Positions 1-44,584 of a DNA stretch of 44,584 nucleotides are shown here, in pieces. The notes under the pieces are model-generated. The model was not told the DNA's origin. It made no database searches and worked only from the letters and a program-made list of their open reading frames with translations. How positions within the stretch are numbered: the first letter of the stretch is position 1; the number at the start of each line of letters is the position of its first letter. Origin of the DNA: Clostridiales bacterium (GTDB taxonomy: Bacteria > Bacillota > Clostridia > Christensenellales > Pumilibacteraceae); NCBI GenBank assembly GCA_022508365.1, contig JAFLVH010000006.1:1-44584 (forward strand). The letters run 5' to 3'. Both the position numbers and the translations under genes were made by a program.

Positions 1-19
1 CCGTAAGGCGAATTTCATT

Positions 20-52
20 GGGTGTTTGTGATATTCCGTATCACAAACACCC
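20..52. repeat. Perfect 14-bp inverted repeat downstream of gpsA
   Basis: The arms at 20-33 and 39-52 are perfectly complementary and enclose a 5-nt loop. The hairpin begins 13 nt past the gpsA stop. On the minus strand no T-run follows it; on the plus strand a short TTTTT lies about 10 nt after it. It could act as a transcription end or RNA 3' stabiliser for gpsA, or be a dispersed palindrome. The structure is certain, the role is not. Confidence 0.6.
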
Positions 53-65
53 ATTAGGCGGATTT

Positions 66-1073
66 TTATATAAGGTCGTCTTTAAGTTCGCGTTCAAAAA
101 GCTGTTCCATAACCGCGCGAGGCGGGATTTTATCCAGTATCATGGTATTGACCGCGGTTGTAATAGGCATATCTACGCCGTGATTGTCCGCGAGCATTGA
201 CAAAGCCCTTGCAGTGTGAACGCCCTCGGCGAGCTTGTCGTACTTTTTTCCCTTGACGTACTGCTCGCCCCACATACGGTTGTGGCTGTGCTCTGAAAAC
301 AGCGTTGTCTCGTAGTCACCCAAGTGGCACAAACCATAAGCCGAAAGCGGATTGCCGCCCATAGCCTTAATAAGCCGCGATACTTCCCTGCTGCCGCGCG
401 CCATTAATGCGCCCTTTAGCGTCGATAGATTCATGCCGTCCAGCACGCCGGCGACTATGCCCATTACGTTCTTTGCCGCCGCGCCAATTTCCGTACCGAT
501 GACGTCGGTTCCGTAGTAAAACCTGATAAGCGGGCTTTTAAAGTACTCCACTATTCGCTCTACGGTCGCGCGCTCGTATCCGTCAATGAGCATACAGTTG
601 GGATTGCCCTGCGTAAACTCCTGCACATGCCCGGGACCTGCCCACACCGCAATCTGCCAGCTTTCCAGTCCGAACTCCAGCGCGATCTCGCTAAGCCGCT
701 TGCCTGTGCTGATCTCTATGCCCTTCATGTTGGTGCAAAGATACTTGCCCGTCATGTCACAGCTACTGCGTATGTCGCTCATGACGTCGCGGAACACCTG
801 TGACGGCACGCTGACAAGCAGCACATTTGCAGAGCGCACCGCTTTACTTAGGTCGGTCGTCAGCTCGATAGATTTGGGCAGCGTTACATACTCGTTTTTA
901 CGGGTCATGTTGAGCTGTTCGTATGAAATTTCGCCGGCTTTGCCGTAAACAGTCACTTTGTGTCCGAGCTGATTTGCATACCACGCCAAAAACGAACCCC
1001 ATCTGCCGCAGCCGATGACGGTCACCTTTGTCTTTTGGCGTGTATAGTCCATGGGAATTATGTAGTCGGGCAT
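66..1073 (-). CDS. gpsA: NAD(P)H-dependent glycerol-3-phosphate dehydrogenase
   Basis: Cytosolic enzyme reducing dihydroxyacetone phosphate to sn-glycerol 3-phosphate for phospholipid synthesis. The 335-residue length fits the family (about 330-345). A Rossmann dinucleotide site (GCGRWG, residues 21-26) follows a short N-terminal extension. NMKGIE (114-119) carries the family lysine and AAAKNV (197-202) the catalytic lysine K200. The C-terminal domain has the family's LSGLGD-like segment in the form LCHLGD. AAGGAGG lies 4 nt before the chosen ATG; an internal Met at residue 8 is an alternative start. It is the last gene of the minus-strand set here, separated from the next upstream gene by AT-rich heptamer repeats. 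The usual GpsA substrate loop is slightly altered (GPGHVQEF), so a closely related reductase is possible but less likely. Confidence 0.9.
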   Translation of the reverse strand: MPDYIIPMDYTRQKTKVTVIGCGRWGSFLAWYANQLGHKVTVYGKAGEISYEQLNMTRKNEYVTLPKSIELTTDLSKAVRSANVLLVSVPSQVFRDVMSDIRSSCDMTGKYLCTNMKGIEISTGKRLSEIALEFGLESWQIAVWAGPGHVQEFTQGNPNCMLIDGYERATVERIVEYFKSPLIRFYYGTDVIGTEIGAAAKNVMGIVAGVLDGMNLSTLKGALMARGSREVSRLIKAMGGNPLSAYGLCHLGDYETTLFSEHSHNRMWGEQYVKGKKYDKLAEGVHTARALSMLADNHGVDMPITTAVNTMILDKIPPRAVMEQLFERELKDDLI

Positions 1074-1089
1074 GATGCCTCCTTCGGAG

Positions 1090-1120
1090 AGTTAAGAGTT
1101 AAGAATTAAGAGTTAAGAGT
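1090..1120. repeat. Heptamer array (TTAAGAG type) upstream of gpsA
   Basis: Four tandem units of the type TTAAGAG/TTAAGAA lie just upstream of the gpsA ribosome site. The orientation is opposite to the similar arrays at 1531-1548 and 1587-1619, so the gene at 1162-1518 is bracketed by inverted copies. A GCGCTTCGCGCGTTT-like palindrome follows at about 1134-1148; related copies occur near 5935 and 9208. Confidence 0.75.
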
Positions 1121-1161
1121 GTAATTAATGTTACGCTTCGCGCGTTTTTTTCAATTAAGAG

Positions 1162-1518
1162 TTACTCTTTTTTTTGCTTTGTCGTTTTTACTATAGACAC
1201 AAGCAATTTTATAAGTTCATCCACATCCACGTAGATACTATCGAATTCGCTATTATTAATATAATTGGTTTCGTGTAAAAGCTCCAACCAGTAACACGTT
1301 TCGTCTGCTTCCTTTAATGCTATATTATTTTTTGCAACAAAATCCGCTGTACTCTGAGCCCTCGCCGCTTCCCTGACATTTGCGCCTATACTCGTCCCAC
1401 TTTTTAAAATCTGTTTGGACAGAACATATTCTTGCTTTTCTTGTGTCAAAAATTTATATAAATTTATAATCCTTATCGCAAAAGCTTTACTTTTTATAAG
1501 GATAGGGCCTTCTTTCAC
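1162..1518 (-). CDS. Four-helix-bundle protein (S23 / 23S rRNA intervening-sequence protein family)
   Basis: 118 residues predicted almost wholly helical. The pattern around LKSGTSIGANVREA (residues 39-52) and the later KEADETCYWLELL segment are the hallmarks of the four-helix-bundle proteins first found as ORFs in intervening sequences of 23S rRNA genes; in many genomes they occur as stand-alone genes. The family forms small oligomers whose role is unknown. Start is GTG at 1518 with GGAGGG six nt upstream. The gene sits alone between guaB and gpsA and is flanked by inverted heptamer arrays (1090-1120 and 1531-1548), suggesting it arrived as a small cassette. Its AT-richness is higher than that of its neighbours. 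Confidence 0.85.
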   Translation of the reverse strand: MKEGPILIKSKAFAIRIINLYKFLTQEKQEYVLSKQILKSGTSIGANVREAARAQSTADFVAKNNIALKEADETCYWLELLHETNYINNSEFDSIYVDVDELIKLLVSIVKTTKQKKE

Positions 1519-1530
1519 GCTAATCCCTCC

Positions 1531-1548
1531 ACTCTTAACTCTTAACTA
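1531..1548. repeat. Heptamer array (ACTCTTA type)
   Basis: Two and a half tandem units in the inverted orientation relative to the array at 1090-1120. It overlaps the region just upstream of the ribosome site of the four-helix-bundle gene. Confidence 0.7.
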
Positions 1549-1586
1549 ATTTAATCTATCATTAATGGCGCGCACGCACCCAAAAT

Positions 1587-1619
1587 AACTCTGAACTCTG
1601 AACTCTGAACTCTTAATTC
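1587..1619. repeat. Heptamer array (AACTCTG type) abutting guaB stop
   Basis: Four tandem AACTCTG/AACTCTT units end one base from the guaB stop codon, so they lie at the 3' edge of that gene. They belong to the same family as the arrays near 9.2, 39.0 and 43.4 kb. Confidence 0.8.
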
Positions 1620-1620
1620 G

Positions 1621-4483
<2,863 letters not shown>

Positions 4484-4491
4484 TACCGAAT

Positions 4492-4520
4492 ATTATAACA
4501 CAATAGTTCGGTTCGCACAA
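4492..4520 (-). promoter_or_regulatory. Sigma-A-type promoter directly before the 4483 start
   Basis: On the minus strand TTGTGC (4520-4515), a 17-nt spacer and a perfect TATAAT (4497-4492). The expected start of transcription, about 7 nt past the -10, falls at or next to the ATG at 4483, leaving no room for a ribosome site. It likely drives the membrane-protein gene and guaB. Confidence 0.65.
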
Positions 4521-4573
4521 GCGTTTTGAGAAATGTTTTAGTAAATGAATTGCAAAATTCTCTTATTTCTATA

Positions 4574-5203
4574 TCACTTTTTGGCAAGCACCTTTGCGGT
4601 AACCGGATCGAGCAAAACCCCTGTGTCGCCCTCCGCCGTGATAAAGTTTATGTGCCAGCAAAGCCCGTCGCCAAGCGGATTCTTTATTATTCTAGCGCGA
4701 ATCTCGTACTCGCCGCTCGGCACAACCGAAGCCTTTGCCGCCGAGATTGCGCGGTCGAACTTCATCATGTCCGAAGTGATTTGACTCTGCGCGGTAAAGT
4801 CGTGCGACTCGCCGCCGCACTTGATCGTCACGGAAAACTCTTTAGCAGTCGTCTCATGCTCGAACTCCGCCGAAAAGCTCGCCGCAAACGGATGGACTAT
4901 CATGGTGCCGCCGAACGTGCACCCGTCCGCCTCCACTGCGTATGTAATCACCGCGTCAATGTCGAAATCGTCCGGCACAAGCGTGATAAGTGTGTACGGA
5001 ATGAGCGCCTCCGCCTTGCCGTCGGCTTTGAACGTACTTTCGCGCACGCCCGACACCGCGGTCAGAGTATACCCGTCGCATGAAGCGGTGTAATATCCAC
5101 TTCGCCGCTCGCTGACCCTGTCCATGCTGTCCGTGCCGCAAGAGAACAGAATAATCGTGACTACGGTCATAACCGCCGCAAAAACCCAACATAATTTTTT
5201 CAT
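4574..5203 (-). CDS. Putative lipoprotein of unknown function
   Basis: The start MKKLCWVF (5203) gives a basic N-terminus, a hydrophobic core and a lipobox-like LFSC with the modifiable cysteine at residue 22, so a surface lipoprotein of 209 residues is predicted. An ATG at 5239 would extend it through the terminator hairpin and is unlikely. The mature part is beta-rich, without a recognised domain; it contains segments reading like two small immunoglobulin-like or carbohydrate-associated beta modules, but this is not secure. No ribosome site precedes the start. A TATAAT directly abuts the ATG, too close to serve this start, so its expression signal is unclear. It lies 76 nt beyond the last V-ATPase gene, behind a terminator. 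Confidence 0.7.
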   Translation of the reverse strand: MKKLCWVFAAVMTVVTIILFSCGTDSMDRVSERRSGYYTASCDGYTLTAVSGVRESTFKADGKAEALIPYTLITLVPDDFDIDAVITYAVEADGCTFGGTMIVHPFAASFSAEFEHETTAKEFSVTIKCGGESHDFTAQSQITSDMMKFDRAISAAKASVVPSGEYEIRARIIKNPLGDGLCWHINFITAEGDTGVLLDPVTAKVLAKK

Positions 5204-5210
5204 ATTATAA

Positions 5211-5250
5211 AATATGAAAACCGCACATCGAATATTCATTCGGCGTGCGG
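5211..5250 (-). terminator. Intrinsic terminator after the V-ATPase operon
   Basis: Arms at 5250-5239 and 5232-5221 pair over 12 bp (ten Watson-Crick, two wobble) with a 6-nt loop. On the minus strand the hairpin is followed by a T-rich stretch (TTTTCATATTTT). It begins 29 nt past the stop of the D-subunit gene, the expected end of the ATPase operon. Confidence 0.75.
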
Positions 5251-5279
5251 CAATAATTTTAAATTCAAGAGCACATTAT

Positions 5280-5888
5280 TTAATTATTTTTTACTTTCAT
5301 TAATCTTACGATTGCGGCGCGTTCGTTTTCGTCGAGCTTCATCATTATATACTTGATGGTTTCCTGCAGTTGAGGTATCATTACGTATTCCAACGCGTTT
5401 ACCCTGCGCCTGTTTTTTTCTATCTCGTCCGCGAGCATGTTACACGTCTTTTCCACTTCCGCAAGGTGCAGCAGCTTGTCTGTGAGCTCGGTTAGCTTTA
5501 GCACTGCGTCGTCCAGCTCTGCGGGCGCAGAGCACAGCGCATACGGAAGCTTGACCTCGCCCACGCGCTTTGTCTGCATATACGGAACGTCAACGCCCAT
5601 AATGTTCTTAGTCCCAACGGTGATTGACGCGGTGAGCGTGGGCAGCGCTATCGCCTGCACTACGTCGAGCGGCGCGGCCGAGGACAGCGCAAACACCTTG
5701 AGCGCCTCTCCGATTTCACCTTCTATGTCCTCGCGCAGCTTTTTGTTCTCTTTTATGAGCGCCAAAAACTGCCGAACCATCTCGTCCGACTTGTCCTTTA
5801 ACAGCTTGTGCCCACGCTCGGCGGTCCTTAGCCTGTCCTTTAGCCTGCGAAGCTCCATCCTCGTAGGATTTACATTTAGTCTTGCCAT
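5280..5888 (-). CDS. ntpD: V-type ATP synthase subunit D (central stalk)
   Basis: Central rotor shaft of the V1 motor, coupling A3B3 catalysis to rotation of the K ring. At 202 residues it matches the family (about 200-215). The N-terminus (NVNPTRMELRRLKDRL) is the conserved subunit D opening and, with residues 130-200, forms the long antiparallel coiled coil. It is the last gene of the operon, 128 nt after the B gene, and is followed by an intrinsic terminator. That gap is full of dispersed repeats, and no ribosome site is visible before the ATG, unlike most genes of the operon; translation may depend on upstream ribosomes or an unusual signal. Confidence 0.95.
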   Translation of the reverse strand: MARLNVNPTRMELRRLKDRLRTAERGHKLLKDKSDEMVRQFLALIKENKKLREDIEGEIGEALKVFALSSAAPLDVVQAIALPTLTASITVGTKNIMGVDVPYMQTKRVGEVKLPYALCSAPAELDDAVLKLTELTDKLLHLAEVEKTCNMLADEIEKNRRRVNALEYVMIPQLQETIKYIMMKLDENERAAIVRLMKVKNN

Positions 5889-5960
5889 AATTAATAGATA
5901 AGAGATAAAAAATAAGAGATAATAATTTCGGTTGCGCTTCGCGCGTTTATTTAGTTAATT
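5889..5960. repeat. AT-rich short repeats (AAGAGATAA type) between ntpB and ntpD
   Basis: Units of the type AGATAAGAGATAA recur within 5893-5930, followed by a GCGCTTCGCGCG palindrome (5935-5946) that also occurs near 1134 and 9208. The block replaces the expected leader of ntpD. Confidence 0.6.
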
Positions 5961-6010
5961 AAAACCTCATCCACCGCAAGCGGTTCCCCTTCCCCCAAGG
6001 GGAAGGCTTA
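5961..6010. repeat. Dispersed palindromic repeat inside the V-ATPase operon
   Basis: Contains two hairpins, CCGC-AA-GCGG and an 8-bp stem CCTTCCCC/GGGGAAGG (5988-6006). The shape resembles the short C/G-rich palindromes scattered between genes in many gut Firmicutes. It starts right after the ntpB stop codon at 6017 on the minus strand. Confidence 0.6.
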
Positions 6011-6016
6011 AAAGGT

Positions 6017-7387
6017 TTAATCATAAAATTCTTCTAAGTGTTCGTCGCGTATGCGCTTTAACTCGCTTCTCGGCAGAATCTTTAAAAGCTTCCAGCCGAT
6101 GTCGAGCGTGTCCTCGATTGTGCGGTTTACCGTAAAACTCTGGTTGATATACTGCTTTTCAAACTCCTCTGCGAATTTGGCGTACAGTCTGTCCACGTCG
6201 GACAGCGCCGCCTCGCCCAAAATGGAGCTGAGTTCCTTTGCGTCCTTGCCACGCGCGTAAGCGGAGAAAAGCTGGTTCATGGTGTCGGCGTGATCCTTCC
6301 TGGTCTTGCCTTTGCCTATGCCCTTGTCCTTTAACCTCGACAGCGACGGCAAAACGTCTATCGGCGGATTCATGCCCTTTTTGTACAGCTCGCGCGAGAG
6401 AATTATCTGCCCTTCCGTTATATAGCCCGTAAGGTCGGGAATGGGATGCGTTTTGTCGTCCTCCGGCATGGTCAGTATGGGAATAAGCGTGATTGAGCCC
6501 TTCTTTCCGCGTATGCGCCCCGCGCGCTCGTAAATGGTGGCAAGGTCGGTGTAAAGATATCCGGGATAGCCGCGCCGCCCCGGCACCTCGCGCCGTGCCG
6601 CGGAGATCTCTCGCAGCGCCTCGGCGTAGTTGGTTATATCCGTCATAATGACAAGCACGTGCATGTCGCATTCAAACGCCAGATATTCCGCCGCCGTCAT
6701 AGCCATGCGCGGCGTGTTTATGCGTTCTACCGCAGGGTCGTTGGCGAGGTTGAGGAACATTACCGTTCTGTCTATCGCGCCGGTCTTTCTGAAGTCGGCG
6801 GTGAAGAACTCGCTCTCCTCGTACGTAATACCCATTGCCGCAAACACGACGGCAAACTTATCGTCGGTGTTTTTAACCTGCGCCTGCCTGGCTATCTGCG
6901 CCGCAAGGTCGGCATGCGGCAGACCCGACGCCGAAAACACAGGCAGCTTCTGTCCGCGGACAAGCGTATTCAGTCCGTCAATCGCGCTGACGCCCGTCTG
7001 AATAAACTCGTTGGGATAGTCGCGCGCAACCGGGTTTATAGGGCTGCCGTTTACGTCCAAGCTTTTCTCGGGCAAGATTTCCGCGCCGCCGTCGATGGGG
7101 TTACCCATGCCGTCAAACACCCTGCCCAGCATGTCGTGCGCCACCTTGAGCTCAATCGCCTTGCCTGTGAACGCAGCCTTTGCCGCCGCTATTTTCAGTC
7201 CGCGGCTGGGCGCAAAAAGCTGAACAAGCGCCTTGTCGCCGTCAACCTCCAGCACGCGTCCGAGACGCTGCTCGCCGCTCTCGCTTTGCGATATTTTGAC
7301 TAACTCGTTGTACTTGACGCCCTCTACCTGTTCGACAAGCATCAAGGGTCCTACAACTTCTTTTATGGTACGGTATTCTTTACGCAT
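6017..7387 (-). CDS. ntpB: V-type ATP synthase subunit B (regulatory, non-catalytic)
   Basis: Non-catalytic nucleotide-site-fold subunit of the A3B3 hexamer. Its 456 residues match the usual B length (about 455-470). It has the beta-barrel N-terminus ([14 protein letters not shown]) and the central domain with [18 protein letters not shown] where a Walker A would be in subunit A; as expected for B it lacks the GxxxxGKT loop. The conserved segments [22 protein letters not shown] and [21 protein letters not shown] are present, the latter in the family position. The stop of the A gene overlaps the B start (TAATG), which implies translational coupling. Confidence 0.97.
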
Positions 7388-9138
7388 TATTCCGCCTCTT
7401 TGAGTTCCGCAAATTGTTTGTTCATTTCGTCGTGCAGTGCGTCAAGGCTTGCCATCTCCTTTTCCTCGACGTACTTTGCTCTGCCAATGCGCTCGCGGCA
7501 GGACAAATTGAGTATATCGTTGATGTCCACACCGCGGTCGAGCGCACGCCGCGCTCCGTAGTAAAAGTCCACTATGAGCTTGAGCATCTTAAACTGCTTT
7601 TTGGGCGACGTGTACGTGTCCACCTCGTGGAAAGAGTTTTGGTGCAAATAGTCCTCGCGCACGGACTTGGCAGCCTCCATGGTCAACCTATCCGCCGGAG
7701 ACAGCGCGTCCATACCGACAAGCCTTACTATCTCGTCCAGCCGCGCCTCCTCCTGTAATAATCTGCTTATCTCCAGCCTGTACGCGCCGAACTGTTCGTC
7801 TACGTTGCGAGAGAACCATTCGGCAAGTCTGTCGCTGTACAGCGAATAGCTTACAAGCCAGTCGATAGCCGGGAAGTGCCGCTTGTACGCAAGTGCGCTA
7901 CTTAGTCCCCAGTACACCTTGACTATGCGAAGCGTCGCCTGACTGACAGGCTCCGACATGTCGCCGCCCGGAGGGGACACCGCGCCGATAGCCGTGACCG
8001 AGCCGATGCGCTCGTCGCTGCCGAGCAGCTTAACCTGACCCGCGCGCTCGTAGAACTCGGCAAGGCGGCTGCTTAAGTATGCGGGATAACCCTCCTCGCC
8101 GGGCATCTCTTGAAGCCGTCCGCTCATCTCGCGCAGAGCCTCCGCCCAGCGCGACGTGGAGTCCGCCATAATAGCCACCGAATAGCCCATGTCGCGGTAG
8201 TATTCCGCAATGGTGATGCCCGTGTATATGCTCGCCTCGCGCGCCGCAACCGGCATGTCCGAGGTGTTGGCTATAAGCACCGTTCTTTTCATCAACGGCT
8301 GATTGGTCTTGGGGTCGATAAGCTCGGGGAATTCGTTGAGAACGTCCGTCATCTCGTTGCCGCGCTCGCCGCAGCCGACGTACACTATGATGTCCGCGTC
8401 GCTCCACTTGGCGAGTGCGTGCTGCAAAACGGTTTTGCCCGAGCCGAACGGACCGGGAACCGCCGCCACACCGCCGCGCGCAATGGGGAACAGCGTGTCT
8501 ACGACGCGCTGACCCGTGACAAGCGGCTGTTCGGGCGGAAGCTTTTCCGCATACGGTCTGCCGCGTCTTACCGGCCAGCGTTGAAGCATGCATACGTCAT
8601 GCTTAGTCTTGCCGTCGACGACAACCGCAACGGGCTGCTCAACAGTGTATTCGCCTGCCGAAATCTTTTCTATCTTACCGCTGACGCCGTACGGCACCAT
8701 GATCTTGTGCGTAATAACCTCGTTTTCCTGCACAGTGCCGATAATATCGCCTGCGGTTACATTGTCGCCCTTTTTGACGGTGGGCGTAAACTTCCACTTT
8801 TTTTCGTGGTCGAGTGCGGGCGCGCTTACGCCGCGGTCAATCCTGTCGCCCGAAAGCGCGTACAGCTTTTCGAGCGGGCGCTGGATACCGTCATAGATAC
8901 TGCCGATAAGCCCGGGTCCAAGCTCAACTGAAAGCGGCTGCTCGGTGGAAACCACCGGCTCGCCCGTGCCGAGCATGCTCGTTTCCTCGTACACCTGCAC
9001 GGAGGCCTTGTCGCCGCGAAGCTCAATCACCTCGCCGATAAGCCCCTTTTCGGAAACCTTAACGACGTCGTACATCTTGACGTCCTGCATTCCGTCCGCC
9101 ACGATAAGCGGTCCGCTGATTTTAATGATTTTACCCAT
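7387..9138 (-). CDS. ntpA: V-type ATP synthase subunit A (catalytic)
   Basis: Catalytic subunit of the V1 hexamer that hydrolyses (or makes) ATP. The 583-residue length is typical. The N-terminal barrel is followed by the bulge domain unique to A subunits (about 115-185), then Walker A GPFGSGKT (229-236), [12 protein letters not shown] with the catalytic glutamate of the GER motif, and the SRWAEALRE segment. AAAGGAG precedes the ATG with good spacing. It overlaps ntpB at its 3' end and is separated from the F gene by 120 nt carrying dispersed repeats. Confidence 0.97.
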
Positions 9139-9171
9139 TTATCACTCCTTTTATTGAGTGTCTTAATTAGT

Positions 9172-9201
9172 GATATCCTTCGCTACGCTCAGGATGACAA
9201 A
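9172..9201. repeat. Short dispersed palindromic repeat (ATCCTTCGCTACGCTCAGGAT)
   Basis: ATCCT and AGGAT arms flank a GCTACGC-containing loop, followed by GACAAA. It resembles the widespread intergenic TGTCATCCTGAGCG-type repeats of bacteria. It sits between ntpF and ntpA inside the ATPase operon. A degenerate relative (GTCATTCCGAGCG) lies at 40877-40889. Confidence 0.55.
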
Positions 9202-9224
9202 ACAATGTTGCGCTTCCGCGCATT

Positions 9225-9250
9225 AACTCCAAACTCTTAACTCTTAACTC
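9225..9250. repeat. Heptamer array (AACTCTT type)
   Basis: Three to four AACTCCA/AACTCTT units just past the stop of the F-subunit gene on the minus strand, preceded by a GCGCTTCCGCGC palindrome. Confidence 0.75.
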
Positions 9251-9258
9251 GTTCGACG

Positions 9259-9585
9259 TCAGTCGAACAATATATCTACGCCCACTGCCTTTTCCACGTC
9301 CTTTTTTACTCCGGCAAGCCCGAAGCCGTTGGAGCCGTTGGAGCCGGGAATGGGCAGCACCACGGGATAGGTCTGCTGTTTTAGCTTTTGCATAAGCTGT
9401 TCGTTTTTTGCGGCGTAGTTTTCGGTGATGAGTATTACCGCGTACTCGTCCGACTTAGCAAGCTCGCGCAAAACCTCCGCCGCCTTGTACTCGTCGTCCA
9501 CCTTGTATACCGAAGCGCCTATAGCCAAAAACGCCGTTGCGCTTGTCGTATCGCCTATTACCGCAATCTTTCCTATCTTTTCCAT
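9259..9585 (-). CDS. ntpG: V-type ATP synthase subunit F (central stalk)
   Basis: Small central-stalk subunit that binds subunit D and can modulate ATPase activity (named NtpG in Enterococcus, AtpF in archaea). 108 residues with the family pattern: IAVIGDTTSATAFLAIGA at residues 7-24 as the first beta-alpha unit, YAVILITENYA in the middle, and the PVVLPIPG(S) turn near residues 74-82. A weak ribosome site (TAGGT) precedes the start, 5 nt from the C-subunit stop. The gene order C-F-A-B-D is the standard bacterial V-ATPase order. Confidence 0.93.
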   Translation of the reverse strand: MEKIGKIAVIGDTTSATAFLAIGASVYKVDDEYKAAEVLRELAKSDEYAVILITENYAAKNEQLMQKLKQQTYPVVLPIPGSNGSNGFGLAGVKKDVEKAVGVDILFD

Positions 9586-9590
9586 TTTGT

Positions 9591-10493
9591 TTACCTATAA
9601 ATTTCGGGTATGCGCTTATAAAATAACTCGCGCGAATCGGTCTTTATGCACACAAGCGCGGTCTTGACCGTTTTAAGCTCGATAAGCGTTTCTGTGTAGT
9701 AGTTTAAAAACGGAGTAAGAGAGCCGAAATCCGCAACGTCTCTGCGAGTGAGACAGAACAAATAATCGTCCGCCTCCAGCTCGGTCTTCCACAAATCGGA
9801 AAAGTCGTTTTCCGCCATGCGCGCGGCGTAACCCTCGTAAGGCGTGCGCTCTAAGTATTCCATAAAGTCGTCGTCCGCCTTGCTTACGTCCACCTTGCCG
9901 CCCGCTATAAACTGATCGCCGGATATATTCAGCTTTTTCATTCGCGCATAGGACAGAATGTTTTTCATATCGATTTCCGCGCGGAAGTACTTTTTTATGA
10001 GCGGGCTGTTTACGGACAACACATAGGCGTACATAGCACGAGTGAGCGCAAGGTCTATCTCCAAGGGGTCCGTACTCTTTTGCTCGTCAAGCAAAGTAAG
10101 CGCGTCCGCCATAAACCCATCCACTTCCGAATAGTCGCCGTCCGCTATCGCCTTTACGTCCAAGTCCACATCGTAATATCCGTCGCTCGGAACGGGAGCA
10201 AACCGCGATTTGTACGCGAGCTTTGCGTTGTTGTACTTAAACCGCGCCAGCAGCGCCTCGGCTGTCTTTTCACCCGGCGCGTTGTCCTCGATAAACCTGA
10301 TAAGACTGTTGGTCTCGTTCACAATAAATCCGTCCACGCTCATTCCATCGGAATATGCGTAGCCGTAGTCACCGAGCATTTTAAACGCGTCCGCAACGGT
10401 CTTGCATTCCACAATGCGCCGTAGCTTTTCCGCGTCCATTCGTCCGGCGTTTATCATCGCCGACATATTGGCAAAGACCCTTGTCGTGTTCAT
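9591..10493 (-). CDS. ntpC: V-type ATP synthase subunit C (d-type, axle-to-ring adaptor)
   Basis: Subunit C/d sits on the K ring and seats the D-F shaft. The 300-residue, almost all-helical protein has the N-terminal signature NTTRVFANMSAMI and a repeated-helix pattern typical of the family, though it is shorter than the usual 320-350 residues. Its ATG directly follows the TAA of the E gene, so translation is likely coupled. Identification rests on the N- and C-terminal patterns plus its place between E and F. Confidence 0.88.
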   Translation of the reverse strand: MNTTRVFANMSAMINAGRMDAEKLRRIVECKTVADAFKMLGDYGYAYSDGMSVDGFIVNETNSLIRFIEDNAPGEKTAEALLARFKYNNAKLAYKSRFAPVPSDGYYDVDLDVKAIADGDYSEVDGFMADALTLLDEQKSTDPLEIDLALTRAMYAYVLSVNSPLIKKYFRAEIDMKNILSYARMKKLNISGDQFIAGGKVDVSKADDDFMEYLERTPYEGYAARMAENDFSDLWKTELEADDYLFCLTRRDVADFGSLTPFLNYYTETLIELKTVKTALVCIKTDSRELFYKRIPEIYR

Positions 10494-11072
10494 TTACAGC
10501 CCCAAATAAGCAACCGTGTCGTATACGGTCTGCTCCTTTAACTCGTCCACAATTGCATCCACGGTGAGGTCGCGATCGTACTTGGCGTTGCGAAGTATAA
10601 CGCCGCCCTCAAAGTCGCCCTTTTCCTTGGACAAGGTAAGCTTCTTTTTTGCCGCGGCGGAAACCTTTTTTACCCACTCCGCTGTTACGCGTTTATCGGA
10701 CTTTCCTGCGATAACCTCGTCGCCGTCCTCGCAGTATCTTACGATGATAGCCTGCAAAATCTTTAGGTACTCGCCGTCGGGCGCGGAAAGGATCTTGCGC
10801 TTTACGCCGTAGTAAACCGCCGATACGCACGCCTGCTTTGCGGCAAGCAACGCTTTGTTAGCCTCCAGCTCGCCCAGCTTGACCTGACCGTCAAACAGCT
10901 CCTTGGCTGCGGCGTCCGATCTATCCAGGCTCTCTTTTTGCGCAGCGTCAAGCTCGGCGCGAAGCGCGTCAAGCTCGGCCTTTACCTCCGCTTCCGCCTC
11001 CGCAACAACAGAGGCGGCGGTAGCTTTTGCAGACGAGATAATATCGTCTATGATTTTCTGTTTGCCTTGCAT
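10494..11072 (-). CDS. ntpE: V-type ATP synthase subunit E (peripheral stalk)
   Basis: Peripheral-stalk subunit that pairs with G/H to hold A3B3 against rotation. 192 residues: an Ala/Glu/Lys-rich N-terminal helix (about 5-75) suited to coiled-coil pairing and a C-terminal globular domain (about 95-190). GGVILRNAKYDRDLTVDAIVDEL near the end corresponds to the conserved GG-hairpin and final helix of the family. It lies between K and C as in other bacterial V-ATPase operons. The ribosome site is weak. Confidence 0.9.
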   Translation of the reverse strand: MQGKQKIIDDIISSAKATAASVVAEAEAEVKAELDALRAELDAAQKESLDRSDAAAKELFDGQVKLGELEANKALLAAKQACVSAVYYGVKRKILSAPDGEYLKILQAIIVRYCEDGDEVIAGKSDKRVTAEWVKKVSAAAKKKLTLSKEKGDFEGGVILRNAKYDRDLTVDAIVDELKEQTVYDTVAYLGL

Positions 11073-11079
11073 GAAAGTC

Positions 11080-11559
11080 TTATTCCAAGCCCAAAAGCAT
11101 TACGCCGAGAATGGACACGATAAACGCGAATATCGCGAAGATCTCGACAAGAACAAGCATGGGGATAGCGTGACCGATCTGATTCTCCTGCTTGCCGACA
11201 AGGTTGATGCAGCCGATTGCCACATTGCCCTGCATGATAGCCGACACCAAGCCGACAATCGCTATAGGCATGCAGTAAGCAAACATCGCCCAGCCCTGAG
11301 CGTCGGTTAAACCTAATATGTCTCCAAACGCCTGAAGCTTTATGAGCATCATGAACGCCACGACAAAGCCGTACAAGCCCTGCGTAGACGGCATAACCTG
11401 CAAAATCATAGTCGTGCCGAACTTGTCGGGCTGCTTACTGAGTAGCGCCGAGGACGCCTGTCCCGCTCTGCCTACGCCGATGGCCGAGCCTATGCCCGAC
11501 ACGATGACGGCGAGCGCCGCACCGATAAGGGCGTAAAATGTACCCATTGTCAAATTCAT
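11080..11559 (-). CDS. ntpK: V-type ATP synthase subunit K (sodium/proton-binding rotor ring)
   Basis: Proteolipid forming the membrane rotor ring. The start at 11559 (AAGGAG nine nt upstream) gives 159 residues with four membrane helices, i.e. two fused hairpins, as in Enterococcus hirae NtpK. A start at 11607 would run through the ribosome site. The second hairpin keeps the ion-carrying glutamate (E139) while the first hairpin has no carboxylate. Thr59-Gln60 and Gln110 sit where E. hirae Thr64-Gln65 and Gln110 ligate sodium. This favours a sodium-driven or sodium-pumping enzyme. The ligand assignment is inference by alignment from memory. Confidence 0.95.
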   Translation of the reverse strand: MNLTMGTFYALIGAALAVIVSGIGSAIGVGRAGQASSALLSKQPDKFGTTMILQVMPSTQGLYGFVVAFMMLIKLQAFGDILGLTDAQGWAMFAYCMPIAIVGLVSAIMQGNVAIGCINLVGKQENQIGHAIPMLVLVEIFAIFAFIVSILGVMLLGLE

Positions 11560-11615
11560 TTTTTCTTTCTCCTTCTTGAGAATATTTATGGTAAACCTAA
11601 AAGGCAAAACCCAAA

Positions 11616-13649
11616 CTAATTGTATCTGGTGTACTTTGTTCTGACGCCCATGGGGGCAAACAGTCTGCCGCCGCCGTCGTAGAACTTTCCGTAAAACTCC
11701 AAAAATTGTAATCTTGCGTCATGAACGTACGCGCTTAAAACGCCGAGCGCCAGGTTGAACACGTGAAGCACGCACAATACAACCGCGCCTGCGATATAGC
11801 CGACTACAGGCACGCCCATTATTATGCCGCCCAAGCTGTTAAACGCAAGTCCTATCGCGCAAGAAGCAAGGCAAAGTCCGAAGAGCCTACAATACGACAG
11901 CAAATCGGACACAAGGTTTACAAGCCCGTACAGTCCCTTAAAGCCGCCCACTACTTTGCCGAACACGTTTTTGCTGTTCCGTCCGCCAAAGACGAGTATA
12001 AGCGCAACGCCTGTAACGGCAAACGCGATTGCCATGGTTGAAAGCGCCGCGGGTGGCGTGAAGCCAACCTCTATATCCAGCATGGGCGCAAGCGACGGCA
12101 GCGCGCCGATAGCAAGCAGCACCAATGCGACAAACAGTAGCAAAATCGAACCGCAGTCGAATATTGCGGAGAAAGGCTTACCCGCCTTGCACAGCGCGAC
12201 AAACTTGATAATAAAGCCCGTCGCTATCTGGAGTATGCCAAAGCCTATGCTGAGAACAAGCAACAGTAGCGGCTTATCCAACGGATTAAGCAAAATCGCA
12301 ACGTTGACGTTTTCTCCGAAGTCAATGGAAAAATATCCACCGAACAGCACGCCCCAAATTATGGCGGAAATTCCGCCCATGCCGACAAGCAGCGCGAGGC
12401 GCTTAAAGCCTACGTCAAACCTCTTTCGCGTGCCTGCAACAAATCCGGCTATCGCAAGAATAAGTCCGTAGCCTGCGTCCCCTATCATGATGCCGAAGAA
12501 CAGGAAGTAGAAAATCGCCATTATCGGGTTGGGGTCTATCTCGCGGTAGCGCGGCGAGCTGTACATATCTGTTATCTGCTCGTACGGCTTGACTATGCGG
12601 CTGTTTTCCACAAGCGTGGGCGGCTTATCCCTATCCTCGGGCGCAAGCAGCTGAACAAACACATTGTCCGTTGTTTGCTCCAACTCGGCAACCGTTGCTT
12701 CCGCTATACGCTCGGGCAGCCACCCCTCGAGAATGAATGCGCTGTCAGACTTAAGAAACTTTTGTTCCGCCTCGGCGCGCTCTATATCCAGCTCTATTAC
12801 GTCGTACAATATGCGCAAATCGTTTACATACTTTTCGTATTCGAGCGCGTTTAAAGTAAGCTCGAATATGCTCTTTTTTACGTCGTCGATTTCGCCGGTC
12901 AGCGATTCTATCATTTGCGCCGCAGTGCAATCGTCGTTAAATTCGCATTTGACGTAGCCGAGTGCGGAAAGTCCCTTGTCCACCTCCGCGGCATTTTTTC
13001 GCCTGGAAATCGCAAGCACGACAGAGGCTGTAGGGCATTCCCTAAGCTCAAACGCGCAAGGCAGCTCGCAGAGTGCGGACTTTACCGTCTGCGGCGTCAC
13101 GCGGCTGCTGTACATGGATATCACTATATCGCCGCCCCTATGTAGCTCCGAAAGCTTTATCGGCATGGCGGCGTACGGCGCATAATCCTCCGACTTTTTT
13201 GTCAGTTCGGAGACTCGCGCCGAATAATCGACCAGTTTAAACGACAGTTTTTTAAGGTCGTCGCAAACCTGCATAAGCTCGTATTCGCGCGCCGCGGCGT
13301 CCGAAAAATCGGCCTTGGTGATAAGCCGCCGCGCTGCAGAATAGTTTTCGTCGGAAAGCGTATACAAAATAGGCTGCGCATTGCCCTTTTTTACGTCGCG
13401 CTTGTTTTCGGCAAGCGCCGCCGCCATAAAGCTGTGCCTAGCCTTTAAAAAGTCGAGCGCAAAGGATATCTCGCTCTGCTTAAGCTTGAGCTTAGAAAAC
13501 CTGTCCGTCTCGCCGCTTTGCATGTCAAACGGGAGGTCGCGGCTGTCGCGCGCCTCAAACAAGCCTTTGCTTACAAGGACGTCAAGTATTTTGTTTTGAT
13601 CGCGCTTGAGCCCGACAAGGCGCAAGTGCGACATTTTGGCTATCGCCAT
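11616..13649 (-). CDS. ntpI: V-type ATP synthase subunit I (a-subunit stator)
   Basis: Stator membrane subunit carrying the ion half-channels. The 677 residues comprise a long cytoplasmic N-terminal domain (about 1-355) with helical hairpin arms, then seven to eight membrane helices (about 370-650). The segments FFGIMIGDAGYGL and SYCRLFGLCLASCAIG are family hallmarks; the arginine in SYCRLFGL corresponds to the essential helix-7 arginine. Subunit I sequences vary greatly, but the domain order is clear. Its ATG immediately follows the stop of the G/H gene, which suggests coupling. Confidence 0.95.
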   Translation of the reverse strand: MAIAKMSHLRLVGLKRDQNKILDVLVSKGLFEARDSRDLPFDMQSGETDRFSKLKLKQSEISFALDFLKARHSFMAAALAENKRDVKKGNAQPILYTLSDENYSAARRLITKADFSDAAAREYELMQVCDDLKKLSFKLVDYSARVSELTKKSEDYAPYAAMPIKLSELHRGGDIVISMYSSRVTPQTVKSALCELPCAFELRECPTASVVLAISRRKNAAEVDKGLSALGYVKCEFNDDCTAAQMIESLTGEIDDVKKSIFELTLNALEYEKYVNDLRILYDVIELDIERAEAEQKFLKSDSAFILEGWLPERIAEATVAELEQTTDNVFVQLLAPEDRDKPPTLVENSRIVKPYEQITDMYSSPRYREIDPNPIMAIFYFLFFGIMIGDAGYGLILAIAGFVAGTRKRFDVGFKRLALLVGMGGISAIIWGVLFGGYFSIDFGENVNVAILLNPLDKPLLLLVLSIGFGILQIATGFIIKFVALCKAGKPFSAIFDCGSILLLFVALVLLAIGALPSLAPMLDIEVGFTPPAALSTMAIAFAVTGVALILVFGGRNSKNVFGKVVGGFKGLYGLVNLVSDLLSYCRLFGLCLASCAIGLAFNSLGGIIMGVPVVGYIAGAVVLCVLHVFNLALGVLSAYVHDARLQFLEFYGKFYDGGGRLFAPMGVRTKYTRYN

Positions 13650-14051
13650 TTACGCTTTGCCTCCGAGCTGAGCGTATAGTTGGTTTATCCGCTCTGCTAT
13701 TTTCTTTTCTTTTTCCTTGATGAGCTTTTCGCCCTGCTCTTGCGCCTTTTTTACGCGCTTCTCCCTTTCCGCCGCCGCGCGTAGCGACGCGTCCTCCAGC
13801 TTCTTTGTCCTGGCCTCCGCCATCATGCGGCTACTCGTCTCGCGCAGAGAGCGCATCTCGCCGGCGCCGCCGTGATGGGTAGCTTTGGCGTTTTCCTCGG
13901 CGCGCGCAATGATGTGCCCCGCCTCCTGCTCTGCGGAAAGTATGTCTGCAATGACCTCGGAAAGCTTGGCGTCAAGCTCCTCGCGGTTTTCGTATACCGG
14001 CTCCGCGACCGACTCGGTCTCGGTACCCTGTGTCTTCATTTCCTCAGCCAT
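13650..14051 (-). CDS. ntpF: V-type ATP synthase subunit G/H (peripheral stalk)
   Basis: 133-residue, highly charged helical protein expected to pair with subunit E as the peripheral stalk (NtpF in Enterococcus, subunit H/G elsewhere). Residues 25-125 form a long right-handed-coiled-coil-like helix rich in Ala, Glu, Lys and Arg. First V-ATPase gene of the operon, overlapping the 3' end of rpiB by 8 nt; GAGG six nt before the ATG sets the start. Sequence alone gives little, so the call depends on composition and position ahead of subunit I. Confidence 0.85.
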   Translation of the reverse strand: MAEEMKTQGTETESVAEPVYENREELDAKLSEVIADILSAEQEAGHIIARAEENAKATHHGGAGEMRSLRETSSRMMAEARTKKLEDASLRAAAEREKRVKKAQEQGEKLIKEKEKKIAERINQLYAQLGGKA

Positions 14052-14490
14052 TGTTGTCCTCGTACGAAGTTATTTTTGCCACCCTTTTTGCATGGCGACC
14101 GCCCTCGAACTCGGTGGACAAAAAGGTGTCCACAATATTGAGCGCGGTATCTATATCGGTGTTGCCGGCGCCGAGCGACAAGCAATTTGCGTTGTTGTGC
14201 TGCCTTGTAAGCCGCGCCATTTCCGTATTGACGCACAGACCGCATCGCACGCCCTTTACTTTGTTGGCAACCATGCTCATACCCACGCCGGTCTTGCATA
14301 TCACAATCCCGAAGTCGGCATTTTTGTTAGCTACGGCCTTGGCAACCGCAAACCCAAAGTCGGGATAGTCGCAAGAAGCCTCGCTGTCCGTGCCCACGTT
14401 GCACACGTCTATGCCGTCTGCCGTTAGCTTGTCTATAATCGCTTTTTTAAGCTGTATGCCGCCGTGATCGCTGCCGATATATACCGTCAT
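14044..14490 (-). CDS. rpiB: Ribose-5-phosphate isomerase B
   Basis: Interconverts ribose 5-phosphate and ribulose 5-phosphate. The 148-residue RpiB/LacAB fold shows the N-terminal IGSDHGG (residues 5-11) and the active-site segment CKTGVGMSMVANK with the catalytic cysteine and the phosphate-binding TGxGMS loop; a conserved GVRCG follows. The start has AGAGG eight nt upstream and a good promoter at 14513-14541. The gene overlaps the first V-ATPase gene, so the ATPase operon probably starts with rpiB. That linkage looks like transcriptional convenience, not shared pathway. Confidence 0.95.
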   Translation of the reverse strand: MTVYIGSDHGGIQLKKAIIDKLTADGIDVCNVGTDSEASCDYPDFGFAVAKAVANKNADFGIVICKTGVGMSMVANKVKGVRCGLCVNTEMARLTRQHNNANCLSLGAGNTDIDTALNIVDTFLSTEFEGGRHAKRVAKITSYEDNNG

Positions 14491-14512
14491 GTATGATACC
14501 TCTTGAATATAT

Positions 14513-14541
14513 AGTATATCATTCTAAATGATATTTGTCAC
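14513..14541 (-). promoter_or_regulatory. Promoter for rpiB and the V-ATPase operon
   Basis: Minus strand: GTGACA (14541-14536), 17-nt spacer, TATACT (14518-14513). Each hexamer matches the consensus at five of six bases. Transcription is expected to start near 14506, giving a leader of about 16 nt that still holds the AGAGG ribosome site. Confidence 0.7.
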
Positions 14542-14592
14542 GCAAATCGAATTAAGATTTTTAGGATAAGGTTGGGACTTATTCAATAATTC

Positions 14593-14622
14593 CGCATTCT
14601 GCATTCTAATTCTGCATTCTAT
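14593..14622. repeat. ATTCTGC repeat array at the end of the phosphatase gene
   Basis: Four units of ATTCTGC/ATTCTAATTC type. The array extends into the phosphatase gene and supplies its last residues and stop. A related array (TGCAGAATTAAGAA) lies at 43310-43342 in the opposite orientation. Confidence 0.7.
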
Positions 14623-15067
14623 TGTCGGCTATTTCGAGTATCTTGTCGAATGCGGTTTGCATTTGCGCGGCGCACATAAGATATGCTTGCGTATTGTAGC
14701 CGTACGGGTCGGGAATGGGTCGGCCTATTAGGTCCACAAAGGATATAGCATTGTCGCTGTCACACCGCTCTTTGTGCTCGTTTGTCATGCCAATAATCAG
14801 ATCGCCGTCAAGCGACATGCCAACGGTAAACACCTTGGCCTTGCGCTCCGGGTTGTGTTTGACGCCGAGCGTTGTCAGAGCCTCCACCGCCTGCGGCGTT
14901 ATGCAATCGCCCTTGCCTGCTTCGAGCCCCGCGCTTGACACGGTAAAGTCGCCGCTGCGTTTTTTTTGCTTTAGGTAGTCCTTGAACAAAAATTCCGCCA
15001 TGGGCGACCTACAGGTGTTGCCCGTACACACAAAGATTATGCTGAATTTTTCTTTAGCTTCTTTCAT
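14606..15067 (-). CDS. Low-molecular-weight protein-tyrosine phosphatase family protein
   Basis: Cytosolic phosphatase (or related arginine phosphatase/arsenate-reductase-like enzyme) of 153 residues. The P-loop CTGNTCRS has catalytic Cys14 and Arg20; a second cysteine (C19) lies inside the loop. The general-acid aspartate is in IPDPYGYN near residues 125-132. In Firmicutes, phosphatases of this type next to threonylcarbamoyl-AMP synthase are often YwlE-like arginine phosphatases; a Thr following the nucleophilic cysteine fits that subgroup. The start overlaps the tsaC-like stop (ATGA), indicating coupling. The last few residues are encoded by an intergenic repeat. Confidence 0.9.
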   Translation of the reverse strand: MKEAKEKFSIIFVCTGNTCRSPMAEFLFKDYLKQKKRSGDFTVSSAGLEAGKGDCITPQAVEALTTLGVKHNPERKAKVFTVGMSLDGDLIIGMTNEHKERCDSDNAISFVDLIGRPIPDPYGYNTQAYLMCAAQMQTAFDKILEIADNRMQN

Positions 15068-16044
15068 ATTATTATTCCGCCGCTCAATTTGATAAGCCGC
15101 GCCACAAGCGAATCGGCTAAATCCTCGTCGGGCTTTACACCCTCCGCAATCACCGCGTCATAGTGTTCGCCGTCCGCTTTTCTAAGCATGGCAAACAGGT
15201 TGTGCGCGTAGTCGCGATAGTTAGATCCCACCGTGTACACCTTGCGATTGCCGTAAGACGCGCGAGAAGAGTCCAAACATATTATGACCGCTGTTTTGCC
15301 GCTTTTCACAATATTGTCATAGCGCGCGCAGATGTTGTCCGTCATGCCGTCGTAGTACGCCGAAAACATCACCTCGGCATTGGGCATGTATTTGGGTTTG
15401 GTTTCCTCGCGTTTTGTCTTTACCTCGCCTATCGCCTTTTTAAGCTGCTCCACCGACACGCCGCCCGCGCGAAGCACCGTTGGCGGCTCCGTCCTTGCGT
15501 CCACAATAGTCGATTCTATGCCAATGTCGGACGCGCCGCCGTCCAGAATGTAACCTATCTGTCCGTCCAGATCGTCCTTTACGTGCGAGGACAAAGTGGG
15601 GCTGGGCTTGTCCGCGGTGTTGGCGCTGGGCACAACCACAGGCGCGCCGGAAAGCGCAATCAGCTTTTTTGCGACCTCGTTGTCGGGAATACGCACGGCG
15701 ACGGAATCCGACCCTGCCGTCACGACGTCCGGGATTATATCGGCGCGGTCCAAAACAAGCGTAAGCGCGCCCGGCATGAACTTATCTATAAGCACCTGCG
15801 CCTTATCGGGAATGGATTTTACAACCTTTTGTATATCAGACTTGCTTGCGACCGCGACGATAAGCGGTTTATCGAGCGGGCGCTTTTTCACCTCAAACAC
15901 CTTTTTAACGGCGTCGGCGTCGGTTGCTATTGCACCGAGTGCGTACACCGTTTCGGTGGGGAACGCCACAAGCTCACCCTCTTTAAGGCGCTTGGCACAT
16001 AGCATGATATTGAGGTCGTCGGGTTTTAAGATTTTTGTTTCCAC
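15064..16044 (-). CDS. tsaC: L-threonylcarbamoyladenylate synthase (Sua5/YwlC type)
   Basis: Makes threonylcarbamoyl-AMP from threonine, bicarbonate and ATP for the t6A37 modification of ANN-decoding tRNAs. The YrdC domain (about 10-195 from the GTG start) shows FPTETVYALGA, KKRPLDKPLIV and VPSANTADKPSPT; a C-terminal Sua5 domain (about 210-325) follows, giving the 326-residue Sua5-type length. I chose GTG at 16044 because AAAGGA lies seven nt upstream; a Met at 16092 has no ribosome site. It is followed with a 4-nt overlap by the phosphatase gene, a common Firmicutes pair. Confidence 0.95.
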   Translation of the reverse strand: METKILKPDDLNIMLCAKRLKEGELVAFPTETVYALGAIATDADAVKKVFEVKKRPLDKPLIVAVASKSDIQKVVKSIPDKAQVLIDKFMPGALTLVLDRADIIPDVVTAGSDSVAVRIPDNEVAKKLIALSGAPVVVPSANTADKPSPTLSSHVKDDLDGQIGYILDGGASDIGIESTIVDARTEPPTVLRAGGVSVEQLKKAIGEVKTKREETKPKYMPNAEVMFSAYYDGMTDNICARYDNIVKSGKTAVIICLDSSRASYGNRKVYTVGSNYRDYAHNLFAMLRKADGEHYDAVIAEGVKPDEDLADSLVARLIKLSGGIII

Positions 16045-16131
16045 GATGTTTTCCTTTGTTTTGCCGTAAAAAAGTAACTTTGGGACAAACACCCGCTATA
16101 ATTTTAGCACATTGTGTCAAGAATTTCAAGC

Positions 16132-16887
16132 ATGAAAAGCAAGTTTGCAAAATTTATAGACGGAACCGTCGGCGCAGCTATGATATTTTTTGCCGCGTTT
16201 GCAATATTCAGATACTTTATCCCGTCAACCGATCTAGTCATGTTTTGCGCCGCGTCAATCACAGGCGGAATACTATTGATAGGCAAAATAAGAGGGATAC
16301 GGCGCGGAGAAAAGCTTGCCTTGTCCAAGGCGGCGGACGATATGTTTTTTGAATTCATGTTTCTGCCCGACAATGCGCCCACCGCGCTTCTATGTAACGC
16401 GCTAAAAAGGCGTGGCGAAAATGCAGTCCGCCACGGCGGCGGCGTGTATGTAGGCAAGAGCGCAGCGTATCCGATGTTTTCTCGCGAGGCGGACGAAGCG
16501 ACAACCGCGCGCATAATAGCCAAGGCCAAACACTTCGGCGCCGATAAGCTTATTCTTTTGTGCAAGGCGCCGTCGCGTGTGCCCAATGTGGACGGCATAC
16601 AAGTAATCTCGGTGATTGGCGACGACGTGTACACGCTGTTTGCGTCGTTAAACGCCCTGCCCGAGCGCAAGTACGTGGGAAAAGTGCAATCTCGCGGCGC
16701 GTTTAAAAACATGTTTTCGCCCGACAAAATCTTGCGTTACGCACTGCTTGCAGTTTTGTTCTACTTTGTCTCGCGGTTCTCTCGCTCGATTGTCACCTTT
16801 GTTTGCGGAGCGCTTTGCGCCGCCCTCGCAATCACCGCAATAATGTTGTCGATTGTCAGAGCAGCAAAAAAGCGCAAAACAAATTAG
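16132..16887 (+). CDS. Four-helix membrane protein with a central soluble domain, unknown function
   Basis: The only plus-strand gene. 251 residues from ATG 16132, with a GTG at 16114 as an alternative. Two N-terminal helices (about 9-29 and 34-52), a mixed alpha/beta cytoplasmic domain (about 55-195) and two C-terminal helices (about 200-245) ending in KKRKTN. The soluble part alternates hydrophobic strands and helices (ARIIAKAKHFGADKLILLC, GIQVISVIGDDVY), like nucleases of the restriction-endonuclease fold in membrane proteins, but no complete catalytic motif is clear. A TATAAT at 16097-16102 is the probable -10. It is divergent from tsaC and convergent with the AAA+ gene, sharing a bidirectional terminator. 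No family assigned. Confidence 0.8.
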   Translation: MKSKFAKFIDGTVGAAMIFFAAFAIFRYFIPSTDLVMFCAASITGGILLIGKIRGIRRGEKLALSKAADDMFFEFMFLPDNAPTALLCNALKRRGENAVRHGGGVYVGKSAAYPMFSREADEATTARIIAKAKHFGADKLILLCKAPSRVPNVDGIQVISVIGDDVYTLFASLNALPERKYVGKVQSRGAFKNMFSPDKILRYALLAVLFYFVSRFSRSIVTFVCGALCAALAITAIMLSIVRAAKKRKTN

Positions 16888-16910
16888 ATACCGCAAAAAG
16901 CGATATCTAA
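16884..16910. terminator. Bidirectional terminator between convergent genes
   Basis: An 11-bp stem (10 matches plus one wobble) with an AAAAA/TTTTT loop begins at the stop codon of the plus-strand membrane protein. It is followed by TTATATTTT on the plus strand and TTTGTTTT on the minus strand, so it can end both that gene and the 22-kb operon. Confidence 0.75.
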
Positions 16911-16938
16911 CTTATATTTTAAATCCAACCTTATTATC

Positions 16939-16958
16939 AATTCTTAATTCTTAATTAA
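16939..16958. repeat. TTCTTAA repeat at the end of the AAA+ gene
   Basis: Two and a half TTCTTAA units overlapping the stop codon of the AAA+ gene; same family as the other heptamer arrays at gene ends. Confidence 0.6.
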
Positions 16959-18106
16959 AAGTCTTCGTACGTCTTTAATAGCTCCGCGGTGATGGCTGGT
17001 CTTAGCTTTTTGAACGCTTTTTCAAACATGTCGCGTCTAAGCGGAATGGGACGCGTAAGTCCCTTTGCCTGCATCTCCTCCAGGGCAAGGCGGCACGCTT
17101 CCTCTATGACGCCGCAAAGGTCGGCCGCGGAATAGTACAAGCTTGTCACCTTTACGTTGGTGCCGGGCACCGTTGTCTTTGTGCAGGCCTCGCTCATTTC
17201 CAGCACGTCCTCGCTTGTTATGCCGTCAAGCGCTATATCCTTCAGCTTGCCCTCGATGATGGCGCGCTTTGCCGTGATATCGGGAGGCGGAACGTGCACG
17301 CGGTGCGAAAACCGCTTAAACCGAAGATACGCGGGGTCGATGACGTCCGGGCGGTTGGTGGCGGCAATTATTATGCGCTTTGCGCCGTTTACGCCAAAGC
17401 CGTTTATGCGCTGCAACAGCTCGGTTGTGACCGCCGCTTTATAGTCCTTGGTGTCGGCAGTGCGCTTACTGAATATGGATTCGCACTCGTCGACAAACAG
17501 TATAGCGCCGTCAGCGCACGCGTCCATCTCGTCAAACAACTGACGGACAGCCTGTTCCGACTCGCCCACGTACGACTTGAAAATGTCGGCGGGCGTGATG
17601 ACAAACAGCGGAAGCTGCAGTTTGTTGGCTATTGCCTCGGCAAACATGGTTTTGCCTGTGCCGGGCGCGCCGTACATAAGCATGCCGAGACCGCCCTCTA
17701 TCTTGTAGTACTTGATTATATCGGGGTTTTGCGCGATAAACACAAAGCTTTCCACAAGTTTTTTTACGTTGTCCAAGCCCTTGACGTCGTCAAACGTGGT
17801 TTTGGGCACGGTGTGGCTGACGGACGAGCCGTACTCGGTAGCCTTTTTGGACAGCTTTTTAGCCTTGTCGGCGTACTCCTCCGCCTTGACCGCGTCGGTA
17901 TGCCGCTCGGACAGCTTTTGCGCAAACTGCGACGCGCGCAGGTATTCCGTACAAAGGCGCTGCTTGTCCTCGGTGCGAAGATCGCGCTTATCCCTGACTC
18001 CGCCTAATATAGTGCGGATGTTTTCCACCGCCTCGGTGTATTGTTTTTCCAACTGGTCGAGCGACGTCTCGTCGCCGCCCGATGATTTCTTTCCGAATCC
18101 GGACAT
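16955..18106 (-). CDS. Vps4/katanin-clade AAA+ ATPase with MIT-like N-terminus
   Basis: ATP-driven remodelling enzyme of 383 residues; a soluble hexamer is expected. Residues 12-95 form a small helical region resembling an MIT domain. The AAA+ core has Walker A GAPGTGKT (146-153), KSYVGESEQAVRQLF (177-191, typical of the meiotic clade), Walker B ILFVDECES with Asp206-Glu207, a sensor-1 segment IIIAATNRPDVID (245-257) and arginine-finger region RFKRF (262-266) followed by VPPPD. The C-terminus (RPAITAELLKTYEDF) matches the terminal helix of Vps4, katanin and spastin. GAGGAG nine nt upstream sets the start. Last gene of the ten-gene operon, 18 nt behind the helical partner at 18125. Family-level assignment is strong; the ESCRT-like role is inference. 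Confidence 0.9.
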   Translation of the reverse strand: MSGFGKKSSGGDETSLDQLEKQYTEAVENIRTILGGVRDKRDLRTEDKQRLCTEYLRASQFAQKLSERHTDAVKAEEYADKAKKLSKKATEYGSSVSHTVPKTTFDDVKGLDNVKKLVESFVFIAQNPDIIKYYKIEGGLGMLMYGAPGTGKTMFAEAIANKLQLPLFVITPADIFKSYVGESEQAVRQLFDEMDACADGAILFVDECESIFSKRTADTKDYKAAVTTELLQRINGFGVNGAKRIIIAATNRPDVIDPAYLRFKRFSHRVHVPPPDITAKRAIIEGKLKDIALDGITSEDVLEMSEACTKTTVPGTNVKVTSLYYSAADLCGVIEEACRLALEEMQAKGLTRPIPLRRDMFEKAFKKLRPAITAELLKTYEDF

Positions 18107-18124
18107 AGTAACCCGCTCCTCCTA

Positions 18125-18889
18125 TTAAAGAATATCGCTGATATCGTCGCCGCCGCCTACTGCGCCGCCGCTTGCAACGCCGCCGCCGGCGCCCACACCG
18201 GGATCGCCTGCGCCGCCATCGCCGCTACCGCCGCGCTCGATAAGGATTTGGTCAACCATTTTTTCCGCATTGGACGGCGCGCCTGTAGACGGTCCGCCGC
18301 TTTTGACCTCGCGCTTCTTGCTGCGCTCGGCGTTTTTGGCAAGGCGCTTTTGCATCTTGACGTTGGACTTTTGCAGCCCCTCGGTGATGGAAAACGCCAG
18401 TTCCTGGCTGCCCGTCATCATAAACATGATTTGCTTGATTCTGCCGAGGTTGTTGTCTATAGTCCTCTGCATGCGCTTTTTTGCCTTGCGGCGCGCCCAA
18501 AATCCGTGATTGGTCTGCAGCGAGGATTCAAGCGACAGTGCGTTCACCTGCAAAATGTCGTCCATGCAGCTCATGGCGTCCGTTATGCACGACACCGCAA
18601 GGCTGACGTCGGTCAGCATGTCGATGGTGTCCTCCATCTGTATCGCTACCTCCAAAAACGTGAGCAAGGTCTGCGACATAAAGTAGTCCTTGCCGTACTT
18701 TTGGATCATGTCGGCGGCGCGAGTGGCAAGCTGCTCCTTGCGCTTGCCGAAGCTCTTTTTGGAATCCTCAAGCTGACGTTCCTTTTCCGCACGGGCGTAC
18801 TCGTGATCGAGCTCCGCCGCCTGCCTGCGTATGCGCTCGCGGCGCTCCTCGCTTTCGGACATTTCCTGCATTCTCTGATCTTTTGCCAT
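18125..18889 (-). CDS. All-helical protein with ESCRT-III-like layout, probable AAA+ substrate
   Basis: 254 residues. Residues 1-65 are a strongly charged, basic helix; 66-195 form further long helices with a basic patch (WARRKAKKRMQR, 131-142). Residues 196-248 are a Gly/Ser/Pro-rich flexible linker holding one short amphipathic helix (AEKMVDQILIERG, 208-220), and the protein ends in an acidic-hydrophobic tail DDISDIL. A helical core, then a linker, then short C-terminal motifs is the plan of ESCRT-III/CHMP proteins, whose tails bind MIT domains of Vps4. The gene lies immediately before a Vps4-clade ATPase (18 nt) and has its own AGGAGA. No sequence-level family match is claimed; a generic coiled-coil adaptor remains possible. 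Confidence 0.75.
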   Translation of the reverse strand: MAKDQRMQEMSESEERRERIRRQAAELDHEYARAEKERQLEDSKKSFGKRKEQLATRAADMIQKYGKDYFMSQTLLTFLEVAIQMEDTIDMLTDVSLAVSCITDAMSCMDDILQVNALSLESSLQTNHGFWARRKAKKRMQRTIDNNLGRIKQIMFMMTGSQELAFSITEGLQKSNVKMQKRLAKNAERSKKREVKSGGPSTGAPSNAEKMVDQILIERGGSGDGGAGDPGVGAGGGVASGGAVGGGDDISDIL

Positions 18890-18916
18890 AATATATAAAT
18901 CTCCTTTTGGGTTATT

Positions 18917-21900
18917 TTAGAATTTTACGTGTTTTAATACGGCGGATTTAATAGCCGTCTTTTCCGCTTGCTCGTTGTCGAAGTAGTCGTGAATGTAAAC
19001 TCTGTGAAGCGTCCAGCCACGCCCTTCGAGCGAGCACACGTACCGCGCGTTGTAGTCGAAGTAGTCGTACTTCTTTTGCACCGGCATCTCGCACAAAATA
19101 CCGAGCTCGGCGGTCTTTAAGTCCTTGGACAGCACCGCAATGGGTATGCGCACCGACCCGTCCGTGACGCCGTAATTGGTGACAATTCGCTCCTCCGCCA
19201 CGCCCAAGCTCTTTATATAACCTGCCACGGCGGACACAAAGTGCGCGCCCTTGTCGGGCACCGCGGAAACAAATCCGCTGTTAGACCCGGTGTGCCGCTC
19301 CACGCCTGCAAGGTAGTTGCGAATAAATGCTATCCGTTCGTTGCCCACCATCTGCGCCGCGGTGAGCGTATGGATAACCGTCACCTTGGCTTTGGCACGA
19401 GTGACCGCCACGTTGAATATGTTCTTGCCCGTGGCGTCGCGATTGAGCTCGCCGAACGCAAGCTTAATTTTTCCGTTCTTGTCCTTGCCGTACGTGACCG
19501 ACAGAATGAGGTGGTCGGTCTCCTGACCCTGCACGCTCTCTATCGTGCGGTAAAACACCAGCTTATCGGGCACGTCGTCAAAGGTGTGAAGGGCGTGTTC
19601 TATCTTTTTGTTAAGCTCTTTGTCGGCGCGCACAATGCTTTGCACGTGCTTTAGCTGCGCCTCGCCGAATGTGACGACGCCCACCGACATATCGAGCACG
19701 CCCGTCTTTTCGTCGTAATGCCTGTCGAAATGCTCGTTAAGCGCCTTGACCACAGCGTTTGCCTCGACGGGGTTAACGCCGTCCTCGCAATATCCGTCCG
19801 GCGTGAGAACGTCGGCAAAGCCGAGGTCGTCCCCCGTGGGCACCGTTGCCGGGAATGTGCGCATGTACGGATAGAACTCGCGCTGCGAAAACTCGATTAA
19901 GCTTTCGGTCTTGCTGCGGTAGTGGCAGACAAGCTCCTCCGAATCGAACGCTAAATTTCCGAGCGCGAGCGAAAGCGCCGAAATATCGGTGTCCAGTGTG
20001 AGCTCGCTACTTTCGTCGCTTATGCGCTTGCGGTTTTTGGTCTTGAAGTGAGTAAGCGGCGGCATCTGGAACTCGTCGCCCACAAGCACGCACTGGCGGC
20101 TTCTGAACATTACGGGCAGCAAATCCACAGGCTCCAACTGACTGGCCTCGTCCACTATAACCACGTCAAAGTTTTCGTAAAGGTCGCCGCGGAACAATAC
20201 GCTTGCCGTCGACGGCGACAGAATAAAGCATTTTTTAAGCTTGAGTATCGCCTTTGCGTACGTGCGGAACATGACGCGAAGGGACATATTGATACCCTTA
20301 TCCACCGCCAAAAAGTCAAAGTCGTCGTCCTCGGCGTTTATGCGCGCCATGCACAGACTTTCGGTGCGAAGGGCGTTGCACGCATATATCTCGTTTTCCG
20401 CGTCGATAAAGTTGTTGATGGCGTGTTGAGCCGCCTTGCCCAGTCCGTTGCGGCCCTTGAGCCGTGTAAGCTTTTCGCCTATCACAATCGCCATGTACGA
20501 ATGCACAAACAGGTCGGTAAAGCGGTCGGGAGCGACCTCCGCCCTGCCGTCCTCTATGGGCGCGAAAAACGCGGAAAGGAATGCGCTGTCATTCAAAATA
20601 TTTGCGTAGCCGAGCGCGGCGCCGCATGCCGCCCTGTCCTTTGCCTGCGCTATAATCACCTCGCTTTGCTTGGGAGTGATGTTCCAGGGCGACAGATAAT
20701 AAGCGTTTTCAAAATGCTTGACGCCAAAGTCCTTCAGCTTATTCACCACGTGCGCTATCTGCGCGACAAGCTCGTTCTCGCCGCGGAGCACTGTAACGAA
20801 CATCTCCACAACCTGCGCGTTTTTGTTAACCGCAGGCGAATTGTAAATGCGAAGCAGCGCGGCAACGGACTGCGACAAAATAAGCGCGTCGTCCGTGACG
20901 GCAACGCCGCACCTGCCGCACATGGAATTTACCGCTATAGCAAGCTTGTGCTTAGACAGCATTTCCTCCACGGCGGCGATAAACCGCTCTATAACGTAAT
21001 CCGACGGCGCCGTCATAAACTTTGACGTAGCCTCTATTATTTCCACAGCCTCCACGCTCGCAGTGACAAAATCGCGCAAAGGCGCGTCCTTGTCCGTGCT
21101 GTTCTTTACCACAAACAGCACGCACTCGGTCTGCTCCTCCGTCAGCTTGTTAAGCCCTATGACGTGCGCAATTACGCCGGACAAGCCTTCTATCTTTCCG
21201 TCGCACTCGCTGACGCGAAGATACGATTCCGCAGTGAGAGCAAGGTCTTTAAGCGTTATGTCGCTCTGCGAGCACACTGCGCGCAGCTTCTTTTCCGCAG
21301 ACTTCGCCTTAAAGTCGAAAAGCCCAATCGCCTTTTCGTCATGCGCAAACGGAGCGAGCGCCGCGCACGCCTTGAGTAACTGCTGGTCGTTTAACTCAGC
21401 CTTGTCAAACACAAACATTATGTCGGTGGCAAGCGCGTCGCGCTCCACCTTCAGCTTGTACAGATTGTCCGCGGTTTCGGCAAACTTTTGCGCCGCCTTG
21501 TCCGTCATGTCATCACGCAGAAACAGATTGCTGTTACTCGCAACGCGCTTCACCTCGGACAGCTTTAAATCCGTCACCGTCTTTATTTCCGAAACGCGCA
21601 AAAAGCTTGCGTCGGGTTTGCCCTCCGCGCCCTCACCAAATGTAAATTTGTGTGCGCCTGCCTCCGCCTTTGCCCGCTCGTACTTGTCCGCAAGCTCCTC
21701 TAGTAAAATTCCGTCCTCCGCGCCGAGCGTGGTGACTACCTTTACTATATCGCAGCCCTTAAGCGCGTTGGGAAGCGCCGCGTCGTGAAGATCGCCGTAA
21801 GTAAAATCGCGCCACGGCAAACTTGCATGCGCCTCGCTTAGCGCGTTCACAGTCCTGTTTATATCCTTCATGTCCGCGGCTATCGCGCCCAGCGCGTCTA

Positions 21901-23419
21901 TAGCGCGGTCGGTGTCCACGTCGTTATTGACGCCGTACCACGGGCATAAAGTGATATTGCCGAGCTGCGTGTAATATGCGGCGCACTGCTTTACGTCGAG
22001 GAGAAGCTTGTTGTAATCCTCGTGCGATATAGCCGCCGCCGCGCTGCCGTCCGCAAACTCTATCACAGGCAAATCGGCGTCCTTATAGTACGTGTCGAGC
22101 GCGTCGTAGTACGACCCCCAGGCAACGTCCGTGCCGAACACATCTGCCTGATATCCGACAAGCGCAGTCATCGCCTCCGCCTTGGCGCGCTCCGCACGGC
22201 TGAACCTTATGTCAATCTTATTGTCGTATACGTACTCCTTTTTTTCCTTGATAAGCCGCTTGAACTCGGCGCGGATCTCTTGGGGATTGACCGCCGCCGC
22301 CTTTTGCTCGGTCTCGTAGTCCAATAGCATAATGAACTTTCTGAGCGGCTCGGGCATCTTTGCGTACACCTCCGCGAGCGCCGAAAGCTTCTCCGAGGCA
22401 ACAAGCACGCTCTTACCCTGCGCGAGCAGTGTGGAAAGCATGTTGGCGATGGTGAGCGTCTTGCCCGTTCCCGGCGGGCCCTTTATTATAAGCGACTGTC
22501 CTGACGCCACCTTGCTTATTATGTTGTCCTGCACGCTGTCGTTAGGGAGCACCGGGCGCGTAACGACGTCGCCCAAATCTTCCACAGTCAGCTTTTCGCC
22601 GCCGCCAAACACCCTTTGCACAAGCGGATGCGCGTAAATCTTTTGCTTGTTGCGCCTGACGTCGTAGTACATGCATATGTCGCTGTGACTGTACTGCGCA
22701 ATAGTTATAATATCCTTGTCGAACTGCAAGGACCCGTCCGCGCTGTGTGAAGTGACAAACTCCTCGACGCGCCGCATATACTCCTCGCCGCCGAGCAGCT
22801 TATCAAGGTCTATGGCGTCGTCAAAGCTCTGCCCTGCGCCGTTGGGATGCGGAAAGCTCTCCGCCACCGTATCGCCCAGCTCGTCGCGCATGCGCGTGAT
22901 AAGACAGGGATTAAAGAACGCGTCCTCGTCCACAAAATCCACCTCCACCGAGCTGGTGTTGGTGCCGCGGACAAGCCTGATCGGAAATATCAAAAGCGGT
23001 GAATTGACGGAACGTATCTCGTCGCCGTGCGCAACCTTCCAGGTTAGAAGACCCACGCCCAAAAACAGCGGATTGTTACCCTTTAGATCGAGCGCGTTGT
23101 ACGCTGCGGAAATAAACTTATCCAGCGCGCCGGCGTCCGTGTTGCCCGATAAATCCGACCAATCCCACTGCACGTCGAGCGGACTTGCGATAGTTGACTT
23201 GACAAGCGCGCTTTCGCGAAGCACGGTCTTATTGGACGGCTTGCCGCGGCGCTCGGCTATAACCTGCAGCATGGTGCGGCAGTTGTCGCCGTCCTTTAAA
23301 AACAGACGGTATGCCTTGTCCGATCCGCCCACACCGATAACGCCGACGTCCAGCAGCCTGTTGCCGCGAATGTCGTCAGTGTGAAGTAATCCTTTAACAA
23401 ATTCGTCCAAAAAATCCAT
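18917..23419 (-). CDS. Giant SF1 helicase with DUF4011-like N-terminus and nuclease-like C-terminus
   Basis: 1500-residue nucleic-acid motor. The N-terminus (about 85-165) has the PLFLGVGLLTW ... SPLLIFPIRLV pattern typical of DUF4011. Helicase motifs: Walker A GPPGTGKT (314-321), Walker B VIVDEASQ with Asp1090-Glu1091, motif III CVLVGDEFQMPPL, motif V SVQGQETDHLILSVTYG, and motif VI NVAVTRAKAK with Arg1341. A long helical insertion (about 420-1050) separates Walker A from Walker B. The last 110 residues (VRIPIAVLSKDLKTAELGIL ... GWTLHRVYIHDYF) resemble the Vsr/MTES_1575-type restriction-endonuclease-fold domain found in DUF4011 helicases, though active-site residues look incomplete. Related helicase-nuclease fusions occur in anti-phage systems. 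Operon member, 27 nt before the helical-protein gene. Confidence 0.88.
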   Translation of the reverse strand: MDFLDEFVKGLLHTDDIRGNRLLDVGVIGVGGSDKAYRLFLKDGDNCRTMLQVIAERRGKPSNKTVLRESALVKSTIASPLDVQWDWSDLSGNTDAGALDKFISAAYNALDLKGNNPLFLGVGLLTWKVAHGDEIRSVNSPLLIFPIRLVRGTNTSSVEVDFVDEDAFFNPCLITRMRDELGDTVAESFPHPNGAGQSFDDAIDLDKLLGGEEYMRRVEEFVTSHSADGSLQFDKDIITIAQYSHSDICMYYDVRRNKQKIYAHPLVQRVFGGGEKLTVEDLGDVVTRPVLPNDSVQDNIISKVASGQSLIIKGPPGTGKTLTIANMLSTLLAQGKSVLVASEKLSALAEVYAKMPEPLRKFIMLLDYETEQKAAAVNPQEIRAEFKRLIKEKKEYVYDNKIDIRFSRAERAKAEAMTALVGYQADVFGTDVAWGSYYDALDTYYKDADLPVIEFADGSAAAAISHEDYNKLLLDVKQCAAYYTQLGNITLCPWYGVNNDVDTDRAIDALGAIAADMKDINRTVNALSEAHASLPWRDFTYGDLHDAALPNALKGCDIVKVVTTLGAEDGILLEELADKYERAKAEAGAHKFTFGEGAEGKPDASFLRVSEIKTVTDLKLSEVKRVASNSNLFLRDDMTDKAAQKFAETADNLYKLKVERDALATDIMFVFDKAELNDQQLLKACAALAPFAHDEKAIGLFDFKAKSAEKKLRAVCSQSDITLKDLALTAESYLRVSECDGKIEGLSGVIAHVIGLNKLTEEQTECVLFVVKNSTDKDAPLRDFVTASVEAVEIIEATSKFMTAPSDYVIERFIAAVEEMLSKHKLAIAVNSMCGRCGVAVTDDALILSQSVAALLRIYNSPAVNKNAQVVEMFVTVLRGENELVAQIAHVVNKLKDFGVKHFENAYYLSPWNITPKQSEVIIAQAKDRAACGAALGYANILNDSAFLSAFFAPIEDGRAEVAPDRFTDLFVHSYMAIVIGEKLTRLKGRNGLGKAAQHAINNFIDAENEIYACNALRTESLCMARINAEDDDFDFLAVDKGINMSLRVMFRTYAKAILKLKKCFILSPSTASVLFRGDLYENFDVVIVDEASQLEPVDLLPVMFRSRQCVLVGDEFQMPPLTHFKTKNRKRISDESSELTLDTDISALSLALGNLAFDSEELVCHYRSKTESLIEFSQREFYPYMRTFPATVPTGDDLGFADVLTPDGYCEDGVNPVEANAVVKALNEHFDRHYDEKTGVLDMSVGVVTFGEAQLKHVQSIVRADKELNKKIEHALHTFDDVPDKLVFYRTIESVQGQETDHLILSVTYGKDKNGKIKLAFGELNRDATGKNIFNVAVTRAKAKVTVIHTLTAAQMVGNERIAFIRNYLAGVERHTGSNSGFVSAVPDKGAHFVSAVAGYIKSLGVAEERIVTNYGVTDGSVRIPIAVLSKDLKTAELGILCEMPVQKKYDYFDYNARYVCSLEGRGWTLHRVYIHDYFDNEQAEKTAIKSAVLKHVKF

Positions 23420-23451
23420 TGTTTTATCCCTTTTTAAATTGGCAACTTAAT

Positions 23452-25338
23452 TTAAGAAAAATCTATGGTGCTCCAGTAGGCGTCCAAGCCGCGCTGACAA
23501 TCTATTTCAAACGCGTTGGCGTCCGCCTCGTACATGTGCACCTTGTACACGTCCGAATGGGTGTTGTGATTGTAGATTTGCCGTGTCTCCTTCCACCTGC
23601 ACACCCTGCCGTACGATATGCCCATGTTGTCGTAATACCACTGCGCCCAGTTGCCGCCGGTCAGCTTGCTCTGCAGCGAGTGAAAGCATTCGTGCACTAT
23701 GCAGTCGCGCATCCAGGATATGTTCTTGCATGAGGAAAACAAAAACTCTATGCGCTTGCCGCCGTCGCAGCACAATCCGCCGGCGGTGTCGTTTTCCAGC
23801 TTATCCAAAATAGCCACTTCCGGATTGATGGGCACGCCTAGAATGCGGTAGACCATTTTTACGGCAAGGGTGACGCGGCTTTCCATTTCCTCGCGTTCCA
23901 TTCTGCCCCAAATTGAAACGTCGCCCGTGCCGGTGGTGCAGTAACGCGCCACCATGCCGCACTTGCCGAACACGGTAGCGTTGCTTTCCACTATCCTTCT
24001 GATATTGCCGACGTCGAGCTCCGGGATTCCGTCGTAATCGAATTCGAGGATTTGCTCTACGGTGCCGCCGCCCTTAAAGTCGCCCCAGCCGTCGTCGATA
24101 AACTGGTATGCGGCTTTTATCTTGGACAAGTACTTTTTTGCCGCGGCGGCGTTGGCTGCGGAAATCTTTTTTCCGCGCGTCATCCAGTTGTTGGTGTATT
24201 CCGGACGGACTATCTCGTTGAGCCCCATAAAGCCCAAAAACGGCATTTCCTTAAGCGCCTCGCGCGCCTCGGCGTCCTCCGCCATCTTAAGCGCGACAAG
24301 CTCCTTGACCGTAGCGTCAAAGGACGGCATGGATATGTACGTTGAGCTTATGTCAAGCGCGCTTAAAGTTTCGTCTGACAGAGCCGCGGTCATTGCCGCA
24401 TCGTACAGACTGCCGCCCGACGTATCCAAAATAAAGACCGAAAGTCCGCTTTTTCCGGCGCGCATCGCCGCGCAAAGCATGTACTTTAAATCGTCCTCCG
24501 CCGCAAGCTCCGTACCGGATATAAACACCGCGCATCTTTTGTATTCCGCATAACCGAATATCTTGTCCGAGCCCTCCTTTGCGCCGCCGGCGGCGTTTAT
24601 GTTAAACTCGTACAGCTCGACGTCCTTTGGCACGGCAAATGCGGCGTACAGCCTCGCCTCGTCCGCAAACGGAGTGTTGAGTATAAGCGTATTTGCCTTG
24701 CCGCCCTCGTCGTACTCCGGCATCGGGTAGTAGCTGTATTCGCGGTAGTTAATCTTTTTTGCCGCGACGGTGCGCTCAAGCGATTTTGCGTACGCGCCGC
24801 GAACGCCGTTTAGCCAGCTTTCAAGCGATTCCGCAAACTCGCCCGAGACGGTGGGAAACGCCACGTCCTCTCCGAACGGCGAGGTTATGTTTTCCGTGAT
24901 GTCCTTTACAAGCTCGGCAGCGCTCTTAAGTATATCCCTGCCCTTGGAGGCGAGCAGCGCGTCGCTTTGACAGTGCGCGCTTATCTCCTTTTTTGCCTTT
25001 ATTCGGCTGCAAAACAGCGAAACAACCTCCAACGTCTTTTCAAGCACGGCGGAGCTTTTGTTGTAACCCTTTTCCTTGGCGACGGGCAAATTTTCCTCGA
25101 CAAAGCTCTTTAGCTTGTCCTCCACCGACGCGTCGAATTCCGTAATGCACTTGACGGCAAAAATCTTGCACGCAAGACGCATGCGCAGCGCCTCGGCGTT
25201 TGCCCTGTTGTTTTCGTTGAGCGCAGGGTTTGCCAAAATCTCCTCCAACGAGGCAAGCGCGCTGTCTAAAACGGCAATATCGATTGAATATATGTACTCG
25301 GTGTTGGCGTTTGTAATAACCTGCTTAAAACCTATCAT
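23452..25338 (-). CDS. Putative zinc metallopeptidase (HExxH) with helical N-terminal region
   Basis: 628 residues, not assigned to a named family. Residues 1-180 are helical repeats (TPR-like in feel). A middle mixed domain (about 200-340) contains alternating strands and FISGTELAA and VFILDTSGGS segments. The C-terminal domain carries HECFH (549-553), a perfect HExxH zinc site, followed about 50 residues later by YEADANAFE with Glu604 as the likely third ligand, the gluzincin pattern. No signal peptide, so cytoplasmic. Its start overlaps the upstream coiled-coil gene by 4 nt (ATGA), implying coupled translation and possibly a shared complex. It might process or strip another operon product; no substrate can be inferred. 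Confidence 0.78.
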   Translation of the reverse strand: MIGFKQVITNANTEYIYSIDIAVLDSALASLEEILANPALNENNRANAEALRMRLACKIFAVKCITEFDASVEDKLKSFVEENLPVAKEKGYNKSSAVLEKTLEVVSLFCSRIKAKKEISAHCQSDALLASKGRDILKSAAELVKDITENITSPFGEDVAFPTVSGEFAESLESWLNGVRGAYAKSLERTVAAKKINYREYSYYPMPEYDEGGKANTLILNTPFADEARLYAAFAVPKDVELYEFNINAAGGAKEGSDKIFGYAEYKRCAVFISGTELAAEDDLKYMLCAAMRAGKSGLSVFILDTSGGSLYDAAMTAALSDETLSALDISSTYISMPSFDATVKELVALKMAEDAEAREALKEMPFLGFMGLNEIVRPEYTNNWMTRGKKISAANAAAAKKYLSKIKAAYQFIDDGWGDFKGGGTVEQILEFDYDGIPELDVGNIRRIVESNATVFGKCGMVARYCTTGTGDVSIWGRMEREEMESRVTLAVKMVYRILGVPINPEVAILDKLENDTAGGLCCDGGKRIEFLFSSCKNISWMRDCIVHECFHSLQSKLTGGNWAQWYYDNMGISYGRVCRWKETRQIYNHNTHSDVYKVHMYEADANAFEIDCQRGLDAYWSTIDFS

Positions 25339-26858
25339 CTGTCGTCATCCGAAAATAATGTGCTGCGCTTTACCTTGACCTCGGGCTGGGCTTCCTCCTG
25401 CTTAGGCTGTTGCTGGGCTTGGAAAAGCGCCGCAAGCTCGGGAGAAAGCTCGGATGAGGTTTGCTCCCTGCTGTTTCTTTCGCGCTCGATAATCGCCTGT
25501 CTGTCCGTTTCGGGCATGGCCGTGCGCTGACCGCGAATGGCCCTGTCCATGCCTATCTTGCCTACTGTGGCCGCCTGCGTCTTTATTCTGTCCTCTATGC
25601 CGGCGATGATATTGTGTATGCTGACGATAGCCGCAGATTGGTTCTTTTCGGACAGTCCGCCGCCCAGCATGTCTATAAGCGCGTTGAAGTCCACGTAGTA
25701 GATTATGTCGGACAAGAGCGCAAGGTCGGATTTGAACTGGCTTAGCGTGCCGACAACGCGCTCGAGCTCGGCGTAAATCTTTTCGCGCTGTTCAAGGCTG
25801 ACCTTGAGATAATCGGGACCGGTCTCCTCACGCGCCATTGCAATGGTGTACAATAGGTCGTCCTCTCTTGCCTTAAAGCTCTTTATCTTGCGGTCGGCGG
25901 TGGCAAGGTCGAACTCGCCGTTTTGGAAGGCGTTGACAATATCCGCCTTTTGCTGTTTTATTTGCTCAAGCTCATTCTCGCATTCGTCAATTTTGGTCTG
26001 CTTGGCCTCGTCACGCTCCGTTATCTGCGCGCGAACGGCCTTTAGGTCCGCACTTTCGGTTTCCATCCTCGAAAGGAATGCGCCAAGCTTTTCCAGCGAC
26101 GCTTTGCCCTCCACAATGGAGGAGAGCGCGTCGTTGTCCTTAAACTCGTGCTGTTCCTTTACCCGTTCCTTTTTTGTGACGCCCACTGTCAGCTCCGACC
26201 ACGCCCTGACGGAAGATAGCGCCTCGTTGAGCTTGGTTATGGAGCCGGAGTGGAGATTGCCCCTGGAGCAGCTCTCACGCCACTCCTTGATGGCGGCAAT
26301 CGCCTCGTCCGCCTTGGCCTGCGCGGCGCGGCTGCTGGTGTCGCCGATATTGTCCATGGCGGAAAGGATTTGATTGAAGATTGTGCGGCTTTGCTCCAAC
26401 AGCTCAAACTGCTTTTCGGGCATGTTTACAAGCCCTTGACCGCTCGCTCTAAGCTCGGTCATGGTGTCCGCAGCGGTAAGACAGGACGCAATGCACTCCC
26501 GTAGCGGCTCGGTTACGTTGATAACCGCTTTGCGCGCCTGCAATTCCTTTTGCAGCAGCACGTCCGCCTTGCTCGATATCTTGGTCAGCTTGCCTATCTG
26601 CTCGTTGCCGAGCTCGGTGAGCATGACAACAATATCGGAAAGTCCGTCCAGTGATGACTTGCAGGTGCCATCAAAGCCGTTGTTTATGCCGTGAACGCAC
26701 ATGTCCCACATGCCGTTTATCACGCGGTCGCCCACCTCCCTGGGTCCGTCAAACATGGAATGACTGGTAAGATAGGCGTCGTTGAACCGTTTGTTAAGCG
26801 ACAGCCCGTTTTTTCGCGCGATATCTTGAATGGATTTAACTTTTTCGATAGTGGTCAT
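25335..26858 (-). CDS. Coiled-coil protein of unknown function
   Basis: 507 residues, almost entirely helical. A strongly predicted coiled coil lies at about 275-345, rich in Glu, Lys, Gln and Asp (ERDEAKQTKIDECENELEQI), with a shorter one near 365-395. The N-terminal part (1-200) is a helical bundle with few charged patches. The C-terminal tail (about 450-507) is Gln/Glu/Pro-rich and disordered, ending in TLFSDDDR; a short acidic C-terminal motif also ends the ESCRT-III-like protein. No membrane helices or catalytic motifs. Tight spacing on both sides (16 nt and a 4-nt overlap) makes co-expression certain in practice. Possible scaffold or filament-forming subunit. Confidence 0.78.
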   Translation of the reverse strand: MTTIEKVKSIQDIARKNGLSLNKRFNDAYLTSHSMFDGPREVGDRVINGMWDMCVHGINNGFDGTCKSSLDGLSDIVVMLTELGNEQIGKLTKISSKADVLLQKELQARKAVINVTEPLRECIASCLTAADTMTELRASGQGLVNMPEKQFELLEQSRTIFNQILSAMDNIGDTSSRAAQAKADEAIAAIKEWRESCSRGNLHSGSITKLNEALSSVRAWSELTVGVTKKERVKEQHEFKDNDALSSIVEGKASLEKLGAFLSRMETESADLKAVRAQITERDEAKQTKIDECENELEQIKQQKADIVNAFQNGEFDLATADRKIKSFKAREDDLLYTIAMAREETGPDYLKVSLEQREKIYAELERVVGTLSQFKSDLALLSDIIYYVDFNALIDMLGGGLSEKNQSAAIVSIHNIIAGIEDRIKTQAATVGKIGMDRAIRGQRTAMPETDRQAIIERERNSREQTSSELSPELAALFQAQQQPKQEEAQPEVKVKRSTLFSDDDR

Positions 26859-26874
26859 AATTCTCTATTCTCTC

Positions 26875-27978
26875 CTATTTGGGATTTTCAATGCTGTTTA
26901 TTAAATCGTCCGTGGCGTGCCAGAACGGCTCCAACCGGGACTTGTAGCGCAGGACGTCGTCCACGCTGAATATCATATCCGCCTGAATGACAGACCTGCT
27001 CATGGCGCCGATAATGCGCTTTACGTCGGTGTACTCGCCCAATGTGCCGCTTTTCCGCAGCGTGTCCGATATCTTCCGACACTTGCTTGTGGGCAGCGTG
27101 TGCCGTCCGCCGGCGTTGAAGAAGTATAAAAAGTACGCCCTGTCATCATCCAGCTCCTCGCTGTCGTCCTTGGTCTTGATGGTGCGAAAATCGCCTATAT
27201 CCGCGTCAAACATGACTATCAAAAGCTTTTTCGCAAACTCCAACAGCTTGCTCTCCTTTCCGCTTTTTCCGCCGATGACTGCCTTAAGCTCGGAGTACTC
27301 GCCCTTTTCCAGCCGCATGATTCCAAACAGCGGCGGACGGTCCTCGTTGTAGCAGGACTGCAAAACTCCCACAATGCGCGATATCCTGTCGTCCCCCACC
27401 GCTCTGTCTGCGCCGTCGTCGTCCGGCACGGTTAAGCCAAGCTCCAGTATCTTAACACGCTCGCGCTTGTAGTCGAATTCGCCCACGCGCTTAAAAGAAG
27501 CCGGAAGCTTTTTCAGTAGCTCCAGATACAGCTTGGCGGCGGCTGAACGCAGCTTTTTGCCGCTGTCGGCGTAATCGCGGTCGGCGGGGCGCTCCTCCAT
27601 TTCCGGTGTGTTGCTCCACACAAGCTTGTAATATTCGTACGCTATGCGCGCGCTTTCCGTCGCGTCCGCCGTTATGTAGCCGCGCTCGTAAAAGTACCCG
27701 AGCCTAATGAGCGCCTTGGGATTGCCCATGCGCGCCGCGCTGCGGCAATACTCTATTGCCCTGTTGATTTCCTTCTGGTACTTGGACGGGTCGTTTCGGC
27801 ACTTGAGCGCGCGCAGATAGCACAGCTCGGACAGCTTAAAGGTGTCGTCGTTGTCTTTGTTGACCTTGACGGCAATCGACTGTATGCCCACCGTCGCCTT
27901 GCAGGACGGGCACGCCCAATCTCCGTTATACAGCTCAAGCGGCCTCACTATATTCTTATTGCAGTTTTGGCAAATCAT
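26875..27978 (-). CDS. Zinc-ribbon protein with Sel1/TPR-like repeats
   Basis: 367 residues. The N-terminus is a compact zinc ribbon with cysteine pairs at 3/6 and 23/26 (CQNC ... CPSC). Residues 45-145 contain Sel1-like repeat elements (AIEYCRSAARMGNPKALIRLGYFYERGYI pattern, in which A-G-N-x-A-L-x-x-L-G-x-x-Y is typical). The C-terminal half is alpha/beta without a recognised signature. Such proteins are usually adaptors for protein-protein contacts. Its start overlaps the stop of the membrane MBG gene (ATGA), and it is followed by the coiled-coil gene after 16 nt. Confidence 0.82.
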   Translation of the reverse strand: MICQNCNKNIVRPLELYNGDWACPSCKATVGIQSIAVKVNKDNDDTFKLSELCYLRALKCRNDPSKYQKEINRAIEYCRSAARMGNPKALIRLGYFYERGYITADATESARIAYEYYKLVWSNTPEMEERPADRDYADSGKKLRSAAAKLYLELLKKLPASFKRVGEFDYKRERVKILELGLTVPDDDGADRAVGDDRISRIVGVLQSCYNEDRPPLFGIMRLEKGEYSELKAVIGGKSGKESKLLEFAKKLLIVMFDADIGDFRTIKTKDDSEELDDDRAYFLYFFNAGGRHTLPTSKCRKISDTLRKSGTLGEYTDVKRIIGAMSRSVIQADMIFSVDDVLRYKSRLEPFWHATDDLINSIENPK

Positions 27979-30900
27979 ATAGTTTCCTCCTTTTTGGCAG
28001 TGACTGGAAGTGCGGATTGAGTCTGTACTTTCTCTTTCTGTTCCGGCGCAGGCTTGACGGTAAGCTTGCCATGCTTTGTAACCTCTATATCATAGTTGAA
28101 GTTGACGTCACCGTCAATATTTGCCGTTATATCGTAACTGCCCGAAGGTATATTGCCGTCTCCGTCCGCGGTGTAGGATATAGAACACTTGACCGACACG
28201 GTGGCTTTGTCAACGTCCTCTATGCCGACTGCGGTGAATGTGTATGTGGGCTTATCGCCGTACTCGATTGTGACGTCGTCAATGCTCACCGTCACCGTCT
28301 TTCTTTGGATTACAAACGTCGTATCCTCGCCGAGTATTATCACATAATTATTATTGGGCACTACAGCTTTTGCTCTGTAATCAATGCCGGCGTTGATTTG
28401 CCCACCCGTAACGATCACACGGTCGTTGCCTATCATACCGCTTGCAGTCGCCGTAGGCACTTGGACCGTGCCGTTGTAGGTCAGCAGCGTATTTGACCAC
28501 TCGACACCTATATCAAGTCTATGAATAGAGAAGCTGTGGGTCTTACCGCTTGCAATCACATAATTGGGGTTGTTGTCTATTTCCGCACTGGCAGTGCCTT
28601 CGCCGGCGTCTACTCTTCCGCCGCTTATAATAAGCTTTACGTTTTCGCCTTTCGGTCCTGTTGCCGATGCGGTGGGCGCTTGTAAACTTCCGTTGTAGTA
28701 TAAGAATGAGTCCTCATCCCACTTGACGGTAACACCGTACGGCATGATGGAGAACTGCTGCGTTCCCCCGCTTGCTATGGTATAGTTTTTGTCGTTTACG
28801 GACGCCGTTGCGGTGTAGTTATTGCCTACGTTTGTCTGTCCGCCCGACACGGTAATAGTCACAGATTGATTTTTTACGCCGATCGCCGATGCCGTGGGCG
28901 CTTGCGGTTCGCCGCTATAGGTAAACGTCAAGTTCTCCCACGTGACAGTCAGCTCGTACGGCGTTATGGAGAACGTGCATGTCGAGCCGCTCGCTATCGT
29001 ATAATTTTTGTCGCTTACGGTCGCCGTCGCCTCGTAGTTGTTGCCTACGTTGATTTGCCTGCCCAACACGGTGACGGTCACGGGCTCGCCCTTAGGTCCG
29101 GTTGCGGACGCGGTGGGCGCCCATCCGTCGCCGCTGTACACATTGCTTGTTTGCCCCCACGTTACGGTAATGCCGTACGGGTTGATAACATAGCCGCGCG
29201 ATTCGGTGCCGGCTTTAATAGAGTAGTTTTGGATGTCCTTAGCCTCTTTTATGGCGGCGTATGCGGTGTAGTTGCCGCCTACTTCGGTACCGCCGCCCGT
29301 CACGGTAAGCGAAACCGATTGACCTGTTGCGCCCCTTGCCTCGGCTTTGGGAAGCTGCTCGTCGCCGCTGTACGTAAGCGTTGTATTTGTCCAGGTGACG
29401 GTCAGCTCGTACTTAGTTATGGCAAAGTCCGTCTGCGCGTTTAACGCTATTATATAGTTCTTATTAGGCACAACAGCGGTCGCCTTGTAATCGCTGCCGA
29501 CGTCAACCGCTTCTCCGCCGTCCATATTGACATCCAGAGTGATCGGCTGACCATTTACGTCGTTAGCCAACGCTGTGGGCTTCTGAGCGCCGCCGCTGTA
29601 CGTGCGCGACGTATTGTACCATTGCACCTTAAGTCCGAACTGAGCGATTGTAAACGTAGTTGTCTCACGTTCGTTTACGATATAGTTTTTGTCCGAGGCG
29701 TATGCGGTGGCGGTGTACGGTTCCTCTCCGCTCATGGCGTTGGCTTCCCTACGCGCGCCATTGACGGAAAGAATCATCTCCTGACCGCCTACATCCATGG
29801 CGCTCGCCGTGGGAGCTTGCGCGCTGCCGTTGTAAGTGAGCTCGGTGTTACCCCAGTTGGCGCCGACCTGCTTCTGATTGATGGTAAACTCCTTGGTCCA
29901 TTCGCTGTCCGCGTCAATGGTGTAATTGGTGTCCGGTATCGAAACGACGGCTACGTATTTGATCCCGGTCTTTGCGTTGGCGTCCGTCCGCGCGCCGCCG
30001 TAGCTTAAGTTAAGCGGAACCGAGTTTATACCCATCGCCGTCGCCGTAGGATGATGCGGCTGCCCGTCATAAGTGAATACCGTGTCGTCGTTCCAAACGA
30101 TTGCGGTGGGGCGCGGCATAATGGTAAACGCGTGCGTTTCGCCGGTGCCTATATAGTAATTGTCCGCAGCCGTGCCGCCGAGCGTGGCGGTAAACGTATA
30201 CGTTTGCGCGTCGATACGCGTAAATGTGCTGTAATCGAGTCCGATGCTATCTCCGGCTATGGTGTTTAAAAGCTTTGTAGTAACCGTCTTTTCCATTCCG
30301 TTGTAAACGTTGTCCACGGGGTCCGTCCACTCCACAGTAAGCGGACGGCGGACCACGTCTACGCCGATAGCCGCGGTGGTTGACGCAGACAGCGACGTTA
30401 CCTCGGGCGCGGTGACTGTGACGGACGCCGTATAATCACCTGTGCCGATTGTTTTAGCACGCTGCTCTAACGTATCCGCTTTTCTGACGTACGTGCCGGA
30501 CAAAAACCATGTGCAGTCAAAATCGAATGTATCCAGCACGTGCGTTACCGTGGCGGTAAGCGAAAAGTCGTCGCCGTACACGACGTCCTCCTTGCCGCCT
30601 ACCTGCGACAAAGTGACCTGCGGTGAGACAAGCGAATAGTACGGCGAAATCGTAATGTCGCTGCCCTCGCCGCTAACAAGCGCTTGGGAAAGCGAGTTAA
30701 CAGTCTCGCCCCATACGCTGCCCACCTTTTTCCGCACGATATGCGTAAACGCCGCACCGCGGTCAAAGCAGTCGAGTATCCTGTCCGCATTGTCTGAGAC
30801 GGTCAGCTTGTAGTCGAGTTTTTTGCCGTCCACCACGCTGTATGTGAAGTGCTTTGTAACGTCATACTTGCTGTCGTTGCTTGACGCAGTATACACCTTG

Positions 30901-32066
30901 TAAATCTTGCGGAAGCGCACGGGTACGCCGGATAAGTTTTTGCTCACCTTAGATCCGACAATCGCCGCGCCGCCTGCTTTCAGCTCGGCAAGGATAAATC
31001 CTGTAGTATTGTCGCACGCGTACAAATCCTCGTCCGAGTATATGTCCGAGTGGCGCACGTAATCGACATTCATCTTGTCCAAGCCGAAGGTATCGCCTTT
31101 TTTGCCGTACCAGGTGGGCATAAGCTTGCCTTCCGCCAGACTGTACGCCTCGGAGTCGTAATCGAATGTTACATACACTTCGTCCTTATCAAGCCCCGTA
31201 GGTCTTACCCTGTTGCCGAAGTGGAACGTGTTTGCCATGCCGTTTACCGCGTAATTGTAAAACTTTTGCTTTACTGCGTCCACGTTGTCCTTGTCCACGT
31301 TGAGCACCAGGTTTGTGTTATAAAAGGGATATTTGTCATAATCGGTAAACAGCGCCGCGCTGCTGTCACAGTGGAGCGTCACGTTTTTTATATCGATTGC
31401 CAGCACGTTGGCGGACACCGACGTCACCTTGTGTCCGTTAAACTCGTACGGCACGACAATTGAATCGCCCTTGCCGTTTACCACGCCCGTCACCTCGCAC
31501 TCGCTGTCCGAGGTGTAGTTGTATATTAGCGCGCGCGTATGTCCCTGTCCGAAGTATCCGTCCGCAAACAGCAGCGCAATGTACAGCAATCCTACGCTCA
31601 AAACGATAACACACGGAAGCACCGCCGACAGCACAAGCTGCGCGGGACGCCACTTCTTTATAAGTTTTGCCGCGTATACATAAGTGACAACTGCGGTCAA
31701 AATTCCAAAAGCGTGCAACGTCGTCCACAGCGCCGCAATGCCGCTGCCGAACACGGCGCTGTTTGAAGAAAACGCGCTGATGGCGCCGTAGATGAATACT
31801 AAAAAGTTAAGAATAATGTACAGCAAAAAGAAGCCGCGCGCGTACGTAAAGCGTTGGTTGGATACTATTACGCCCAACAGATAAACCGCGTCCACAATAA
31901 GCATGAGAAACGGCACTATAAAGTATAGCGTGTCTATGCCCGACGACAGAAAAACCGCTACCGCGACAACATCTATGCCGAGCATAATCGACAGCCCGAC
32001 TATCAAAAATATTTTGTATTTGCCGGAAAGCATTTCCGTGACAGGAGAAGTAAATCTGTTTTTCAT
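27975..32066 (-). CDS. Membrane-anchored surface protein with tandem MBG-like repeats
   Basis: 1363 residues. Five hydrophobic helices (about 18-41, 45-68, 77-98, 107-133, 142-169) with positive loops on the N-terminal side place the rest outside the cell. Residues 178-290 resemble a BspA-type leucine-rich-repeat unit (SDSECEVTGVVNGKG ... VVPYEFNGHKVTSV). From about 570 to 1310 there are ten repeats of 70-90 residues with the consensus V-x-W ... x-YSG-x-x-x-PTA ... NVGNNYTATA ... KNYTI ... FSI, the MBG-type beta-sandwich of bacterial surface proteins. No sortase or S-layer anchor; the tail is Lys/Glu-rich. GAGG five nt before the ATG. Unusual partner for helicases and AAA+ proteins; it may link the machinery to the envelope. 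Confidence 0.85.
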   Translation of the reverse strand: MKNRFTSPVTEMLSGKYKIFLIVGLSIMLGIDVVAVAVFLSSGIDTLYFIVPFLMLIVDAVYLLGVIVSNQRFTYARGFFLLYIILNFLVFIYGAISAFSSNSAVFGSGIAALWTTLHAFGILTAVVTYVYAAKLIKKWRPAQLVLSAVLPCVIVLSVGLLYIALLFADGYFGQGHTRALIYNYTSDSECEVTGVVNGKGDSIVVPYEFNGHKVTSVSANVLAIDIKNVTLHCDSSAALFTDYDKYPFYNTNLVLNVDKDNVDAVKQKFYNYAVNGMANTFHFGNRVRPTGLDKDEVYVTFDYDSEAYSLAEGKLMPTWYGKKGDTFGLDKMNVDYVRHSDIYSDEDLYACDNTTGFILAELKAGGAAIVGSKVSKNLSGVPVRFRKIYKVYTASSNDSKYDVTKHFTYSVVDGKKLDYKLTVSDNADRILDCFDRGAAFTHIVRKKVGSVWGETVNSLSQALVSGEGSDITISPYYSLVSPQVTLSQVGGKEDVVYGDDFSLTATVTHVLDTFDFDCTWFLSGTYVRKADTLEQRAKTIGTGDYTASVTVTAPEVTSLSASTTAAIGVDVVRRPLTVEWTDPVDNVYNGMEKTVTTKLLNTIAGDSIGLDYSTFTRIDAQTYTFTATLGGTAADNYYIGTGETHAFTIMPRPTAIVWNDDTVFTYDGQPHHPTATAMGINSVPLNLSYGGARTDANAKTGIKYVAVVSIPDTNYTIDADSEWTKEFTINQKQVGANWGNTELTYNGSAQAPTASAMDVGGQEMILSVNGARREANAMSGEEPYTATAYASDKNYIVNERETTTFTIAQFGLKVQWYNTSRTYSGGAQKPTALANDVNGQPITLDVNMDGGEAVDVGSDYKATAVVPNKNYIIALNAQTDFAITKYELTVTWTNTTLTYSGDEQLPKAEARGATGQSVSLTVTGGGTEVGGNYTAYAAIKEAKDIQNYSIKAGTESRGYVINPYGITVTWGQTSNVYSGDGWAPTASATGPKGEPVTVTVLGRQINVGNNYEATATVSDKNYTIASGSTCTFSITPYELTVTWENLTFTYSGEPQAPTASAIGVKNQSVTITVSGGQTNVGNNYTATASVNDKNYTIASGGTQQFSIMPYGVTVKWDEDSFLYYNGSLQAPTASATGPKGENVKLIISGGRVDAGEGTASAEIDNNPNYVIASGKTHSFSIHRLDIGVEWSNTLLTYNGTVQVPTATASGMIGNDRVIVTGGQINAGIDYRAKAVVPNNNYVIILGEDTTFVIQRKTVTVSIDDVTIEYGDKPTYTFTAVGIEDVDKATVSVKCSISYTADGDGNIPSGSYDITANIDGDVNFNYDIEVTKHGKLTVKPAPEQKEKVQTQSALPVTAKKEETI
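28080..30360 (-). repeat. Tandem repeats encoding MBG-like domains
   Basis: About ten units of roughly 210-270 nt within the surface-protein gene. Nucleotide similarity is highest among the units encoding repeats 5-8 (about 28.6-29.4 kb) and lower at the ends, which suggests expansion by unequal crossing-over. This makes the stretch prone to length variation and assembly error. Confidence 0.75.
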
Positions 32067-32073
32067 GCCATCC

Positions 32074-33705
32074 TCACTTTACCTTTTTAGGCTGGTCTAT
32101 ATATCCGCTGTCCTTGGCGTCCAGCTTGCTGAATACGTACCTGTCTTTGCCCAGCTCAAAGATTATTACCGTGCTGTCTTCCCTGCAGCTCTTTTTGGAG
32201 AAAATATACTTAAGCCGCACGTTGGGACTGAGCATTCCGCGATATCTCTTGTACAGCTTTTTGCCTTCCTCGGTAAAGCCTATGTCGCCGCAAAGCCTGC
32301 AATATCCGTTTTTGCCGGTGTGCTCGCCGTAAGTCCTGCCGCAGCACTTGCACTTTTTAACCTTGCCGTCGGTGAGCGTAAACGCCTGCTCGTCAATGTT
32401 TAGCGTGGAGGTAAGCCTGCCGCCGTCGCCCTCCGCAAAGATGTTGTAATATACCACTTCGGGATACGGGCAAGCCTTGCACTTGCGGATTACCACGCCG
32501 TCGGCGTCCGTGTATTCTACCGCCTGACGCGCGCAGATCAGCTTTTGGCAATCCGCGTTCCTCGAATTTTCGCGACACTCCACCTTGAACAAGTGTTCGG
32601 AGATGACCGCCTCGCTCTTTATCTTTTTTATGTCGTCGCCGTCCAGCCCGAGGGTGACGGAGGAAAAATCAAGCCGCATGCCTTGCGAACCGTCGCCGAA
32701 CAGGACGTTGTTGTTGTCCACAAGCAGCACGCCGTGATGATTGCAGTTGGTGCAATACAATCTGATATTGTTGTTAAGCCCGACTATCATCTTTAACACG
32801 TTGTGACCGCCGATGCTGACCGCATACGAAAAGTTTTGCCATTCCACGTGCGAAATGCCCAGCACCGTAACGTGCGTACACTCAAGCTCCTTCTCGTCGC
32901 TGGTCGCAAGCATGTTCAGCATTTTTTCTATCTTTTCCAGATAGCCGGCGTTGAACATGATATAGTCAGCGCTTGACTCGTCCTCAAACACGCTACCCGC
33001 CGCGTTCAAAACCGCGCCCACAAGCTCGCCGTCAACCAGTTCGCTCGAACCGCCGCCCTTTTCATCGGACGGCACCGCGCCGTTTATGTAATCGTCTATG
33101 CCCTGCGCCTCCGCACGGCTGATGGGCACATATTTGCCGTCCGGGCTTACTCTAAAGTACACCTTGCCGAGCACAGGCTCGGACTGTGCGCCGCCGTTTA
33201 TCTCCAAGCGCATTGACACGGCATAAAAGTTTTCCGGCTCTATCGTGTACCTATCGGATACCGAAAACGGCGCGTCGATAACGCGCTTTAAAAATCCGTC
33301 CGAAAACCGCTTTACGGCAAACGCCACGGCGCCGCCGTCCTTGGCGAGCCTGCTGTCCGCCGCCTGCTTAAACTCTATAAGCGAATAGTATTTGTGGTAG
33401 TCCGCGCTTACGTCCGAAATAAGCTGCTCCCAGTCCGCGCTGCTGCTGTCAAAGCTTTCGCCGCGAAGGGAGGCAAACCAGCTTGCGCCGCCGCTTTTAA
33501 ACGTGAGCTCTCCGCCCTCGCCGCCGCTTGCGCCGTTTACGCCGTGTTCGTTCGGACAGTAAACAAACTCGTTGGTCGCCGTGACTATCATATTGTCGGT
33601 GACACGCTTTATGTTTACCTTGTCGGAAAGAAATCCATTTTTAAAAAGACTGCAAATACTGTTGAACTCTTTTTCGTATTCGCAACCGATGTTTATCCTC
33701 GCCAT
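32074..33705 (-). CDS. Multi-zinc-ribbon protein of unknown function
   Basis: 543 residues. The N-terminal half (1-250) is alpha/beta without known motifs. The C-terminal half has several cysteine pairs: C318/C321, C386/C391, C409/C412, C452/C455 and C469/C472. The last two pairs form a classic zinc ribbon (CKCCGRTYGEHTGKNGYCRLCG). The segment VEWQNFSYAVSIGGHNVLKMIVGLNNNIRLYC could be a beta-rich insert. No enzyme motif is visible. It starts 3 nt after the SNF2 helicase gene ends, with AAGGAG six nt before the ATG, so it may be a helicase partner that binds nucleic acid or ubiquitin-like/zinc modules. Confidence 0.78.
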   Translation of the reverse strand: MARINIGCEYEKEFNSICSLFKNGFLSDKVNIKRVTDNMIVTATNEFVYCPNEHGVNGASGGEGGELTFKSGGASWFASLRGESFDSSSADWEQLISDVSADYHKYYSLIEFKQAADSRLAKDGGAVAFAVKRFSDGFLKRVIDAPFSVSDRYTIEPENFYAVSMRLEINGGAQSEPVLGKVYFRVSPDGKYVPISRAEAQGIDDYINGAVPSDEKGGGSSELVDGELVGAVLNAAGSVFEDESSADYIMFNAGYLEKIEKMLNMLATSDEKELECTHVTVLGISHVEWQNFSYAVSIGGHNVLKMIVGLNNNIRLYCTNCNHHGVLLVDNNNVLFGDGSQGMRLDFSSVTLGLDGDDIKKIKSEAVISEHLFKVECRENSRNADCQKLICARQAVEYTDADGVVIRKCKACPYPEVVYYNIFAEGDGGRLTSTLNIDEQAFTLTDGKVKKCKCCGRTYGEHTGKNGYCRLCGDIGFTEEGKKLYKRYRGMLSPNVRLKYIFSKKSCREDSTVIIFELGKDRYVFSKLDAKDSGYIDQPKKVK

Positions 33706-33708
33706 GCT

Positions 33709-36600
33709 CTACTCCTTCCTCTCCCCGTCGTGCTCGAGAATTTCCCTTACGTCGGACACAATCCCCGCCTGATCGCCGAGGTTTTTGCAGAACCCCTCGC
33801 CGCCGTCATGGTCAAACTTCCACAGCTCGGACACAAACGTAGCAAAGGTGCGCGCAACAACAGGTCTTAGCTTGCCGTGATTGTAGCGCGATCCGCAGCC
33901 CGGCATGGGACAGTCCGCCTCCCACTTGTCGTTGAATTCAAGCGCGTGAGGCTTGGGGCTGCAGCCGGCGTACTCGCAGTCCGAGCAGCGTCCGCCCTCG
34001 CCCGGTTCGCCCACAATCTGTTCCTTGGGGAGTCCGGCTATCTTGCACTTTTCCCAGCAATCGGGGTTGCCGCACATGGCGCATATTCGCATTAGGTCAA
34101 CGTCGGAAATATTGCCGACCTCCCTGTACCTCTTTAGCACCGGGCATTTGCCGTACATGTATCCGCCCTTGTTGAACCTGCGGCAGTGCGATATTGCGCA
34201 GATTTTGCGGCAATAAATGGACCTGTCGCCCTTTTCGCCGGAGTTGCACATTCTGCCGCGCTCGCCGTTTTCCACGTTGGACAAACACATATAGCCTTCC
34301 GACACCGACCGCGTCAGCACCGTGCCGCAGTTGTCGCACTTAAAGTCGTAGACGGTTATCTCGGACATCTCCGTGCCCTTGCCGTCCATGCCCTTGCACT
34401 GCGGTTCTGCGCTGCATATAACCGCGCCGTACTTTTTGCGCTCGTCGTCGTACGCCTCTTTGGACATTAGCTTAACACGCCCGCACGCGTTGCAGCGGAG
34501 CGCCACCATCTGGTCGGAGTTGCTGCCGGCAAGAATCGTAGCGTCGCCACTGTTGCCCGAAAGCAAGCCGATCTGCGCAAAGTAAGAAAGCGCAAAGCCC
34601 TCCAGCTTGCACATGTCCGCAAGCGAGTATACTATGACGTCGTTCTTTTGCCCGAGACGGAATATACGGCCTATACGTTGATCCATGGCGAGCGGATCGT
34701 ATGTAACCTGATAGTTGATTATTATGCTCGCCTCTTGAAGGTTGGCGCCCTCGGTGTACTTGGCGTCCTTTACAAACAATATCGCATTTTTACGTTTTTC
34801 GCTGTTGAATTCGCGCTCCACCGCTTTTACGTTGGTGTCGCCGTCGCCGATAATAATCCTGTCCTTAAGCTCGGGATCTTTTAGCATCTCCTCGCATACT
34901 TCGTCGTAAATGCGCTCGTTCTTTGTAAGATTGTAATCGAAAAATATGAGTACGCGCCTGTCCTTATGTTCCTTCAGTATTCTTACGGCTGTCTCGTACT
35001 TGTGATCCTTAATCCCCATTGACGGCGGCACCGGCACAAAGTACGACCGCTTGGCAACATCCTCGTGCGTGTCGCGCAACCGGTCCGCATAATACTGCAA
35101 ATATCCTAGCTTTGTATGTATGGTATCTATTTTCTGATCGCCGGCGGAAAGCTCGTTGAGTATGCCGTTTACTATGTGCGCATACGCCTGCTCAAACTTC
35201 ATGCGACCGCGCAGATTGCTTACGTAGCTCGTCAGCGGCAGAGTTTCGCCGCCAACCTTCACCGTGGCGTCGCCCGTTTTGAGCGCGGCGGAAAAATCCA
35301 CCGTTATCTTCTTTTCGCCGAGCCCGGTTATCTGTACGCTATCCGGCACGCTCGACATGTTATAAAAGAAATAATTGTATACCGTTTTGGATTTGGAAAG
35401 CTGATTGGGCTGACGGATCATTATGGAGCGCAACACACCGTTGTGGTACGCGTCCGATACGCGCTTTAGCACCTCGTCCCTTATCTTTTGATGTCCGGGT
35501 GCGCCCAAAAAGTCCTCTATATACTGTGCACGGTCGTGTTGGGCAAGCTCGTCAAACTCGTCCGCCATGCCGTTATCTTCCAGAAATTCATAGAACTCGT
35601 CGGAAAATCTCTGCATGACCACCGAGTCCTTTACCTTGCGAATAAAATCGGTTATGTTGGTCGCACCGTAGCACACAGTGTCCTTGTAGTACTGCTTTTC
35701 CTCCACGTACTGCGCCGAGCGGTCGGCGTCTTCCTTTTCGTCAAAGTCGGAAGGATTGCCGCCCTTGCACCGCACAAAGTACCACAGCCTAAACATGTTT
35801 TCCAAGTTGCCGGAATGCGGCGTAGCGGTCAGCAGCAAGCAATACGTCGCGCCTGCGCGCTTTTTGGTCTGCATCATCTCGGACATCATGCGCATAGCGC
35901 CCGCGTACTTGCCCGCGTCCTCGCTGAAGTGGTGCGCCTCGTCCACAACCACCACGTCCACAAGAAAGTTCTCGCTGTACCGCCACTGCGCAAAGATATC
36001 CACGTCCACCAATATCGGGCGTTTTGGGCGGATAAACTTGCCCTGCTTAGTGACGCCCACCTCGCTCAAAACGTCCTGCAGCGTGGGATATTTTTCGTCG
36101 TCCTCGCTCTTTGTAACTTTGTACAGCACGCCCTTGCCGATGCCGAATTTATTTTCCATTACGTCCACCCAGCTGCTTAACACCTGGTCGGGCGCGACTA
36201 TCATAAGCGACTTCATCTTGCCGCGCACGGCAAGCTCGCTTAATATAACGCCCGCCTCAAAGGTTTTGCCGCTGCCCACAACGTCGGCAAGCAGACCGAA
36301 GCCGCGGAGGTCGCGCAAAAACTTTTCCGCCGCCTGCTTCTGGTGCGTGCGTATTACATCGCCGCTTTGATGAATATCTTTATCATAAGGAATGCCGTAC
36401 TCCGATTTACCCTTTCCGCGCGTGTAGTGCTCCGGAGCTATCAAAAGCTCGTGAAAGTCATCGTGGCTGTCAAGCGCTTCCACGCTTTGCTGCGCCTCCG
36501 CAACCTGCCTGGTAAACTTCTTTTTGTACTGCAGGTTGCTACGCTGAATGTCGGCGGAAAATGCCGAGTCCGCAAATGTAATCTTATACTTATCTTCCAT
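33709..36600 (-). CDS. SNF2-type SF2 helicase with cysteine-rich C-terminal region
   Basis: DNA/RNA translocase of about 963 residues. Walker A DVVGSGKT (106-113), DEAH box VVVVDEAHHF (Asp220-His223), motif III LLTATPH, and the C-terminal RecA lobe with INYQVTYDPLAMDQRIGRIFRLGQ (motifs V-VI) place it in the SNF2/RapA-like group. The last 270 residues hold more than twenty cysteines in CxxC-type pairs, probably zinc fingers, unusual for this class. Start: AGGAGG lies 14 nt before ATG 36600 and only 2 nt before an in-frame ATG at 36612; I prefer 36600. Longer readings up to 36687 would translate the dispersed hairpin element and are rejected. Operon member. Confidence 0.87.
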   Translation of the reverse strand: MEDKYKITFADSAFSADIQRSNLQYKKKFTRQVAEAQQSVEALDSHDDFHELLIAPEHYTRGKGKSEYGIPYDKDIHQSGDVIRTHQKQAAEKFLRDLRGFGLLADVVGSGKTFEAGVILSELAVRGKMKSLMIVAPDQVLSSWVDVMENKFGIGKGVLYKVTKSEDDEKYPTLQDVLSEVGVTKQGKFIRPKRPILVDVDIFAQWRYSENFLVDVVVVDEAHHFSEDAGKYAGAMRMMSEMMQTKKRAGATYCLLLTATPHSGNLENMFRLWYFVRCKGGNPSDFDEKEDADRSAQYVEEKQYYKDTVCYGATNITDFIRKVKDSVVMQRFSDEFYEFLEDNGMADEFDELAQHDRAQYIEDFLGAPGHQKIRDEVLKRVSDAYHNGVLRSIMIRQPNQLSKSKTVYNYFFYNMSSVPDSVQITGLGEKKITVDFSAALKTGDATVKVGGETLPLTSYVSNLRGRMKFEQAYAHIVNGILNELSAGDQKIDTIHTKLGYLQYYADRLRDTHEDVAKRSYFVPVPPSMGIKDHKYETAVRILKEHKDRRVLIFFDYNLTKNERIYDEVCEEMLKDPELKDRIIIGDGDTNVKAVEREFNSEKRKNAILFVKDAKYTEGANLQEASIIINYQVTYDPLAMDQRIGRIFRLGQKNDVIVYSLADMCKLEGFALSYFAQIGLLSGNSGDATILAGSNSDQMVALRCNACGRVKLMSKEAYDDERKKYGAVICSAEPQCKGMDGKGTEMSEITVYDFKCDNCGTVLTRSVSEGYMCLSNVENGERGRMCNSGEKGDRSIYCRKICAISHCRRFNKGGYMYGKCPVLKRYREVGNISDVDLMRICAMCGNPDCWEKCKIAGLPKEQIVGEPGEGGRCSDCEYAGCSPKPHALEFNDKWEADCPMPGCGSRYNHGKLRPVVARTFATFVSELWKFDHDGGEGFCKNLGDQAGIVSDVREILEHDGERKE

Positions 36601-36620
36601 TTTTTTAAACATGACCTCCT

Positions 36621-36748
36621 TTTGAGAGTACAGTCGCGCGTCAGGTGGGTAACAGGTGGCAAGTTGACGAAGGGAGTGTAGACCCACCTACATGACCGAG
36701 GCAACTTGTCACACGTAGCCCGCATCACGCGATGAATGCACTTTCAAA
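36621..36748 (-). repeat. Dispersed hairpin element, copy A
   Basis: 128 nt filling the gap between the Hsp70-like and SNF2 genes. The ends TTTGAGAGT and ACTTTCAAA are near-perfect terminal inverted repeats, and the whole unit folds into one long imperfect hairpin. The apex core, on the minus strand, is GTAGGTGGGTCTACAC. Copy B (40998-41125) has the same length, core and 3' end (ACTCTCAAA) in the same orientation. The element lies immediately before the ribosome site of the SNF2 gene and could affect its translation. Confidence 0.8.
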
Positions 36749-36759
36749 TTCCGCCTCTT

Positions 36760-38793
36760 TTAAGTCAACTGCGTTTCTATCTTAAACTTAAAGTCTATGT
36801 CTTTCTTGGGCACGGTCTCGTACGAACCTGCAGGGAACTTTGCAAACGGGTCGGAATATTGCGGCTTACTCGGTCCCCGCCCGTCTAAATACTCTATCTG
36901 CGTCGTGCCTGTGCCGTTTCGCCTTAGGTCGTTTTTTGCATAAGCGCGCGCATAGCCCTCGCCGTCTATCTCAACACCCAGCTTTAGGTAAACCTCTTTT
37001 ATGATGCGTACAGGCCTGCCGTTGTAAAAATACGTTGCGCAGCTGTTTCCGCCTGTGCCGTCCTCGCTGTCGTTGAGTATGCGCAGTCCTACGGACTTTT
37101 GCAGCTTTTTAAGCATATTCTTGTTGTCGGTGTCCACAACCAAAAGATTTTCGTTGCCCGACTTAACATACGTGACCGCCGGTGCGCCGCGCGAATGCTC
37201 TATGTCCTGCGCGGAGTAGAACGTGCTCATGATCTGCAGCGCCGCCGATTCCGACGAATTGTCGCCGGTGGTTATGCCGTGCTGTTCGCTGTCCTTGGGC
37301 GTGTAGTATTCGGCGCCCGACTGCGGAATGTGCGTGCCCTTGTCCACCAGCACGCGGAAGAACGGAATTACGTTGTTGCCGCTTACGCGGAAAAGCCGCA
37401 CGCCGTAAGTCAGCGCAAGCACCATGTCTATTGTTATGTCGTTCATGGACGCAACCGCACAGCCCAAAACGGGCGCATACAGCGCGTCCTCGTGGCTCAT
37501 TATGTTGAAGCCGTCGTTTTCCACGCCTATATAATCTTCGTCGGGCTTTTCAAAGGTAAGCACCTTTACGCCCAGCGGTTCGATAAATCTTTTTATGTAC
37601 TTTATCAGCCCGTACGTCTCAACGGGTCCGCCTGTGATGAAAATCTTTTTTACGTCGTTGTTGATCTCGCGCGACAGCTCGCCCTGAATGTATTGCACTA
37701 TTTTGTGCGCAATTCCGTTGCCGTCCTCTATGCCGATGCAATGCTCAAACTCCTCGCGCGTAATGTACCGCTGTATCAAAAGGTCGCGCGATGCGGAAAT
37801 CGGTACGCCGTAGCGAAACGCGCGGCTCTCGTATATGGGCATGCCCAACACCATCTTTGCGGACTTGATGTCCTTGACAAACAGATATTGCTTGGTGTTA
37901 AGCGCGCTTTCCGCAAGGTGCCCCTCCTCGCCGCTGGGCGGACGGCCCATAGTTTCACGCCCGGACATCTGTCCTTCTATGTACCGCGCGACGGCGTCGT
38001 CTATGTCCTTGCCGCCGATTGGCGCAGGCTCGCTATGCCCGTCCACGCCGTCCACCGAAATGCCGGAGCCCGAAAACGTCACCTTAACAAGCGAAATGCG
38101 CTCCTCTCCGATGTTGAATATAATGGACTTGTCGTTTTTTGCCATGCGACCGGAGAACTTGGCGTAGGCGCACAATGCCTTTGCCATACTCATCACCGTT
38201 TGCGGCATGACGCCGAACGCGTGCTTTACAAGCCGTTTAAGCTCCTCAACGTATTCGCTGTCCGAAAACGGCGGATATACAAGAGACGGCACGATTTGCG
38301 GCACGTCCGAATCCTTAAACAGCAACTCAAGCCGACTCCTGACAATGCCGTAAACGTATGCGAAAAACATCTCGCACACCTCGGAGGGCGTCCTGTCGGC
38401 GGAAAACGTTCTGTCCATGCGCTTGGCCGCGTCGATATCGTCCGTCAACACGTTGCGGACGGGAAAGTAAAACTTGGGAAACTCGTTCCGTTTATAATAG
38501 TAATTTCGGTTGCTCTTTTGTGTCGCAACGGACGCGGCGGGCTGCAAAAGCCTAAGAAGATCGCAAATTTTTACAACGGTAATAAACGGCTTGTCGCCTA
38601 CAGAGCTAACCTCATCGCCGAACAGCCACTTTTTGTCGTCAACGTCGTAGTACGCGACGGAAGGAATGGCGGTCATCGTAAGCGGATCGCCGACAATCTT
38701 GCCGGTGTGCTCCTCCCCGTCGTTGTACGCATACGCGATTTTAATTGTGTCGCTACCCAGGTCGAGCGCGATGTGTACCGAATGCTTTGCCAT
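36760..38793 (-). CDS. Hsp70/actin-fold ATPase, divergent
   Basis: 677-residue protein of the Hsp70/actin/hexokinase ATPase superfamily. Phosphate-1 motif ALDLGSDTIKIAY (9-21), a degenerate phosphate-2 segment IIFNIGEERISLVKV (224-238; DLGGGT of DnaK is replaced by FNIGEE), AESALNTKQYLF and FITGGPVETYGLIKYI (adenosine motif, 385-400). The C-terminal 200 residues are not a standard Hsp70 substrate domain. First gene of the ten-gene operon; its AAGG ribosome site is 6 nt upstream and a perfect consensus promoter lies at 38843-38871. Likely a chaperone-like or assembly ATPase for the other operon products, in line with orphan Hsp70s found in other large multi-gene systems. Function not proven. 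Confidence 0.85.
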   Translation of the reverse strand: MAKHSVHIALDLGSDTIKIAYAYNDGEEHTGKIVGDPLTMTAIPSVAYYDVDDKKWLFGDEVSSVGDKPFITVVKICDLLRLLQPAASVATQKSNRNYYYKRNEFPKFYFPVRNVLTDDIDAAKRMDRTFSADRTPSEVCEMFFAYVYGIVRSRLELLFKDSDVPQIVPSLVYPPFSDSEYVEELKRLVKHAFGVMPQTVMSMAKALCAYAKFSGRMAKNDKSIIFNIGEERISLVKVTFSGSGISVDGVDGHSEPAPIGGKDIDDAVARYIEGQMSGRETMGRPPSGEEGHLAESALNTKQYLFVKDIKSAKMVLGMPIYESRAFRYGVPISASRDLLIQRYITREEFEHCIGIEDGNGIAHKIVQYIQGELSREINNDVKKIFITGGPVETYGLIKYIKRFIEPLGVKVLTFEKPDEDYIGVENDGFNIMSHEDALYAPVLGCAVASMNDITIDMVLALTYGVRLFRVSGNNVIPFFRVLVDKGTHIPQSGAEYYTPKDSEQHGITTGDNSSESAALQIMSTFYSAQDIEHSRGAPAVTYVKSGNENLLVVDTDNKNMLKKLQKSVGLRILNDSEDGTGGNSCATYFYNGRPVRIIKEVYLKLGVEIDGEGYARAYAKNDLRRNGTGTTQIEYLDGRGPSKPQYSDPFAKFPAGSYETVPKKDIDFKFKIETQLT

Positions 38794-38842
38794 GTCAGCC
38801 CTTTGTCGTCCTTTGTAGAATATTTATAATATCCCTGCTAAA

Positions 38843-38871
38843 ATTATATCACTAATACGTCATGTTGTCAA
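38843..38871 (-). promoter_or_regulatory. Perfect consensus promoter of the ten-gene operon
   Basis: Minus strand: TTGACA (38871-38866), 17-nt spacer, TATAAT (38848-38843), an exact sigma-A consensus. Expected start near 38836, giving a leader of about 43 nt before the Hsp70-like gene. No operator-like palindrome is evident. Such a strong promoter suggests steady, high expression. Confidence 0.8.
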
Positions 38872-38973
38872 TTTAAGAAAGATTAGATTTACATTAGAAA
38901 AGAATTCGGAATTATCGGTGATTTGGCGTTGCTTTTCTTCAACGGCTAAAATCCGCACAGTCTGTAACTGTGC
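38872..38973. other. Intergenic spacer with a short hairpin
   Basis: Between the ten-gene operon promoter and the small membrane-protein terminator. A 7-bp stem (GCACAGT/ACTGTGC) with a 5-nt loop lies at 38955-38973. Nothing else is recognised. Confidence 0.5.
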
Positions 38974-39007
38974 AAATAAAAAGCCGCACTATCAACGATA
39001 GCGCGGC
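38974..39007 (-). terminator. Intrinsic terminator after the small membrane protein
   Basis: An 11-bp stem (one mismatch) with a 3-nt loop, 38983-39007, followed on the minus strand by TTTTTATTT. The stem sequence GCCGCGCTATC recurs at 40921-40945 with similar flanks, so the terminator seems to be a dispersed module. Confidence 0.75.
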
Positions 39008-39041
39008 AAAATATCTGAAAATCTATCATTATTATTATCTT

Positions 39042-39080
39042 TAACTCTTAACTCTGAACTCTTAACTCTTAACTCTCAAC
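39042..39080. repeat. Heptamer array overlapping a gene end
   Basis: Five AACTCTT/AACTCTG units. The stop codon and last residues of the small membrane protein are encoded by the array. Confidence 0.8.
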
Positions 39081-39377
39081 CTGCTCTTCCGTTGTGTACG
39101 TATCGGACTGTTCGGTCTTTTCTTCAGCCAACTTTTCTTCGTTTTCCTTGCGGATTTTTTCCATTTCGATTTCGTTATTTATATCGGTCATGGAATATCC
39201 CCTGCCGTTAATCTTTAACACCATAAACAGCGCCAGAGTGACCGCGGCGCAGCCGATAGCAACGTATGAAAACACATTTCGCATAACGCCTGCGAGCGAC
39301 AACGTAAGCGTCACCACAAACGCCGCCATAAATATAAGCGCGATTATCGCTATAATCCTTGCCGTCTTGTCCTTCAT
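39069..39377 (-). CDS. Small two-helix membrane protein, unknown function
   Basis: 102 residues: two membrane helices (about 8-30 and 35-54) joined by a short turn, then a cytoplasmic tail rich in Glu and Lys (EMEKIRKENEEKLAEEKTEQ), probably helical. No family is recognised. TTGCAA, 17 nt and TATAAT precede the ATG by only 7 nt, with no ribosome site, so a leaderless mRNA is predicted. The promoter begins right behind the antiporter stop codon. The final two residues and the stop come from a heptamer repeat, so the C-terminus may differ between strains. Confidence 0.75.
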   Translation of the reverse strand: MKDKTARIIAIIALIFMAAFVVTLTLSLAGVMRNVFSYVAIGCAAVTLALFMVLKINGRGYSMTDINNEIEMEKIRKENEEKLAEEKTEQSDTYTTEEQVES

Positions 39378-39384
39378 ATAATCT

Positions 39385-39413
39385 ATTATATATCAAACAA
39401 AAGACAATTGCAA
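39385..39413 (-). promoter_or_regulatory. Promoter of the small membrane protein (leaderless)
   Basis: TTGCAA (39413-39408), 17-nt spacer, TATAAT (39390-39385), 7 nt, then the ATG. The transcript should begin at or beside the start codon. Confidence 0.7.
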
Positions 39414-39420
39414 GTATGTT

Positions 39421-40617
39421 TTATTCTTGTTTGAGCAATTTTTTGTAAGTGAGATCCATGCATATTGCGCCAAGCGGCGCTGTAATGATAATGGAAAGCA
39501 CGGCAACAGAGAGGACGATATTTCCGCAAGGCAAGCCTAACGAAAGCGGAATAGCTCCGATTGCGGCTTGAACGGTTGCCTTTGGCAAATAAGCGATCAC
39601 ACAATATAACCTTTCTTTTTGATTCAGCTTTGTGCCGAGCAAGCAAAGCCATACTCCAAGGCTGCGGAAAACAAGGCTTACGGCAATCAACAGCAGCGCC
39701 CACGCGCCCGCATTAACGGTATAGCGAATATCCACCGCCGCTCCGACCAAGACGAACAAAATAACCTCTGCCGCAAGCCACAGCTTGCCGAACTTCTCCT
39801 GCAGCCTAGTAACCACTTCTTTTGCACTGCGCATAGATAGCGCCATCGCCATACTCATTATAGCAAGCAAGCCCGAAACCGAAAAGTACTTTTTAAGCCA
39901 CGTTTCGACAGCGAGCAGCAAAAAGGCAAAGCCCAATATTATAATCACTTTTACGCTGTTTCTTATATGGTGATTATGCGAGTATGCCGTTTCAAAAAAC
40001 CACGCGAGCAAAAGTCCTACCGCAACGCCGAGCAAAATACCCGAAACTATGGAAATCGGAATATTCAAAAACGCCATAACTTGCACGCCTTTACCCTGCG
40101 CCATGCCCACAAAAGCCGTAAACAGGACTATAACAAATACGTCGTCGAGGGACGCGCCTGCGAGTATCATTTGCGGAACGCCTTTATCCGTGCCGTATTT
40201 TTCGTCCATCAGCTGTACCATGCGCGGCACGACAACGGCTGGAGAAACCGCGCCGAGGACCGCACCCATTATTGCCGCCTCTACATATGTTACGCCTAAG
40301 AATATCGGCGCAAAAATAACGCATGACACAATTTCAAACACCGCAGGAGCAAACGACATTAAAACTGCCGGGCGCCCCACTCGTTTTAAGTCTTTTAGGT
40401 TGAGCGACAGTCCGGCTTTAATCAATATTATTACAAGCGCTATCTGCCTAAGCTCTGACGATATGCCGAGAATGGAACTGTCAAACAAATCGAGCACATA
40501 CGGTCCGAGTACTATGCCCGTAATAAGCATACCGATAATTCGCGGCAGCTTTATCGCCTTGCATATAGCGGCAAGGCTTAATCCTACAAGAAAAATCAAC
40601 GCAAGCGATGTCAACAT
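39421..40617 (-). CDS. Cation/proton antiporter under fluoride riboswitch control
   Basis: Inner-membrane transporter of 398 residues with about 12 hydrophobic helices, of the monovalent cation/proton antiporter superfamily. Typical segments: RIIGMLITGIVLGPYVL near the N-terminus, KAGLSLNLKDLKR, GAVLGAVSPAVVVP, and the acidic pair in GASLDDVFVIVLF as the likely ion site. The start at 40617 has GAGGAG seven nt upstream; a reading to 40704 would translate the riboswitch. It lies directly behind a fluoride riboswitch and terminator, so expression should rise with fluoride. Antiporter-like proteins are among the known targets of this riboswitch class, so a role in fluoride or proton homeostasis during fluoride stress is inferred, not direct evidence of fluoride transport. 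Confidence 0.9.
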   Translation of the reverse strand: MLTSLALIFLVGLSLAAICKAIKLPRIIGMLITGIVLGPYVLDLFDSSILGISSELRQIALVIILIKAGLSLNLKDLKRVGRPAVLMSFAPAVFEIVSCVIFAPIFLGVTYVEAAIMGAVLGAVSPAVVVPRMVQLMDEKYGTDKGVPQMILAGASLDDVFVIVLFTAFVGMAQGKGVQVMAFLNIPISIVSGILLGVAVGLLLAWFFETAYSHNHHIRNSVKVIIILGFAFLLLAVETWLKKYFSVSGLLAIMSMAMALSMRSAKEVVTRLQEKFGKLWLAAEVILFVLVGAAVDIRYTVNAGAWALLLIAVSLVFRSLGVWLCLLGTKLNQKERLYCVIAYLPKATVQAAIGAIPLSLGLPCGNIVLSVAVLSIIITAPLGAICMDLTYKKLLKQE

Positions 40618-40634
40618 AAAACTCTCCTCAAAAC

Positions 40635-40679
40635 AAAAAAGCCGATGCTTCTGCGAGATAATCACAGAAGTCATCAGCT
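40635..40679 (-). terminator. Riboswitch expression-platform terminator
   Basis: A 14-bp stem with one bulge (AGCTGATG-CTTCTG against CAGAAGCATCGGCT) and an 11-nt loop, followed by TTTTTT on the minus strand. Its left arm is the 3' part of the fluoride aptamer, so ligand binding should compete with terminator formation. Confidence 0.85.
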
Positions 40680-40724
40680 TAATAAAGCGGTTTAGGTTTC
40701 CCAAGGGAGAACTTCATTCCCTAC
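40664..40724 (-). promoter_or_regulatory. Fluoride riboswitch (crcB motif)
   Basis: On the minus strand the leader begins GGGAATGAAGTTCTCCC, then AACCGC, then GCTGATGACTTCTG. These are the conserved blocks of the fluoride aptamer: the first hairpin with the ATGAAGTTC loop, the ACCGC junction and the TGATGACTTCT strand; GAAG and CTTC form the pseudoknot. The predicted transcript starts at about 40724, just before the aptamer. The downstream gene and overlapping terminator support a genuine transcription-terminating switch. Confidence 0.9.
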
Positions 40725-40730
40725 GATAAT

Positions 40731-40759
40731 ATTATATCAAATAAATATTGTATTTGCAA
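40731..40759 (-). promoter_or_regulatory. Promoter of the riboswitch-antiporter unit
   Basis: TTGCAA (40759-40754), 17-nt spacer, perfect TATAAT (40736-40731) on the minus strand, placing the 5' end at the riboswitch. Confidence 0.75.
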
Positions 40760-40920
40760 CAAAAATCGAGTAAAAATATGATTGTGATTTTTCACAGCAC
40801 GCGTGTGCGCTTGTTCGGAATAACCTGCGGTTGCTTCGTTAGACAAAAGCATTTTTATTGTTCCTAATTGCTTTTGTCATTCCGAGCGTTTTTTGCCTGC
40901 CGAAAAATCTCATCATTAAT
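40760..40920. other. Intergenic spacer with a hairpin and a degenerate dispersed repeat
   Basis: Between the riboswitch promoter and pgk. A 10-bp inverted repeat (40842-40851 and 40869-40878, arm GACAAAAGCA) overlaps a GTCATTCCGAGCG ... GAAAAATCT sequence (40877-40910) related to widespread intergenic repeats. No gene is visible. Confidence 0.5.
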
Positions 40921-40945
40921 GCCGCGCTATCGTTGATAGCGCGGC
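40921..40945. repeat. Perfect hairpin module, second copy
   Basis: A perfect 11-bp stem GCCGCGCTATC/GATAGCGCGGC with a 3-nt loop. The same stem and similar flanking AT-rich sequence occur at 38983-39007. This copy has no clear T-run on the minus strand. Confidence 0.7.
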
Positions 40946-40997
40946 ACAATTTTTAAAAATTCTATCCTTATCTTTACTTATTGCAAAACAGAACGTA

Positions 40998-41125
40998 TTT
41001 GAGAGTGCGGAGATGCGAGTAAGACAAGGCAACCGAGCGGCGGCGACGAGGAGTGTAGACCCACCTACACGACTCGAGACGCCGCGACGGTTAACGCCGT
41101 ATTACGACGCATATACGCGCTCGAA
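40998..41125 (-). repeat. Dispersed hairpin element, copy B
   Basis: About 128 nt beginning 1 nt after the pgk stop codon. It folds into one long imperfect hairpin with the apex GTGTAG-ACCCAC-CTACAC (perfect 6-bp stem) and ends in TTTGAGAGT/CGAA arms. It shares length, core and orientation with copy A (36621-36748). Confidence 0.8.
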
Positions 41126-41126
41126 T

Positions 41127-42431
41127 TTATTTGTCGTTAAGGCACGCAATACCGGGAAGCACCTTGCCCTCAAGGAACTCAAGCGACGCGCCGCCGCCCG
41201 TGCTGATGTGGCTCATCTTGTCCGCAAAGCCGAGCTGCTTAACTGCCGCCGCGCTGTCGCCGCCGCCGATAATGGTAGTACATTTGCCGTACACGTCGGC
41301 AAGCGCCTGCGCCACCGCGATAGTGCCCTTTGCAAGCGTCGGGTTCTCGAACACGCCCATGGGTCCGTTCCACACGACAGCCTTGGCGGTTTTAACCTTG
41401 CTTGCGTAAAGCTCACGTGTCTTTTCGCCGATATCCATACCCATCATGTCCGCAGGGATAGCGTTGCTGGGCACGGTCTTTACTTCTATTTCCGCGTCGA
41501 TAGGATCGGGGAAGCTCTTGGTTATAACGGTGTCGATAGGCAGAACAAGCTCCTTGCCGAGCTTTGCCGCTTTGTCTATCATGTCCTTGCAGTAAGAAAT
41601 CTTTTCCTCGTCGAGGAGCGAAGTGCCCACGCCGTAGCCTTTGGCCTTGAGGAAGGTATACGCCATGCCGCCGCCGATAATAAGCGTGTCGCACTTTTCC
41701 AAAAGATTGGAAATAACGTTGAGCTTGTCGGCAACCTTAGCGCCGCCGAGTATGGCGACAAACGGGTGCGGCGGATTCTCTATGGTCGCGCCCATGACCG
41801 ACAATTCCTTTTCTATAAGCTCGCCGCAGACGGCGGTCTTGATAATGCCGTATTCGACGATAGCCGCGGTGGAGGCATGCGAGCGGTGCGCCGTGCCGAA
41901 TGCGTCATTTACGTACACTTCCGCGTCGTAAGCAAGCGCCTTGCAGAACGCCTCGTCCTTGCCCTCTTCCTCCCAGTGGAAGCGGAGGTTTTCAAGCAAT
42001 ACCGCCTCGCCGGGCTTAAGCGCGGCGCGCTTAGCGTTTGCGTCCGGTCCGATTACGTCGGTCGCAAACTTCACCTTGCCGCCCAAAAGTTCGTTTAATT
42101 TAGCTGCGACGGGCGCAAGCGTAAGCTTTTTGGGCTCGTCCTTTTTGGCCTTTTCAATAAGAGCCTCGGCAGTGGTTTCGCCCGCCTCGACCTTTTGCTT
42201 GTCCTTTTTGTTGAGCTTGACTTCGGCGGACAGAATGGAATGCGGTTTGCCCATGTGCGAGCAAAGCGTCACCATAGCGCCCTGAGAAAGCAAGTACTTT
42301 ATGGTGGGAAGCGCGCCGATAATGCGCGTGTCGTCGGTGATTACGCCGTCTTTCATGGGCACGTTAAAGTCGCAGCGCACAAGTACGCGCTTGCCCTTTA
42401 CGTCTACGTCCCTAACAGTCTTTTTGTTCAT
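41127..42431 (-). CDS. pgk: Phosphoglycerate kinase
   Basis: Glycolytic enzyme transferring phosphate from 1,3-bisphosphoglycerate to ADP. 434 residues, slightly above the usual 390-420 because of inserts near residues 70-110 (a Lys-rich segment [20 protein letters not shown]). Signature VRCDFNVPM (18-26), DDTRI, SHMGKP, and the C-terminal nucleotide site WNGPMGVFE ... GGGDSAAAV ... [13 protein letters not shown] are present. AAGGAG eight nt upstream sets the start. It lies 35 nt behind the TIM-barrel gene and is likely transcribed from the promoter at 43270-43298. A dispersed hairpin element directly follows its stop codon. Confidence 0.97.
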
Positions 42432-42466
42432 GTTTCTATCTCCTTATTCGGAAAATTATTGTTTAG

Positions 42467-43261
42467 TTAATTATTTACAGTGCTGCGGTACTGCGCCAAA
42501 AGAAAGTCAAACGCGCCCTGCACCTGCAAATAGTCCGTGTAAGTATCGCTCCCTGCGGCAAGCAAAACCGGCGCGGTTATCCTGCGGCGCTCGAGATCGG
42601 CAAAAAGTTTATCAAACCTGTACTTGCCGCGACCGGGCAGGCACCACTCCGTTTTGTTAAAGTCCTGCACGTCGATTAAGCTCACGCGCTCCGCCGGGCA
42701 TGCGTCCAAAAACTCGCGAATGTCATACCCGGAGATTTCGGACTGGTAAAGGCTGAACGACGCGAACAGCCGCGGACACAGCGCCATTATGTTCTTGAAA
42801 AATTCGGGCGTGGCAGCGTACGACCAGCGCATGTTCTTTAACGAAAGGCTTACGCCGTAGGTGGCGGCGATGTCGCACAACTGATTGATGCGCTGCGCGA
42901 GCCGCTGATAATCGAAGTCCTTGGTGTATGTAAGATTGATGGGGCCGCGGAATGTGTAAAACTTGGCGTCGAACGCAAAGCACGCATAACACACCTTGCG
43001 GAAAATAAGCTCCGCGTCGGCGCGCACGCGCAAGTTTGGCGAAAACAACTGCGGCTCAAACTGCGTGGACTGCGGTGAAACAGCCACTACCTCTATCCCC
43101 ATACGCGTCTGTGCGATTTGGTCCACGTACGCCTTTTCGTAATCGGAAAAGGTGTTGAGACTGACCTCCGTGGTGTCCACGCGCATCTTGCGCATTATGT
43201 CAAACATATTCTCCGCCGAGGCGGTATTGAAAAATGTTGATGTGGATAAACCAATCTTCAT
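42467..43261 (-). CDS. Xylose-isomerase-like TIM-barrel protein
   Basis: 264 residues of the sugar-phosphate isomerase/epimerase (AP endonuclease 2-like) TIM-barrel type. The N-terminal MKIGLSTSTFF, the central VSLSLKNMRW (residue ~135-145) where metal ligands usually sit, and VSLIDVQDF near 195 match the family strand pattern; the usual glutamate of the NH/E motif appears replaced by KN, so a metal-dependent activity is not certain. Substrate unknown. Promoter TTGCCT-17-TATAAT lies 8 nt before the ATG with no ribosome site, so a leaderless mRNA is likely. It precedes pgk by 35 nt. Confidence 0.82.
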   Translation of the reverse strand: MKIGLSTSTFFNTASAENMFDIMRKMRVDTTEVSLNTFSDYEKAYVDQIAQTRMGIEVVAVSPQSTQFEPQLFSPNLRVRADAELIFRKVCYACFAFDAKFYTFRGPINLTYTKDFDYQRLAQRINQLCDIAATYGVSLSLKNMRWSYAATPEFFKNIMALCPRLFASFSLYQSEISGYDIREFLDACPAERVSLIDVQDFNKTEWCLPGRGKYRFDKLFADLERRRITAPVLLAAGSDTYTDYLQVQGAFDFLLAQYRSTVNN

Positions 43262-43269
43262 ATGCCGCT

Positions 43270-43298
43270 ATTATACCATATATTGTGGTAAAAGGCAA
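43270..43298 (-). promoter_or_regulatory. Promoter of the TIM-barrel/pgk unit (leaderless)
   Basis: TTGCCT (43298-43293), 17-nt spacer, extended -10 TGGTATAAT ending at 43270, then 8 nt to the ATG at 43261. Confidence 0.7.
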
Positions 43299-43309
43299 GC
43301 AATTTACCA

Positions 43310-43342
43310 ATGCAGAATTAAGAATGCAGAATTAAGAATTAG
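43310..43342. repeat. TGCAGAATTAAGAA repeat array
   Basis: Two TGCAGAATTAAGAA units plus a partial one upstream of the TIM-barrel promoter. It is related to the ATTCTGC array at 14593-14622 in reverse orientation. A GCGGC-TAT-GCCGC hairpin follows at 43344-43356. Confidence 0.65.
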
Positions 43343-43399
43343 TGCGGCTATGCCGCCGTTAAGGATAAAATGCGCGACATCGCAACCCCTATCAGTCTG

Positions 43400-43426
43400 G
43401 ACTCCTGACTCTTAACTCTGAACTAT
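43400..43426. repeat. Heptamer array overlapping a gene end
   Basis: GACTCCT/GACTCTT/AACTCTG units; the stop codon and last residues (VQS) of the membrane protein at 43412 lie within it. Confidence 0.7.
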
Positions 43427-44290
43427 CAAATGCCACAACTTACTAAGCCTTTTGCCGTCTATTGTCTCGGTGTCGAAAAGGCTTTTAAGCGACTCGTATT
43501 TATTCCTCGATATGCGCGTATGTCCTTGGTACATATCTATGCGGTAATAATCTCTTTTAGCGTAAATGTAAAACTTATATTCGCCGTAGGTAAAACCGTG
43601 GACGGTGGTAAACAGAATTTTCCTTTTTGCTTCTATCTCTTTTCTGATTCCGCCGAACGTCGCATTCTCGTTCACGTACTCGACTTTAAACCTAAGCATG
43701 ACGTATACGCGCACGGCAAACTTTGCCGCGTATATCAGCAGCAAACACATTATCGCGTTGAATGATATTGTCGCCAGTGTGAGCGATACGTTTACAAACT
43801 CCAACACGGCAAGCACAACGCCGGTGATACCTGTTGCCGCTGTCAACGCTCCGCCCATAGCTATGATTATTACCTTCTTTATCATGGCGCGTTCGGCAAA
43901 TAAATATCTGACAAAACAGCCGAGCAAAAACGCAAACGCCGCCACGGCGGAATATACGCCGCACTCCCACGCAGTAAAGGTTTGCTTGTAATATCTTACT
44001 GCGTAATACATGCAAGCTATCGCCACGACAAGCAAAACCCAAAGCACGAGCATAACGACGGAAGCGCGAAATAAGCTCATATATTTTTTGACGGCAACCA
44101 CCGTAAACAATATCCCAAAAGCCGCAAAACAGCACACTGCAATCACCATAGACAGATTACGGCAAATCCCTAAAGAGACGCCGAAAAACGCCACAGAAAG
44201 CAAAAGAAGGGCATAATACGCCGTCCTTGTCAAGTGAACATACTTTTTGCCTGTTTTATATATGTACTTTTCGGCTTGCTTTTTTGTCAT
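43412..44290 (-). CDS. Polytopic membrane protein, unknown function
   Basis: 292 residues: a basic N-terminus (MTKKQAEKYIYKTGKKY), about six membrane helices between residues 22 and 195, and a C-terminal soluble tail (about 200-292) with many Lys, Arg and Tyr (YGEYKFYIYAKRDYYRIDMYQ). No recognised family or catalytic motif. No clear ribosome site before the ATG; it starts 15 nt behind the DUF3795-like gene, so it is likely co-transcribed. Its final residues and stop are encoded by a heptamer repeat. Confidence 0.75.
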   Translation of the reverse strand: MTKKQAEKYIYKTGKKYVHLTRTAYYALLLLSVAFFGVSLGICRNLSMVIAVCCFAAFGILFTVVAVKKYMSLFRASVVMLVLWVLLVVAIACMYYAVRYYKQTFTAWECGVYSAVAAFAFLLGCFVRYLFAERAMIKKVIIIAMGGALTAATGITGVVLAVLEFVNVSLTLATISFNAIMCLLLIYAAKFAVRVYVMLRFKVEYVNENATFGGIRKEIEAKRKILFTTVHGFTYGEYKFYIYAKRDYYRIDMYQGHTRISRNKYESLKSLFDTETIDGKRLSKLWHLIVQS

Positions 44291-44305
44291 AATATTAAAA
44301 TGTGT

Positions 44306-44584
44306 TTATTCGCCTTTAAGATTGCGCAAAGCATCGGCATTGTGGGATATTATTGTGCCGACGGTTTGGCAGCTTTCCAGTTGCGGACAAGCGCCGCAGG
44401 TCTCGTGCTTTTTGGAAAAAGCACATTGTCTTATAGGGCAAAGTTTATCGCAGAACGGCGTTTTGACTCCGTCCACCCTGCAACCCTCACAGTTTATCAT
44501 TTCGGGCGTAATCGGTACGCCGTTTAATTCCGACCAAAGCTTTGCCACCTTTTGCCTTAATTGGTTGTCGTTGTTGAGCGTGGC
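44306..44584 (-). CDS. DUF3795-like cysteine-rich protein, 5' end outside window
   Basis: The reading frame is open to the window edge (44584), so the N-terminus is missing. The visible 92 residues include nine cysteines in the pattern CxGC ... FCDKLCPIRQCA ... CGACPQLESC, typical of DUF3795 proteins, probably metal-binding. A GTG at 44548 is not needed as a start; the residues before it (LWSELNG context) also fit the family. Precedes a membrane-protein gene by 15 nt. Confidence 0.82.
   Translation of the reverse strand, partial: ATLNNDNQLRQKVAKLWSELNGVPITPEMINCEGCRVDGVKTPFCDKLCPIRQCAFSKKHETCGACPQLESCQTVGTIISHNADALRNLKGE

Follow-up and report, generated by a model that had tools for sequence, protein, structure and literature searches.

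The locus examined here raises the question of whether ten adjacent genes, encoding among others two helicases, an Hsp70-like ATPase, a putative peptidase, a surface protein and an AAA+ ATPase, belong together, and what they would do if they did. In this study, we present evidence that the cassette is horizontally transferred and probably encodes, on a single transcript, a multi-protein machine, and we consider the balance to tip slightly towards its being an anti-phage or anti-mobile-element system.

In the 44,584-nucleotide window, the whole stretch of DNA analysed from this gut Clostridia genome (contig JAFLVH010000006.1, assembly GCA_022508365.1), ORF calls place ten co-directional and closely packed genes on the minus strand, running from g10 to g1 (38793 to 16955). 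They are preceded by a sigma-70 promoter (38843–38871, minus strand), TTGACA-17-TATAAT with an extended -10 (TG), which matches the consensus at 12 of 12 positions, and are followed after g1 by a hairpin and T-rich run read by eye as the operon terminator (approximately 16880–16912, minus strand). A sequence-only reading of this DNA had described ten same-direction genes with small gaps, a single promoter and a single terminator, and that layout is borne out. The intervals are 3 nt for g9-g8, 7 nt for g8-g7, 16 nt for g6-g5, 32 nt for g4-g3, 27 nt for g3-g2 and 18 nt for g2-g1, with overlaps of 4 nt for g7-g6 and g5-g4. The g10-g9 gap is 72 nt if g9 begins at a GTG codon and 147–159 nt with the likelier ATG starts, 36612 or 36600, which lie beside an AGGAGG. 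The repeat element that the same reading had placed in this largest gap is real: it is a dispersed repeat of about 128 bp (36620–36748), present at other places in the genome in 7 further near-full-length copies (75–91% identity) and as a few fragments, and it is not a working part of the cassette. No RNA family was found inside the cassette with Rfam. A plus-strand gene (16114–16887) converges on the terminator end of the operon, and the flanks of the locus are conserved housekeeping genes.

About 70 loci, in Clostridia and in some Bacilli and Acholeplasmatales, contain the same genes in the same order at identities down to 25–40%, in two to three architectures and in carriers that are nearly all uncultured. 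This recurrence was the check proposed with the sequence-only reading, and the outcome that was to count against it, genes occurring independently in relatives with a gene order found in this genome alone, was not observed. A gene set and order shared by dozens of genomes lie far beyond chance. Within the genus of the window, g8 and g10 are found in the identical 10 of 20 species, and divergence is correlated across all cassette genes (r 0.71–1.0); together with the conserved order, these observations support well the idea that the products form one machine. The cassette was found only in Bacillota/Mycoplasmatota. Of 297 genomes from the order, 21 carry it, and when about 400 genomes sampled across the phylum were searched with g8, no carrier besides the window itself was returned. 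This range is narrower than that of most defence systems, an observation that speaks against a defence role.

The history of the locus combines inheritance with transfer. The empty site PGK-[39069 gene]-[16114 gene]-Sua5 is clean in at least four of the sister species (G003, G006, G016 and G018), and several more have the same flanks without any cassette gene. Two members of the genus, G014 and G018 (PGK 82–83%), carry a version at another site, for which g9 identity is 41% as against 48% for G053, which belongs to another family. Because the G014/G018 version is more distant than the versions of other families, the cassette moves horizontally; in the g1 tree, moreover, the Acholeplasmatales copies are nested among Clostridia. 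The version at the main site looks to have been acquired once within the genus and inherited thereafter, which weighs against the anti-phage reading.

The unit is not the set of ten genes first described, and is corrected here to a core of eight genes with a detachable pair, g4-g3. The pair is missing from at least three lineages, type A genomes having it and type B genomes lacking it, and in the g1 tree g3 and g4 were gained or lost jointly at least two times. In G019, from the genus of the window, both are cleanly absent and the g5-g2 junction measures 86 nt. The accessory g3 (18917–23419, minus strand) encodes a DUF4011 domain, an SF1 helicase and a REase-fold C-terminus, with a PADLOC match to PDC-S37 (E 3e-116); its NCBIfam scores lie below the equivalog cut-offs (ProA 387 of 1500 bits, Hhe 264 of 2000 bits), which argues against membership of either single-gene system. 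Its helicase motifs are intact. The catalytic residues of the REase motif (RIPIA...LGIWCE) are degenerate throughout the family, so that the nuclease domain looks inactive, and the cassette therefore has no certain killing enzyme, a further point against the anti-phage reading. Its companion g4 (23452–25338, minus strand) is a putative HExxH...E zinc peptidase, a function suggested by the motifs HE..H.xQ and E.DA..F kept across 51 homologues; family, PDB and profile searches found no known family or PDB relative.

Among the core proteins, g9 (33709–36612, minus strand) is assigned by profiles and helicase motifs to the SNF2/DEAD dsDNA translocases of the DrmD/BrxH/DpdE type. PADLOC matches it to BrxHI/DrmD, with DrmA as a weaker match and ZorD weakly; every helicase motif is invariant among homologues, and the C-terminus carries Cys clusters. 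The 677-residue g10 (36760–38793, minus strand) appears to be an Hsp70-like/ASKHA ATPase with a nucleotide-binding part and, as judged by eye, an SBD-like part. The label rests on the conserved motifs DLGSDTIK, FNIGEE and ITGGPVET, the phosphate-2 Asp being replaced by Asn, and on HSC70/DnaK matches in the PDB that are co-linear and weak (E 0.14–0.5). Between g9 and g7 lies g8 (32074–33705, minus strand), a 543-residue protein whose Cys pattern, with at least 10 invariant Cys among homologues, suggests multiple zinc ribbons; it matched no family in Pfam, PADLOC, NCBIfam or the PDB, and its profile returned no solved relative.

The membrane protein g7 (27975–32066, minus strand) has five TM helices at its N-terminus, a pattern kept in 27 of 29 homologues, followed by a large ectodomain of MBG repeats (MBG_3, E 7e-7). 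Its mean identity within the genus (53%) is the lowest among the ten genes and its repeat number varies, and by this measure it is the fastest-evolving gene of the cassette. Next to it are g6 (26875–27978, minus strand), which combines an N-terminal CxxC..CxxC zinc ribbon with Sel1-like repeats, and g5 (25335–26858, minus strand), a predicted coiled-coil protein whose C-terminus, in some of the type B loci, is a tail (I.DIV) like that of g2.

The AAA+ ATPase g1 (16955–18106, minus strand) has its AAA+ motifs intact and consists of a three-helix MIT-like N-domain, a classical AAA core, an aromatic pore loop (KSYVGESE) and a Vps4_C-like end. The N-domain is predicted to be a three-helix bundle (pLDDT 75), and MIT domains hold ranks 1–2 in Foldseek (E 0.55–0.68), where small helix bundles match widely; MIT domains also account for 15 of the 50 matches listed by VIA, the best being the archaeal CdvC MIT domain 2w2u (Z 9.7, rmsd 2.9, 75 aligned). 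The MIT and coiled-coil fold matches alone are not significant (Foldseek E > 0.07), and because many non-MIT helix bundles score too, an MIT identity is no more than suggested for this domain. Vps4_C is detected in 41 of 59 g1 homologues (best 3.2e-7), the window protein itself reaching 19.0 bits against a threshold of 21.3. The NCBIfam scores are 145.6 bits for CDC48 and 135.3 bits for CdvC, and single-domain p97 D2 leads among the PDB matches listed, so that the ATPase core appears nearest to p97/Cdc48 D2 and "Vps4-like" fits the architecture. Membership of IetAS is not indicated, IetA scoring 106.5 bits against a cut-off of 510 and no subtilase (IetS) match being present in the cassette.

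The adjacent core gene g2 (18125–18889, minus strand) encodes a protein modelled as three long helices, a flexible Gly/Ser/Pro linker and a C-terminal tail, D.I.DIL, which is conserved in 83% of 65 unique homologues as against 2% of shuffled tails. Its model matches BAR/eisosome and PspA-like coils weakly, and Pfam and profile searches found no sequence relation to Snf7, ESCRT-III or PspA; with no Snf7 in the profiles and Pfam and weak fold matches, we do not claim g2 as an ESCRT-III homologue. The divergent partners in loci L121–L124 look ESCRT-III-like by eye, but profiles found nothing and Pfam no Snf7. A Vps4/ESCRT-like arrangement of g1 and g2, which would bring the two proteins into contact and would recall the membrane-remodelling apparatus of archaea and eukaryotes, is suggestive but not proven. 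Among the labels of the sequence-only reading, the AAA+ ATPase and the two helicases are solid, and the surface protein has its five TM helices and MBG repeats.

That no described system has this exact composition agrees with our search of PADLOC 2.0.0 and the open literature. DISARM, BREX and Dpd are likewise multi-gene operons with an SNF2-type helicase of the DrmD, BrxHI/II and DpdE group to which g9 belongs, and the cysteine-rich g8 adjoins this helicase much as DrmB adjoins DrmA in DISARM. However, the ten proteins lack a methyltransferase, PglZ/BrxC and DrmB/DrmC: no match to DrmB, DUF1998 or a methyltransferase was found among them, DrmA appeared only as the weaker g9 match, g9 scored 127 bits for DrmD in NCBIfam against an equivalog cut-off of 610, and neither the PglZ phosphatase nor the BrxC ATPase of BREX was matched. 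The DUF4011, SF1 helicase and REase-fold plan of g3 is shared with ProA, Hhe, PDC-S37 and Mokosh, but here the protein is an accessory component of a larger gene set, scores under every equivalog cut-off and has a degenerate REase-like motif. In Zorya, a sensor anchored in the membrane is paired with an SNF2 helicase in the cytosol; the likeness to the g7 anchor and g9 is one of analogy only. The ten proteins gave no match to MotA/MotB or to the ZorA/ZorB motor pair, and the cassette lacks ZorC. Vps4/CdvC with ESCRT-III would resemble g1 in its apparent domain order and g2 in its long helices, linker and tail motif, but the g1 core appears nearest to p97/Cdc48 D2, and the pair is bacterial and set among helicases. 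The CoCoNuT and TerY-P-associated type IV restriction systems also combine an Hsp70-like protein, coiled coils, zinc ribbons and a helicase (PMC11090510). Nevertheless, CoCoNuT is defined by a McrB-type NxD GTPase (PMC11090510), for which the ten proteins gave no match, and McrC, the vWA kinase/phosphatase triad and a HEPN domain were likewise not found here.

The earlier view of the locus as a conflict system is plausible, given that g3 and g9 are kin of anti-phage proteins and that the cassette is an accessory trait that has been transferred. The neighbours, however, which were to be checked for defence genes, are mostly not such genes: a raw count gives about 5 strong PADLOC matches among 99, and a defence-island context was rejected. 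This housekeeping neighbourhood is among the points that fit a machine for membrane or envelope maintenance unrelated to phage (ESCRT/PspA-like repair, or display or secretion of a surface protein), in which an AAA+/coiled-coil module would remodel the membrane around g7 and the helicases would act in regulation or nucleoid tethering. The 5-TM surface protein, the BAR/PspA-like helical protein, the MIT-like AAA+ ATPase and vertical inheritance in a subclade agree with it as well. We nonetheless judge it unlikely: the cassette is not essential, because half of the genus and the greater part of the order lack it, it moves horizontally, and it includes a DNA translocase, to which type A adds an anti-phage-type helicase.

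It is improbable, too, that two independent modules were merely co-transferred side by side, one for defence (g9-g8-g10 with or without g3-g4) and one for surface remodelling (g1-g2-g5-g6-g7), although g4-g3 is separable, L099 has rearranged blocks g5-g2-g1 and g10-g9-g8-g7, and G050 retains only g10-g9-g8-g7-g6. Both architectures keep all eight core genes together, L099 keeps seven of them up to the point where its contig ends, and divergence is correlated across all genes; the G050 fragment, which lies beside hrcA-grpE, was judged a truncated remnant and rejected as a cassette variant. Patchy presence at the same site and transfer between classes might also be expected of cargo that serves the stability or exclusion functions of an integrative element instead of host defence. 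This we regard as very unlikely, as no integrase or conjugation gene was found among the window ORFs scanned with Pfam, collections of phage, plasmid and viral sequences gave no match for g10, and g9 had no near full-length match on plasmids (coverage no higher than 64%, with identity of about 25%).

An anti-phage function is thus the likeliest reading, reached indirectly and from sequence. Under an anti-phage function, we infer an assembly at the membrane in which g7 would anchor the machine and show its rapidly changing ectodomain outside the cell, while the coiled-coil proteins g2 and g5 would assemble inside. The MIT-like N-domain of g1 could then bind the C-terminal tail of g2, and in some variants that of g5, and g1 might use its pore to thread subunits, remodelling or recycling the assembly in the way that Vps4 acts on ESCRT-III. 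The Hsp70-like g10 and the zinc proteins g6 and g8 may hold or license the complex, the translocase g9 would travel on incoming DNA or DNA-protein complexes, and type A versions would gain an effector pair in the helicase g3 and the putative peptidase g4. A bacterial Vps4/ESCRT-like module, in which an MIT-like AAA+ ATPase would recognise the C-terminal tails of long-helix filament proteins, working within an immune machine that is anchored in the membrane, translocates DNA and detects phage at the cell surface, is a speculative extension, which we hold possible rather than probable.

A recent survey (2024) reported that for many ESCRT components homologues are known from archaea and, except for PspA/Vipp1, not from bacteria (PMC10936438). 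If the tail-and-MIT reading is true, g1 and g2 would represent the ESCRT/Vps4 pair in bacteria. The g3-g4 pair, being separable, and g7, as a hypervariable surface protein, offer genetic handles on the sensing and effector roles of a conserved machine of eight to ten genes that, unmatched as a set in catalogued defence systems, would represent a new multi-component kind in poorly studied gut Clostridia.

Ten genes of the window are all read from the minus strand, g10 to g1 in order of transcription (38793 to 16955), spaced by -4 to +32 nt except between g10 and g9, where a dispersed repeat of ~128 bp has its site (36620-36748). This imperfect palindrome, with 7 further near-full-length copies in the genome (75-91%), is apparently an undescribed MITE- or REP-like element. 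A perfect promoter with an extended -10 lies upstream of g10; downstream of g1 are a hairpin and a T-rich run. The cassette is flanked by housekeeping genes, the V-ATPase operon, rpiB and Sua5 on one side and PGK on the other. Convergent with g1 is a conserved flank gene (16114-16887, plus strand) that shows 39-49% identity in 10 of 10 genus genomes examined at the site and gave no match in a Pfam scan; the minus-strand ORF at 16104-16727 was rejected as its shadow. A fluoride riboswitch (RF01734, 50 bits; 40658-40730, minus strand) heads a Na+/H+-exchanger-family gene (39421-40704), which suggests that this gene may be under fluoride control.

Of the 81 relatives searched, 14 have a g10 homologue, and the loci examined keep gene set and order at identities of 75-80% within the genus and 25-40% in other families. 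In the window's genus, g8 and g10 are co-present in the identical 10 of 20 species, and pairwise divergences are correlated across all cassette genes (r 0.71-1.0), host phylogeny accounting for part of this. Within the order, g8 was detected in 21 of 297 genomes; across the phylum, none of 398 genomes searched was positive except the window. A g1 profile run against about 85,000 genomes of bacteria and archaea yielded 79 loci, and g2 lies directly upstream of g1 in nearly all of those long enough to judge, preceded by g3-g4-g5-g6 (type A) or by g5-g6-g7-g8-g9 (type B, lacking g3 and g4). Carriers are Clostridia, for the most part from uncultured Christensenellales-like lineages; Bacilli, Erysipelotrichaceae and Acholeplasmatales account for some of the loci. 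The g1 tree implies at least two origins of type B; a further case in the window's genus, G019, has g5, 86 nt, then g2 and g1, and g4 was found neither in this genome (82% complete) nor in six other type B genomes. Therefore, g3 and g4 behave like a single detachable pair, leaving a core of eight genes. At locus L099, from a digester Clostridiales, seven core genes are present in rearranged order, indicating that their linkage outlasts loss of operon order; here an added membrane gene of CvpA-like type (Colicin_V family, E 2e-16) adjoins g1. A shared set of six genes lies downstream of g1 in three ruminant-gut Clostridia (L114, L118, L119), and at L125 a g1 paralogue in a different operon adjoins a 1125-aa ORF, an arrangement that may be another system built on a g1-type AAA+ protein.

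Seven genomes of the same genus carry the cassette beside PGK, as the window does, five of them with Sua5 at its opposite end on the same contig. The flanks are complete around a cassette-free gap in G003, G006, G016 and G018, and they match, also cassette-free, in G002, G010, G013 and G014, where the flank gene at 39069 has no clear call. The PGK-Sua5 gap is a variable spot, since unrelated genes occupy it in G017 (a glycosyltransferase and a two-component pair, L152) and G001 (a sigma-factor-like gene, L151). PGK is 93-94% identical to the window's copy in site carriers, where measured, and at most 92% in non-carriers, so that one acquisition at this site followed by inheritance would be the simplest reading. 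G014 and G018, also of this genus, have a different version elsewhere in the genome (g9 41%, g1 59% to the window), and G053, from another family, is closer (48% and 66%). In the g1 tree, the Acholeplasmatales copies branch within those of Clostridia. Searches of phage, plasmid and viral collections for g10 gave no match.

Both helicases retain intact motifs. The SNF2-type g9, nearest to DrmD, BrxH and DpdE, has a cysteine-rich C-terminal part; g3 is a DUF4011-SF1 helicase of the ProA/Hhe/PDC-S37 type whose REase-like end is degenerate (RIPIA...LGIWCE) across 48 homologues, the missing residues being the catalytic ones. The putative peptidase g4 conserves HExxH...E and gave no family match in profile searches. 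Motifs and weak co-linear PDB matches mark g10 as Hsp70-like, with Asn at the place of the usual phosphate-2 Asp. From its sequence, g8 is a new multi-cysteine family; g6 combines a zinc ribbon with Sel1-like repeats, and g5 is a long-helix protein. In 27 of 29 homologues of g7, the fastest-evolving gene, five TM helices occupy the N-terminal part; behind them comes a long ectodomain of variable length with MBG repeats. Given the positively charged N-terminus and the five TM helices, the large domain would lie outside the cell.

In g1 the Walker, sensor and arginine-finger residues are invariant and the pore loop is aromatic. The AAA core is closest to p97/Cdc48 D2, and CdvC ranks second among the NCBIfam models. 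Folded alone, the N-domain of g1 is modelled as a three-helix bundle. MIT domains take the first two Foldseek ranks (E 0.55 and 0.68) and fill 15 of 50 VIA rows; this is suggestive of an MIT-like domain, bearing in mind that helix bundles find matches easily. In the model of the partner g2, a linker connects three long helices to a tail. Among 65 unique homologues, 83% have a tail ending in D.I.DIL or a close variant; shuffling each tail lowers this to 2%. Vps4 reads the C-terminal tails of ESCRT-III, and the g2 tail, like similar g5 tails at some type B loci, fits such a tail-reading pattern beside an AAA+ protein. Sequence and fold searches did not identify g2 as an ESCRT-III protein. The divergent cassette variants at L122 and L124 have two ORFs of ~225-258 aa upstream of g1; these paralogous coiled-coil proteins resemble ESCRT-III by eye and had no significant match in profile searches.

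PADLOC 2.0.0 recognised only pieces of g1, g3 and g9, with one marginal match for g5. Profile searches of the ten proteins did not find the defining features of DISARM, BREX, Zorya, IetAS, CoCoNuT or the ProA/Hhe proteins. No comparable gene set was found in the open-access literature, and a prior description elsewhere is possible. Defence seems the likeliest role in view of the two anti-phage-related helicases, the patchy accessory distribution, the transfer between lineages and the hypervariable surface protein; against it stand the rarity of defence genes among the neighbours and the narrow host range. That the cassette serves envelope maintenance instead we consider improbable. We lean somewhat towards defence, with a proposed membrane-anchored mechanism, as the putative function of what would be a new gene set built from individual folds of known kinds.
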